Origin: Xanthostigma xanthostigma
Taxonomy: Eukaryota > Arthropoda > Insecta > Raphidioptera > Raphidiidae
Assembly (NCBI GenBank): GCA_963575645.1
Contig: OY754475.1
Coordinates: 15,228,509 to 15,292,508, forward strand
Length of the DNA: 64,000 bases
Reading direction: 5' to 3'
Part shown: positions 1 to 64,000 of the stretch, piece by piece
How positions within the stretch are numbered: the stretch's first letter is position 1
How the letters are laid out: the number at the start of each line of letters is the position of its first letter
Made by a program: the position numbers and the translations under genes
Notes under the pieces: generated by a model
Told to the model about the DNA's origin: nothing
Databases searched by the model: none
The model's input: the letters and a program-made list of their open reading frames with translations, nothing else

Positions 1-360
1 AACTAACAGTGATATTTTTTAGTAATAAGAACTATATTAGTAACACAATTTGATATAACGATGAACAAATAGTGCGTGTCGTGACACGGTCTACTCGCAA
101 ATGAAACAAATACACCCGCTGCGCTGCTACCGCACGCACCGTAATAAGACCTATACTGTAACCTGTACCAACATACCAACATATATTTTGACGAATTTTT
201 GGTGCTTCAGCGGAGAACGGTATTCGGCAAATCCACTATTCCACTAATAGGGTATATGCATGAATTTTTTTATATTTTTAATTCACTTTTTACATCATTA
301 TAACACCATAAAAAATATAAACACTCTTGGAAATGTTCAAATTAATTATTAAAATAAATT
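1..360. other. No recognisable feature
   Basis: AT-rich sequence with one more GC-rich patch near 75-150. I see no open frame, repeat or RNA gene that I can support. Confidence 0.5.
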
Positions 361-404
361 TTAAAACATCGATAAAATTCGACTTGTTTGAACGCTGCCA
401 TTTT

Positions 405-905
405 TCGCGAGCCTTGTGTTACGTCACATGGCACGTTCTGTCAGTTCAGTGTTTGTTACTATAGTTTTACAGTTATTTTATAACAATTTTCAGTTTTAAT
501 AGCCATTCAGACGATGGAAAAAGGTAAAAAACCATTTTATAGGTATTGCCTTGTACCAAAGTGCATAAATACTATTAGAAGTACACCCGATAAAATGTTT
601 TTTTCGGTTCCAAGAGATGCGAAAACACGAAAACTATGGTGTAAAGTAATGAGAAGAGATGGATTTGTGGCAAAATATTCTGTCATCATGAATGCATCTA
701 TTTTCGGTAGATTGTCCGATTGTGCTTTGACAAAACCACTTTCAATCATTGTCCTAGATGATTCCTAATTTCACCAAAACACTAAAATTGCACTAGCTAA
801 TTTAAAACACTACAGGAATACAAATAAAAACTATTTGTCACTCAAACACTATTAGCGACGCCGAGATCAGATGACGTGACGTGCCATGTGACGTCACGTT
901 TCGTT
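405..905 (+). mobile_element. Short element with imperfect inverted ends around a THAP head fragment
   Basis: A run reading GTTACGTCACATGGCACGT lies at about 418-436. Its near reverse complement, ACGTGCCATGTGACGTCACG, lies at about 879-898. They bracket the chimeric THAP fragment at 514-768. This looks like an internally deleted relic of a THAP-bearing element. I could not find a target duplication, so the ends are approximate. P-type elements also carry THAP domains, but nothing else ties this relic to them. Confidence 0.4.
514..768 (+). pseudogene. THAP zinc-finger head fragment fused to an inverted second fragment
   Basis: The 84-residue frame opens with a THAP-type (C2CH) DNA-binding head. 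It has C12-x4-C17, then TPDKMFFSVP, then RKLWCKVMRRDG (residues 24-52). This is the usual THAP order: first Cys pair, FxxP-like segment, and the conserved Trp of the helix. The second C-x2-H pair is missing because the THAP reading stops near residue 50. From about 658 to 750 the opposite strand instead reads GFVKAQSDNLPKIDAFMMTEYF, in two parts GFVKAQSDNLPKID and AFMMTEYF. This resembles the N-terminal segment of SWIM/YqaJ-type proteins that are repetitive in aphids (recalled, not searched). The frame is therefore a head-to-inverted-piece chimera and not a working gene. Upstream the sequence looks like a short leader; no intron signals were recognised. The THAP call is solid on motif; the second identity is weaker. 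Confidence 0.6.
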
Positions 906-979
906 TCCACCAATAGTGATGCGTTTCGCAAAATTGAATTTCCCTCGCTTATTTTGCACTTTTTAATTAATATTTTTTA

Positions 980-1887
980 CAATTAAAAGCGAACTAAATA
1001 GTAAAAAAATTGTTTAGGCATAATGTCCGGACAATAAAGCTTCTTGGAAAGAAAAATTATGTAAATTTAAACCACATGCATATTCCCTATTGTTATCTTC
1101 AAATCTTTGATTAACGTCTGAATAGAACTCTTCAAATAGGTAAATAAAATTGTCGACCAATTTTTGTCTGAAAAAAATTGGTCGATAATTTTATTTATTT
1201 GTTATCTTCAACTTCTATTCCAAAAAAAATTGAATTAAAAAAAATATTTTTGCACACTCCTCTATACAATAACTGATTTTCGTGTCTGTATTAAAGGCGA
1301 TTGTGAAATGATATATTTAACACTAGTGCCGTAAAACTGCGCAAAATAAAATGAACGTAGTCGTACTACTATTTCTATAGCAAATCACAGTACAATCGCA
1401 TGAGAATACAACGCAGCCTACAATTAGAAGTGAACGTGCTTAGAATTGAATTGTCAAAAAGTTTGAAAATTTAGTGAAAAACAATTATTTTATGACCTGT
1501 GTGACTGTCAAAACTCGTTGGTGTTCATTTTAGCATAGTGAAACACTTCGTCGTAAAATAATAATTCACGCACTAGATACATAACCTGCAATTTTGCACT
1601 ACACCTTATAAAATAGCTGTTTGACATGCATATATGCAGAAATAAGACCCAGTGCTGTAATGAAGAACAAAACGTTATACCAATTTTTTAGCAAATCAAA
1701 GTTTGTTTCTCTGTTGGTTTTTTATAATCTGCTATTAAAAGTGAAGTTTCCTCCAAAGTGAAACGTAAAAAGTTACGAAAATGAAGTGAAAACCAATTAT
1801 TTTATAGGAGACACGTGCAAGAAATAGCACAGATCTCAGGCTGATTATATTAGGTATTACTCGCGTGACTGTTAAACCTCGCTGGCA
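980..1887. repeat. Diverged dispersed repeats; no gene
   Basis: No coding signal. Three diverged blocks share the wording GTGACTGT(T/C)AAAACTCG at about 1500, 1865 and 3510. The blocks at 1440-1560 and 1740-1890 also share an upstream part reading GTGAAAAC(C/A)AATTATTTTAT. They are old copies of one repeat. Confidence 0.45.
1104..1200 (-). repeat. Penelope-type tail unit folded back on itself
   Basis: The stretch starts TTCAAATCTTTGATTAACG and continues to AATTGTCGACCAATTTTT. It then meets an inverted second copy, AAATTGGTCGATAATTTT, giving a hairpin at about 1141-1200. The same unit recurs at 15761, 18702, 47168 and, in part, at 27622 and 53055. At 15.8 and 18.8 kb it lies next to a hammerhead-like core, so I read it as the 3' tail of a Penelope-like family. 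Confidence 0.6.
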
Positions 1888-2090
1888 GTTATTCAGACAC
1901 CTATTACAAAATTATATTTCAACAGCCAGACAAATTGTAATGACCAAACATCCCCCCAGACGTAAAAAATAGTCAGCTGTTAGTATGAGCGCGAGAGCTT
2001 TATGACTATTTTTTACGTCTGGAGGAATGTTTGGTCATTACAATTTGTCTGGCTGTTGAAATATAATTTTGTAATAGGTGTCTGAATAAC
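1888..2090. mobile_element. Foldback MITE, 88 bp arms
   Basis: Positions 1888-1975 and 2003-2090 are near-perfect reverse complements around a 27 bp loop. The arms begin GTTATTCAGACACC and contain the segment AGCCAGACAAATTGTAATG. The element interrupts a diverged repeat copy (GTGACTGTTAAACCTCG just upstream). No coding capacity. A transcript would form one long hairpin. Confidence 0.9.
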
Positions 2091-4498
2091 ATTATATAAA
2101 AATCAAGCATTTAAAAATAAGTGAAGTTCATTAATTTTTCTCTGAGCTTTAAAGCGTCTGTCAGAAGTTGTGGTCAGCGGAAACTGACTGGCGATACTGG
2201 ATACTAATTTATAGTGATATTTTACAAAACATATATAAATATCAGCCATTTAAATTTAAATTAAGTGACTCTTATTTTTACTCACCTTTCTCACCTGGTA
2301 CCTGTACATTTGTCACTACTCAAAACGTAAGGTTTCATTTATTTAAAAATAGGTTGTGTCTGGCGGCTCTGGGATCTTACTTTATAATATTTTTGTGTGT
2401 TCAATTACAATGAATATATTGACAGAAGAACTATTGACATTAATCAAAAGTGTTTACTATTAATTATTATCATACAAATAGAAAGTTTCCCTTATAGCCC
2501 GAAAAACTACAAAATTAACGGCGGTAAAACTTTTGTAATATCTGTAAAAACTACAAAGCTATGCTAATTCAAAGTTTAAGTTTGTCTCTTCTTGGCAGAA
2601 TGTCGTTTTCAGTGCGTCACAAGTGTCATGCTTATAGTAACTAATAATATAGTAAGTCGTGAGGGCAGCAAACGATTAACAGTTGCATAGATACGAAAAG
2701 TAATGTAATGTCAATTAGGAAGTTTGACATAAAATATGAATATATCTTATATTCATGGCTTTCTATATTATTATTTACTATGGCTACTAATATGACATCT
2801 CAGATTGAAGATATCGAAAAAATTCTTTCAACATTTTTAAAACTATTGTTATTATTATTATTATTATATGGTACACTATCATAAAATAAATGCTTTTCAT
2901 ATCTGTATAGCGGTCGTCTTGCACCAGTGAGTAAAGAAAACAAAGGAAATGCGAAACGCACTATCGCTACCATTTCCACAGTAAAAGTATGAAATTCAAA
3001 CGCAGTCTATATTGGAAGTAAGCTTGTTCATTAAGTATTGAAATGTTAATTTTTTTAAGTTATGTGAAAATCAGCAATATGAAAGGGGCTGCGTGCAAAA
3101 AGTACACCATTTCTCAATTGCAGACAGCATTGTCTGAAAATCTGATTTGACAATTACCTTAGAATGTAAACGTACATATTTATCCATATAAAAAGCATTG
3201 TAGAATTTTCAATTGATCCTGGTTGAAACGTTTTTTGTACAGTTTTCACTTCGACACAACGTTTCAACGCATTTTGATCAAAATTTAGCTTGAAAAGTAT
3301 GTAAAACAATCATTTGTTTTTGTGTGAGTATAATCTAATGCTTTAGAATTTAGATGAGAGGGAGTTTGAATACTACATTAGACTCCTCCTGAAGTATAGA
3401 AACTGTAATTATATGGTCATAAGCTAAGGTCATTTTCAATTGTGATTTCTTGTCAACCCTTTCTGCAATCCAGCATATGTCTGTAATGCATGATAATATT
3501 ATAGCTCATGTGACTGTTAAAACTCGGCGTCACTCATTTTTAACATAATGTCACATTCGCCCTAGACACATAAGGCACTTTTAGTTTACATCTTTTTAGT
3601 CTGAATTTCGGGCAGACTACTCCATAATATTTGGCCGCTGCACACGAGGTTGGTTTTGCCGCTGGATTTCTTGCTAGATTTGGCTGTTGGGTTTCAAATA
3701 TGTGGTTTTTGTGTTTTTGCTTCACACGGTGCTTGTTTTGAAATTGTGTTTTGTAGATGAGTTTAGTCCGGGCGCAATGACAGTTCGAATATTAATGAAA
3801 GTGAACTTTTATTGTCTCTGAACGAAGCACACACTATATTTGTGTGTGTGCGTTTTCCCATGTCGCCTATGTCACAAGATACTGTTTCCTGATTGGTTCT
3901 TGCTCAAAACAAGCCCTGGTTTTAATTCTGAAATCCATCTTGTGGCCACGTACGCAATCTCGTAATGACGTCATGTCCATCTTCGCAATCAGCGCGCCAG
4001 CCACCTCAAGTCCTAGCAATGATTCCAGCTGTAAAGCCAGTCTCGTGTGCAGCGTCCCTTACTTTCGTCAGATACATTCAAATCACTCTTACTAAACAGG
4101 ATCACCAATAAAATTATTTGAAATCACCTGCAAATCACGAATACGGCACAGTTTGTTCTTGGAACACTTTGATGTGTAAATAAACACTGTGTTTTTCCAG
4201 ACCTCCGTGAATAGATGAGTCAAGTGTGTAGGCTTTTATAGCCGATGTTATTCCAAATCTTTTTTTGGTTTCCGGGCTTGTACACCATAGTTCCGTGGTA
4301 TTTCAAGCTGGCGTTTCGACTTTATCAAAAGCAGTGTGACACATCTCCTTTGAAAATGTCTACTGCAGTTGTAGACGGGACGTCAGAGATACCTATGGAC
4401 CACAGCCTACAAACCTGGAAACCAAGAAGATTTTGAATAGATGAGTCAGTGATAATATTAGAGCAGCCCAACGATGCATGTAAGACTTTTATGCTTTC
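2091..4498. other. No gene; microsatellite and old repeats
   Basis: I found no convincing coding sequence. There is a (TTA)n tract at about 2845-2867. A block at 3628-3700 reads CCGCTGCACACGAGG and resembles a block at 40105-40140 (TCGCTGTACACGAGACC, then a shared GCTAGATTTGGCTG). The remainder is low-complexity, AT-rich DNA. Confidence 0.5.
3628..3700. repeat. Dispersed repeat, copy 1
   Basis: It shares CGCTG-ACACGAG and GCTAGATTTGGCTG with 40105-40140. The wording resembles a DNA-transposon end, but no partner end was found close by. The short minus-strand frame over it (3540-3725) looks like chance. Confidence 0.4.
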
Positions 4499-4499
4499 C

Positions 4500-4890
4500 T
4501 AACCGAGCGGGGTGGCGTAGTGGTGAGAACACTAGGCTCCTATTCGGAAGGTACCGGGTTTGAATTCTGACGGAGGCAGATGTAGCTGGGACTTTTTCCT
4601 GCTGCCATCTTGTTGAGGTTTTCCATGGTTTCCTTCAATAATTCCAGTTAAATATCGAGATGGTTCCTTATTCAAGGCCAGGGCCGATTACCTATCCTAT
4701 CAAAATTTGCCTACCTTATCCTAATGTCCGAAAACTCCCTCATTTGCTCATTGCTATTAATTAAGTGGAAGTTTAAATTTGTAGAAAATAACGGGAAGTG
4801 TTATAGATGGAAAATAGTAATTTTGCGAATGGCGTCTGTTATGATAGAAAGTCGAGAAACGAGAGTTAAACGCATTATTATTATATATTG
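4500..4890 (+). mobile_element. tRNA-derived SINE, plus-strand copy
   Basis: The head has a pol III A box, TGGCGTAGTGG (4513-4523), and a B box, GGTTTGAATTC (4558-4568), spaced as in a tRNA. A body of about 300 bp and an (ATT)n-type tail near 4875-4888 follow. The whole length aligns with the inverted copy at 46904-47425, for example at CATCTTGTTGAGG, TTTTCCATGGTTTCC and GGCGTCTGTTATGA. The two copies differ at many positions, so neither looks young. SINEs are moved by a partner LINE, and none is present in this window. Confidence 0.85.
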
Positions 4891-5815
4891 GATTTAATCC
4901 TCTAATAATCTAGATCTTCTTTTAAGTTTCATAACAATGGTAACTAGATTTCGTCCTCATTTATGTGATTAAAAATGGTTACTTTCCTGGGGACTACGGC
5001 CTCATATTCGAACAAAAATTGAGAAGTTGTTTCATCCTTCATTTCGTAGATTAGACACAGTGTCGTTTCCTGATGTATCATCATCGTTTGTCGGAAGTCC
5101 CTTTAGGAATGCTTCTAGTTTCTCTGATGATACCAACAAATGACATTACTGTAACGGCTTCTCTTTTTTCAAATTTGCATAAGATTTACCATTAAGAAGA
5201 AATATAACGCTGTACACACGAAGCGTGCTTTCTTGCTGGGTTAACGTGTATGCTGATTGAAGCGGCATTCTTGCGTGACATTTAGCTGTCTTTTGCGCTA
5301 CCTAGCATGAGTATTGGAATTGTGTAATCTGCAATTTAACTTCTAAAAGTATTGATGGAAATTATAAAAATACGCACGCCTCATTTCGTAGACGCCGAAT
5401 AAAACTATCACTCGTTTTATGTCCATAATTGTTTATAAATATAGACACCGCATTGCTGATAATACCAATTACGTGTAGTTAGAAATACAGTTGCACGCGG
5501 TTAAGATCACTTGACACGAACATAGTTTGGGTTTATTCCTCATCTGCATTAAGAAAACACGCAATAAAAATCTTATTCGTCGAATTTTAAACTCCAGAAG
5601 TATTTTAAGCTGCCTGTTCAGCAAATAGGAAACTTTCAACTACAGTAGCAAGAAACCGAAACTCTAAGCAACAATCCAAAAATTAGTCGATATGACTACA
5701 TACCATAATTACGACATTTTGACTATAATTGGTGCTTGATGTGTGTCGTGATGATATAAAACATAATACTGATTTTTGAAATACACCCGAACATAAAAAT
5801 ATATATACAATCGAA
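4890..5815. other. No recognisable feature
   Basis: AT-rich sequence without long frames, inverted repeats or RNA motifs that I could support. Confidence 0.5.
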
Positions 5816-6200
5816 CTTGGATAAGCAAAAGTTCAAGGGATTGCGATCTCTTTTTCGCTTATGGAGGTTTTTACTGACCCGAATTTCTAGCTTATAGAGA
5901 TACAGGAGTGCCCTTTCTCACTTATAGAAGTCTATAAAAATACAGAAAATATGTAGTGATAAACATATTATATGTATAATTCGACATAGATGCTAATAAA
6001 GAAAACAAAGAACAATGTTACAAAAACAATGTTAGATAGTTCAGTTATTATTAAGTTTCGTAGAACTATTAATACGTTTGACTATCTCTTATCGAGATAC
6101 AGGCAAGTAGTAGTGTCAGTTCTATAGGTTCTCAGATTCATGAATGACAAACGTCTTTCTCTTATAGAGATTTCTCACTTATAGAGGTTTTAAAGGGTTG
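5816..6200. repeat. Possible pogo/Tigger-like MITE remnant
   Basis: The stretch begins ATCGAACTTGGATAAGC and repeatedly uses (T/A)GCTTAT(A/G)GAG and CACTTATAGAGG, on both sides of an AT-rich core. The wording recalls the ends of pogo/Tigger elements, which often read CCTCTATAAGTCGAAC. No transposase and no certain TA duplication are seen, so the family is a guess. Confidence 0.25.
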
Positions 6201-6360
6201 TAAAGACGGTACCTGGCAAATACTCTTAGAGTAAAACTTCTTCTGGCGCGGTAGGGTAAATCATTTCATTGTTTATGTTTTTTTTTTGCAATTATTCCAT
6301 ATTCCACCTATTTTATGTATATATATTTCTTCAATTTTGCCACTCCTACTCCGCAAGTAG

Positions 6361-6446
6361 AGAACGGTACTAATTTAGCTCAAAATTCATTTTTTAACAG
6401 TTTACAATATTTTCGTTTTTAGGCTTCTCGAGTTCGAAAAAACATA
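6361..6446 (+). repeat. Family A fragment
   Basis: This block, starting GGTACTAATTTAGCTC, matches the block at 51745-51830 almost word for word, up to AAAAAACATAT. It is cut off about 30 bp before the large foldback at 6477 begins. Confidence 0.7.
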
Positions 6447-6476
6447 TTAATTGAAAAAGGTTGTTCGTTTGTTTTA

Positions 6477-7446
6477 GTACAGTCAATCTGGCAAAAACCT
6501 CAACAAAACCAACCAAAAAGGTGAAACTTGGTGAGTCGTTAGAGAATGATGAAAAAAAGGTTACCTGGCAATGGCCACCTGGTACCTGTTCAAATACCTG
6601 TTCAAATAGTCAAAAAAAACTCAAAAATATTTTGAAATGCATTTTTCTCGAAAACTATCCATTTTACAGAAAAATTTATTGAACAAAAAATGTAGAGGGT
6701 ATCGTTATCTACAATTAATGTCATTGGTGCTATGTTGTACAACAAAAAATGTGCGCAGTAGGTGGCGCTTAAGTGCCAAAAAAAGTCTTTTTCCACTTTT
6801 TATTTTATACAACAAAAAATGTGCGCAGTAGGTGGCGCTAAAGTGCCAAAAAAAGTGTTTTTCCACTTTTTTGCCCTGAAATTTTCATTTTTCAGTTACG
6901 ATTCAAATGGAAAAATTGTTCCTTTTTATTTTATAAACAACTTTTATTTCAACATTTTTTTCATACAACTTACCGTTTCAGAGCTGCAGCTTGTTGAAGT
7001 GAAAATAAGTTGTATGAAAAGTAAGTTGTATGAAAAAAATGTTGAAATAAAAGTTGTTTATAAAATAAAAAGGAACAATTTTTCCATTTGAATCGTAACT
7101 GAAAAATGAAAATTTCAGGGCAAAAAAGTGGAAAAACACTTTTTTTGGCACTTTAGCGCCACCTACTGCGCACATTTTTTGTTGTACAACATAGCACCAA
7201 TGACATTAATTGTAGATAACGATGCCCTCTACATTTTTTGTTCAATAAATTTTTCTGTAAAATGGATAGTTTTCGAGAAAAATGCATTTCAAAATATTTT
7301 TGAGTTTTTTTTGACTATTTGAACAGGTACCAGGTGGCCATTGCCAGGTAACCTTTTTTTCATCATTCTCTAACGACTCACCAAGTTTCACCTTTTTGGG
7401 TGTTTTTGATACGAAATGATTTTTTTTTCGCCAGATTGATTGTACT
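6477..7446. mobile_element. Large foldback element, 426-497 bp arms
   Basis: The left arm (6477-6973) and right arm (7021-7446) are near-identical reverse complements with a 47 bp loop. The tips read AGTACAGTCAATCTGGC and GCCAGATTGATTGTACT. The left arm is longer because a piece of about 70 bp, containing GTGCGCAGTAGGTGGCGCT, occurs twice there (about 6734-6804 and 6805-6871) and once on the right. The loop holds a third copy of AAGTTGTATGAAAA. The short frames across the arms are mirror images of each other and are not genes. High arm identity implies recent formation or ongoing arm-to-arm conversion. Confidence 0.92.
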
Positions 7447-9530
7447 ATTTATCAGTTTTTCTGTTTGTAATAGTTCGTTTATATGTGAGCGCGATACAGG
7501 TTAAGAGTTAAAATTTTTGAAAACACTGAAATTGAAGTGAAAAGCAGCTATTTCACAGGAAGTGCGTGTAGTCGCGTCGGAACGAATTTTTTCATGGGTG
7601 GGCTCACGAAAAACAAGTTTAGGCATACATGAATTACAAGTTTACACTTTACTGAAAACTCGTTTTCTGTCTTCATATCTTTAAACGAACTCAAAACGCA
7701 GGAAATCATTAGGCTGCGCTCATATGCTGCCGCACTTATCTCTCTTTCAAATATGAAAGTTGATATAGAAATCATAAAAGTTAATATATATAAATTTTGA
7801 TGGGTGCAGGGCTTCTGTATTGATGAGCTTTTTGTAGACTTGTAATAAAGCAAAAAATAATCAATCTATTGCTTTTGTTAGATATTCCATGTGAGTATAG
7901 CTATACACTTTTTTACGGACACTTGTCAATATTATAAGTTCGTAAAATATTTGGAATATTTGACTGAACGGGAAGTTTACGACCCGAAATCATACAAACG
8001 GTACGTCTCAGATGCGAAACGAGTACTCACGCACACCTTCAAACTTGCAACGCATGTATATCGACACAAATACTATAATGGTTTCGATTCCCCCGTTCTC
8101 CTCTATATATGAAAATCATTGCGTGCGTCGTGTCGCCGTCTGATTGTAATTTGCCTTTAGCGTATAACAGCCTACGCCACTGTCCAAGTATCGATTCGGT
8201 TGATCTCGTGCCGCTAGCCGAAGTAAAAACACAGAGGGTTGTTTTCCCCGTTAGAAATGTTTAATGTAACATACGAACAGAAATCATGTAGATTGGTGCG
8301 TTTGTGTGTTGTGCTTTGAGTTGCGTACATTTTACTGAAATGGCAACTTCTGCGGGCGAAAATGAAAACGACGGTGGTGACGGTGGTGAAACAAATGAAC
8401 GCAAAACGTGAATATTACTATTTCAAATGTAAAAAAATATTATGTAGGGCTAAATATTTAATTAATAAAAACATCCAATGTAAACACTAGCACGAACTAA
8501 ACACTCTGTGTTATTTTAATAATATATGTCATATTAACATATTTAAATTCTTTTTTTTTTTTAATTTTTGGTGTGATTTTGAAGCTCAGTTCTAAAATAT
8601 CAAGCAGAAAATTAATTGTCTTCCATTTCTGCATAGTATTCAGATATATTTTCTCTGTTTCAAAATATGATTTTAGATAATATAATATTTAATTTTTACA
8701 CCAGGATGTTTAATCTGGTTGTACGTTTTTTAAATTGTATTAATAAATATAATAGAGTAGGTACTATTAATTCAGGGATTTTCAATCGCGTAATACGTAA
8801 AATTAAATTTAAATTTGAAAATGCAGTATGTTAAAAAACGTATTTCTGCAGTGGTTTCTATTTATAGCGCAATGTTATAATCGCTCTAACTCGATGACCT
8901 CTTTTTTAAATCAATTAAAAAATACTGGTGAAAGTTATAACGACCTATTTTTATATAGAGTGAAAAATTTCGAATCCATATTTGTCACAATATTATACGA
9001 TAATTTAATAAAAACTAAATATTACACAGAAGCAGTTAAAGCTTATTCACAAAATTAAATAAAAAAAAGGCAGTTGCTAATTATTATCCGGTGAAGTTAT
9101 TTAAAATAAAATCTCTTCTATTATCTCTAAAATAGCGACGCTAAGAAACAGGGTTATCTGGAGTGTTCTAAGCGAAATATAAATGTGATATTAAGAATAT
9201 TACGAATTGAATAAAAATAATAGGTGAGCACTATTGTTAGTTTCGTGTTATTTAGAGCATTAAAGTCTAAACGAAGACTTATTTATTATAATTTACAATG
9301 TATGTGTCCATATTGCGGTGAGTTATAGGAAAACCTAATTGCGGATATCTCTAACGTAATCACTTTACCGTAAAATAAAATTTTAACTATAATATACATT
9401 TATAAAAATATTATAACACAAAAAAAACATTAAATCAGTGAAGCGTGTGTAAATAGTTAAGAGTGAGTCACAAAGACAGTGCTGTTTACTTAATTTTGTA
9501 CATAATATGTTATTCATGATGTTTTATTGC
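7447..9530. other. No supported gene; one GC-richer leader-like patch
   Basis: Mostly AT-rich. The patch 8120-8412 is GC-richer and ends in a 23-codon frame, ATGGCAACTTCTGCGGGC to TGA (8340-8411), encoding MATSAGENENDGGDGGETNE and a few more residues. A weak donor-like AC|GTGAAT lies at its end. It could be a first exon, but there is no second exon to support it. The frames at 7891-8112 and 8828-9058 match nothing I know. Confidence 0.35.
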
Positions 9531-9539
9531 CCATACTGC

Positions 9540-9790
9540 TACACTAGAGTTATTTGCTCTGTTGTCGCTTTGCGCGTCAGAGCTGAGTTTCTTTCATACA
9601 AGAAGTTATATCTAGGTTAATTTCGCACAAAATCCATTGAAATTGTCGCTTTTTGAGAAAGGGAGATTCTGTTCTATAAAACAGAACCATTTTAAGATCG
9701 ATTAAAGTTCATAATTAGTCCTAAAATTGTAATTGATAAATCGCGAACAACAGTTGGTGTCGGTTCTTCTGCACATACATACGTATAAAT
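9540..9790 (+). repeat. Family C repeat, intact reference copy
   Basis: It contains GCGTCAGAGCTGAGTTTC, ACAAGAAGTTATATCTAGG and CTGTTCTATAAAACAG. It matches the interrupted copy at 22862-23745 and the inverted copy at 60165-60400. It matters mainly as an empty-site record for the mariner element at 22978-23663. Confidence 0.8.
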
Positions 9791-10039
9791 GTATGGACAC
9801 AAAATTCAATTTTAGTCTAATCACTTTGGATTATATTTTATACTATCAAACAGAACACTACTTAAATTCACATGAAATGCGGTTAATAGTGTAATTTTTA
9901 TAAACAGTTTTATTTTATTTGCAATATTTTATAACAATAATCTACCTAGGTTTTATCTGTAATTTTTTGTATGCATGTGTGTTTGAACGGATTTAACTAA
10001 AGAACTATTTAACGAATTTTAATGAAAATTAATATAATT

Positions 10040-10280
10040 TCTGTAAAAAATATAAAATAGACCAAACCAAAAAAAAAAAATATTTAATTAATTACGATCG
10101 TTTCGATTTAGATCAGGTCATCTTCAGATAGGAATGTAAATTGAAAATTGATATTTAACTAAAAAACTACACTTCGTGTTTATCGAAGTCAAATATCGAC
10201 GGATGATCTGATCTAGGTCAAAACGATCGTAATTAATTTAATAATTTTTTTTTTTGGATTTGGTCTATTTTATATTTTTG
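10040..10280. mobile_element. Foldback with hammerhead-like cores in both arms
   Basis: The arms run about 10040-10127 and 10195-10280, from TATAAAATAGACCAAA to TTTGGTCTATTTTATA. Read on the minus strand from 10127, the left arm gives CTGAAGA, a 16-base stem segment and GAAACG. The right arm gives GATGA...GGTC then AAAACG. The consensus helix, GACC paired with GGTC, is intact in form in the right arm (GATC/GGTC with a wobble). This fits the terminal regions of Penelope-like elements, which are known to carry hammerhead motifs. Confidence 0.65.
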
Positions 10281-10398
10281 GCAAAAATGTTTAATCCAAA
10301 CTATGAACTCACAATTGATAATATAATTTCATTAATTTTTTGGCATTTACTTCTATATAACTATCATATAAAAAAAATTCAGCCAATTGGGTGACGGG

Positions 10399-11022
10399 AC
10401 CATTCCAACTTCAAAATTTTAACATTTGATATGGTATATTAAAGAAAATAAAATTTCTGACATCACAAGAGGTGACGCGGGTAATGGCTAGTATTCAGTA
10501 TTATATTGCTATTCGTTATCGTGGTTACCTTCAAAATATATTCCACGTAATGTAACAGTTAATCAAAGCATGCTTAACTAGTTTGTTTCTGACAGATCTA
10601 CAATACAAAAGAACAGCTGTTTTTTATTTTCAAAATATTTTCGAAACTATATAGTTAGAAAACAAAAAAAATTTAACCAAACTTTTTTTGATAAATCAAT
10701 AGAATATTAAACCGTTATGAAAAGTTTACTATTACCTATTATATAAAAACACTGTTATAGAATATATCTCTTTTACGCATGCGCCGATTTTCCCCACAAA
10801 CAACAGGACTCTTCATTTTTGCATACCAAACATCCTCCCAAAATTTGGTTTCAATCCGTTAATCTGTTTGACCTGTATCGTGCTAACAGACAAACAGTCT
10901 TTCCAAAAATGTGTTTTTTGGATTCGGGGGACCTCAAAACGGAGAGATATTGTAAAATTTTTGAAAAGTGATTTTTGACCTGAACTAGTAGGTACCATTC
11001 CCCACTTGTGGGTTGGAATGGT
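10399..11022 (-). mobile_element. Family A element, full-length type
   Basis: The ends read CCATTCCAACTT and GGGTTGGAATGG. Inside are ACGCATGCGCCGATTTTCC (10774) and CCCAAAATTTGGTTTCAATCC. This is the reverse complement of the copy at 27241-27834. A Helitron-like tail, GACGCGGGTAATGGCTAGT, sits at 10473-10491. I infer a Helitron-related or Helitron-containing non-autonomous repeat. The frame at 10813-10998 lies wholly inside it. Confidence 0.75.
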
Positions 11023-11095
11023 GAAAGTCCGAGACAGCCATGTGAAGTCAGGCTAGTATTTTATATTAATAGTATAGCGCCGGTATAAAAAATAC

Positions 11096-11365
11096 AAAAA
11101 CACTGTATTAGGTATTTTTGCATTTATAGTCGAACAAAGTAAACTCAAACAACTCTGGTACAAAATATAGGATTAATAGCGTACCAACCTGAATCGTTAC
11201 TTAATGAAAAAACTACTGTATTTCGAAAAATAGATTTTTCATTAATAATAATCAGACAAAGTAACGATTCAGGTTGGTACGCTATTAATCCCATATTTTG
11301 TACCAGAGTTGTTTGAATTTACTTTGTTCGACTATAAATGCAAAAATACCTAATGCAGTGTTTTT
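11096..11365. mobile_element. Foldback MITE, 107 bp arms
   Basis: Positions 11096-11202 and 11259-11365 are inverted copies, from AAAAACACTGTATTAGG to CCTAATGCAGTGTTTTT. The loop segment AACTACTGTATTTCG is itself repeated in inverse just outside the right arm (about 11366-11380), so the fold may extend further. No coding capacity. Confidence 0.9.
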
Positions 11366-11451
11366 CGAAATACAGTAGTTTATTTACAGATTATTTTACA
11401 GCATACTTGCATAGAAATAGTTGTCACTTTAGACTCTTAGAGTTTCATCTG

Positions 11452-12156
11452 GGAATGAAACGGAATAAGCTAAATATTTGTATAAACCTTTATTTTGGCA
11501 TTCTTCATGTTGTCTCAAAAGTCTCATAAGGTCACGTGTGAACATCCTTAGATATTCAAGGTCAAAGGTAGCGAAAAACAGTTTTTTGAAAATATGTCGC
11601 TTCCTTTGCCTCAAATCATATTTGCATTTACTATAAAAGTTATAGAGCATAGGATTCTCTATAAATTTTTTCTTAACCAATTTTTTATACATTTAACCGT
11701 TTCGAGATAGCCACACGCCATAGCGCAATGTGAATTGCGAATCCCAGTCCATATAAATATAAATATTATGTAATTATAAATATAAATATAGTGTATTAAA
11801 TAGTTAACTAACTAATAATAATTAAGTTAAAAAACCGTACCATGGACTGGGATTCGCGATTGACCTTGGCGTGTATGGATGTGCGCTTCACACTCTTCGC
11901 GCTTTCTCTCTCAAAAACGGTTAAAATTGTTAGAAACGAAATTTATAGAGAATTTTATACTCTACAACTATTATAATAAATGCAAATATGATTTGAAGCA
12001 AAGGAAGCGAGATATTTCCAAAAAAATTGATTTTCGAGACCCTTGACCTTGAATATCTAAGGACGCTCACGCGTGACCTTATGAAACTTTTGAGACAACA
12101 TTAAAAATGCCAAAATAAAGGTTTATACAAACATTCAGCTTATTCCGTTTCATTCC
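11452..12156. mobile_element. Foldback element, about 300 bp arms
   Basis: The left arm (11452-11752) and right arm (11842-12156) are inverted copies with clear but imperfect identity. The tips read GGAATGAAACGGAATAAGC and its complement, and the inner ends meet at ATCCCAGTCCAT and ATGGACTGGGAT. The 89 bp loop is almost pure A/T. The arms differ more than those at 6.5 kb, so this one is older. The frame at 11429-11692 is an arm shadow. Confidence 0.88.
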
Positions 12157-13185
12157 GAGGCTGTCCCTTTTTTTGGTTTATTTGACTGCACTAGAAAAAA
12201 TATCCATTTAAAAAAAATTATAACGGTCCGTATGTTTGTTTATAACTATATTTCTATAAAATGATTATTAACCATTACCAGCGCCGGATTTAATTTTATG
12301 GTGCTCTTGGTTTTTATAGTGAACGTTGCCCTAGTTTTTCTCTTTTTCTGTTTTGGTCTTCGCTTTTATTAACATCGTCTTCTTTTAATATGCTCATTTC
12401 ACTTTTAAAGTTCCACAATTTTTTTATAATATTTGATCCAGAAGAAATGTCATCTACAGTTGCATGAAGTAATCATAAATGCCTCAAGTCCTGTGCAAAT
12501 ATATAATTTGTAATCAGAAGTCTAATAACCAAAATAGTTCTAACAAGGAAAAACAATATTCTCGTTTTGTGGTATCCCCTCTGTGCTGGTGTCCTAGGCC
12601 GGTGTCTGGTGTGCCTTATTATTTATAAATCCATCACTAACAATTAATCATTAGATTAAATTCTAACGTAATTTAAGGCCCAAATCATTGTTAGTAATTG
12701 TGAGCAAGCAGCTGAATTTTGTTATGCACCTCGCAGGTCGCAGTCACTTCAAGGGCTCTTCTCAAAACGCATAGCGCTGTTGAAAGATATCTAAAAAAAT
12801 GTCCCCATTTATAGCATGTTCACCAAGCGAGACGTCAGAAATGTCGCTTTTAAATCTACTTAAATACTAGAGACACTACTATGAAATATTTAGTTTCTTG
12901 CATATTTAAATATTATACGAAATAACTTAATCTATGTATTAATTAAGTTAATTAGGTTTTCTTGTACGGCTATCTCCTCTTAAACTATTGACCCGATTTC
13001 AACGATCAGGGTGTCATTATTTTGATAGGACTCGATACACAGATGTGCAAAAGGGTGCCAGAATTGCGACAAGTGAACTTTAAGTTTCAAAAATCGCTTC
13101 TCAAAAAATTTATTCTAAACCGTTACAGAATATTAATAAGAAAAATCGCAGGTTTGTGGACAAAAGTTATATTTATCAATGTACT
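12157..13185. other. No supported gene
   Basis: AT-rich sequence. The frame at 13022-13246 overlaps the Penelope tail and is not convincing. Confidence 0.5.
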
Positions 13186-13413
13186 ACGTTTCGGCTATAA
13201 ATTTAGACTTTTTCAAGTACAATATAAAAATTATTTAAAACAATAATTATGAAAATAAACATTAATTACTAACGATAGCAATTAACAAAAGTTAAGGTAC
13301 CTACATAAGACAAAAACATGGCAACATGTATAAATTTTTAAACAATAAAAATTAAAATTAAAATTAAAAATTCGAAAGTTAGTTCAATTTCATAATATAG
13401 TTGTACTGACTTT
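13140..13413 (-). mobile_element. Penelope-like element, 3' tail
   Basis: Read on the minus strand after the coding part, the tail passes through CTTGAAAAAGTCTAAAT, then GCCGAAACGTAG (13222-13186), then TTGTCCACAAACCTGCG and ATTTTTCTTATT. The same word order, in plus orientation, is found at 18560-18660. The GAAACG step after a CTGAAGA-like run resembles a worn hammerhead core. Confidence 0.6.
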
Positions 13414-14112
13414 TTAAATTTTGAGTGTCTGTTCTATAATTAATAGAATTGATTTTTTTCTAATAAAACACATTTCACTGATATTACGTTTCTTCCAATT
13501 TGACTCTTTATCTAATATTTTAACTTCATTAAATAGAAATTTATGTCCAGTGTCGAAATGTCGAGATGACAACGCGGTCTTATTATCACTTAATAAATTT
13601 ATGTTTCTACAGTCTATTCTGTGTTGGTAAATTCTCTGTTTTAGTAACTGTCTTGTTTGCCTCACATAACACTTACTACATTCACAAGGTATTTTATAAA
13701 TGATGTTAGATTGGTGTAAAATAAGTGTTTTATCTTTAAGACTTGTGAATAATCTGTTTAATTTATTTAAGTTATAAAACACCAACTTGATATTTGTGTT
13801 AGAAAATAATCTGTTGATCTTGTATGACAAGTTCTTGACGAATGGAAATCTAACATACATCTTAGTAGACTTAGTTCTTTCAGCCACAGTATCCAACGTG
13901 TTATTCAGGTGATTTTGGTCCTCTACGAGTATAAACTTATTGATGCATTGATGTATAAAGTTGACAGGGTAATTATTAGCTTTTAAGATATTTTCAACTT
14001 TCTTAAAATTGTCATTATGGTAATCTTGGTGACTTAATCTTGTTACTCTGTGTAACAAGCTTTTTATAACACTAATTTTCTGCTGTACTGAATGGTTTAA
14101 GCGATAATTCAA
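13414..14112 (-). CDS. Penelope-like element C-terminal fragment with GIY-YIG endonuclease
   Basis: Penelope-like retroelements encode a reverse transcriptase fused to a C-terminal GIY-YIG nuclease that nicks target DNA. This 232-residue frame holds the region after the RT (about residues 1-125) and the nuclease (about 130-220). Visible landmarks are NIIYKIPCECSKCYV, with the first Tyr at 139 and Cys 143, 145 and 148; RQTRQLLKQRIYQHR with the catalytic-type Arg near 160; HFDTGH with His 185 and 190; and KILDKES. The Cys/His set matches the CCHH feature described for this clade. The second GIY-YIG block reads YVRQT where YIGQT or YVGQT is usual, so a normally invariant Gly is Arg. No RT catalytic motif is present upstream, so the copy is 5'-truncated, as is typical. 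The first Met is arbitrary. Probably inactive. Confidence 0.8.
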   Translation of the reverse strand: MNYRLNHSVQQKISVIKSLLHRVTRLSHQDYHNDNFKKVENILKANNYPVNFIHQCINKFILVEDQNHLNNTLDTVAERTKSTKMYVRFPFVKNLSYKINRLFSNTNIKLVFYNLNKLNRLFTSLKDKTLILHQSNIIYKIPCECSKCYVRQTRQLLKQRIYQHRIDCRNINLLSDNKTALSSRHFDTGHKFLFNEVKILDKESNWKKRNISEMCFIRKKSILLIIEQTLKI

Positions 14113-14130
14113 AAGCCTGCCTCCTAAGTT

Positions 14131-14211
14131 ATGTCGTAAAAATTACTTTTCCTTAGCTACGCAGCAAAATTCAATACTTTAGTAGCTAAAGAAAAGTAAT
14201 TTGTACGACAT
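14131..14211. repeat. 30 bp inverted repeat (hairpin)
   Basis: ATGTCGTAAAAATTAC (14131 on) and GTAATTTGTACGACAT (ending 14211) are the ends of two 30 bp arms around a 21 bp loop. It ends exactly where the LTR-like repeat starts (14212), so it may be the target sequence or a small MITE beside it. Confidence 0.75.
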
Positions 14212-14506
14212 TGTTACGAATTTTAATTTTCAGTCATTAATATTCAGTGGATAATTTTTACTTGTCTCTTGATGTACCAACTACATCAAGTTTGAACAGT
14301 ATAAAAGTGCTACGCATCTTATTAGTTTATTATAAATTTGCTCTCGGCCTAATGAGATTTTTATAAGAACGGCTTTCCGCGACTTGATGTCGCATGAGTA
14401 TTTTGTTTAATTAAGAATTTTTATTTTATTAATTTTGACGGACGCATTATGTGCGGCACGTATATTATATAGGATGAGTTTTGCATTTCGACGGCCCTAT
14501 CACACA
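14212..14506 (+). repeat. LTR-like repeat G, copy 1
   Basis: It starts TGTTACGAATTTTAA and ends about CACACAC. It contains a core-promoter-like AGTATAAAAGTGCTACGC at about 14300. Parts recur at 34903-35025 and 37665-37965. The TG...CA form and TATA box suggest a solo LTR about 295 bp long. No internal retroelement sequence adjoins it. It is a fossil and its family is not identified. Confidence 0.5.
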
Positions 14507-15760
14507 CCCCTGTAAGGGTCGCAAGGCGTCCAGAAAACAGTCATTTAGAAATAGCTGGAAAACAACTAGTTTTAGGCCGAAAATGTTCATTATCAATCTG
14601 AAAGTCAATTAAACTTCGAACAGAATTACGTACTTAATATTATGCTCTTTAAAAAAATTTAAATTCGTAGTATTTTTGTGAAACAAATACTAGTCATGCT
14701 TTTTGTGACAAAACAACATCAAAATAGGTCAATCAATCTAAGTTGAGTATTACAGTTTTTCGAAACGCATAATTCTAATTAGATACCGAATTTAAAAAAA
14801 TCCACACCAAATCAAATGACCTAAACGATGCTTTTATATTTATTTTTACAAAAAATACTAATAATTCACATATAAATTGATTTATTCAAACGATTGCAAG
14901 TCTTTCACCATTGGTCAAATTACTGTTAGATGTGATTTTTTTGGTGCAGGACACTTTAATCAGGAAAAAATCGATAGGGTCAGCTCTGCATATTATATTT
15001 TATGTTATCTCACAAAGGAAAGACCCAGCTTTTGAAACCGCCGTACGTCTAACTATAACGTATTTAAAAAAAAAGTTGCATACATAAATTTCGAGCTTTG
15101 AGCAACAGGACCACTAGTTGATATTTAAAGATATAACCAAAGAATGAGACATATTTCACATCGTTTGTCTATTGTCAACATTGCGTTGAGGATATACCTT
15201 CCAATTCTGAAGGCAGATGCTTACGGTGAACGGTCGTTTCAAGGCTGACAGGCATAAAACTTAGCATCGATGTATTTTAGGCCTGTCATTTCTGTCTATT
15301 AATAAAAAGAATTTATGACGGACGATGACGTTCCGAGATATAATTTACTGGTTTGCAATTACTTAAAGTCGTAAAGCTTATATCTGTAGAGCGTTAAATA
15401 ATTTCATCAAAGTATGAATTTATTTTTAACAATGATAAATATTAATTATTAATAATCAATATGATTAAATTCCTATACTTTTCTCACTAAAATAATGAAA
15501 AAATAATAATTGATTTTGTTTAGTAGATTATTTAGTTCACAATAAGACTGAGACACAAAAATTGATACGGAAAGCTTTATCAATATAATCAATATAATAA
15601 TTATTCTAAAATAGATTACTGATTACTAATAAAGCTAAATCTGAAAAATTAGTCGTAAATTTTATTTATTTACATATTTTATAATAAGAAATATCAATTT
15701 GTGGTTTTACTGACACACCGCTTCAAGTTATAAACAGTACTAATTGATCTTGTAATAAAT
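14507..15760. other. No supported gene
   Basis: AT-rich sequence with no coding, repeat or RNA signal that I can support. Confidence 0.5.
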
Positions 15761-15880
15761 AAAATTATCAACCAAGTTTTTCAGACTGTAGGTATATTGA
15801 CAAAAAATTATAAAATCATAATTCAATATCTCAATAAATGACATTTCGGTCCAGATTTGGAACTTCTTCAGAAATATGTA
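15761..15880 (-). repeat. Penelope-type tail with hammerhead-like core
   Basis: Read on the minus strand from about 15872, it gives CTGAAGA, AGTTCCAAATCTGGACC, GAAATG. In the middle part GTTC can pair with GGAC. The tail words AATAAAATTATCAACC and TTTTTCAGAC follow. This is the same order as at 18.7-18.9 kb. Confidence 0.55.
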
Positions 15881-15949
15881 ATCTAAAAAATATAAAAATG
15901 AATTAGTATTTACTTATTTTACAATAGAATTAAGATTGAATATACCGGC

Positions 15950-16240
15950 CAGTGCTAATGACGTCATGAATCCGACGCCATAATTGTACTGGTATGCCAC
16001 TATATTCTACTGGTGAGACAGATGTGACGTAGCATAAATATTTAACCAGACGTGTGTTCATCCGACTTTGTGAATTTCTTTATTTTATTATTTGTTATTT
16101 GCAATAATGTCTGATTAACAATGTAAACAATTACTTTTGGTAAACGAAGGAAATAATAATACGTCAGCGCGCTAGCCAGTAAATTTCGGAACGAATCAAC
16201 AGTACGCGCGCGGCGTTGATTCATGACGTCATTAACACTG
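15950..16240. mobile_element. MITE with CRE-bearing terminal inverted repeats
   Basis: The ends read CAGTGCTAATGACGTCATG and CATGACGTCATTAACACTG. They match over 23 bp with one difference, and each holds the palindrome TGACGTCA. The 291 bp body has no coding capacity. I found no clear target duplication, so the superfamily is open. Confidence 0.8.
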
Positions 16241-16286
16241 ATCAGTATACTGGGTTATATTTCGTAACACACCCATTGTATTTCGA

Positions 16287-16403
16287 AATAGTATTATATT
16301 ACACCACAAGGGCCGAAAGTGTGATATTCGTCATGATGCCTGAGGGCATCATAAAGCACAGGGCAAGGTATCACACCTTCGGCCTGTGTGGTGTATACTA
16401 TTT
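16287..16403. repeat. Branched hairpin, about 117 nt
   Basis: The outer arms 16300-16326 and 16369-16395 pair almost fully (TACACCACAAGGGCC with GGCCTGTGTGGTGTA). The pairing extends outward through AATAGTA and TACTATT. Inside is a separate perfect hairpin, TGATGCC-TGAG-GGCATCA (16334-16351). The result is a long stem with a side hairpin. It may be a structured RNA or the remnant of a hairpin-ended element. Confidence 0.75.
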
Positions 16404-16830
16404 TTCTTCATACCTCGGTCGTAAGCACGCTTATTAAATACATTAATTAATTACATAAAAACACAGCAAGCTTTGAGTTTATACGTAAAAACATAAATGA
16501 CAATTGTTCGCGATTATTAGCAAAAATGTAATAAGTTTGCTATGGAAACGACATCTTAACAACAGTTAATTGGTTGTTTTTGCTTTACGACCGCCGAACT
16601 TCCTGGATTGTAGCGTGTAATGCCACCAAGGAGTAAATGTTAGACTTTCTGCCTTACAATTGGTACCGAAAGTATACACTTTCGATCGAGATATGAAGAA
16701 AACTTGTTTGCATTCATTCGTGATCATTCGTTTTCGTTTGTGCTCGCTTGAGTACCTAGACCCACCTTAACGTTATTTTAGAATCCTTCGAACGTAGCAA
16801 ACTACCGACCTATAATTTTATCTCAACTAT
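16404..16830. other. No supported gene
   Basis: No repeat or coding signal recognised. A GC-richer patch lies near 16590-16640. Confidence 0.4.
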
Positions 16831-16832
16831 AC

Positions 16833-17171
16833 ATGGTGTATCACAGAAAACCGTACATAGGAAAAAGTACAAAGTACAAATTAGTTAAGATCAGAGATCG
16901 CTTTGCCGTCTGTTCAAAGGTCGTTACCATGGTTTACTCTTTACATAATGAAATCTATTCGGGATGGTGGCACAATCTGGATGAACAAGACAAAATCGCC
17001 GAAGTATGTTTCAATGTGACTCCTGTAACGTTAGACAAAGTGAAAAAAAGTTTTTATAACCGATTAAGTTACTGCTTAATCAAAATGAATGTTTATTTGA
17101 ACATTTGCTATAATTTTGATTTTAACTGTTTGTTTGGTTTAATTATTAATATAAGAAAATTTTCTAAATAA
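16833..17171 (+). pseudogene. Possible transposase C-terminal tail
   Basis: This 112-residue frame is not clearly recognised. Its middle part (about residues 32-85) reads KVVTMVYSLHNEIYSG, then KIAEVCFNVTPVTLDKV and KKSFYNRLSYCL. That pattern (VVY...P, a short helix, aC..VTPe.L..V...f..Rl..Cl) resembles the C-terminal tail of many Tc1/mariner-type transposases. The usual final NGxHFE is absent because the reading turns into AT-rich sequence at about residue 88. No D,D,D/E catalytic motifs are present and no inverted ends were found. It could instead be a chance frame. Confidence 0.35.
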
Positions 17172-17309
17172 AAAAATGTTTTATTAATAAAAATAAATTT
17201 ATTTAATACTGAAGAATTAATTTTAACTGACTATTCATTATTAGTAATTATCCCTATATTATTAAACGAGCTAATCTTGTATCTACCTATCTATATACCT
17301 ATGTCCCTA

Positions 17310-17648
17310 AATATTTTCTCGAAAACGGCCCTAACGATTTGGATGAACTTTACTGAAAAGGGATTTTGGGGGGGCAAAAAATCGTTTTCTTACAAATTTT
17401 ATCATTATAAAAATCAATTTTTTGACGTATGAAAATACTTAAATATTGTAAGTAGGTTTTGGAATTTTATACAATGAAACAATTGTTTTCAAAATTTATG
17501 ACAGTTAATCTTTAATTACTATCCAAGTGAGACTTAAAATAAATACGTATTTGAAAGAAAGTTAAAAAGAATTATTATTATAGGTGAGTAATTTTAATAA
17601 ATTAATTTTTAACCTAAATTTGAAGCGAAAGATGCAATATCATAGATC
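17310..17648 (+). repeat. Family E repeat, plus copy
   Basis: It contains CTAACGATTTGGATGAAC, GAAACAATTGTTTTC and GAAGCGAAAGATGCAATATC. The reverse complement is at 31562-31905. The copies are close in sequence and 14 kb apart. No coding capacity; the family is not recognised. Confidence 0.8.
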
Positions 17649-17669
17649 AAGATGACGGCGAATCAGATT

Positions 17670-18130
17670 AACAAGTACCGGATTGCTATAAGGGCCGACA
17701 ATCCTCTCCACAAAGGAGTCAAACTGTTTCAGCAATATCTTATTGCTCCACAAAAGGAAGCGAAGCTTCCCCAGAGAACCTACGGTTCTTATATGGAGAG
17801 CCGAACACTTGACTAGTGTTGTCACAACCGAGCGGGGCGCAGCCCCGCGAGGTAAGACTGTAACAAAGGTGGAGACGTAGGCTCCACAATGGGAAGCGAA
17901 GCTTCCCCAGAGATCCTACGGTTCTTATATGGAGAGCCGAAGGCTCGACTAGTGTCGTTCACAACCGAGCGGGGCGCAGCCCCGCGAGGTAAGACTGTAA
18001 CAAAGGTGGAGACGTAGGCTCCACAAAGGGAAGCGACAGAGAACCTATGGTTCTCAAAGTTTTGGCGATATCAGCATATCAGTATTTTATTTAACTTTCC
18101 GAGCAAAGCTCGGTCACCCAGGTACTTGTT
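17670..18130. mobile_element. Array of short GC-rich hairpins bounded by inverted ends
   Basis: The block is bounded by TAACAAGTACCGG (17668 on) and the complementary CCAGGTACTTGTTA (to 18132). Two full units of 136-137 bp begin at 17756 and 17892, and a third, broken one begins at 18029. Each unit is a string of small palindromes: GGAAGCGAAGCTTCC, GAACCTACGGTTC, AGAGCCGAAGGCTC, GCGGGGCGCAGCCCCGC and GGAGACGTAGGCTCC. Related ones lie at CCGAGCAAAGCTCGG (18100) and CTCCACAAAGGAG (17706). GC content is far above the surroundings. I do not recognise the element. The frame at 17640-17825 is a by-product. Confidence 0.85.
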
Positions 18131-18509
18131 ATTAAATGATGGTTAATCAGCCTTACCATGGTACCCATTCTCATATGTGGTCAAAGTAATCGTTGATCCT
18201 AACTAAATTGCACAATGAAATTTTTATGTACGGTTTTATGCGATACACTCTGTATATCTCATCTATGCATCTATAATATTGACGCCATTTAACATTTGAA
18301 TAGACCATATCTCAACCGGTGAATAGGGTGCGGCGTTTTCATTTCAGAACCTGCGTGATCCTTTGACCTTTCTAAGAGAACATGACGTATACTACCAAAC
18401 GAAAAAATGGAAATGTTATACCTACGTTATAGTGTCACTAATTCGATATACATTTTACAGTATCTATTATTTATATTAGATATCGTGTCTATCGTGATAA
18501 CAATCTTAG
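18131..18509. other. No recognisable feature
   Basis: No frame, repeat or RNA motif supported. Confidence 0.5.
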
Positions 18510-18660
18510 GAAAAAATCGCAGGTATGTCAGCAAAAATATATTAGATTAATTTATTTTTCTGTACTTGAAAAAAATCTAAATTCATAGACGAAACGTGGT
18601 GCAATAAACAAATAAATAAACAAATATATTTTTGTCCACGTACCTGCGATTTTTTTTATA
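18510..18660 (+). repeat. Penelope-like terminal region, second copy of the 13.2 kb tail
   Basis: AAAAAATCGCAGGTATGTC (18512) and its inverted partner GTCCACGTACCTGCGATT (about 18636-18653) flank TACTTGAAAAAAATCTAAAT and GACGAAACGTGG. This matches the tail of the Penelope-like element at 13140-13225 in the opposite orientation. Inverted terminal pieces of this type are usual for Penelope-like insertions. Confidence 0.65.
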
Positions 18661-18701
18661 AATAAGTATCTAATATATTTTGATTATAATAAAAAATAGA
18701 T

Positions 18702-18993
18702 GTTCAAATCTTTGATTAATGTCTAATTACTTTCCAATAAATGAAATTAACGACCCATTTTTCAGACAATATATTAAAAAATCATTCAATTACTATTCAC
18801 TTAACGTTTCGATCTGGATTTGGACCTTCTTCAGAACAACAATAAGCTAATTACTAATAATTTTTGTTTTTTATTTTTTAGCTTAATTTTTATTCTGAAG
18901 AAAATCCAAATCCGGATCGAAACGTTTATTGAATTGTAATTGAATGATTTGTTAATATATTGTTTGAAAAGTTTTTTGATAATTTTATTTATT
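18702..18993. mobile_element. Foldback made of two Penelope-type tails with hammerhead-like cores
   Basis: The arms 18763-18836 and 18893-18966 are inverted copies. The fold extends outward through the tail unit CAAATCTTTGATTAATG to about 18702 and through AATTTTATTTATT to about 18993. The right arm reads CTGAAGA, then AAATCCAAATCCGGATC, then GAAACG, so ATCC pairs with GGAT. The left arm (minus strand) reads CTGAAGA, AGGTCCAAATCCAGATC, GAAACG, so GGTC pairs with GATC. Confidence 0.7.
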
Positions 18994-19059
18994 AAAAAAT
19001 TGGTTGTCTGTAAAGTCGGTTTACGGACGATAGTTTTACGTGATAACGTATTCCGTAAT

Positions 19060-19500
19060 ACATAACCTAAACCTCCCAAAATTTGGTTTCAATCCGCTTA
19101 TCCTTGGTGTCGGAATGATAGGAAATGTCAAAAGTGACGTTTGCAACTTACAAAGTATTATGTTCTAATAATAATTAGTTATTCCAATAGTTAACTTAGA
19201 AGGCTTTGCAAATCACAAAATACTAATGTCAAAAAATAAACATTAGAAATGCAGCCGTTTTCATGTTAAGACAAGACATACGTTATTTTCTAATTTCCAT
19301 GTACGGCAAACAAAGACGACCGACCGCGTCGCGCGCGCGCCATGCAATAGACAACAATGCATTTATACAGCTATTTTTCTATATAAATTTGTATAAAAAA
19401 ACTGTTTAGGCAAATTCTGTTATACGAAATCTATGTAAAATGTTCTCCTCTTTCGTTTAAGACTGGTTTCAAACCGATCTGATTTAAATTGAGCGAGAAA
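19060..19500 (-). repeat. Family B repeat, copy 1
   Basis: It contains CTCCTCTTTCGTTTAAGAC and CCGATCTGATTTAAATTGAGC and is joined to the family A words CCCAAAATTTGGTTTCAATCC. It matches 24440-24960, 26640-27060 and 52570-53245. Confidence 0.8.
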
Positions 19501-19505
19501 TTAGC

Positions 19506-19712
19506 AAAAAGCACGCACAGGGTCAGGCGGAACGCTACGCGTTATGCGTTATGCGTTATGCGTTATGCGTTACGCGTTACGAACGTTAGGAACGTTAGGA
19601 ACGTTACGTTACACTTTTTCGTACATGCAGCCGGTGTTTTATCAATTTATAATATTGGTGATTCATCATAATATTGGTGATTCATCAATTTATAAGACAT
19701 TATCACGTCAAA
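19506..19712 (+). repeat. Family F repeat with minisatellite core
   Basis: It starts AAAGCACGCACAGGGTCAGG and ends TATAAGACATTATCACGTC. The core has about five copies of the heptamer GCGTTAT and three of AACGTTAGG. It recurs, with a shorter core, at 31915-32042. Confidence 0.85.
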
Positions 19713-22700
19713 AATAGATGTCATAAATTTGTAAATAGGTGAACACATTTTAAATAAATAAATAGACTGGGAAGTGTCTATATACTTTGCTGGTAACTGA
19801 AAATTTTCGCAACAATACAAGTAGTCCAAGTGACTTGCGTAGGTGTACTAAGCTCATGCCTGACAAAATTAAATTTTCACGGAAGGTAGTATTTAACGCG
19901 ACAAAGCACAAGTGCTAGGATTATCTTGTGGAATCAGAGCTTAACAGTTGGAAGGAGCTTAAGATATCATTTTTTAAATAGTGTGTCATACTGTAGGTGA
20001 GACATTGGGTTTGAACATGGGGTTAACTCCCCGTTAAGGAATTTCAGCATTTTTTTACGAACTAGTTTCTAACCATCTTTTAAATTATCAATTTAAAAAT
20101 AAACTTAGGGCTGCATTTGTATAGCTGCCTATCATTTATTATTAACAAAGTCAGACCTGTCAGGCTCAAATCCCAAATTTTTCATTTATAATTTTGGTTT
20201 TAGTTTATTATAGGTTTTCAATTATTTTTTTTTCAATACAACTGTCAAACAATCAGTAATCTTTTGCTTTCATAATTTCAACTGAAAATTATCAAAATAT
20301 CAAATTTCCATTTGCAATATTAATTGTAATTTTATCTTTTCAATTTTTAAATGTTGTCAAAAAATTGTCGAGAATAAAAAAAATAAAAATAATTTACACT
20401 AAATTGGGATTCGAACATAAGAGGTTTCACTTTACTGAAAATTGTTAAAACTTATAAGTGGGGTGAACACTTATGACTCTCTTATTCAGCGAAAACACCA
20501 AAACATAAAAAGGTAAACATTTTTTTCATAGATTTTTATTTAAATATACTGAAAATGATAGTTATATTTAAGTCACGTTTATTATTATAAAAACTTGATG
20601 GTATGCTTTATTTTTAGCACATTTTAATAAAAACTAATTTAAAAGAATGCCTATTTGACGGTTAAATTTTTAGTCATATTAGGTGTGCTAGGTATATTTG
20701 TATAGTGACTGAAAATTATTTAAAAGTGTTAACTGTTGATACTCTTATAACAGACGGCACAGTGATTTTGAGCATGTTATTGAGTAGATTACAAAATAGT
20801 TAAATGACACATGTGACAAATTTCACAAGAAGGTTAGATTTAGGCTAGAGCTAGAACAAAAAACAGGTTTTCATACTTCATTTTTAACTTACGCTATAAA
20901 AACATTCAATTTTTTTTCAAAAAAATCGGGTACCTACATAGTAATTGATTAGAAGCCGGTTCAAGTTATTATTACGCTCATATATTGCTGAAAATTGAAA
21001 AAAGTCATTTTTTATAATTATGCACGTACAATGAAGATACGAACATTTTAGTTATTTATTATCTCAAAATAGTTTTCTAAACAAGACTAAAAATCTCAAA
21101 TCTATTACTTACTTTTGTTACATTACAGCGTTATTCACACATAAATTGTGTTCTAAATTACATGAATATTATCTCTGAATACTTTTATTATGTAATTTTA
21201 ATATTTTTTGTGCACTTTTACTTTTCCCATAGATGTCATAAATGACAGGTCCATAATAATTACTTTAGTTAGTTGGCGCTGGCATCGCGCACATAGCAAA
21301 TAGATGAACAAAACGGCGACTGGAAACACGTTCTTCCACCACCAACACCGAGACTTCCACCACGTGTTATTGTCCGTAGCCAAATGGCAAAAAACGAATC
21401 TCTTATAATTTTGTCATGTCCTCCCGCCCGTCTGTCTGTCTTATAACTCCGCCATCTTTCTATTGATTTCAAAGACATTTTACAGGCAGGCGTCTTATGT
21501 GAACTGCCATAAAACTGAGTAATGAAATTACAAAAAAAATCATTAATAAAATCCCTACAAAAAAATTATTTATAAATTTTCAATTTTTTGTTAAAATTTA
21601 TTCTTATTTTATTAATTCTTTTGTGTATTTAAAGTTTCTAAGAATTATTTTAGGTTTCTGTGAGCAATTTTGTATTTATACTGTTTTATTGTGTTGTTTT
21701 TTTTTATTATTTAAATATATTTACCCTTTGGGTTAATTTATTAGAATTTTTTTTTATTTTTGACTTATAATAATAATTATCTTTTTTGATCGAGAGAATA
21801 TTTTAACATTTGTTTGCTCGAATCATATTATGGCCTCAACGTTACAGAACTGAGAGATGAAAATTTGTATTTTCGCGCACACCGTTGCATGGGGTACCGT
21901 TGGACAGGTCTTTAAAATTGCAAATAAAGTTTTAATACTTTCGACGAAAATTATTTTGCAAGTTTTAGGAGTTCAGCTGATCTTTCCTTACTGTATTTTT
22001 TATATGATTCTCATTATTTTTCCTATTAATATACCTAGGGGAGACAAAACCACGGCTAAATCAATGTTCAAAAAATAACCGTACAATGTCACTAATCTAC
22101 ATTGCACATTTCAATATTTGTTAGAATTTCGTGGTTTTTGGGAGGTCCCAAAGTGCTTTTAATAGTGGTAATAATATCTCATAGATATTCGAATTAAATT
22201 GAAAAACTACAACACAGTATCAACATACTGTAATGGCCAGGTTAGGGTGCAATATGTACCTATTGGTCTACCGACGAATGTAATCCATAATTAGTTCATA
22301 AATACGTTGTTCTAACACTATCATGTATGTGCCCAACGCATGCTTAGCCGGTTTTTAAACTCTTTATTGGAATATTATTAAGACCAAAATATCAAAATTT
22401 GTATTGCAAAATTTCAAGTCAATTGGACGACGAAAAATGAACAAAAAATGCGTCAAAAGACTTCTCCTATACAGAAAAATGGAACTTAATGAAATCTTGT
22501 AACAAATACACAACGTTAATAAATTCACTGATTGCTATGTCTAATGTACTAAAATACAAATTTAATCCTAAATGTGTTATTAAATACGAGAAGTTGAGCA
22601 GAGTAAAATCCTTATATTTCATAAGAGACTTAAAATGTTTATATCAAAAGATGTTTTCCCACAAACAAAAACCGTATTGACTTGTAAGTCTGTTACAACA

Positions 22701-22830
22701 AAAGTCAACAAAAACAGATTCGCTTTCTCTCATTAGCATATGCTTTGTTCTGTGGCTCGGCGCTTCTGTGATATCTGTAATGTAATGTTATTGAACTGTC
22801 AAAATTCAATCTATAATATAATATATAACA
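19713..22830. other. Gene-poor stretch
   Basis: No supported gene in 3.1 kb. Frames at 21198-21478 and 21857-22078 are short, overlap on different frames and match nothing known to me. The patch 21270-21450 is somewhat GC-richer. Three lone B-box-like words (near 20010, 20170 and 20410) lack matching A boxes. Confidence 0.45.
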
Positions 22831-22832
22831 TT

Positions 22833-22861
22833 GCACATACCGCTATACTAGCGGTATGTGC
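22833..22861. repeat. Perfect 12 bp hairpin
   Basis: GCACATACCGCT (22833-22844), loop ATACT, and AGCGGTATGTGC. It lies at the left edge of the interrupted family C copy. Confidence 0.8.
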
Positions 22862-23745
22862 TCTATTATGGCTTTGCTCGTCAGAGCTGAGTTTCGTTCT
22901 TACAAGAAGTTATATCTAAGTTAATTTGACACGAAATCCATTCAAATTGCAGCTTTTTAAGAGGAGATTCTGTTCTACAGCATGTCCACGCAAGTTCTTT
23001 ACAAATGGAATTTTTTTTAATTAATTATTGGAGCAAAATTTTTTTTCTGTGGAAAAGTTCTGCTTCGTCCATACCTCTAAAACACGAAAGAAAATTTTTG
23101 TCGGCCTAAAGTTATACGAGGGAAATCAAAAAGTTTTATTTTACTAAAGCCAGATCACCCGATTTGACACCCCTAGATTATTTCCTCTGGGGCTATCTAA
23201 AGAAAATGGTGTACCTACTCTGAAAGATCTTTTCAAGATATTGATCAATTGGAAAGGATTATCACCGAAAAAATCCATCAAATTCCTTCACAATGATTCG
23301 AAATTCAGTGACGGATTTTGGAAGGAGAACCGTTCTTTGTATGGAGAGAGATGGAGGATATGTTGAATTCTGATTTATAATTCTGAATAAATAATTACTT
23401 AGAAGTTAGTTATGTTATTATTTTGAATTAAATTTGATTATGTAACTAATTTTATGAAAATCTTGAATATCACAGATAATTTTTATTTTTAGTCAAATAA
23501 AACTTTTTGATTTCCCTCGTATAAATTTAGGCCGAAGAAAATTTTCTTTGGTGTTTTAGAGGTTTTGGACGAAGCAGAACTTTTCCACAAAAAAAAATTT
23601 GCTTCAATAATTAACAAAAAAAATTCCATTTGTAAAGAACTTCCGTGGACACTGGACACACTGTATAAAACAGAACCATGTTTAGATCGATTCGAACTCA
23701 TAATTACTACTAAAATTGTAATTGAAAATTTTCAGTTTACTTTTC
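22862..23745 (+). repeat. Family C repeat interrupted by a mariner element
   Basis: The left piece 22862-22977 and right piece 23664-23745 together match the uninterrupted copy at 9540-9790. The join is at CTGTTC-TA-TAAAACAG. Confidence 0.85.
22978..23663 (+). mobile_element. Tc1/mariner-superfamily element, internally deleted
   Basis: The element has long inverted ends of about 150 bp (CAGCATGTCCACGCAAG to CTTCCGTGG...CACACTG). It is flanked by TA at 22976-22977 and 23664-23665, whereas the intact family C copy at 9.67 kb has a single TA at this point. Inside, 23143-23214 encodes TKARSPDLTPLDYFL and WGYLKKMVY. That is the PDLTPLDxFLWG signature around the last catalytic Asp of mariner transposases. 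A stop follows the VY, and the downstream reading (EKIHQIPSQ, EPFFVWREMEDML) is in other frames. The first two catalytic Asp residues and the DNA-binding domain are absent, so it needs a helper transposase. Confidence 0.9.
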
Positions 23746-24055
23746 AGTTTTTCAATCCTGAACATTTGTGTAGTCATATCCAATTAATATATTTGCAATG
23801 AAGTTGCAGGTCAGAAAATTATTTCGTACTTCTTGTATTTACCTTGGATAAATGATATAGAGTAAAGACGAGAGGTGTCGTGGAACATCCGGTTGGAAAG
23901 AAGTTCTTTTCGCTATTTATTATGTATCAAATAATTTTTTTTTTTATTATTTTTTCTGATAAATTATTCGAAAATTTTATTTATAATATAATATGAATAT
24001 TAAACAAAAATTAATCGGGTGATTTACAAATTCAAAAATTGAAAATAACATTTGT
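23746..24055. other. No recognisable feature
   Basis: AT-rich spacer with poly-T runs. Confidence 0.5.
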
Positions 24056-24059
24056 TACG

Positions 24060-24130
24060 CATTTGTTGAGAATCGAACCAACCGGGACACCCGGGTGGCA
24101 GATGACTATGCTGCCACTAATTGACCCTGC
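24060..24130 (-). tRNA. Decayed tRNA-like sequence (Gly-like)
   Basis: On the minus strand there is an A box, TCAATTAGTGG (24123-24113), and a B box, GGTTCGATTCT (24079-24069). Between them is CTGCCACCCGGGTGTCCCGG, which recalls the tRNA-Gly anticodon and variable region. No acceptor stem can be formed. It is probably a tRNA relic or a SINE head. Confidence 0.45.
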
Positions 24131-24292
24131 CTAGATATCGCTATTTATATAGGTTTACGGCTAACATTTATCTACAGAAAAATACATATTACAAGAAAAA
24201 ATATAATACTGAAAAATACTTAAACAATGTTATAAAATATTAAGTTACTACAATATTGATTTTTCTTTTGCTAAGACAAGAAAAACAATACT

Positions 24293-24364
24293 GGGCTCAA
24301 CCGGGATTTGAGTCCGGGACCTCTCGCACCCAAAGGGAGAAACATACCCGTGCACCACTGAGAC
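24293..24364 (-). tRNA. tRNA-Pro(UGG)-like gene, diverged
   Basis: A 72 nt cloverleaf can be drawn. The acceptor GTCTCAG/TTGAGCC pairs in six of seven positions. The anticodon arm CTCCC-TTTGGGT-GCGAG has one mismatch, with anticodon TGG (24332-24330). The T arm CCGGA-CTCAAAT-CCCGG has one mismatch. A TTTTT pol III terminator follows about six bases past the end. The D stem is poor. I read it as a tRNA-Pro copy with some decay, either a pseudogene or a tRNA-derived repeat; a functional gene is less likely. Confidence 0.65.
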
Positions 24365-24439
24365 ATGATTGTCATTATCAATAAATATACTGCATACATG
24401 CTTGAGAATACACATTAATTTCTAACAAATCGTGAAGTT

Positions 24440-24960
24440 ACAAGGGATTGCATTTCATAAAATATTAATGTCAAAAAACTGTCTAATATTTGAAATGGCA
24501 TCCGTTTTTGAGCAAATGCAATTTTAAGACAGAACATACGCAACCTTTAAATTTTCATAACACAGTATGCAACAGATGAAGATAACCGATATGCAGTTTA
24601 TTGTGCAAAATCGAATTTATATTGTATTTTTTATGTATAAAAAAACTATTTGCCCAAATTCTGTTATGCGAAATCTATGTTAAATTTTCTCCTCTTTCGT
24701 TTAAGGTAGGTTTTGAACCGATCTGATTTAAATTGAGCCAATTATAAGCGAAAAAGTTTTTTGTTTTACAATTTTCTCCCCTTTGGGACCAAAATTCAAA
24801 AATACCGACACGTTAGGATTTGTCCCATGCCTTATATTATAAGTGTGCCAAATTTCAACGTTCTATGTTTACGGACAGAGATACAATAGGTGATTATATA
24901 AGTAGATTTTCGTTAGAGATTTTCTTTACGCTTTTTTCTTTACGTTTATTTTCTAGCCCT
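24440..24960 (-). repeat. Family B repeat, copy 2
   Basis: It contains CTCCTCTTTCGTTTAAGG, CCGATCTGATTTAAATTGAGC and TTTGGGACCAAAATTC, in the order seen in reverse at 26640-27060. No coding capacity. Confidence 0.8.
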
Positions 24961-25121
24961 CGCCATTTACATCTATAACGTCCCATCAGAAACTTTGTTC
25001 CAAACATTTTTTGAAATACGTAAAAAAATTGAAATAATGGGTGTTTTTTTTAGAGGTATACAACTTTAAAATGAAATAAAACACGTAAAAATAAGGTTGC
25101 TGGCCACGTTGTTGGCTTTGT

Positions 25122-25352
25122 TTAAAATATAATTTTATGCCATTTATGTTTAAATATGATTTCGGGCATATGGGCGCCACGGCTGGCTTGAATGAAGCGC
25201 AATCGGGAAGTCCAATTTTCGATCACTTTATCGAGCATCTGGGGCCGTATATCGCCAATAGCGCGGCGAATGTTGACTTCCAAGTGATCCAACGTCTGTG
25301 GTTTATCGGCGTAGACTAGTGACTTCACGTATCCCCAAAGAAAGTAATCCAT
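25122..25352 (-). pseudogene. Mariner transposase, C-terminal part
   Basis: Residues MDYFLWGYVKSLVY carry the last catalytic Asp block (DxTPMDYFLWG in the family). The tail QMLDKVIENWTSRL, FIQASRGAHMPEI is typical of mariner C-termini. Upstream, the codons for NFDLTP lie in this same frame, but the N-terminal half ends in another frame, so the catalytic middle has been lost at a deletion junction near 25360. Confidence 0.85.
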
Positions 25353-25362
25353 AGGTGTGAGA

Positions 25363-25857
25363 TCAAAATTTTGCGTTGAAAAAGAGGATCAAGCTGAATA
25401 TTGTTTTCGGCCCATTCACCGAACGACGGCGCGCATAATGGTCACGCGGCTTTAACTCTTGCACAAGCTGGATCTTGTAAGCTTGTAAGCCAAGATCTTT
25501 TCGCAAAATCTTCCACAACGTGGATGGGCACAGTCCCAATTGCTGTACACGACGGCGTATCGACTCATTCGGGTCCTCCTCAACACTACGCACCACAGCA
25601 GCAATGGCATGTTCTGTGCGCACTGTATGGCGTCTTTGTGGATGCGTATTATCAACTAGAGTATGCGTAGTTCGAAAACGATCCATGGTTTTCCGAATAA
25701 CTTGCTCGGATGGACGATTATGTCGACCGTAAAATGGACGTAGCGCACGGTTAGTTTGGCAAACTGAACCATAATTTTCAAAATAAATTTGCACAATTTG
25801 CAAGCGTTGTACTGATGTAAGTCTATTCATGGTGAAATGGCAAAACATACTGACCAC
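25363..25857 (-). pseudogene. Mariner transposase, N-terminal DNA-binding part
   Basis: The likely start is the internal Met 10 (MNRLTSVQRLQIVQIYFENY). Two helix-turn-helix regions are visible: about residues 14-60 (with NRALRPFYGRHNRPSEQV) and about 95-130 (SIRRRVQQLGLCPSTLWKIL). These domains bind the element's inverted ends. The wording after them, AYKIQLVQELKPRDH, is the linker that normally leads into the DD catalytic core. Here the frame departs into unrelated residues at about 145, where the core is deleted. The family resembles the rosa/DD41D branch of Tc1/mariner by memory; that subfamily label is uncertain. Confidence 0.88.
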
Positions 25858-25943
25858 AAATCATCTGTCAACTGTCAAATTAACTGTCACTTGAAACGGT
25901 GTTGCCAATTTCAAAACCAAACCTCCAAAAAAAACACCCTTTA

Positions 25944-26635
25944 CCATCTACATACCTTTCTCACGAAGACATATTTTTATTGTTTTTATAACAATTTTGA
26001 GAAAACCATAAAATTACACTCGGTGGTCGATATGCAATTTATAATGATTTGTGTTTTACTAAACTTTGACACAGTCTGACACTGCACTGACAGCTGACAG
26101 ATACGGGCTGTTTTAAAAAAACAAAGTTCATTATACCCTCAATTATGCAAACAAGTCTTGAAAATACCGTCATTTCGAAAATCTGGTTTTGAGCACTATT
26201 TTGTATTGCGGGGTTCTATCCAAAATGAACACGTTGGTTTTTGCATTTTTACTCCTCATTTTACAAGAAAATTATGCGTTTCGAATTTGCGTTACATATA
26301 AATAGATGTCTTTTTGAAAACTTTATAGTATATTGCCATTATTTAACAAAATTTTGTATTTATAACGTTTTTAATTCACTTTCGTGTTTTTAATGTTATA
26401 ATTAAATTGAAATAACACATTATAAATAATTGTAATTATAAATCATGGCTGTAAATTATTATCAAACCCATGGGGATGAGTTTTATAGACACATATTATT
26501 GCGTGTTCCAGCTATAGGAGACTGTTATGTATGTGGAGATATTAAATTATTATTATTGCACGAGATTTTATTGTTTGTAATTATTTTTTATCTCTATAAC
26601 GATAATAATTGCAATGTTATACATTGAAGTCGACA
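25944..26635. other. No supported gene
   Basis: AT-rich. The 60-residue frame at 26445-26627 has no recognised motif; its C-terminal half is hydrophobic but its composition follows the local AT bias. Confidence 0.45.
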
Positions 26636-26639
26636 CAAT

Positions 26640-27060
26640 TACTATGTAAGTTGATGTTCCAAATCCGGACAAATGGTTTTTGGAACGAAGTTCCTTATGG
26701 GACGTTATAGATATGAATGGAGAGGGCTAGAAAAAAAAGGCATAAGAAAATCTGTAAAGAAAATATAATCTAATTACCTTTTGTAAGTCTGTCCGTAGAC
26801 ACAGAAAGTTAAAATTTGGCACAGTTATAATATAGCACGGGACACATCCTACCGGAATCGGATCATTTAATTTTGGTCCCAGAGGAGAGCAAATTGAAAA
26901 CAAAAAAGTTATTCGCTCAATTTAAATCAAATCGGTTTTAAACCTGTCTTAAAGGAAAGAGGAGAACATTTTACATAGATTTCGTATAACAGAATTTGCG
27001 CAAATAGTTTTTTATACATAAAAAAGCAGAAATAAACACTGTAGGTATATAAATTCGATT
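26640..27060 (+). repeat. Family B repeat, copy 3
   Basis: It contains TTTGGTCCCAGAGGAGAGC, GCTCAATTTAAATCAAATCGG and GAAAGAGGAGAACATTTTAC. It matches the other three B copies. Confidence 0.8.
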
Positions 27061-27240
27061 TTGCCTAATACTGTAACCATTATATTATGTTAGGCGCTTC
27101 CAAACGTCCAAAAGAGAATAAAAAAATAATTTTCCAATATAAACACGTGAAAAATTTCTGAATACATTGTCACGTGTAGTTTTTTTTTTTTATTTCTCGT
27201 AGGTGTTCTGAGAGCACGCGCAAGAGTAAGTTGCATTTTT

Positions 27241-27834
27241 CTAGTACTAGTTTAGGTCAAAAATCACTTTTCAAAAATTTACTATATATTTTCGTTTTGG
27301 TCTGTGCATCTGTTAGTCTGTGAACACGATACGGGTCAAACGAATGAGCGGATTGAAACCAAACTTTGGGAGGATGTTTGGTATGCAAATATAAAGAGCC
27401 CTATTGTTTTTGGAGAAAATCTGCGCATGCGCAGTAGAGATTCATGCTATAAGGGTGTTTTTATATAATAATGGTATACTTTTCATAACGGCCTATTATT
27501 CTATTTATTTTATTTTTTTCAAGAAAGTTTCGGCGATAATTTTTTTTTCTAAACTTTACAGTTTCGGAAATATTTTAAAAATAAAGAAAAAATAAGGCGC
27601 TCTTTTGTGTTGTAGATCTGTCTGAAAAATTGATCGATAATTTTATTTATTAAACTAGCTAGGCATGCTTTGATTAATTTTTATATGACGTGGAACATAT
27701 TATGTAGGTAAGCATGGTAACGAATAGCAAATATCATATTGAATACTAGCCATTACCTGCGTCATCTTACGCGATGTAAGATATTTTATTTGCTTTATTA
27801 TAATCAAATGTCAACATTTTTGAAGTTGGAATGG
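27241..27834 (+). mobile_element. Family A element, full-length type
   Basis: It has the same order as the reverse complement of 10399-11022: CGGATTGAAACCAAACTTTG, GCGCATGCGC (27424), TTATATAATAATGG, ATACTTTTCATAACGGCC, and AAGTTGGAATGG at the end. A small Penelope-tail piece, TTGATCGATAATTTTATT, is inserted at about 27632-27650 relative to the other copies. An inverted Helitron-type CTAGT tail is at about 27754. Confidence 0.78.
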
Positions 27835-27849
27835 TCTCGACGCCCAATT

Positions 27850-28427
27850 GGCTGGAATTTTTTTCATTATGGTTAGTGTTTGACTTAGCGAGGTCTTGAA
27901 TTGTTGAAATTGTGAACTTAGCACAGCACTTTTGATTTTGATTTTTTTTTTTTGCTTTTTACGGACTATTTTTCAAAACTCAGTGAGTACTTTAAAACTA
28001 TTTAGGGTGCTATAGGAACACTTAATTTGATTTTATTTTTTCAACTTTGCGGGGCCAACTTCACATTGGTATTTTCAACATCTATAAATAATTTGAAACA
28101 ATTGCTGCAAAACAATAATTTTCGGGAAAATGCCGTCCAATGTCCTAATTGGTAATTCATAAATAATAGTCAAGTACGAACCAATCTGCACACAACTCAG
28201 GGGCGGATCTATATAATGACTTTTTGAACTGCAGCCCAGAGCCTCGTGGATATAAAAAACCATCAGCCCCCATTGAAGACAATGAACACTACTGCGAATT
28301 AAAAAAAAATTAGACATAACCTGCTAATTTCTTTTGCAATAGTATCTTACAGTTGATGTTTTTGTATCTGTCATATTAAATAAATAAAATATTTCATTGT
28401 TCTAATTTTTTCTTAAACCGTATACAT
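27850..28427. other. No supported gene
   Basis: No coding or repeat signal that I can support. The frame at 28075-28317 has no recognised motif. Confidence 0.45.
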
Positions 28428-28982
28428 TAGGGTGTTCTTTTATTTGTTTATTTTCGGTTTCATTGGTGCTTGTTATAGTATTGGACTTGAAAATAATTCT
28501 CCCAAAATTTCAGTTTCCTAGACCAAACCTGTGAAAGGTACAAACCGAGTTTGTTCCCCATTTAATTAACATGGGAAAACCACGTTTTTACTCAAAAATG
28601 GATAGCTGGTAGAATTTTTTTTTAAATTTATTTTTGATTACAACAGTTGGGAATATCCCACAAAAAAGATCCTTAGTACTAAATCCGTGAATTCATTATT
28701 TTCGAAGATATGCTCGTTTAAACATTAATTAATTAAATTAAATCCGATTTTTATGGGAATGTTTAAAGTTCAAACATTCCCTTTAATTACAAATTTAAAA
28801 AATCTACCAACTATCCATATTTGAGTAAAAACGTCGTTTTTCCCATGTTAATTAAATGGGAAACAAGCTCGGTTTGCGCTATTCACAGGTTTGATCTAGG
28901 AAGTTGAAATTTTGGGAGAATTTTTTTAGGTCCACTGCTAAAACATTAGCCAATGGGACCGAAAAATAAACTTAAACACCTT
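28428..28982. mobile_element. Foldback element, about 190 bp arms
   Basis: The arms 28428-28625 and 28796-28982 are inverted copies with moderate identity. Matched words include AAAATTTCAG/CTGAAATTTT-type pairs, CCCATTTAATTAACATGGG with its partner, and TTTATTTTTCGGT at the tips. The loop is about 170 bp and AT-rich. Confidence 0.85.
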
Positions 28983-29371
28983 ATAGTAGACATCATTAGG
29001 TATAGAAAATACTTTTTATACAAATTCACGTTCCGCCCCTGAAACAACTAGAGGTATTAAATACACCATTTTTTGCAATGAATTATTTCAAACAGTTAGT
29101 GCTGTAATATTGTTTTTCACTGTCGCAGTTCGAATATTCTCATTCAAAAGATTTAAATAAAATATAGAATTTAGGCACTGTCACTCGTCAAATATGTAGT
29201 TTAGAAACTTTAGAGTACTTTGGTTCGAAGTTTTTTTGCAGATTTTAGGGGTAGCATGCAGTAGGTACCTAGCTTTCTATAAATTTTTCCGAAACTACTT
29301 ATTGACTAAAAAACTGTGAAACTGTTCTAAACATTATCGATTTATTACAATAATTTTTGACAATATAATAC
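28983..29371. other. No recognisable feature
   Basis: AT-rich spacer. Confidence 0.5.
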
Positions 29372-30264
29372 TATACAGAGGGTGAGTCAGACCAACTGTA
29401 CCGGTCGTTTTATTAGAAAACGGTTAGTAGTAGAGAGTTGTGTCAAAAATCTGTATTATAAAAGCCCTAATGAAGAATCAAATGGTGATATTTTTTCCCC
29501 CGGAAAGGTCGAATTTCCTATTAGTTTGCTCTAGGATGTTCAGAACTCTGAAATTTTAAATGGGACGATAGGTCGAAAGTGGTATTGTTGAAAAGATCTT
29601 TAAAAAATAAACAAGTTTTGTAAGACTTTTTTTTGTTACTGTCACCACACCTGTTAAGTATATTTGTTTGAAATTATAAAATTAACATGACTGTCATAAT
29701 AACGACCTTAATTTTAAAAGTCGGCATTTAAAATCTAGTTATCTAATTAAAAAATGTCACAATAAGTTTTAAATAATTTCAATTGTTTTTTTTTTCTCGG
29801 AAAATACTTAGAGGTACTCATATCATATCTAGAAGAGCTCAGCAGTGTTTAGAAGTAAATGGAAGACAGTTTAAGCATTAATTGTGACATTGTTTAATTA
29901 GGTAACTAAATTTTTAATGCTGACTTTTAAATTTAAGTTCGTTATTATGACATGTTAATTTAATAATTTCAAACGAAAGTTACTTAACACGGGTGGCAGT
30001 AACAAATAAAGATGTTTTACAAAACTTATTTTTTAAATATCTTTTCAACAATTCCACTTTCGACCTACCGTGCCATTTAAAATTCCAGAGTTCTGAACAT
30101 TCTGGAGCAAACTAATAGGGAAGCCGACCTTTCCGGGGGAAAAAAATATCACCATTCGATTCCTCATTAGGGTTTTTATAATACAATTTTTTTTGACACA
30201 ACTCTCTACTACTAACCGTTTTCGAATAAAACGACCCGTACGGGGAGTCTGACTTAACCTGTAT
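29372..30264. mobile_element. Foldback element, about 390 bp arms
   Basis: The left arm (29372-29766) and right arm (29880-30264) are inverted copies around a loop of about 113 bp. The tips read ATACAGAGGGTGAGTCAGAC and GTCTGACTTAACCTGTAT. Identity is about 85 to 90 percent by eye. The frames at 30045-30318 lie inside the right arm and have left-arm mirrors, so they are not genes. Confidence 0.9.
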
Positions 30265-30779
30265 ATTAGACTTGACGTTAAAGTATTGTTCAACTGGACA
30301 TTTAAATATCAAAATCATGTTTCACTACGAAATGATTAAATTGACTTGTTCGTTTTTTATATTTTCGAATTTAAATTTACATATTATTGTATGCTACGAG
30401 AAACTATTAAAAACACGAAACTCGAAAACTCTACTGAATGAATGAGCATGTACCTTGAAGCTACAAAATATACGACGCTGTAAATAATTACGCATTGAGT
30501 TGGCATAGCTGATTGTCACGAATATTACGTGCTAGGTGTTTGTGACCTTTGTGAAATGGGGCCGTCTTGCACGTTGCAATTTCGGTATTTAAAAACCTGA
30601 ATTCAACGACCGGTGCACTTGTACAAATATTTACCTACCACTCGTCTTTTCCTAGAATGAATGGCAAATAATTGTACACTATGACTCTAATAATTTAGAG
30701 TGATGATGATCCTGTTTAAATGTTGGAAGATTAAAGGATGAATCCTGGTGGCATAGGATCGATAAACTAAGCAAATACT

Positions 30780-30870
30780 GAAGGTTTTTTTATTGCATTT
30801 TATTGTCTGACGTTTCGGCAAACTTTATGAAATCTTCGGAGAATCAATGCTGTCTGTTTTCTCAGTATTA
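30780..30870 (-). repeat. Possible Penelope-type terminal fragment
   Basis: GTCTGACGTTTCGGC (30817) followed by GAAATCTTCGGAG resembles the GTTTCGG...CTTCAG order of the hammerhead-like tails elsewhere. The helix between the two words is not preserved. Confidence 0.35.
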
Positions 30871-30967
30871 TTGTTATGTATAAAATAAATTAAAATAAAA
30901 AATGTCATCAACGGGTATTAAAATTACTATTTTTCTTGAAAAAAATCACTCGTTTTTTCAAGAAAAA

Positions 30968-31135
30968 TATTTTTTTATATAATGGTGGTACACTTTTCAT
31001 AACGGTTTATTATTCTACTTATTTTTACACGAAAGTTTGGTGAAAAAAAATATTTCTAAATTTTATAGTTTCGGATATATTTCAAAAATAAAAAAATCAG
31101 CTGTTCATTTGTTCTGTAGATCTGTAGTGAAGTAT
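30968..31135 (+). repeat. Family A fragment
   Basis: Matches 27458-27625: TTATATAATGGTGGTACAC, ACGGTTTATTATTCTA and GTTCTGTAGATCTGT. Confidence 0.75.
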
Positions 31136-31160
31136 GTTTTGGTTAAATGTTTCATTTTAC

Positions 31161-31293
31161 CCTTAATTTTTCAAATATGTGCAGTGGTTCCGGAGATTTT
31201 ACCCTTATAAAGAGAGAGAGCAAATTTTGTGAATTTGTGTGTATGCGGAGGGTAAAATCTCCGGAACCACTGCACATATTTGAAAAATTAAGG
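31161..31293. mobile_element. Perfect 45 bp inverted repeat around a Helitron-like segment
   Basis: Positions 31161-31205 and 31249-31293 are exact reverse complements (CCTTAATTTTTCAAATATG to CATATTTGAAAAATTAAGG). The 43 bp spacer reads TATAAAGAGAGAGAGC and on. The spacer and right arm match the head of the short Helitron at 32521-32610, so the hairpin arose by inverted duplication of that head. Confidence 0.9.
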
Positions 31294-31561
31294 TACATTA
31301 CTCCCGACCAACATGGGCTAAATATTATGTATATTATGCGCAAATTAGCTAAAGTTATGATGATATTAACTAAGTTTATAGTTAAAGTTACACAAAAATA
31401 ACGTATAGCTAAATTATTCTGCTTGAAAAGTTCTAAAAACATTGGTTGTCTGTAAAGTCGGTTTACGGACGATAGTTTTACGTGATAACGTATTCCGTAA
31501 TACGTAATTTATGTTCTATTTCTCCTATCTTCTACATATAATAATTATAATAATTCGAATC

Positions 31562-31905
31562 TATGATATTGCATCTTTCGCTTCAAATTTAGGTTAATTT
31601 TATTTATAAAATTATTACTCACCACCTATAATAATAATAATTTTTTTAACTTTCTTTCTTTCGTATTTATTTTAAGTCTCAAAGATTAACTGTCATAATA
31701 TTTTGAAAACAATTGTTTCATTGTTTATATAAAATTCCAAAACCTACTTACAATATTTAAGTATTTTCATACGTCAAAAAATTGATTTTTATAATGATAA
31801 AATTTGTATGAAAACGATTTTTTCGAGAGATAAGACCTAGCTAAAACGATTTTTTGCCCCCCAAAATCCTTTTTCAGTAAATTTCATCCAAATCGTTAGG
31901 GCCCT
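31562..31905 (-). repeat. Family E repeat, minus copy
   Basis: Reverse complement of 17310-17648, with a short extra piece near 31823-31845. Confidence 0.8.
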
Positions 31906-31914
31906 TTTCGAGAA

Positions 31915-32042
31915 AAGCACGCACAGGGTCAGGCGGAACGTTAGGAGCGTTAGGAACGTTACACTTTTTCGTGCATGCAGCCTGTGTTTCATCAATTTAT
32001 AAGATTGGTGATTCATCAATTTATAAGACGTTATCACGTCAA
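31915..32042 (+). repeat. Family F repeat, short-core copy
   Basis: Starts AAAGCACGCACAGGGTCAGG and ends ATAAGACGTTATCACGTC. It has only two or three copies of the minisatellite nonamer and lacks the heptamer run of the copy at 19506. Confidence 0.85.
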
Positions 32043-32507
32043 ATGTCCGCGACAGTATGTATGTTTTTCTTCCAAGAACAACTCACAAAAACCATTTTTA
32101 TCTCTCAAATTTGATAAAAAATAATGAACTATTTACGAAGCTGTTTTAACCGATATAATGTTAATCTATAAATTTGTTTATTACATATTTTAAGTATTTA
32201 ATTTAAAACATATATTTGACAAAATAATTGTGATGGCTGTCGGCGTAAGAGAGCCTCAGGTATACAAAGGGGGAATCTAACAAAATAAATGATGTATTAC
32301 GAGCAGGCCCTGGAAAAACAATGTAAATTATTAGATACGTCAAAATAATTACAATTCACACTGTAAATCACCAATTTGGATACTAAATTAGTTAATTTAG
32401 AAAGGAAAAGAGAGGATAATATATTTTCTGTGAGTTGTTTTTAGCAGATAATATTTCAGTTTTTTTTTATAATTTATATTTTTTTTATATTTCTAACTTT
32501 TTTATAA

Positions 32508-32760
32508 TCTTTTATTTATAATACTTATATAAAGAGAGAGTGCGAATTTTGTGAGTGTGCGTGTATACGGAGGGTAATCTCTGAAGCTACTCATCCAATT
32601 TCAAATTTTTTTATACCAATATTTAGAATTGACCTTAGGCTAGGTATATATTATCGTGTTAAAATAAATGCGCTTTTCTAGGAGATCAATTAAGCAACGT
32701 AAGTCGACGAATAAAGGGTAGCAATATACAAATTCGGGCGAAGCCGGACCGAACTACTAG
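32508..32760 (+). mobile_element. Short non-autonomous Helitron
   Basis: The 3' end reads TTCGGGCGAAGCCGGACC, a GC hairpin, followed about ten bases later by CTAG (32757-32760) and a T. This is the Helitron terminus (hairpin plus CTRR, inserted before T). The 5' side has TCTTTTATTTATAATAC and a TATAAAGAGAGAG head, as is common in insect Helitrons that start with TC. Length is 253 bp and there is no coding capacity. Confidence 0.75.
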
Positions 32761-32761
32761 T

Positions 32762-32890
32762 CATATTATAAAGTCATGCAAACGAATAGCAAATATCATT
32801 ATTCATATCATATTACTAGCCATTACCCCTGTCACCGCACGCCTTTTTGATGTTGGAATGGTTCCGTCACCCAATTGACTGCAATTTTTT
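32762..32890 (+). repeat. Family A fragment
   Basis: AACGAATAGCAAATATCA, then TACTAGCCATTACC, then TGGAATGG. It matches the 3' part of 27241-27834 and directly abuts the Helitron's CTAG end. Confidence 0.7.
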
Positions 32891-32934
32891 TTTCTTTAGA
32901 TTGTTATTCCGTTTATGGTGCAGTAACACTAAAA

Positions 32935-34060
32935 ATTGGCGTAACTCTAAAATTGCAATATGTCAATAACGCTGCAAGTACAAAAGTTGCGCCACTTTTC
33001 AAGCTGCGTACATTTTAAAAGTGGTCAAATGTGAACAGTTGCGCAATATAAATATGTTCCGTTGTGTTGGAAAATAAAGTGGTGCCAAATCTGATTTATT
33101 GCAGCTCGCAGGTCATCGAATGTTTCATATTAGCTAGTGATATATTGTTGTGTGTTATTGAAAATGTCGAAAATGAAAATGAAGTCTGAGGATACTTCCC
33201 AATTAAATAACCCAGTTAAATCGTAATTTGTCTCTTTTTGTAAAATACATCGTCATTTTTAATTCTTGCTTAAAGTTAATTACTATTTCACAAATGTAAT
33301 GATTTCTTAGGCGTTGTTTAACCCAATATCCTTTTGAATTTGAGTTCAGTTATAAAAAGTAGAGCTTTGTGTGTAAACAGACTTGCAACTTTTATATTAA
33401 GTGGCGTTGACATCTTAAGATAGTACTGTCGATACCACAAGTATCAAATGTGTGTTCAGACACGTTTGACTTACGTAGTATTTACATTTGACAACGCCAC
33501 GTAAAAATAAAGAAAATAGAGGTATACTGACAGTAAGTCTGTTTGACTCAAAATATTAGAGCTTGCGTATAAAGCTATTGTTACAAGTTTTACACGCGTG
33601 TTTTAAAATGCCAGAGTTGCCACATATAATAAAAAACAAGATAAAAAGTACATTTTTGCTCATTACTCTTATCACATGCTCTGAACCTCAATTTCTAGAA
33701 TATCAAAATGTTTGAAAAATTGTTGCCTTTCAGTTGACACAAAATTCATTGAAATCTGTACGGTATTTTTTTGTGAAATTTAATAAAATCTGTGATTTCT
33801 AATAAGGTTCAATGTTAAAGGCAAAAAACGTTTAATATTAATGACTTTTTTTTGGTTTTCTATAGCTTTTTGAAATTTTAGGTGGTTCATTCTCTGATTA
33901 AAATCTACCAATATACCAAGTTTTATTTAATTCTGAACAGCAACTCTCTAATCTACAGTACTACCTTAAGTTGCACAATACATTTATGGCGCCACTTTAG
34001 ACTTATTTTTTAGACTATAACGCAACATGATATTTTAGAGTTGTGCCAAATAACAGTATT
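32935..34060. mobile_element. Possible 1.1 kb TIR element, decayed
   Basis: TTGGCGTAACTCTAAAAT (about 32935) and TTTTAGAGTTGTGCCAA (about 34034-34050) are imperfect inverted partners. A nested pair lies inside (ACAGACTTGCAAC...AGTGGCGTTG and CAACGCCAC...AGTCTGTTT, 33378-33545). A short frame (33164-33223) is not convincing. No transposase. Confidence 0.35.
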
Positions 34061-34661
34061 GATTATATCTCTTCAGAAATATCAAAACACTCTCAAGATA
34101 AATATTTGGCAAGTATTGGTCGGGTGCAGAGTATAAAGTCGAGACAACTGAAGCGATCGCAGCGTGATCTTGTGGACTAAATGAGCAATAAATCGTGCAA
34201 CGGTTATGGAGTATGATTTCGTTTATTACGAAACTTTGCGGCTTAAAACAATAATAATAACAACGCAGTTCAATCCCGCTCTATTGCTTGCTAGCCGCGC
34301 TAGTAGTCTTCGTGGAATTAAATGTAGATATTTAGCAAATTAAACCCGAAAAGTATTTTACAAAAAAATCTTTAAAAACACCTTAGCAATATAATTTTTA
34401 CTAAAAAAATGCCTGAACTGATTTTGATAAAATTTCTTTCGGATTATAAATGCATTTTTTCTGCAGTATTTTTAAAACCAACTAGACCGGTTTTTATAAA
34501 ATTTCTTCTAGGTTATATTGACAACTCTTCGATTGGAACCATAACGAAGTCGATGTCGTTTTTTGTTCCCGAGAACAGTTAGGCCGATTTTTATAAAATT
34601 TCCTTCCGATCGTTAACACACTACGATTGACATCCTTGCGAAGTCTATATATTTTTTACTA

Positions 34662-34738
34662 GCGGAATTAACCGGCTAATACCCGAATTAACCAACGTCA
34701 AGGATTGGTTAATTCGGGTAATTAGCCGATTAATTCGC
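34662..34738. repeat. 34 bp inverted repeat (hairpin)
   Basis: The arms 34662-34695 and 34705-34738, with cores ACCCGAATTAACCAA and TTGGTTAATTCGGGT, form a nine-base loop. A few mismatches towards the base. Confidence 0.8.
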
Positions 34739-34902
34739 GAATTAACTACTTTCTTGTATTAACCGTAAATATATACCTCGCGCTAGCACCTACGGTAGTT
34801 ACACTGTAACGTAAGTATAATAATTAATATTATTATACCTAATTCATTACAATTTAAGGGGGTCTGACAGGGGATTGCAACTGTACTAAGTGTCTGACAA
34901 TG

Positions 34903-35025
34903 TGTTACGAATTTTAATTTTCAGTCATTAATATTCAATGGATAATTTTTATTTCTCTTGATGTACCAACTACATCAAGTTTGAATAGTATAAAAGTGCT
35001 ACGCACCGTATTAGGTTTGATGTTA
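34903..35025 (+). repeat. LTR-like repeat G, copy 2 (left half)
   Basis: Starts TGTTACGAATTTTAA and includes AGTATAAAAGTGCTACGC. It stops where the 2.6 kb palindrome begins. Confidence 0.7.
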
Positions 35026-35035
35026 TTATGAATAG

Positions 35036-37650
35036 CCCGGTCATATTTTACACTAAAAATCGCTAATCTCGCAAACTAACATGTAGTTCTGATTTTTTAA
35101 TATATTGTTAGGACCACTACCAGTAGCGTATATCCAAGTTTGCAGCTTCGAAAGACCTGTGCTAACTTTGCAGCACTCAAAAAACTGCGAAATTTTCGCA
35201 CTTTTTTTGGTATTCTCAATATAGGTCTTAAACTATGCATTTTTTTATAAAATATTTTTTATACGTTTTTAAGTAGATTAAAATTGCTACAATCTGAGAC
35301 AAGAACCAGCTCTGTAGGTTCAATACTTACCGAGATACAGCTTTCAAAAAATTGACCAGTTTTTTCAACAAAGTGAAATTTTAAGATTTGGTCAATTTTT
35401 GACCCCGATATCGGGGAAAATACTCATTTTAAGGGAAATATCATAGGAACATATATTGTAGCAAATGTAATTAGCTTTAATTTAAGCAGAGAACGACGTC
35501 TGTAGGCCATATAGTTTACTCACAAATTTTAAAAATCCAAAAAATGAGAAAACTGCATTTTCGCAAATTTAAATTTAATACCTAATAATCGTTATGTAAA
35601 TCCATTCAGTGATTTTAATGTGGTTGAGTAACCAAATTGAGTAGCATAGTAGCATAAACGAGTAACATAATAAAAAAAAATAACATAATTGATAACATCA
35701 TAAAAAAATTATGCAGTTTTTGACAAAATACCGTCGTATTTCAGCCATTTTGTAAAAAATATTTACAAATTATATTCATGAACCTTCCTCATTTATCGCT
35801 CTTTCTATTACCGAAAACAATTTCAAAATCCGGTGCGTGGTTTAGTAGAAGAGAGCGGAGAAAAAGACAGAGACTTTGTTTTTAACTGTGCAGTCTTTGA
35901 CAAAATACCGTCGTATTTCAGCCATTTTGAAAAAATAATTACAAATTGTATACAGAAACCTTCCTCGTATATTGATCTTTCTATTAGCGAAAACCATTTC
36001 AAAATCCGGTGCGTGGTTTAGAAGAAATGACCGGTGAAAAAGACAAAGACAGTCAGAGACTCTGATTTTAACTATGTAGGCTTTGCTAAAATTCCGTCGT
36101 AGTTCAGTTATTTTGTAAAAAATATTTATAAATTATATACAGAAACCTTCCTCGTTTATTGCTCTTTCTACTATCGAAAACCATTTTTAGGTTCGGCGCA
36201 TGGTTTAGAAGAAATGAGCGGAGAAAAAGACAAAGACAGACAGAGACTGTTTTTAACTATGCAGTCTTTGACAAAACAACGTCGGTGTTCTTCTAAACTA
36301 TGCGCCGGATCGTAAAATGGTTTTCGGTAATAGAAAGAGCGATAAGCATGGAAGGTTTCTGTATATAATTTGTAAATAGTTTTTACAAAATGCCTGAACT
36401 ACGACAGTGTTTTAGCTCAGACTGCATAGTTAAAAATAGAGCTTCTGTCTGTCTTTGTCTTTTTCTCAGCTCACTTCTTCTAAGCCATGCGCCGGATCTA
36501 AAAATGGTTTTCGGTAGTCGAAAGAGCAATAAACGAGGAAGGTTTCTGTATATAATTTATAAATATTTTTTACAAAATACCTGAACTACGACGCAATTTT
36601 AGCAAAGACTACATAGTTAAAATCAGAGTCTCAGACTGCCTTTGTCTTTTTCACCGGTCATTTCTTCTAAACCACGCACCGGATTTTGAAATGGTTTTCG
36701 CTAATAGAAAGATCAATATACGAGGAAGGTTTCTGTATACAATTTGTAAATATTTTTTCAAAATGGCTGAAATACGACGGTATTTTGTCAAAAGACTGCA
36801 CAGTTAAAAACAAAGTCTCTGTCTTTTTCTCCGCTCTCTTCTACTAAACCACGCACTGGATTTTGAAATTGTTTTCGGTAATAGAAAGAGCGATAAACGA
36901 GGAAGGTTCATGAATATAATTTGTAAATATTTTTTACAAAATGGCTGAAATACGACGGTATTTTGTCAAAAACTGCATAATTTTTTTATGATGTTATCAA
37001 TTATGTTATTTTTTTTTATTATGTTACTCGTTTATGCTACTATGCTACTCAATTTGGTTACTCAACCACATTAAAATCACTGAATGGATTTACATAACGA
37101 TTATTAGGTATTAAATTTAAATTTGCGAAAATGCAGTTTTCTCATTTTTTGGATTTTTAAAATTTGTGAGTAAACTATATGGCCTACAGACGTCGTTCTC
37201 TGCTTAAATTAAAGCTAATTACATTTGCTACAATATATGTTCCTATGATATTTCCCTTAAAATGAGTATTTTCCCCGATATCGGGGTCAAAAATTGACCA
37301 AATCTTAAAATTTCACTTTGTTGAAAAAACTGGTCAATTTTTTGAAAGCTGTATCTCGGTAAGTATTGAACCTACAGAGCTGGTTCTTGTCTCAGATTGT
37401 AGCAATTTTAGTCTACTTAAAAACGTATAAAAAATATTTTATAAAAAAAATGCATAGTTTAAGACCTATATTGAGAATACCAAAAAAAGTGCGAAAATTT
37501 CGCAGTTTTTTGAGTGCTGCAAAGTTAGCACAGGTCTTTCGAAGCTGCAAACTTGGATATACGCTACTGGTAGTGGTCCTAACAATATATTAAAAAATCA
37601 GAACTACATGTTAGTTTGCAAGTTTAATGTTAGATATGACTGGCCTAGAA
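35036..37650. mobile_element. 2.6 kb palindrome built from about 180 bp repeats
   Basis: Positions 35071-36266 and 36418-37619 are near-identical reverse complements about 1.2 kb long, with weaker pairing out to 35036 and 37650. Each arm has a unique outer part (about 630 bp) and an inner part of tandem units of 177-186 bp. Unit starts, at TGACAAAATACCGTCG or variants, are near 35721, 35898, 36084 and 36269. The unpaired centre (about 36267-36417) is one odd unit. The frames at 35833-36021, 36390-36584 and 37366-37593 are mirror pieces and not genes. Pieces of LTR-like repeat G flank both sides in the same direction. Confidence 0.93.
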
Positions 37651-37664
37651 TTTGTTTCTTGATG

Positions 37665-37965
37665 TACAAATTACAAGTTTGAACTGTACAAAAGTGCTAC
37701 GCACCATAGTAATTTTGATGTTATAATAAATATTTTGTGTTTGGCCTAGTAAGATTTTTTTTAGAACGGCTTTCTGCGACTAGATGTCGCATGAGCATTT
37801 TGTTTGATTAAGTTTTTTATTTTTATTATTGGACGGTCGCATATTGTGCGGTACGTATACTATGATATCTGATCTAGATTTTCAATGTAAAATCAGTCTT
37901 TCACAGTTCGCTGAGTGAGTTTTGCAGTTCGACCGCTCTAACACACACACACACATGACACCACA
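37665..37965 (+). repeat. LTR-like repeat G, copy 3
   Basis: CTTGATGTAC, GTACAAAAGTGCTACGCACC, AGAACGGCTTTCTGCGAC and the CA-rich end match 14212-14506. It overlaps copy 2 by about 90 bp of shared sequence, so the palindrome between them is not a simple insertion into one LTR. Confidence 0.75.
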
Positions 37966-37999
37966 TACGCCTGTTTGAGGGTTGATGAGTTTGTTTTCC

Positions 38000-39400
38000 G
38001 ACGATCCGCCCTCATCAATGGGTTACATCACGCCACTGCACACGAACGCTAGATCTTCAATCTATGAACTTATGTCCCGTTAAATTTGTATTATGTACGT
38101 GCTTTATGATCTGTCCTAATAAAAAAACACAACGTAGGAAAATTGTCCAATGATATAATAGCTTGATATTATTTTGTCCGTGCCGTGTCCGTAGACCGTT
38201 CTACTCAATAGAGAGAACTAAAAAATTAAATTTTGACCGTCGTACGTAAACGATCATATATTGAACTGTCCGTCCTGAGGACATCATTAATTATTTATTT
38301 GTGTGTAAGTGTAACTAGAATATTATTATTTTCTTATGCAATCGATGTAAACTTTTATGTTCATTTATAATTTTTTTTATTACGAACTCATGAAATTTTA
38401 TGCAGCGTATGGCATTATTGTTATTGTTATTGAGTTTTGGGGGGTGGCTAATAAATAGGGGTAAATTTAATCGAAATCGGATGGCATTGATACACACTAT
38501 TATTTGTATTTAGGACAGTATAAATTTCGAATTCCATCCGATTTGAACAATTTTTAGTGTTTTTTTTTACTTACTGTTGAAAAAATAAAAAAAAAAGGGT
38601 TTTTCGGCGACTTTGAGGGGTTGTTTCTCCGAAACTGCCCATCAGGATCGGATGGGAATTTTTTTCCAACGTTTGGTGGTGTCAATAAAATATGATCACT
38701 AATTTTGAAGCGGTTGCCCTTTCAGTTTTTTTTTTTCTTTTTTTTTATTCGCTAGTGCAAAAACGGCCCGCGTGTTTCGGCTGGCAAAAAAATTTTATTA
38801 TATAATTAGAGTATTTCCTTCAATGCAAGCGCATTTTTATCCGGTTGCCTTTCAAACATTTTTAGATTTTGTCCCATCCTCATATCGCCGCCCTGTCCAT
38901 TTGGGGTCACTTTGGCCGCTACCAGGGGGCTCTGACCACTCAAAGGCCCAGATTACCACTCGCCATCCGGTTGCCTCTCCGACACCGGATTGACGTGCCA
39001 TTGCTTTGAATATATTATATTGTATTTTGTTTTTTAATTTTGAATAAGAAAATATATCTGAAGGTTATCTTTTAAAATTTAAAAGAAAATATTTAATTTT
39101 ATTTTACTTCTTGTTTCCGACTGATGGAAACAGATTATTTATTAAAAGATATGATCAAAACTTCTACTTATTTAATAAAATAAAAGCATTTTAGAAAATA
39201 GTCTCTTAATTTAGTCAGAAAATTTCTAACGGGCATTTTATATTTTTTTTTAATTAATATAAACAATAATTTTTTAATTTACAGGTGTACATAATGACTG
39301 TTAAATGTGTTTTTGTTATAATATATTTGTTATAATAATTTGTCAATGAAAAAGTGTTAACGTAAAAGATATAAACCTAAAACAGATAAAACAAAAAATA
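38000..39400. other. No supported gene; GC-rich patch
   Basis: AT-rich except 38860-39000, which is about 60 percent GC by eye and part of a 73-codon frame (38772-38993) with no motif I know. The phrase CGGTTGCC followed by C/T-rich sequence appears three times (about 38711, 38840 and 38969). Confidence 0.4.
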
Positions 39401-39420
39401 TGATTTGAGCTGACATAAAT

Positions 39421-39697
<277 letters not shown>

Positions 39698-39699
39698 TC

Positions 39700-40330
39700 G
39701 CAGTCATAGATTCACGCAAAGCTGGTAAAAGTCTACATTCTGATTGTGTATTACTTAGTATAACTTACATATTTTCACGTTATAATTTATTTTTCTTCTA
39801 GATCATACTTTTCGTATCACACCTATATTTAAAAAATCACACATTTTTTATACTTTTATAAAAAATATGCTAGTGACTCATAAAAAATAAACATTTTAGA
39901 ACTGTTGTTCATTTCAATGAACATATGATTTTCCAAAATTCTGCAGATGTTAAATTTAGTTTTTCACTGAATATACCTTAATTACATCCCCAAAAAGTCC
40001 AATGTCCTAAAAAATACTTTTTTTTTCAAAATAATAAAACTCGGGTCCAAAAGGGTAAGTCCAGGCAAGTTCAAATAAGACAAAATTAGTATAGGTAATG
40101 GTCGCTGTACACGAGACCGGCTTTTCCGCTAGATTTGGCTGAATTTTTTCAATTCTGCCGGTAATGGAAAAATAAAGTCACAGTTGAATTGTTCCGGCAG
40201 TACGAGTTCTAGCACCTCCCGATGATATGAAAGTGCATGTTGAGTTCGCCATTGTGACATCAAATGTATTTATGTAGTGACGGACATAAGAAAACAGTCA
40301 AGTTGTTGCAAAGGAAGTGCAATGGAATAA
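39700..40330. other. No supported gene; short repeat
   Basis: AT-rich. Block 40105-40140 is copy 2 of the short dispersed repeat at 3628-3700. Confidence 0.4.
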
Positions 40331-40565
40331 AATATATGTTTGAAGGAGATATTTTATTTTAGTTGAGGAAAATTGGAAAAAGAAGCTTTATCAGAGAATC
40401 GCTTGTGGCCAGCGTTTCGAAAATAATATTTTATTTATATTGCAGTGAGGCCCTGATGATGAAAATATAATTTTCGAATCGTTGGCCATAAGCGATACTC
40501 TGGTAAAGCTTATTTTTTTTTCAATTGTTTCTGAACTAAAATAAATCTCCTTCAATCATACATAT
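40331..40565 (+). mobile_element. Foldback with hammerhead-like core
   Basis: The arms 40331-40433 and 40462-40565 are inverted copies (TTGAAGGAGATATTTTATTT and the complement near 40540). The plus strand reads CTGATGA (40453-40459), then GAAAA-TATAA-TTTTC, a perfect five-pair stem, then GAATC. A hammerhead needs CUGANGA, helix II, GAAAC; here one base of the last block differs. The left arm (minus strand) has GAAACG at that place. Confidence 0.65.
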
Positions 40566-41198
40566 TATTATCGAATTCGCGCTTCAATAAGTTTCCGTTT
40601 GACACCCTTACACGATGAACTTGAAAGAAATTATTTTTTAAATTTTCAATTTACCGCCAGAAATTAACCTCTAGAATCGAATGTCAACCTTTTATACTTC
40701 ACGTATGTATTTGGGCCAACGCACCGTAACTTATTCAAATTTTTAAATTGTTATTTAATACTACATATATTATTTTTAAGAGTGGAACTTTATTATTCGA
40801 AATTTTTTCCTTTAAAAGAATCTTTTTTTTAATTACATTATTAGACCGGCAGCTCGTGACAGATTTTATCAACCAATCGTATCACGTATGCCCTTCAAGT
40901 TGATGATTATAAAGTAGGTGTGACAGGTCCTTATGGTTTCCCTTCCAATTAATACTAGTAGATCCAGAAAAATGATTTAAACACTCTCTTTTTCTAATAT
41001 TTTTATTAACACAAACTCAATACACTTTCTCACCACTCCAAAACTCTCGCCTTCCTCGATCTCTAACTTCACACCCCCCATCTTTAGATTAAAAAAAAAT
41101 CTATCCTAATATATATATTTTTTTACGAAACCTGAAAGGCAGTTCTGATCTAACAACAGGAGTTATTGTGTGTCTGTCCCGCTTAGTTCCTGGTTTCC

Positions 41199-41414
41199 TT
41201 AGCTGGCTTGTAAACAAGAGTTACAAAAATTTCTCACGTCTTTCGCCATATTAGGCCAATAAAAGGAATACCTAATTCGTTCAAAGGTTTTTTTATAGCC
41301 CAAATGTGTAGCAAAAATAGATTCATGAGCCCACTCTAGAATTTCCTGCCTTCTGTCACTCGGAACGACTAGCTGATGTACGGTCTCACCCAGAACTTTA
41401 TCTTTGTGATACAA
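41199..41414 (-). pseudogene. Gypsy fossil: integrase N-terminal zinc-binding part
   Basis: The HHCC domain of retroelement integrases is visible: an early His pair, LGYKKTFERI, FYWPNMAKDV and the FCNSC cysteines. The rest of integrase is not seen. Part of the broken element at 40919-43465. Confidence 0.85.
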
Positions 41415-41465
41415 AAAACCGTCAACTCTCTGAAACGCACTATGTCTGTTATTTCGTAAATCTTC

Positions 41466-41987
41466 CTAGCTGTCCACTAATGTTTTATCTTCTTTTAGCG
41501 ACTGTTTGTATTTCAAGTTGTCGCTTAATCCTAGTTCATTTGCCTTTTCTTCGTTCTCTTCTTCTAGTTCATTGTCCTCATTTTTCGGCTCCTCCACACT
41601 AGTTTCATTGATTTTAATCAATTGCCTCTCATTGGTATTCTCAGGTAAAACTTTACAGTATTCAGTCAGTAGCTCGTATGAATCTATACTCAATAGAGCC
41701 GACTCACTTAGATTTTCTATAATTGCGCACAAAATAGGAATTCCCTGTTCTTTGTTCGCTGAAACAGTACCCTGAGTGAAAATAAACATTGGTATCTCCT
41801 TTAAATTTGCACTTTTACGTTCTCCAAACGCACTGCGCACTATTATCTTACTGAGCGTCTGATACTTTTCTTCGTTAAGCTTACCGGTTCTTACGCATGA
41901 CAAATCAGCACCAGTGTCGACAAGCGCCGAAACAATTTTTCTGTCATTTTTTACAGTAACATATTTTCTATTCTTGGCTAATATCAT
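41466..41987 (-). pseudogene. Gypsy fossil: aspartic protease part
   Basis: It carries VSALVDTGADLSCVRTGK, where the DTG triad is the retropepsin active site, followed by a charged acidic tail. Part of the broken element. Confidence 0.85.
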
Positions 41988-42238
41988 TTCTGTGCCTCTG
42001 TTAATGCAAGATATTGATTATCATCTTCACTATTATCATTATCTGAAGGACAAATGTCAATCTGAGCTACCTGTTTTCTTTGTTGTGATTGAAATTGTCT
42101 CGGCTGCTCATTTTTGCAGTTCGCTTGATAATGAAAAGGTGAATTACACTTAAAACATCTGCCATGGCGTTTTCCCGTATCTTTATTGTTAAGATATTCT
42201 TTGGAAAACCGTACTATTTGGTCTCGAGATTGATGCAC
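41984..42238 (-). pseudogene. Gypsy fossil: nucleocapsid-type zinc knuckle part
   Basis: CFKCNSPFHYQANC is a C-x2-C-x4-H-x4-C knuckle in a basic, Gln-rich context. Part of the broken element. Confidence 0.85.
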
Positions 42239-42924
42239 ATTTCATCGTTTACATATTTGCTAGCAGTATACAACTCAGCCAGCTCTGCCATTTTATTGAC
42301 CTGCATCCAACCGTTAGTTTCATGCTGTTTAACAAACTCTTTAGTATCGTAAGTTAAGGTTTCCATGAATTTATCAGCAATTATTAAGTTTACCAAGTCA
42401 ACAAAATTAGCTATTTTTCTACTATTGAGGTAATATTCGTACATTCTACGAATTCTAGCTGCTAATTGATAATAATTTTCATCTTTGTCCTTACGAATTA
42501 TGTCAAACTGTCTTTTATAAACTGCTGGCGTCATTTTAAACTCTGACAGTACTGTTTCTTTCACTATGCTATAATCTGCACATTCTTCAGTAGATAATTT
42601 ATTAAACAAATGATTAGCGTAATGTGCTTCAAAGAAAGAAATTATCAGTTTACCTTTAATTTCTTCAGGTACTGTGTACAAATCAGATCCCCTCTCTGCC
42701 GTTTCAAAGAAATAAAGTACCTCAAATGGTGTCTTTGGTTGTTTGTTTAACATTTTGGATAGCAAGTTCACATAATCTGATATATTTGATTTCTTTTTTT
42801 CCGGAGTAACATTTGAATCCAGCGAAATGTCTCTGGCCTTAAAATCAAGTAATACCAACTCATGTTCACGTTTTTCTTGTTCACATCTCAAATCATGTTC
42901 ACGTTTTTCTTGTTCACATCTCAA
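42214..42924 (-). pseudogene. Gypsy fossil: gag part
   Basis: A helical gag-like region follows an N-terminal charged repeat, RCEQEKREH, present at least twice in tandem; a start-like region lies upstream near 43078. Internal words such as FEVLYFFETAERG and VKETVLSEFKMTP are typical of insect gypsy gag. Part of the broken element. Confidence 0.75.
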
Positions 42925-44317
42925 ATCATGTTCACGTTGTTCTGCTTTTCAATAATTTCCATTTTCATTATTTCTAGTTTTATTCGCATATCTTGATTTT
43001 CTTCTGCACTGAGTAAAAGTGCATCAACATCTTCCGTGCATGACTTATTTTTGTTTGTTGTCTTAGTTTTAGGCATCTTGATATTATAACCTGTTACCTT
43101 TTCACAAATTTCGTTTGCTTAGTCCAATACAACTCACGATATAATTACCGTAGTTACGTAGTAATATATTATAATATAACAAATGTACACCAAATGTTTC
43201 AAAATTTTCCTTTGACGTCTACCATCTACAAATTTTTTCAATCCAATTTACTACTTTTTTCTTCTCTGATCTACTAATCCTACCGACTGCGCCAATTGTG
43301 ACAGGTCCTTATGGTTTCCCTTCCAATTAATACTAGTAGATCCAGAAAAATGATTTAAACACTCTCTTTTTCTAATATTTTTATTAACACAAACTCAATA
43401 CACTTTGTCACCACTCCAAAACTCTCTCCTCTCCCCTCTCGCCTTCCTCGATCTCTAACTTCACAGTAGGTTTAACTAAAAAATGGATCTAAACGAGATC
43501 GTGTGAGCGGGACATGTAGCGTGCAATGTCATCTGAAATCGCAAAAAAAATTTAATTTTTAATCAATCGTATCACATATGCCATTCATGCCTTGATGTAA
43601 TTTATAAAAAAACAAATACAGAGAAGCATCAGCATACGTTTAGGTCAGGGCCCTGTGGCTGACTCAGTCCTCGCATTTGCAAAAACAAACAATAATTTTC
43701 ACCAATCGTATTACGTATGTCGTGTATACTAAATGTTTATATTGATTGTGAAAATAATTTTTAACCAGTCGGCATACGTTTCAACTGGGGCCAAATATTT
43801 TTTTTCAATGATGGCGTTTGTAAAAAAAAACCTTGTTTTAAATCAATCGTATCATTATTGAAAATTGTTATTCCAAAATTATTCCAAAATAATTTTGGAA
43901 TAATTTAATACGCACATGTGACTTATGAAGTATAAAAAAGATTTTAATAATATTTAGGTCACTGAACTTGGCCCCCGCAAAAAAATTTTTTTTTTATTTT
44001 TTAATTTTCATTATTGCATATCGTTAGTTCATGGTTTGTTCTTGATTGTTCGCTATAAATATTTGTTTGTTCCTTAATTGTTTATTTAAAAATAATTAAT
44101 TAAAAACGTACCGTTTGGTTGGCCCCCTCAATCGAAATTATTAATATTTTCTCTTATTATTAGTCCATAAATACAGATTAACGTTTGTTCTTCAATAATT
44201 TACGTTTGTTCCGACATTTAATTGCCTTTTTATTGTTTAAATTACAATTTTTATTTACGCGACGCGAATAACATTTCAAAAAAAGTTGCATTGCGCATGC
44301 TCCGTGCTGCGTTTCGT

Positions 44318-44600
44318 TCACCCCGGAATTACAATTCGCATACCCCTTTATCGTTCACCCCGGAATTGTTTTTTTAAAAACTCCACATTTGCCCCTTCCC
44401 GTTTCACTGCGAGACAATTCGCATACCCCTTTATCGTTCACCCCGGAATTACAATTCGCATACCCCTTTATCGTTCACCCCGGAATTACAATTCGCATAC
44501 CCGTTTATCGTTCACCCCGGAATTACAATTCGCATACCCGTTTATCGTTCACCCCGGAATTGTTTTTTTAAAACTCCACATTTGCCCCTTCCCGTTTCAC
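44318..44600 (+). repeat. 37 bp tandem repeat in the loop of the inner palindrome
   Basis: Units reading ACAATTCGCATACCC plus CGTTCACCCCGGAATT recur at a 37 bp period, with five or six copies. Two of them are followed by a longer spacer ending in GTTTCACTGCGAGAC. The same module is at 55466-55640 beside the satellite. 37 is not a multiple of 3, so the open frames here are by-products. Confidence 0.88.
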
Positions 44601-46454
44601 TGCGAGACAGAAATGTTATTCGCGTAAATAAAAATTGTAATTTAAACAATAAAAAGGCAATTAAATGTCGGAACAAACGTAAATTATTGAAGAACAAACG
44701 TTAATCTGTATTTATGGACTAATAATAAGAGAAAATATTAATAATTTCGATTGAGGGGGCCAACCAAACGGTACGTTTTTAATTAATTATTTTTAAATAA
44801 ACAATTAAGGAACAAACAAATATTTATAGCGAACAATCAAGAACAAACCATGAACTAACGATATGCAATAATGAAAATTAAAAAATAAAAAAAAATTTTT
44901 TTGCGGGGGCCAAGTTTGAGGACCTGTAATATTTTAATAGAATATGTCTATAATATTTGTTTTAACTGCACAAATTGTATGACAAAGTGCAATTGTTTGA
45001 TAAACATACTAAAAGTCCTTACCCCTCTGAGGTACGCCCGAAGGGGGGGAGCACAAAGAAGGTCCCGTTTTTTGGTTTTTTGCTTTCATCTCGAAAACGG
45101 TACGTCGTACGAAATTTTGTTGTAATACATAATGAAAGCTGATAAAATTCTCTACAACTTTAGCTTTCACACTTTTTATCCATCTCCAATCTTTGCCTAG
45201 CTATGAGCTCCGAAAAATGATCAATTTTCAAAAATGTGTTAAATTCTCTTTAGCACATTGTAACAATACGAATTTAAAAATCATTTCGTATTGCTCATCC
45301 ACACTATTAAAAACACCCACACACTATTAAAAAATAACATAAGCTGCGAGTACCTCCACGCAGGGCCCTCTTTCCCACTGGGCACTCTGGGCACGTGCCC
45401 AGGGCCCCGCAATCGATAGGCACCCCCTAGTTCCTGCCAGATCACCAAACGATAATCGATATTCATTACCGAAAAACATATTTATTTCGAATGACTGACT
45501 AGAACATCTATTGCTTATTAGCTTTTGTATGCGCGACGCTACTCTATTCTCGCCCGAAAATCAGGCTTTTCGATTTCAGAATGTTTAGGTAAATTTAAAT
45601 ATATAAAAGTGCAATTTAATGGTACACTAAGTACCTAAACTGTTTAAAACAAAAATCATCATTGAACTAGTTTTTCATATACTTAATTTTTCGGAGCTCA
45701 TAGCTAGGCAAAGATTGGAGATAGATAAAAAGTGTGAAAGCTAAAGTTGTAGAGAATTTTATCATCTTTCAATATGTATTACAACAAAATTTAGTACGAC
45801 GTACCGTTTTCGATATGAAAGCAAAAAACCAAAAAACGGGACCTTCTTTGTGCTCCCCCCCTTCGGGCGTACCTCGGAGGGGTAAGGACTTTTAGTGTGT
45901 TTATCTCCTAGCGACCTAGCTAGTCCAAACAAAGTTCCTAAGTCAAACGTTCTGCTTTCGACTTTTCCATCTATATTCCATTTATGAGCACTCATTGACC
46001 AAACTAAAGGTTTTTTTTTACAAACGCCATCATTGAAAAAAAATATTTGGCCCCAGTTGAAACGTATGCCGACTGGTTAAAAATTATTTTCACAATCAAT
46101 ATAAACATTTAGTATAGACGGCATACGTAATACGATTGGTGAAAATTATTGTTTTTTTTTTTTTTGCAAATGCGAGGACTGAGTTCAGCCACAGGGCCCC
46201 GACCTAAACGTATGCCGATGCTTCTCTGGATTTGTTTTTTTATAAATTACATCAAGGCATGAATGGCATAAGTGATACGATTGATTAAAAATTAAAATTT
46301 TTTCTGCGATTTCAGATGACATTGCACGCTACATGTCCCGCTCACACGATCTCGCTTAGATCCATTTTTTAGTTAAACCTACTTTATAATCATCAACTTG
46401 AAGGCCATACGTGATACGATTGGTTGATAAAATCTGTCACGAGCTGCCGGTCTA

Positions 46455-46895
46455 TATCGATTATAGTTTTTAAGTAATTGCCAAAAATCTGAGAGGCTTT
46501 TTTTCTCGTTTTTTGTTAATAACAAATCATATTTTTGAAAAAATAAATATATTATTCCGTATCGAATAACCTTCTGCTCATATTTTTGGAGACTATCTAT
46601 TTTTCTCATGAAACTCACTTCTTGACTAGGCTATGATTAGTAACAGACAGGCAAATACTTATTTTCCTCGTGAACCACTTTACACCAAGAGTAGTGTAAT
46701 GTGTCACTTTACATGCGTGTATGCATGTAAAGCAGCTATTTGACATGGAGTATTCCAAAAAATAACATAATATGAGAGGCGCTAAGCTTTAGAAAAGATC
46801 TACCTATTTGTTCGACAATTTATCCTACCTATTCTATTGGCCATTTTATTACGAATATACAGTTTCGATTCGAAATCCACACTTATATTGGACAC
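46455..46895. other. No supported gene
   Basis: AT-rich. A small hairpin, TTTACATGCGTGTATGCATG plus TAAA, is at about 46711. Confidence 0.4.
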
Positions 46896-46903
46896 CTCGT
46901 ATA

Positions 46904-47425
46904 ATTAATAACAATAATAATAATAATAATGCGTTTAACGTCCGTTTCTCGACTTTATGTCATAACAGACGCCATTCGCAACATTAATATTTTTTTCTAC
47001 CACACTTCCCGTTATTTTCTACAATTTTTAAACTTCAACTTAATTAATAGCAATGGGCGAATAAACGCATTTTAGGACATTAGGATAAGGTAGCCAAATT
47101 TTGAGCATAGGAGTTTGACAGGTAATCGGCCATGGCCTTGAATAAGGAACTATCTTGATATTTATCTGGAATTCAAATCTTTGATTAACGTCTGATTAGA
47201 ATTCTTCAATAAATAAAATTATCGACCAATTATCTGGAATTGTTGAGGGAAACCATGGAAAACCTCAACAAGATGGCCGGTACAGGAATTACCGTTTCTC
47301 GGCAAAAGGCAGTGTGAAAAATAATAAAATTCCCAGCCACATCTGCCCCTGTCGGGATTTGAACCCGGTACGTCCTGAATGCGAGTCTACTGCTCTCACC
47401 GCTACGCCGCTCTGCTCGTTAACAT
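46904..47425 (-). mobile_element. tRNA-derived SINE, minus copy with nested insertion
   Basis: On the minus strand there is an A box, CGGCGTAGCGG (47409-47399), and a B box, GGTTCAAATCC (47365-47355). The body matches 4500-4890 and the tail is (ATT)n at about 46905-46930. CTCGTATA lies on both sides (46896-46903 and 47426-47433), the target duplication. A 55 bp Penelope-tail piece sits inside, flanked by a 12 bp repeat TTATCTGGAATT. The A and B boxes are closer to consensus than in the 4.5 kb copy. Confidence 0.88.
47168..47222 (-). repeat. 55 bp Penelope-tail insert within the SINE
   Basis: CAAATCTTTGATTAACG to AAAATTATCGACCAA, between two copies of TTATCTGGAATT. The uninterrupted SINE at 4.64 kb has a single copy of the corresponding site (AATTCCAG...). 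This is the same unit as at 1104 and 18702. Confidence 0.75.
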
Positions 47426-47433
47426 CTCGTATA

Positions 47434-47860
47434 TTGTTTGGGTTAATGTCGATATGGTGTTGATTTAGGCCAATCGAGATCGTAATCATATATTATTTTC
47501 TTACCGGCTAGTTTTAACAAAGGGTATCTAATAAGTACTTGCTTTAACGGTGGCGCTGACAATGCAAAAATGGCAATTACATAAATATAAAGCGCGAACG
47601 TAAAACTGAAATGAGGCTGTAAACCGTGGAACGTAAATCTGAAATCAAGTACAGTTTTATGGCATTGTGTGTGCAAAACAGAGAAATGTAAAGCCTTACT
47701 AAAAATAAACTTTACGGAAAAACGCATTAGTTTAAATTCGTCAAAAAGTTTTCTATTAAATGTGAGTTGAATCTTTGTGACCAATAAAAATGCAAATATT
47801 ATTATGTTATTCAATCCTATTAGTAGTTTTGCTATATATATGTTGTGGACCAAGTGATAA
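47434..47860. other. No supported gene
   Basis: The 136-residue minus frame at 47443-47853 is hydrophobic in part but has no recognisable domain, and it runs into the SINE flank. I treat it as chance. Confidence 0.35.
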
Positions 47861-47862
47861 AT

Positions 47863-47970
47863 ATGGCATTACTCATAATGCCCGAGCAGTTTGAAAAATG
47901 CCCAATATGAGAGGGCAGTGTGATAAAAACTATTCAAATAATTAAATTGACCGGGCATTATGAATAATGC
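47863..47970. mobile_element. Tiny MITE, 20 bp inverted ends
   Basis: The ends read TGGCATTACTCATAATGCCC and CGGGCATTATGAATAATGCC. Each end is itself nearly palindromic. Length is about 107 bp. Confidence 0.65.
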
Positions 47971-48067
47971 CCTTCACCTATTAGAATAATAAATTATGTA
48001 TCCAAAAAATAACCAAAAAAGTACGCAGACCGAAGCAGGTGCAGGAGATATATCAATACATCACATG

Positions 48068-48468
48068 AAAAACAAAATTAAAAATTTTGAAAAAACCCAC
48101 GACGAATGTAAATGTTGTAAATGAAAAAAAAAATAAATAAAATTCTGAAATCCCCCGACTTAACGCTGGTAAATAGTAACCAAAGAAAATCCGTCGAGGG
48201 CTGCCATTCGCTGCCCTAAATTAAGAATAGAAAAATATGAATTAGACTACAGTTATTTACGTACCAAACGTGATTTCAATCAGCCACATACTCTAAAATT
48301 GCAATATTTTCGATCATTTCAGGGCAGCGAATGGCAACCCCCGGACGGATTTTCTTTGGCCAATTACCTGCGGTTAAGTCAGGGGATTTCAGGATTTTAT
48401 TTAATACTTTTTCTATTACAACATTTACATTCATCGTGGATCATTTCAAAATTTTTAATTTTGTTTTA
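48068..48468. mobile_element. Foldback element, about 150 bp arms
   Basis: The arms 48068-48217 and 48321-48468 are inverted copies; inner ends read GCCATTCGCTGCCCT and AGGGCAGCGAATGGC. Identity is moderate to high, and the loop is about 100 bp. The frame at 48299-48538 lies over the right arm. Confidence 0.9.
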
Positions 48469-48469
48469 T

Positions 48470-49138
48470 TTTAAACTTTTTAGAGATTTTGTAAAAGTAT
48501 GTTCAGATGGTCTAGCCGAACTAGCGTACACAGTGTAGCTATACCTGACAGCCTAGCTATCGAATCGCGTTATCTGCGAGAGTGCTCATAATTGTGTTTT
48601 TAACAAAAATGTTCAAGTCTACTGCTATAAAAAGCACTAGTAACGGACGTTCGTGTTCGTGCGTAGCACGATTGTTTCGGTTTTTGCGATTAATTTTTTG
48701 TGAATCTATCTAAGAACCATCGTAGATGAATTACAAACCCTTTACAGAAAACCGCATCTGAATTAATCAAACCGTTTTCCAGATAAATGGCGACATTCGA
48801 GTAGACAAACAAACAATCTCTCAGGCTAAACGCATATACCTTTGTCGTTCCGTCGTGGGTAAAAATATGAAGGGAATGCAAAAATGATGTAGTCACGAGT
48901 TGATCACACGAAAATATAATCTTCACTCGGTAGTATATCTAGAATCGAGGCACAGGGAATAGTGTTGATGACAGGTCAAATGATCTTCAATGTTCACATC
49001 CTATGTAAACTTGAATATCAATACCTAAGAGCCTGACAATCGCGACATTATTGTATGCTCATGAGAAATCAGTGTAAGATAAAGGGAATAGCTTTATCCG
49101 GTTGAAAGCAAGTACAGGGGACGGTTTTAAGAAACAAT
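48470..49138. other. No supported gene
   Basis: No motif or repeat recognised. The frame at 48690-48926 is unsupported. Confidence 0.45.
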
Positions 49139-49146
49139 GTACAGAC

Positions 49147-49693
49147 TAGTGATGTGCCGGATCGTTTAAAATGTATATCCGCGGATACGGATCTGAATAC
49201 GGATTTTTGGTTTCAAGATCCGCGGATACGAGTACGGATACGGATCTTTACTTTCTTAGAGTATGCGGTGGTAAATATTGCACATCGACCTTTGGAAAGA
49301 GACTATCTGTTATGGGAAAAAGTTATTGACCTCTTTAAGAGTTAACTCTCATAACAGATTGTCTCTTTCCAAAGATCGATGTGAAATATCTCATTATAAA
49401 GATAGTTTTTTAGTACCTTTGAGTTATGTACTATTGGTATGGTACTCACTGCGATAAATGTTTGCAATATAAAGGTGCCAAATACGATTTTAAAAAAATA
49501 AAAAATAATCTGAATGGAATTTAACAGTTTTTCATTATTACCTTATCACCTATATATGTAAAATTTCATCTATGAATTAAAAATTAATAAGGTAAAATAT
49601 CCGTAAAAGATCCGCACAAAAACTAACGGATATGGATCTTTCTTCTCCCTCGGATATCCGCGGATGCGGATACGGATATCCGGCACATCACTA
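49147..49693. mobile_element. hAT-type non-autonomous element
   Basis: The inverted ends TAGTGATGTGCCGGAT and ATCCGGCACATCACTA are flanked on both sides by the same 8 bp, GTACAGAC (49139-49146 and 49694-49701). An 8 bp duplication is the hAT hallmark. Many copies of ATCCGCGGAT/ACGGAT words follow inside each end, as in transposase-binding subterminal repeats. A long inner hairpin (CTTTGGAAAGAGAC near 49290 with its complement near 49370) occupies the left third. 547 bp, with no transposase. The exact duplication suggests a fairly young copy. Confidence 0.92.
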
Positions 49694-49701
49694 GTACAGA
49701 C

Positions 49702-49790
49702 TGTGATGGAGAGAACAACGTAACTTGTATTCGGAAGGTGCTAGATTTGAGTCCCAGTAGAGACAATTGTGATATAGGCGTTTTTCATAT
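49702..49790 (+). repeat. Diverged SINE head fragment
   Basis: TGTATTCGGAAGGTGC and AGATTTGAGTCCC resemble the head of the 4.5 kb SINE (CTATTCGGAAGGTACC, GGGTTTGAATTC). It directly follows the hAT element. Confidence 0.35.
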
Positions 49791-50044
49791 TATTTTATGC
49801 TAAAAAACACACGTTTCTCTCAACAACCTTTTCTTGACTTTTTATCAATAGTTTTAGACTAGCGGACCGACCAGACAGACGTTGTTTTGCCACATATCAC
49901 GCTAGTAAAATATATTTCTTGTAATAAAATTGCATTAAAAAATATTCGAAGGTGCTGGGAGGCTGAAATTTGGGATTATATGTTTTTTAATGTGAGAAAT
50001 CCAAAATAAATTTTATTTGAAGGGGTGAGGATCAATCTGAAAAT

Positions 50045-50360
50045 TTTACCTCGTGTACTAGGTGATCTATAGCTTGAGCAAAAAAAAATTGGGACAAAAT
50101 ATTATGTCTTTCTTTGCCCGAAGAACAAGACTCAATTAAAAAAATTGCGGTTACCATTTAAAATTTCGTGCTCACGTAGAGGGCTAAGGGTAAGCCCTCT
50201 ACGTGAGCACTCCTTTGGGAGGAATATTTGTGACCAAAAAATCCTACATTAAAACGAGTTGAGCAACTTTCATTAGCGACATTTTCCAAAAAAACTTAAT
50301 CTCTCTGAGATATTCAGACGTTGCGGGACTTTGTGAAGATTCTGTATATATAAAAATTGG
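50045..50360 (+). repeat. Family D repeat with an 18 bp perfect hairpin
   Basis: It matches 61810-62014 and, in reverse, 60627-60855 (TTTGCCCG, GTTACCATTTAAAATTTC, GCGGGACTT, TTCTGTATA). At 50168-50210 lies a perfect hairpin, GTGCTCACGTAGAGGGCT, with a 7-base loop. That hairpin is absent from the other D copies. Confidence 0.82.
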
Positions 50361-51714
50361 TTGGAAAATAAAAAAAAATTGGATGTCGACAAGAACGCCA
50401 CCTACCGGGTCCAACTATAGCTAAGAACCTATCAGCTCATAAGTGTAAAAACTCACATCAAAATCGGTCACACAGCGCCGTTTAGGAAGCGAAGAATTAC
50501 GAACACGCGGACACAGGAATTTTATTTCAATTTAATTAACTTAACATAAACAGAGACTTTCAAGATCTTTTCGAAAAATCGAAACAAAATTGAAAAAACT
50601 AAAAAATAAAATTTGAAGTTGAAACTTGACATAATGGTTGATGTCGCTCCAAGTGACCTCACTTTCTTTCGATGATTCTTTAAAATTTGCACAGGCAAAA
50701 ATTCCCAAAGTCTTTGCGCGGTGGCAGAAATTCTTACCAGGCTTTCTATTAGTACCTACCCAAAAAGTTTGTAAAAAATATTATCTGCCAATTTTGTCAC
50801 TGCTAGATCATAATCTGTCAATTTAATGTACTTGTCACTAATACTTTACCTGACTACCATGTTAAACTTTCCGCGAACATGATGCGTCTTTGCAAGGTTG
50901 ATTTTGGCAGAAAACTGTTCTCTATAAACCGTTTGAGCTCGGTTTCACTCACCTAGCTTGATTTTTTTAAAATTTATTTATCTTGTATTTACTAATTATA
51001 CTGACAGTCTTTGCAGGGGGTAAGTTGGCAGAAAATATTTTTTATCTGCAAGCACAGGGTCCCCCAGACGCTGTTCAGTCATTTTCTGGAATTTTGTAGA
51101 GGAATTTTGAATTTTGCCGTTTTTAAGTGCCTCAGCGTCGTACCGCAACGCGCTAGACCCCTACTCCACTAAGTGTATTTGTAGAAGTGTAGAAGGGGGT
51201 TCAGACTACACGAAAGAGAGCGTTTCTGCCACCAAATGCTCCTTGACCATTTCTGTCACCAATTCTCTAACTATATATTTGTATACTCAAAACTCTTTTT
51301 TTGAAGATGATATTACATCATGTTAGGCATCATTTAACAAAATTATACAAATATTTAGTTCATAATCTTAAAAAAATATTCTGAAAAATGTGAGAAAATA
51401 GAGATTTCTCTCGCACCCTTCTTTCCGAAACTACTGAATCCAAAATTTTGAAAGAATCAGGAATTATAATGCTTTATTTAAAGTTTTCAGGAGAGATACA
51501 AGTAATATAGCGAAAATCCTAGATCTTATAGATTTCTAAAAACTCATAAGAATTCAAAACTCAAAATTATATGTTTTTCTTCAATTTGGCAGTTTTTTTT
51601 ATTTGCCTGGACTAAAATGAACTTGAATGCTTATACATAGGTAGCTTAGCAATTTTTTAAGTTATCGAGGTGACTAGAAACTTGGTACTAAATTTCGTAT
51701 GGGTTTCGAGACTG
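50361..51714. other. No supported gene
   Basis: The frames at 50638-50826 and 51114-51326 have no motif. The word TTGGCAGAAAA recurs three or four times between 50720 and 51040. Confidence 0.4.
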
Positions 51715-51719
51715 ATTTT

Positions 51720-51980
51720 AACCATTCCAATTCATAAATGTGGAATGGTACTAATTTAGCTCAAAATTCACTTTTCAAAATATTACAATATTTTTTTTTT
51801 GTTTTGAGGTCCCCAAACAAAAAAACATATTTTTGGAGAAACTCTGTACGTCTGCTTGTCTGATAATCTGTTTGTCTATGAACACGATACAGGTCAAACG
51901 GATGAACGGATTGAAACCAGATTTTGGGAGGATGTTTGATATTATGCAAATTTGAAGAGCTCGGTGTAATGTTTGTATAA
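51720..51980 (+). repeat. Family A fragment (5' part)
   Basis: GGTACTAATTTAGCTC, GAACACGATACAGGTC, CGGATTGAAACCAG and GGGAGGATGTTTG match 27241-27400 and 6361-6446. The minus frame at 51761-51949 is inside it. Confidence 0.78.
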
Positions 51981-51999
51981 TGTAGGTATCTATACTAAA

Positions 52000-52250
52000 T
52001 AGTAAATATAAAGTTGAAGAGTTTGTTTGTTAGTTTGTTTTCTCGTGAACTACTGGTTAGAACTGAAAACTTTTTTTATTGGATAGCCCATTTATCGAGG
52101 AAGGCTATAGGCTATATAATATCACGCTACGACCAATAGGAGCGGAACATCAATGAAAAATGCAAAATGTAACTCAAAACTTGTCCGTCGTAAGCTTCTA
52201 TTCAGGTGAAATGTCCTAACTAAATATTTCAATATTAGCATCGTACATTC
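52000..52250. repeat. Unclassified repeat-like block
   Basis: The phrase GATAGCCCATTTATCGAGG followed by AAGGCTATAGGCTAT is one I recall from dispersed insect repeats. There is no second copy in this window. Confidence 0.3.
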
Positions 52251-52254
52251 ACAA

Positions 52255-52327
52255 GCCCAGCTAGCTCAATCGGTAAAGCATGCGACTTTTAATCTCAGGG
52301 TCGTAAGTTCAAGTCACACGTTGAGCG
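52255..52327 (+). tRNA. tRNA-Lys(UUU)-like gene, diverged
   Basis: 73 nt. The acceptor GCCCAGC/GTTGAGC has one mismatch and one wobble. D arm AGCTCAATCGGTAAAGC. Anticodon arm TGCGA-CTTTTAA-TCTCA with anticodon TTT (52288-52290) and one mismatch. The T loop GTTCAAGTC is normal but the T stem is weak. A run of 12 T follows 8 bases downstream. It differs from a standard tRNA-Lys at several stem positions, so it is probably a pseudogene or the source of a tRNA-derived repeat. Confidence 0.7.
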
Positions 52328-52569
52328 ATTATATTTTTTTTTTTATTTTCTACATTGCTTTCTTCTAAGGCTTACATTTAAATTTATTTTAATTTTACCT
52401 TCGACTAATTAAAAATAAATTAATTTTAATAGCTCATTTGAAAACTGTTACAACTATAGGTACCTATATAAAAATAATATTCCTATAGTGTTTTCAATTA
52501 AATATTCATTATATTTTATTAGTCAGTAATTATTGATTCAAATAAATTATTTCTTAAAAGAAGTATAAA

Positions 52570-53245
52570 TACTGCTTTTTAGGCGCGAATAGCGTAAGCT
52601 AAAGCGCCTATATGTACTCGCTTTGTCTGTACGTCTGTGAATCTGTGAATCTGTGAATCTGTACGTCCCACTTTTTTGTGTCACGCGTACAGCCCAAACG
52701 CCTTAACCGATTTTAAAAAACTTTTTTTTGATCGATTCGTCTCCGGGTAACTTAGATCCTAACGTCGCCCGATTTTTTAATTTTGGCCCCAGAGGGGAGA
52801 AATTTAGGAAAAACGAAGTTTTTTGCTTATAGCTCGCTCATTTTAAATCCGATCGGCTCGAAACCTGTCTTAAACGAAAGAGGAGAAAATTTTACATAAG
52901 TTTCGTACAACAGAAAATGCCCAAACAGTTTTTTTATACACATTTATATAGAAATAAATTCAATTTGATATAACCGATGGCAAACATCTTTCGGTTATCT
53001 CTCTCTGTTGCACGGTTTAACATGGCAATTTAAAAATTGCGTATGTTCTGTCTTCAAATAAAATTGGTCGATAATATTATTTATTACAATAATGAAATTA
53101 AAAGATAGCATTTGTTCAAAAACGGATGCCGTTTCGAAATGCAACGCCTTCTGAGTTAACAATTTGAATAACTAATTATTAGAACATAGGTAATACCTAC
53201 TTTGACAGATGCAAACGTCACTTTTGACATTTTTTACCATTTTGA
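52570..53245 (+). repeat. Family B repeat, longest copy
   Basis: It begins with the hairpin GGCGCGAATAGCGTAAGC...GCGCC. A triple TCTGTGAA(T) run, TTGGCCCCAGAGGGGAG and CGAAAGAGGAGAAAATTTTAC follow. A Penelope-tail piece, AAATTGGTCGATAATATT, is inserted at about 53063. It runs directly into family A. Confidence 0.8.
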
Positions 53246-53760
53246 CACCACGGATGATCGGATTAAAACCAAATTTTGGGAGGATGTTTGATATGCAAAT
53301 ATGAAGTGGCCTATTGTTTTTGGGGAACATCGGCGCATGCGTAAAAGAATATATCTCTTATAATGTTGTTTTATATAATAATAATATAGTTTTTAAAACG
53401 GTTTATTCTTCTATCTATTTTTAATAGAAATTTTTGTAAATTTTTTGGGGAAAATCGGCGCATGCGCAAGAGATAAATGCCGTCGTTGTTTTTTTTTTAA
53501 TAATAGCGGTGTACTTTTAATAATAGTTTTTTATTCTATTTTACAAGAAAGTTTTGTAAAATGTTTTTTTTTTGAGGGAAAGTCGGCGCATGCGCAGAAG
53601 AAGTATAAGTTATAAAGTTGTTTGTATATAAGAATGGTATACTTTTCATAACGGTTTTTTATTCGATCTATTTTTTCAAGAGTTTTGTATAATTTTTGGG
53701 AAAAATCGGGGCATGCGCAAAAGAGATAGGTACATGCCATAGTTGTTTTTTATAGGAGAA
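53246..53760 (+). repeat. Family A copy with fourfold internal amplification
   Basis: The word CGGCGCATGCGCAA recurs at 53331, 53456, 53584 and 53707, a period of about 125 bp. Each time it is followed by a variant of TTATATAATAATGG and ACTTTTCATAACGG. Single-unit copies at 10.8 and 27.4 kb show the ancestral state. Confidence 0.85.
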
Positions 53761-53989
53761 TTATAAAACGATATAACAAAAAAAAAACTTGGTGACTGAT
53801 GATGAGATACTGTTTCAATAATTTGAGATATTAAAATAATAGTTGGGTGACTAAATTAATAAGTGAGCGCATGAATTACTATGTGACTGACTAGAATGCC
53901 TTCGGTAATTTTGAAGCAGATATCTTCAACCGATTGAAATGAAGATTTGTATACACATTTAGTTTGGATGACAATGCATGGTTAGCTGT

Positions 53990-55467
53990 GTGACGTCACT
54001 CTAAATCCAATATGGCGGACTTCTAAATATGGCGGACTAATTTTATTATGCTTTCCTACAATATGGGTATCAAATGAAAAGGCTTGCTGAGAATAACTCG
54101 AAAAATAAAGTGACGTCACTCTAAATTCAATATGGCGGACTTCTAAAGATGGCGGATTAAGTTTTTTATGCTTTCCTACAATATGGGTATCAAATGAAAG
54201 GGCTTACTGAAACTAACTCAAAAAAAAAGTGACGTCACTCTAAATCAAATATGGCGGACTTCTAAAGATGGCGGACTAAGTTTTTTATGCTTTCCTACAA
54301 TATGGGTATCAAATGAAAGGGCTTACTGAAACTAACTCAAAGAATAAAGCGACGTCACTCTAAATCAAATATGGCGGACTTCTAAAGATGGCGGACTAAT
54401 TTTATTATGCTTTCCTACAATATGGGTATCAAATGAAAGAGCTTGCTGAGAATAACTCGAAAAATAAAGTGACGTCACTCTAAATCCAATATGGCGGACT
54501 TCTAAAGATGGCGGGCTAATTTTATTATGCTTTCCTACAATATGGGTATAAATGAAAGGGCTTTCTGAGAATAACTCTAAAAAATTAAGTGACGTCAGTC
54601 TAAATCTAATATGGCGGACTTCTAAAGATGGCGGATTAAGTTTATTATGCTTTCCTACAATATGGGTATCAAATGAAAGGGCTTGCTGAGAATAACTCGA
54701 AAAATAAAGTGACGTCACTCTAAATTCAATATGGCGGACTTCTAAAGATGGCGGATTAAGTTTTTTATGCTTTCCTACAATATGGGTATCAAATGAAAGG
54801 GCTTACTGAAACTAACTCAAAAAAAAAGTGACGTCACTCTAAATCAAATATGGCGGACTTCTAAAGATGGCGGACTAAGTTTTTTATGCTTTCCTACAAT
54901 ATGGGTATCAAATGAAAGGGCTTACTGAAACTAACTCAAAAAATAAAGTGACGTCACTCTAAATCAAATATGGTGGACTTCTAAAGATGGCGGACTAATT
55001 TTATTATGCTTTCCTACAATATGGGTATCAAATGAAAGAGCTTGCTGAGAATAACTCGAAAAATAAAGTGACGTCACTCTAAATCCAATATGGCGGACTT
55101 CTAAAGATGGCGGGCTAATTTTATTATGCTTTCCTACAATATGGGTATAAATGAAAGGGCTTGCTGAGAATAACTCGAAAAATAAAGTGACGTCAGTCTA
55201 AATCTAATATGGCGGACTTCTAAAGATGGCGGATTAAGTTTTTTATGCTTTCCTACAATATGGGTATCAAATAAAAGGGCTAACTGAAAACAACTCGAAA
55301 TAAAAGTGACGTTACTCTAAATTCAATATGGCGGACTAAGTTTTTTATGCTTTCCTACAATATGGGTATCAAATGAAAGGGCTTGCTGAGAACAACTCGA
55401 AAAATACAGTGACGTCATTCTAAATTCACTATAGCGGACTTCTAAAGATGGTGGACTTAGTTTTTTA
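53990..55467. repeat. 120 bp satellite, 12 full units plus a partial, with five-unit higher order
   Basis: Units start at GTGACGTCACT: 53990, 54110, 54229, 54349, 54469, 54589, 54709, 54828, 54948, 55068, 55187, 55306 and 55409 (partial). Most carry a TGACGTCA palindrome and two ATGGCGGAC words 15 bp apart. Diagnostic variants (GGATTAAG, CAAATATGG, GAGCTTGCTGAG, GCGGGCTAA with GGTATAAATG, GTCAGTCTAAATC) repeat in the same order in units 2-6 and 7-11. A block of about 598 bp was therefore duplicated. The minus-strand frames here arise because 120 is a multiple of 3. Confidence 0.95.
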
Positions 55468-55640
55468 CCCCGGAATTGTTTTTTTAAAAACTCCACATTT
55501 GCCCTTTCCCGTTTCACTGCGAGACAATTCGCATACCCCTTTATCGTTCACCCCGGAATTACAATTCGCATACCCGTTTATCGTTCACCCCGGAATTATT
55601 TTTTTAAAAACCCCACCTTTGCCCCATCGCGTTTCACTGC
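55466..55640 (+). repeat. Copy of the 37 bp-repeat module
   Basis: Two 37 bp units (ATTCGCATACCC...CCCCGGAATT) flanked by AAAAACTCCACATTTGCCC and GTTTCACTGC, as at 44318-44600. It replaces the end of the last satellite unit. Confidence 0.85.
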
Positions 55641-55644
55641 ATAT

Positions 55645-55850
55645 ATGCTTTAACGTTGTTTTTATATAATAATTGGGTAGTTTTCATAACTGTTTATTTT
55701 TCTATCTGTTTTTACAAGAAATTTATGAATTTTTTTTTCTAAACTTATAATTTCAGAAATATTTAAAAAAAAATCTGTTGTTCTTTTGTTCTGAAGATGT
55801 TAGTTAGGTAGTTCTTTGTTTAATTTTTGCATGACATAATAACATATTAC
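55645..55850 (+). repeat. Family A fragment (3' part)
   Basis: TTTATATAATAATTGGG, TTTTCATAACTGTTTA and TTTTGTTCTGAAGATG match 27458-27640. Confidence 0.7.
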
Positions 55851-56838
55851 ATAGAGAACCATGAAATTATTAAAATTATTTTTTTCCTTTCTGTGTTTCA
55901 TTATTTTCAACTGTTATTTTTTTCTTAGATTAAGTAAATTAAGTTATATTATTAAGCTCCAAGTGTCGTTAAATATATACACCGATTTTCAAACAAAACC
56001 CCGGGGTATATGCTGTAAAATTTCGCGCCTTGTAATTCTTGAATTACTTGGGCATATACTCCCACTGGTTATCATTGTATATTTTAGCAAAACGTGAAAG
56101 TACTTAGAGCCATCTATGGACGGTTAAGTTGTGTTGTTTATTCTGCTTGCAGTACCTATACATTTCTTTACATTTAGGTATATTTATTCAACACTAGATG
56201 ACACGTACATGTAAATATTTCTATAAAAACTGGAGGTTTGACTTTAAAATAAGTAACAAAGCAGGAAACTGCCGAAAACTGCAAAAAATTTGGACACAAC
56301 ATTCATGTCGGTAAACTAAGATGAATGTGCGTACTCTCTCCCTTCCCCATTCGTTCTTTTACACCCGGGTAAAATCGGGCGGGAGCGCTAGTACTTTATA
56401 ACCGTTTTGAAAAGGAGAATGAATGCGATAAAATGTGGCACGGAATTCGGTGAGCACATGTCGCACTCGCACTTGACCAGGGTTTTCATAAAAAAGTTTT
56501 ATTCAAGTGACTATACTGATTTACCACGACCTGACAGTTACATAAGAGTAATCTTTTTCTGGTAAGTTAAATGTCACTAGGTACTATAATAATAGATTAG
56601 ATTACATAGTCAAGGAAAGAAGCCATTAGAGTGCTGTGTGGGGCAAGAATACAGCTTACTGACTTTTTATTATATTAAACGATGTAGTTAACTTTCCTAA
56701 ACGCTAGGCTAACTTTACGGACTTCTCGAAATTACAAATATGTCTGATCGACATTTCTTTTATAGCAGATAATTAATCTTTTCGAGGATTTAAAAGTCAA
56801 TAAAAAGACATAAAGTATTTTTAAATCTTTCCTTATTT
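55851..56838. other. No supported gene
   Basis: The 78-residue frame at 55861-56097 starts with a hydrophobic segment (KLLKLFFSFLCFIIF) that could pass for a signal peptide. Its composition follows the AT bias and no domain is visible, so I do not call it a gene. Confidence 0.4.
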
Positions 56839-56841
56839 ATA

Positions 56842-56875
56842 ACACTAGCCGTTACCGCGTTTTTGCTCGCGTCAT
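56842..56875 (-). mobile_element. Helitron-like 3' end
   Basis: On the minus strand, GACGCGAGCAAAAACGCGG then TAACGG-CTAGT. The GC hairpin before CTAGT is the Helitron terminus form, opposite in direction to the remnant at 57.3-57.8 kb. Confidence 0.5.
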
Positions 56876-57248
56876 TGTCGTTTCTGACAGAAAATTTTCT
56901 TACCTGTTGGCATCTTTAAATAGAGTAAGATTTAACTTAATGTAATTTAACTTAATATTTTTTATTGTATGCCCACAAATTTGACCATTCAGTATTGAAC
57001 GCAACCCATACAGTCTAGTTCACATGTCCTTTTTTGATGAATTCCAGTCCTCCTTTACCGAAAATTATGATCATGGTGTCATTTGATTCGCAATGAAATT
57101 TAGAAAAATTGGAATGGGAGACGAAAAAATTGCAAAAGTTATAAACATGAGGGGGTTGTAATATTGTATGAAGTTACGCTTTCACGACCAGACCGCTGGG
57201 CCAATTGTGATGATTATGTAGATAGTTTAAACTCTTGAAAAAAATTAA

Positions 57249-57535
57249 CCTCTAAGGGGGTTAATGCCTTCTCATAAATTAAGGTTAAAAGTGAGTGTTC
57301 CGGTAGTTTTAAAGCGAAATCTTGATGCGCCCAAATTGTATAATGGTACACGTTTACAAGTTTCCCATCTGGGTCGAAAAATTGTTAGGGTTATTATAAT
57401 TAGTGGCAAATCTGAAGGAGAGACTGTTTTAATACCACGAATACCAATTATTCCAACGGATTTGATTTCTCAATTTAAAAGATTACAATTTTCATTAAAA
57501 GCTGCTTTCGGAATTACAAGGGCAAACACTTAAGG
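57249..57535 (+). pseudogene. Helitron helicase, C-terminal part
   Basis: Helitrons encode a Rep nuclease fused to a Pif1-type helicase for rolling-circle transposition. This frame carries the helicase end. LMPSHKLRLKVSVPVVLKRN corresponds to the usual MPPHKLxLKVGxPVMLLRN. It continues with LDAPKLYNGTRL, then IPRIPIIPTDLISQFKRLQF (family: IPRIPMIPSD...FEFKRLQFP) and AAFGIT. The next reading (QGQTLKV) is in another frame, so a small deletion with frame change falls near 57520, where the family reads AMTINKAQGQ. No Rep or Walker motifs are found upstream, so this is a truncated relic. Confidence 0.88.
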
Positions 57536-57690
57536 TAGCCAGCATTTACTTTGAAAAACCATGTTTTTCGCACGACCAGCTGTATGTGGCTTTCTGACGT
57601 GTAGGTATCGAATCCTCAAAATCTTTATGTTTTTGCAGTATATGCAGGTAAATCAAAAAATATACTTTATAGGGCCATCTTGCTTGAATT
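57521..57690 (+). pseudogene. Helitron helicase, last motifs in a second frame
   Basis: CAAGGGCAAACACTTAAG encodes QGQTLK. It is followed by VASIYFEKPCFSHDQL and YVAF, a stop, and RVGIESSK, the QGQSL...CFSHGQLYVACSRVG block of Pif1-type Helitron helicases. Further pieces (GKSKNILYRAIL) follow in the first frame. Clearly decayed. Confidence 0.82.
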
Positions 57691-57769
57691 TATGAATATT
57701 TTAATCAATTAATTCAATTGTACACACTGATTCCACGCGGACGAAGTCGCGGGTAAAAGCTGTTATGTT

Positions 57770-59618
57770 GCAACCCTTAGGGTCATTTTGAATCTTAATT
57801 AGTAAGAATGTCGTTATAGTTTCTACCTAACAGAAAACGGAAAAATAATTCGCAAATGGCGACTGTGAAAAAAAAACATTTTTCGACCTTTTTTTTCATA
57901 ATTGTTAATTTTTAAATATCGTCAAAAACATAATTTTGACACAAAAATAGTAGGGGCGATAGAAAATTGTATATTGAAAATTGGTATGAAATTTGAAATA
58001 AATCGGATATCATGTCAACCATGTTGAAAAAAGTAGTTTTGAGAAAAACGCGCTTAAAGCTTTGAGCAGAGTTTTGGTCTAAGTTATAGAATGCTATTGA
58101 GCTGAACTGAACACAGAACAGGAAAAGGTTTTTAAAAGAATGTATAATTATCCAAAGAAAGGTCATGTAGTCGGGCATTGTTTATCGTCTATTATTGTTA
58201 CGGACTTAGTTGCTGCATCAGTAAAATAGCTATAACTTCGTAAATCATTAGAATTTTAAAATTTTCTCTCAAGGATATATTCTAAAAGGGTTAAACTTTA
58301 AGAATATACAAATAAAAAAATGATTTCTTCAAAATTCTAGATCAGAATACCCACTTAATTGTAAAATTTATGAGATCTGAAATGAACAAAACAAAATAAA
58401 TGTGAAAAAAAGACAAACTTTTCTTGAAATGTACTAAAACGGAAAGAAATATATTTTTTTAACTTGGGTTTTTAAGTGTCGGTCAGTCTAATGAACTTTT
58501 CTTAGAGTACACAAATAATTATGAACATAAATTATTTAACTTTTTTTTTTCCTTTTTAGTACATTTCAATAAAAATTTGTCTTTAAGAAGTAATTTTCTT
58601 TACATTTTGCCGTCCTCCGCAATATTATTCTTTCCTTGTGAACTACTCAGTATAGATATGCTTTTTGTGCCAAAAATGCATTTCCTATAAGTCATAACAT
58701 AACTACCAGTTTCAAAATTACAAAACAAGACAAGCTTTAAAAATATGTACTGACAGTGTTTGTCGCTTATATAAGTTATCTTTTGTGGGTCACAATATAT
58801 CCGGTATTTTGTCAGTTTTTCACCGCTTATTCCGTTTTCTCTGGCTTCTCTTTCTTTTCGGTCCAGCCTTGCTGTTAAAGTTCAGGTGAATAAAGTAAAC
58901 AATAAATAAAACACATGTGTTCCGCAAGCCATGCTGTAAGTTTGAATAGTTTAACAATAATTCTTACTAGATTTTCCTTTGAATTGTTTAAAATCGTTGG
59001 CGAAGCCAAAAGTGCACCTCCTGTTAAGTTTACCACAGTTATGATCAAGAGACATTTTTACCCAAATTTTTTATTTTAAAATTTAAACTACTGAACATAT
59101 TCTTAAGAATTAAAATAGGGTTGTATTGTGATAGTAAATAAAGCGAATGAAATAAAATTTGAGTTTAAAAAAACTAAAACAACACGTTTTTATGAAATAA
59201 GAAATGTAAAATAATTGGACAAAAAAATTAGCTTCAATATAAAATAGCGTGAGACGTTTGATATCAGTAGTCCTAAATTTTTCATTACTAGCTATTTGTA
59301 AAAGTAGAGCCATTATGAACATTTAAGTAGTGAGCATCCCATGTTTTTTTTGTATTAAAGCTAATTTTTTTCCAAATTATTTTACATTTTTGAGTCCATA
59401 AAGACGTGTTGTTTTATTTAGTTTTACCTGTCCCGGTATCTGTCTGTTGGTCTTAAATCACATCTCGCAAGTTAAATTTGACCCATTTCTTGGTTTCCGA
59501 TTGAGCCGTTTTGTATACGTATATGTAGTTCCAAAGACAATACAATATTATAATAACTAACTGTCCGGTTCGGCTATCGTCCAGATGTATATCGCACATT
59601 TAATAAGGCACACTAAAA
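57770..59618. other. Gene-poor stretch
   Basis: No supported coding or repeat feature in 1.85 kb. The frames at 57912-58178 and 59110-59322 have no motif. Confidence 0.45.
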
Positions 59619-59950
59619 GTTTAAAAATAAAAGATTTTTTTTAAAACAAGCTTTTATTAGTTGTTAATAAAAAAAGAACAAAAAGTTAAAAATACTTTTA
59701 TTCCGATCAGAAATAAGCCATTTTATATGTACTTATCACATTGAAGTTTTCAAATAAAAGCGTGTTAAATTTTAATAAGAAAAAAAGGGTGTAAAACGCT
59801 TTTATTTAAAAAGCTTTAATGTGATAAGTACATATAAAACGGCTTGTTTCTAATCGGAATAAAAGTATTTTTAACTTTTTAGTCCTTTTTTTCATTAACA
59901 ACTAATAAAAGCTTGCTTTATAAAAAAAATCATTTATTTATTTTTTAAAC
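59619..59950. mobile_element. Foldback element, about 145-154 bp arms
   Basis: The arms 59619-59762 and 59797-59950 are inverted copies (GTTTAAAAATAAAAGATT and its complement). The inner word TGTACTTATCACATT pairs with AATGTGATAAGTACA. The loop is about 34 bp. Confidence 0.9.
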
Positions 59951-60164
59951 TCAGATTGTACCTTTTGTTTTTTATTTAATCGTGTGACTGATATAAATTA
60001 TTATTTGTATAAATTATGAGACTAAAAAAACAGCCTTTTGAAGAAAGAATAAACGAATGGACAGATAGCGTGAGCTTAGAACTATGGGTCTGTAGGGAAC
60101 TCTAGCCGTCTGACATAAATTACCAGTCAATTGCTCAAGAATTGCGATCATTAGTAGACCAACA

Positions 60165-60400
60165 AACCAGCCGACAACTGCTGTTTTGGGTCGAAATTTT
60201 CAATTACAATTTTAGTAGGTACTCGAATCTGAAAATGGTACTGTTTTATAGAATAGAATCTTCCCTTTTCTAAAAGCTATAATTTGAAACAATTTTGTGC
60301 GAAATTAACCTAGCTATAGGTAATTATAGTTTGAAAGAAATTCAGCTCTGTCACGCAAAGCGATAATGAAGCACATCCCGATAAAAGAGTCTGTACTATG
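60165..60400 (-). repeat. Family C repeat, inverted copy
   Basis: Reverse complement of 9540-9790: TTTCAATTACAATTTTAG, TACTGTTTTATAGAAT and GAAATTCAGCTCTGTCACGC. Confidence 0.8.
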
Positions 60401-60626
60401 CAAAAACTATTTTTTTTTATTTTAATAATAGATGAAGAAGAGACAAGTAATGTTCTGCTTGTAGCAGAGAAGAGAAATTTTATAACAGTCAAGTATCGTC
60501 AATAGTAGGAAATTAACAAGCCATAGAATTTAGTTCATCATTATATTAATTGATAGAGAGCTCATTATAATTATAGCTACACAAACGTATAAATTCGTCT
60601 CAGTACAAAAAAATTGTACTAATATA

Positions 60627-62014
60627 CAGAATGTTCAAAAAGTCCCGCAGCGCCTGAATATTATATCAAAAATTTGGTCACAAAAATTCCTCCCAAGCCA
60701 GTGCCTTTGTGGGGGGGGGCAAGGGGTAACTCGGAAATTTTAAATGGCAACCCCAATTTTTTTTTTGGATCAAATTCTTCGGGAAAAAGACACCTATTTC
60801 CCAAACTTTTTTTTTATTTAAGCTGCAGATCACCGAGTACGCGAGTTATATATCTATTATTGCTGATGTATCACATTCCATTGTGAATGCATCTCGCCAA
60901 ATAAGATAAACTATCTTTTGTAAAGCAAATGCAAAGATTCATTTTAACATTAAAATTATTATTATTCTAGAGACCAATGCATATGGTTGTTCTGAAATAA
61001 TTGTCAAACTCAATAATTAATACTTTTATTACTTGCAATTGCTAATTTAAACATTATTATATTGTAATACAAATTTTAAATAAATAATAGTATATTGTGC
61101 GACTAGTGAGAGAAGGAGAAGATTCCATGAGCGTAAAACACACGCGAGTGGAATATTCTCCTTCGATCAATAGTCGCACATAATACTTTATTCAACTAGC
61201 AGGAGTAATATGTAATCGGGGCCCTGATAAAAGAGGGAAAAATAATAAATCACTTCATTGATTGACGTACCACCGTCAGTGTATACACAAGATTGCCATG
61301 ATTTCGCTGAATTGCGATGCTGTTTTCATATAAGTATACAATACCGCCTACCACGTTCCTATTGGTCCAGAAGCTACTTGCAGTTTTTTTCATTATTTAG
61401 CGCTTGGGCTTGCTACTGAGTTTCTATTGGTCCAGAAAATTCATTATTACACTAGTGAAGTAATACATTATTTCTCCCACGCCAGAAAATTCATTATTAC
61501 ACTATAGTGAAGTAATATATTATTTCTCCCACGTTTAGCAGGGCCCCGAAATTACATATTACTCACGCGTGTTGAATAAAAACATTTTTTTATGAAATAT
61601 ATTATTTCAACATATTTAACTCGCGGGGTAAAATCTTCATTCCCTCAAGTAAAAGTTGATCATTTTGTAACGGGTCGAAGAATGGTACTCTTTTACTTGA
61701 CCTTGATAACAGTCTTAAAGATAAGTTCGTCGTTTTAAAGTGGATTTGCATTTCTATTCTAGATTAATGAAACACCATTACGTTGTATGACTAAGACTCT
61801 TGCTAAATTTTAGCCCGAGTACTCGCTGATCTGTAGCTTGAACAAAAAAAGTTTGGGACAAAAATGTCTTTTTTTGCCCGAAAAACTCGGTCCAATAAAA
61901 GAGATTGTAGTTGCCATTTAAAATTTGGAAGTTACCCTCTGCCCCTCCGCAAGGCACCCCTTTGGGACTTTGAGATATTCATGCGTCGCGGGACTTTTTG
62001 AACATTCTGTATAA
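60627..62014. mobile_element. 1.39 kb long-TIR element formed by two family D copies
   Basis: The left end 60627-60855 is the reverse complement of 61810-62014 (ATACAGAATGTTCAAAAAG to CTTTTTGAACATTCTGTAT). Between them lie a hairpin at about 61088-61184 (TGTGCGACTAGTGAGAG with its partner), a larger inverted pair at about 61190-61260 and 61510-61580 (both with GGGGCCCTG or CAGGGCCCC), and a 55 bp tandem duplication (61427-61536). No transposase is encoded. Confidence 0.75.
61190..61580. repeat. Inner inverted repeat with 55 bp tandem duplication
   Basis: The arms hold AGTAATATGTAATCGGGG and its partner CCCCGAAATTACATATTAC. The duplicated 55 bp starts CAGAAAATTCATTATTAC. The loop holds CCTATTGGTCCAGAAGC and a second like it. 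Confidence 0.75.
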
Positions 62015-62505
62015 AAATATAAAATAATATAATATGGTAGGTAGCCTAGTTAACATGTGTTTTTTTGGCATTAAAATTAATTGCGTCATATATAATTTTC
62101 TTCAATGTTTACACCGAGATAATTTATAGAAGCTGTTGTCGGTTAAATATGCTTTTATAGCTTTTTTAAAGCCGTTGTAGCTGCTGATAATTTTAATGTG
62201 GTCAGGCAGTGCATTGAATAATATTATGCCAGGTTTATACGGGGATATATTGAAATTATTAAAGTGCAACATTTGACCTTGTCTTGTATTATATGCAATT
62301 GTTCATACGTTTGAAATACAGTAGGTACTAAAGAATAAAAATATTTACACTATTTTTAACGCGCTTAACAATTTGTGAATATAAACTGTAAGTTTTTTAA
62401 AGTGAACATTTCTTTAAAAACGTGGATAAACTCATTTCCCTATGCAACGAAATTTATCACGAAATTGTACTATTAGTAACCCTACATAAACAATGATTTT
62501 TTGTA
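62015..62505. other. No supported gene
   Basis: AT-rich; no motif. Confidence 0.45.
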
Positions 62506-62507
62506 AA

Positions 62508-62560
62508 TATTGGTAGCTTAGTGGTAAAATGCCGGCCTGGGTTCGATTACCGTCAGGTGC
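62508..62560 (+). tRNA. Truncated tRNA-like sequence
   Basis: An A box TAGCTTAGTGG (62514-62524) and a B box GGTTCGATTAC (62540-62550) are only 15 bp apart, so the anticodon arm is missing. A T-rich run follows at 62573. It is a relic and cannot be a working tRNA. The minus frame at 62432-62695 merely reads through it. Confidence 0.5.
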
Positions 62561-62644
62561 GCGCAACAATTTGTATTTTTTTACTATTTTTAAGTACGTA
62601 TACCTATTATATATGTCGTAGGTATATTGCAAAATTAGGCTTTT

Positions 62645-62850
62645 TACAAAATGTCTAGGGAGTTTATAAAATGCCGGCAAAACGCGAGCGATCAAGGCAG
62701 TTTTCGTTATGACTATACCAATTCAGGCAAATTTATAAAATGCCGACAAAACGTGAGCAGAAGAACGTGCATCTCGTTCTGACGCATTATTTTCAGGCAT
62801 TTTACAATTTGCCAACAGCGATGTAGTCAAGATGTGAGCGGGAGAACAAA
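62645..62850. repeat. Short diverged repeats
   Basis: TTTATAAAATGCCGGCAAAACG and TTTATAAAATGCCGACAAAACG recur about 66 bp apart (62664 and 62730), each followed by GAGC words. Only about two copies. Confidence 0.55.
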
Positions 62851-62967
62851 TTAACAAAATTAGGTGGATAGGCACTAGGTACAATGACACAAGAAACAAT
62901 ACACTTCTTTATTACATAAATCTAAATAAACATTGTGGTTGTATTTCTATTATTCTTAGTTTAAAAT

Positions 62968-63073
62968 GGCATTGTTAAAAGAGAAAAACTTTTAACAATG
63001 CCAAAAAGCGGAATAAAATGCATGGCTCTTTTACCGTAAACAGAAAGAGCCATGCATTTTATTCTGCTTTTTT
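62968..63073. repeat. Two adjacent near-perfect hairpins
   Basis: The first is GGCATTGTTAAAAG, a 7-base loop, and the complement (62968-63002). The second has arms 63003-63031 and 63044-63073 (AATAAAATGCATGGCTC with its complement), one mismatch and a 12-base loop. The second has the size of a miRNA precursor. Confidence 0.88.
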
Positions 63074-64000
63074 CGTTGTCGTCCAATCAAATCCCTTTAC
63101 TGCGTAAATTGTTACAGAACGTAAAATTTCTGAAACATGGGTGTTGTTCACCATAAATATTGTATGAATGTATACAACTGGTACCATTACAATATTTCAT
63201 ACAGTGCAGTGTAGAGGAACCACTTTCAATGCTAGCATTAAATATTCAGAATATTAGCTTCGCAAATCAGAATACATGAATTTTTCAGTAGATTTTAATT
63301 TCTGTGGGAAACCTGTTTGCCTCTTGCAACTGAAAAGTGTTTATTAGTCGGTTCTAACTGCACTGCACCGAAATAATGTTCCAATTTCGACTTACATTCG
63401 TAAATAAATTATTTTGAAATATACTTTTCGTATGAAATCGGCAGAAAAACTGTGAAATAGGTATTATAATGGCGTATCATAATATTATTAGATTATTTTT
63501 TACATCTTTCGATAAAAATGTAAATGGAATAAACTAGATGCACGCCGCGCGGTTCAATTTTATTTGGCTACTTTATAAACATGAAGTTTTTGTTTGCGAC
63601 TTATTATTTATTATTGAGCTTCCTATAATATCCTCAAAAACATGTACGATATAAACTTTAAATTCATAAATGAGTGCAAACTGATTTTTGTTTTTTTATT
63701 TCGTAGAAGTCAAGTTGAAACATGACATAAAAACTCTGTGTAATCAGTTTTATAAAATAAACTTAATTATTATGAAAAAAAAATATATTAAAAATACTCT
63801 GTTTTTCACGCATCTGACTGCATCTCACCCCTTAACTGACTTTTTTTCGTAGATGAATTTGGAGAAAGAAGGAGAAAATCTGTCAATATTTCGTGGATTG
63901 GCATCGAAAAATTCACATCTTAAAAAAAAATACTCAAAACAATTGAGTGACAAAAGTGTTTTTCGGGGGGTTAAAAATCGCCATGCACACCTAGGCTCGA
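63074..64000. other. No supported gene
   Basis: No repeat or coding signal that I can support up to the window end. Confidence 0.45.

What the first reader, a model, noticed from the sequence alone, without database searches (positions are those of the whole stretch)
1..64000. Unusual density of inverted duplications
I count about 20 separate foldbacks in 64 kb, with arms from about 20 bp to about 1.2 kb. They come from at least a dozen unrelated sequences, and several are nearly perfect (31161, 43965, 35071, 6477). Different sequences arriving at the same architecture suggests a process that makes inverted duplicates, such as template switching at a fork or hairpin-tipped transposition intermediates. 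One foldback family alone would not explain it. Transcripts would be long dsRNA, a natural input to Dicer-2.
Basis: partly seen in the sequence, partly recalled or inferred. Interest (0 to 1): 0.72.

Follow-up and report, generated by a model that had tools for sequence, protein, structure and literature searches.

The report
Transposon foldbacks, ordinary for this genome
The many hairpin-forming inverted repeats in this stretch are real, but most involve jumping-DNA families scattered over the genome, their density is not clearly above the rest of the genome, and only two look as if they were made on the spot by a copying error.

Summary
The foldbacks are real: 42 inverted pairs (E<=1e-3, spacing <6 kb) merging into 25 clusters, against 0 or 1 pair in each of 20 shuffles. 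Their density is not clearly unusual for this 623-Mb genome: 3.83 clusters per 10 kb against 3.25 (sd 1.94) in 20 control stretches of 10 kb (Mann-Whitney p=0.40); arm coverage is at the upper edge (19.6% against 11.7%, p=0.051). At least 17 of 25 clusters contain dispersed repeats: 11 by genome search, 6 more by matches in the 200-kb control sample. In five families the ends of copies at other sites lie beside TA, as expected of non-autonomous Tc1/mariner-type elements. The clearest test: in the 6475 family the left arm matches the same arm at four other sites at 98.5-99.1% but its own partner at 91.1%, so that inversion arose once and then moved; two other families do not decide. Six clusters are undetermined. 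Dicer-2 processing could not be tested.

The parts
1888..2388 (.). One-sided truncated copy of an ~880-bp near-perfect palindromic element (central palindrome 1888-2090)
   Evidence: 480 first-look candidates, 40 scored, 95-98%; copies L063 and L064 are longer palindromes, the window lacks the outer part of the left arm
6475..7447 (.). Non-autonomous foldback element, ends GTACARTCAATCTGGC beside TA
   Evidence: 719 candidates, 40 scored, full-length matches end within a few bases of the foldback ends; TA beside both ends in 4 of 4 loci; own arms 91.1%, same arm in copies 98.5-99.1%
10037..10288 (.). Old foldback (75% arms), origin undetermined
   Evidence: 0 of 20 control stretches; not searched genome-wide
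11096..11365 (.). Locus-specific foldback: 107-bp arms, 97% identical, 56-nt loop; loop piece 11210-11230 is the exact reverse complement of the right junction 11361-11381
   Evidence: no other copy detected: 18 of 18 candidates scored, the others are matches of 31-41 bp
11437..12193 (.). Foldback element, ends near TAGTSCAGTCA (palindrome 11449-12159)
   Evidence: 472 candidates, 40 scored, 79-86%; TA at 6 of 8 ends of four copies
13131..19000 (.). Mosaic of old inverted repeat pieces (13131/18548, 15747/18841, 14131-14211, 18736-18993)
   Evidence: 18736-18993 matches 6 of 20 control stretches, 14131-14211 partly 1 of 20
22976..23652 (.). Foldback element, ends CAGCGTGTCCACG beside TA
   Evidence: 2163 candidates, 40 scored, 95-97%, most end at query 94 and 770; TA at both ends of 4 of 4 copies
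24627..27025 (.). Inverted arms enclosing a minus-strand piece with a DUF4817 helix-turn-helix (25363-25860)
   Evidence: arms match in 5 of 20 control stretches
28446..28971 (.). Old foldback element (73% arms)
   Evidence: one other nearly full-length copy, 79%, both orientations, among 40 scored of 3894 candidates of a joined query
29373..30266 (.). Foldback element, ends CAGGGTGAGTCAGACC beside TA
   Evidence: 1486 candidates, 40 scored, 87-89%, most end near query 100 and 993; TA at both ends in 3 of 3 loci
31161..31293 (.). Local hairpin: left arm 31161-31205 is the exact reverse complement of 31249-31293, which lies in one copy of a dispersed repeat (31205-31375)
34665..34736 (.). Short foldback, undetermined
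   Evidence: not resolved, which was filled by another family
35034..37656 (.). Long foldback element with ~1.2-kb arms and ~187-bp internal tandem repeats, ends GCCCGGTCATA / GGCCAGTCATA beside TA; near-identical copies suggest recent activity
   Evidence: 603 candidates, 40 arm matches scored at 99-100%; 12 +/- pairs visible, window included, 1743-1751 bp apart; ends; tandem repeats
40326..40569 (.). Old foldback, dispersed
   Evidence: both halves match 1 of 20 control stretches at 84-86%
40839..46455 (.). Nested block: a ~490-bp dispersed repeat in two inverted copies (40839-40919 + 43465-43869, and 46007-46455)
   Evidence: 199 candidates, 40 scored for the left copy; unsplit unit in 4 of 4 loci
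40919..43465 (-). Short LTR-retrotransposon remnant inside the left copy: ~155-170-bp direct repeats (91%), GTAGG on both sides, aspartyl protease piece
43956..44926 (.). hAT-like foldback with 37-bp tandem repeats in its loop, 8-bp direct repeat TAATATTT on both sides
44999..45905 (.). Foldback with 97% arms in the same block; copy number not tested genome-wide
   Evidence: 0 of 20 control stretches
48069..48467 (.). Foldback element, dispersed
   Evidence: 37 other copies among the 40 scored candidates, 83-90%
49275..49389 (.). Short dispersed palindrome
   Evidence: full length at 92-98% in 3 of 20 control stretches
59150..59419 (.). Old foldback element (palindrome 59172-59419)
   Evidence: 2033 candidates, 40 scored
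59412..59945 (.). One-sided truncated copy of a ~1.07-kb palindromic element (palindrome 59625-59939)
   Evidence: 913 candidates, 40 scored, 79-82%; longer copy L065
60623..62013 (.). Inverted ends TATACAGAATGTTCAAAAAGTCC with an inner foldback 61187-61580
   Evidence: edges; inner part matches 2 of 20 control stretches

Best explanation
Most of the foldbacks are inserted copies of many different non-autonomous DNA transposon families (MITEs and longer foldback elements), at least five of them with TA beside their ends as in the Tc1/mariner type and one hAT-like. Their terminal inverted repeats extend inward over much of the element. At least in the best tested family the inverted duplication was made once in an ancestor; a transposase supplied in trans then moves the unit by binding the ends and integrating at TA. 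Old copies decay, in two cases by loss of part of one arm, and new elements land inside old ones, which builds nested blocks. A minority (one well supported, one plausible, six clusters untested) may be made in place by short-range template switching. Shown: dispersal, shared ends, TA flanks, nesting. Inferred: trans-mobilisation, superfamily labels, and that untested families behave like the tested ones.
For: Genome-wide matches for 11 of 25 clusters and matches in the control sample for 6 more. Most full-length matches stop near the foldback ends although the queries carried at least 100 bp of flank on each side. TA beside the ends in the families 6475 (4 of 4 loci), 29373 (3 of 3), 22976 (4 of 4 copies), 35034 (4 of 5 left ends and 2 of 2 right ends seen) and 11437 (6 of 8 ends). 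In the 6475 family same-arm identity across sites (98.5-99.1%) exceeds that of partner arms (91.1%) in 4 of 4 loci. The two arms of the 35034 element lie 1743-1751 bp apart in 12 visible pairs, window included. An LTR element with GTAGG on both sides splits one arm unit at 40919-43465. No open frame of 130 aa or more lies in the 6475, 11437, 22976, 29373 or 35034 elements.
Against: No autonomous partner was sought or found for any family; superfamily labels rest on TA or 8-bp flanks and on end motifs recalled from general knowledge. First-look candidate numbers (199 to 2520 for single-family queries) are unscored beyond 40 per query. Six of 25 clusters are undetermined (10037, 30916, 34665, 50168, 58409, 63003), and the nested 44999-45905 was not tested genome-wide. 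The arm comparison does not decide for 29373 (the opposite arm elsewhere matches as well as the same arm) or 35034, and in the 59625 family the window's arms (87%) are more alike than copies are (79-82%), which fits homogenisation between arms or a local origin as well. One 35034 left end (L006) reads TT in place of TA and one locus (L005) did not show the end where expected. At 43465-46383 the arms are two inverted copies of a repeat that also occurs singly. Arm coverage in the window is at the upper edge (p=0.051).
Confidence: 0.88

Rival explanations
1. A process such as template switching at replication forks makes inverted duplicates in place, from whatever sequence is there, and accounts for most of the foldbacks.
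For: 31161-31293: the left arm is an exact 45-bp reverse complement of part of the window's own repeat copy and carries its private changes (two extra A, one C to A, 14-bp deletion), with the 12-bp direct repeat ATTTTACCCTTA at both ends of the new arm. 11096-11365: no other copy in the genome search, 107-bp arms at 97%, and a 21-bp loop piece reverse complementary to the right junction.
Against: At least 17 of 25 clusters contain dispersed repeats, and several families have the whole foldback at many other sites; in the 6475 family the inversion is older than the spread. Only one case, with 45-bp arms, has direct support.
Confidence: 0.08
2. The foldbacks are assembly artefacts (joined strands, chimeric reads).
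For: None found; the two locus-specific foldbacks could in principle be such artefacts.
Against: The same foldbacks occur at dozens of scored places on different contigs; arms carry differences shared between copies.
Confidence: 0.02
3. The foldbacks are kept as sources of hairpin RNA for the siRNA pathway.
For: Strong predicted pairing, for example 11080-11380 folds with z = -25.5 as single-stranded DNA. Rfam microRNA families match only below their gathering scores.
Against: Pairing follows from any inverted repeat; several copies are degraded, truncated or nested, as expected without selection.
Confidence: 0.03

Closest known systems
Insect MITEs of the Tc1/mariner type (iMITEdb, PMC5199201; passages seen)
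   Same: Inverted ends, TA beside the ends, many copies, no long open frame; the paper names TC1-Mariner the largest MITE superfamily in 98 insect genomes
   Different: Several elements here are longer than the 800-bp limit used in that paper (894, ~970, ~2620 bp), and the arms fill most of the element
Foldback elements (long, partly repetitive inverted ends; recalled)
   Same: 35034-37656 has ~1.2-kb arms with internal ~187-bp tandem repeats
   Different: TA beside the ends, not the 9-bp duplication recalled for Drosophila FB
hAT-type MITEs (recalled)
   Same: 43956-44926 has an 8-bp direct repeat on both sides and an end reading CAGGTCCTCAAACTTGG
   Different: Only one copy's ends were examined; the left end lacks the first C
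Short-range template switch mutations (PMC8794818, abstract and start of introduction seen; PMC7954356, listing only)
   Same: 31161-31293: a reverse-complement copy of a neighbouring stretch with short homologies at the switch points, making a perfect hairpin stem
   Different: No sequence of the same site in a relative; the ancestral state is inferred from other copies of the repeat

Membership tests
Tc1/mariner-type non-autonomous element (6475, 22976, 29373, 35034, 11437 families) | TA target duplication | tested here: met
   TA beside both ends in 6475 (4 of 4 loci), 29373 (3 of 3), 22976 (4 of 4 copies); 35034: 4 of 5 left ends and 2 of 2 right ends seen, window included; 11437: 6 of 8 ends of four copies. 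Empty sites were not available, so duplication as such is inferred
Tc1/mariner-type non-autonomous element (6475, 22976, 29373, 35034, 11437 families) | Fixed ends with terminal inverted repeats at many unrelated sites | tested here: met
Tc1/mariner-type non-autonomous element (6475, 22976, 29373, 35034, 11437 families) | No transposase gene of its own | tested here: met
   no open frame >=130 aa inside the window copies of these five elements; shorter exons not excluded
Tc1/mariner-type non-autonomous element (6475, 22976, 29373, 35034, 11437 families) | Autonomous relative with the same ends and a DDE transposase | not tested
MITE in the sense of iMITEdb | Length under 800 bp | tested here: inconclusive
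   met by 22976 (677 bp) and 11437 (757 bp); not met by 6475 (~970), 29373 (894), 35034 (~2620)
hAT-type element (43956-44926) | 8-bp target duplication | tested here: inconclusive
   TAATATTT on both sides of one copy; no second copy examined
Template switch mutation (31161-31293) | New arm is a reverse-complement copy of neighbouring local sequence, with its private variants | tested here: met
   private changes against three fetched copies shared by both arms; 38 of 39 other scored copies are at least 10 bp longer (net) than the window copy over the matched stretch, one is 4 bp longer
Template switch mutation (31161-31293) | Ancestral state without the arm at the same site in a relative | not testable with these tools
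   no relatives of G000 held
Template switch mutation (11096-11365) | Single locus, no dispersed copies | tested here: met
   18 of 18 candidates scored, none but the window copy over 41 bp; the tool warns that it skips very common words
Dicer-2 hairpin RNA locus | 21-22-nt small RNAs from both arms | not testable with these tools
   no small RNA data

The most novel reading that the evidence does not exclude
Beside the transposon foldbacks, this genome also gains hairpins by replication template switching, up to 107-bp arms in a single-copy place (11096-11365, possibly by several switches in series, given the reordered 21-bp piece in its loop), so that new long-stem hairpin loci arise from unique DNA without a transposon.
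Probability: 0.2. Interest if true: 0.4.

Novelty: new member of a known kind. Interest (0 to 1): 0.2.

Why it matters
It shows that a striking density of hairpins in raw sequence can be an ordinary load of foldback transposons, and gives a simple test (same arm across sites against partner arms within a site) to tell inherited from locally made inversions. The two locus-specific hairpins are good cases for studying how long hairpins arise.

Tried and rejected
Chance was rejected by shuffles. A hotspot in this window was not supported by 20 control stretches. Matches of control foldbacks to each other: 29 of 65 control clusters and 7 of 25 window clusters have an arm matched in another stretch, a lower bound given the small sample. 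Rfam: of 14 matches with E<=0.5 only one, a tRNA-like match at 52255-52327, reaches its gathering score. Pfam on window frames gave DUF4817, an aspartyl protease just above its cut-off, SCAN under its cut-off, THAP, and CSF-1 under its cut-off, which I take as chance; four of the nine submissions (one frame given twice) had no match. The reading of 43465-46383 as one foldback transposon was dropped because the arm unit stands alone within 1.5 kb in 4 of 4 loci; a larger element with this unit as its ends is not excluded, since one other inverted pair about 2.3 kb apart is on the list (C12:17014662 and 17017309). The joined query of six foldbacks was filled by one family, so 34665, 50168, 58409 and 63003 stay open.
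Full report
The window is G000:C12:15228509-15292508 of a 623-Mb assembly in 28 contigs.

Observation. A self-comparison on the minus strand finds 42 inverted pairs with E<=1e-3 and spacing under 6 kb, which merge into 25 clusters, 18 of at least 100 bits, with arms over 20% of the window. Shuffles give 0 pairs (16 of 20) or 1 pair (4 of 20). The foldbacks are therefore real. One control stretch has no foldback at all and one has 45% arm coverage. Mann-Whitney p values are 0.37 (pairs), 0.40 (clusters), 0.08 (strong clusters) and 0.051 (coverage). The window is within, at most at the upper edge of, the usual spread.

What they are. Queries of a foldback with at least 100 bp of flank on each side were searched against the whole genome. 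For 6475-7447 (719 candidates, 40 scored), 29373-30266 (1486), 22983-23651 (2163) and 11449-12159 (472) most full-length matches at other sites stop at, or within about 35 bp of, the foldback ends. An arm piece of 35064-37626 has 603 candidates, and 40 arm matches were scored at 99-100%; 12 visible pairs, window included, have the arms 1743-1751 bp apart. The foldbacks 48069-48467 (37 other copies among 40 scored candidates), 59172-59419 (2033 candidates), 59625-59939 (913) and 1888-2090 (480) are dispersed too; 28446-28971 has one other scored copy; the arm unit of 43465-46383 is a dispersed repeat (199). Candidate numbers are first-look counts and unscored beyond 40. Six more clusters have parts matched in the control sample: 1141 (5 of 20 stretches), the 13131-19000 mosaic (6 of 20 for its part 18736-18993), 24627-27025 (5), 40326 (1), 49275 (3) and 60623-62013 (2). 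That makes 17 of 25 clusters with dispersed material. Two are discussed below as local. Six are undetermined: 10037, 30916, 34665, 50168, 58409, 63003.

Ends. Flanks of copies at other sites show TA beside the ends in the families 6475 (both ends, 4 of 4 loci), 29373 (3 of 3), 22976 (4 of 4 copies), 35034 (4 of 5 left ends and 2 of 2 right ends seen, window included; in L005 the end was not found where expected) and 11437 (6 of 8 ends of four copies). Ends such as CAGGGTGAGTCAGACC and CAGCGTGTCCACG resemble mariner-type ends (recalled). No frame of 130 aa or more lies in the window copies of these five elements. They are best read as non-autonomous Tc1/mariner-type elements. According to passages of PMC5199201, TC1-Mariner is the largest MITE superfamily in 98 insect genomes.

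Was the inversion made at each site or inherited? In the 6475 family the left arm of the window copy matches the corresponding arm at four other sites at 98.5-99.1%, the opposite arm there at 91.1-91.4%, and its own partner at 91.1%. The inversion is older than the spread of these copies. For 29373 the same arm elsewhere gives 88.3-88.7%, the opposite arm elsewhere 87.3-90.2% over shorter stretches, and the own partner 85.6%: no decision. For 35034 it is 99.3-99.8% against 99.3%: no decision. For 59625 the partner arms (87%) are closer than copies (79-82%), which runs the other way and may reflect homogenisation between arms. What these families do share is that the whole foldback, not one arm, recurs at other sites.

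Nested and truncated copies. At 40839-46455 a dispersed repeat of about 490 bp lies in two inverted copies. The left one is split by an LTR-retrotransposon remnant (40919-43465) with 5-bp GTAGG on both sides; four other loci carry the unsplit unit. Between the two copies sit two more foldbacks, of which 43956-44926 has an 8-bp direct repeat TAATATTT on both sides; the other, 44999-45905, was not tested genome-wide. The elements at 1888 and 59412 are copies of longer palindromes (about 880 and 1070 bp in L063-L065) that have lost the outer part of one arm.

Foldbacks that look made in place. At 31161-31293 the left arm is the exact reverse complement of 31249-31293 over 45 bp. The right arm belongs to a dispersed repeat; the 39 other scored copies match the window in the forward sense only from about 31205 (31196 to 31211) onward, and match the left arm only on the other strand, where they meet its source. 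Compared with three fetched copies, the window's right arm has two extra A, one C to A change and a 14-bp deletion, and 38 of 39 other scored copies are at least 10 bp longer there, net. The left arm carries the same changes, so it was copied from this very place. The 12-bp direct repeat ATTTTACCCTTA at 31154-31165 and 31196-31207 gives homology for leaving and rejoining the template. This is what a short-range template switch would produce; [quoted passage not shown] At 11096-11365 a search of 445 bases found no other copy; 18 of 18 candidates were scored, and the others are matches of 31-41 bp. The arms differ at 3 of 107 positions, and the loop holds a 21-bp reverse complement of the right junction. 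A serial template switch is plausible; a transposon with a single surviving copy is not excluded, and the search tool skips very common words.

Verdict. The finding is real in its observation, not clearly unusual in its density, and mostly explained by known kinds of transposable elements. The template-switch interpretation is supported for one short foldback and may hold for another. The small RNA proposal could not be tested.

Noticed in passing
53990-55467: Array of ~120-bp satellite units (about 11 copies, GTGACGTCACTC...ATGGCGGAC), followed at 55524-55598 by the same 37-bp unit that fills the loop of the hAT-like foldback at 44414-44561.
   Followed up: no
17745-18036: Two 137-bp tandem units rich in short G+C-rich palindromes, in an A+T-rich window.
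   Followed up: no
13417-14142: 242-aa minus-strand frame that looks to me like the end of a Penelope-like element (recalled resemblance); Pfam gave no match.
   Followed up: partly
484-765: 94-aa frame with a THAP domain, E 1.4e-5.
   Followed up: no
25125-25860: Minus-strand frames, one with DUF4817 (E 3.2e-13), inside the inverted arms 24627-27025; possibly a broken transposase. The second frame had no Pfam match.
   Followed up: partly
52255-52327: tRNA-like match above Rfam's gathering score (38.2 bits); tRNA gene or tRNA-derived repeat.
   Followed up: no
35710-36979: ~187-bp tandem repeats inside the long arms of the 35034 element; related units occur in control stretch L027.
   Followed up: no
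50168-50210: 20-bp perfect hairpin arms GTGCTCACGTAGAGGGCT with a short loop, origin unknown.
   Followed up: no
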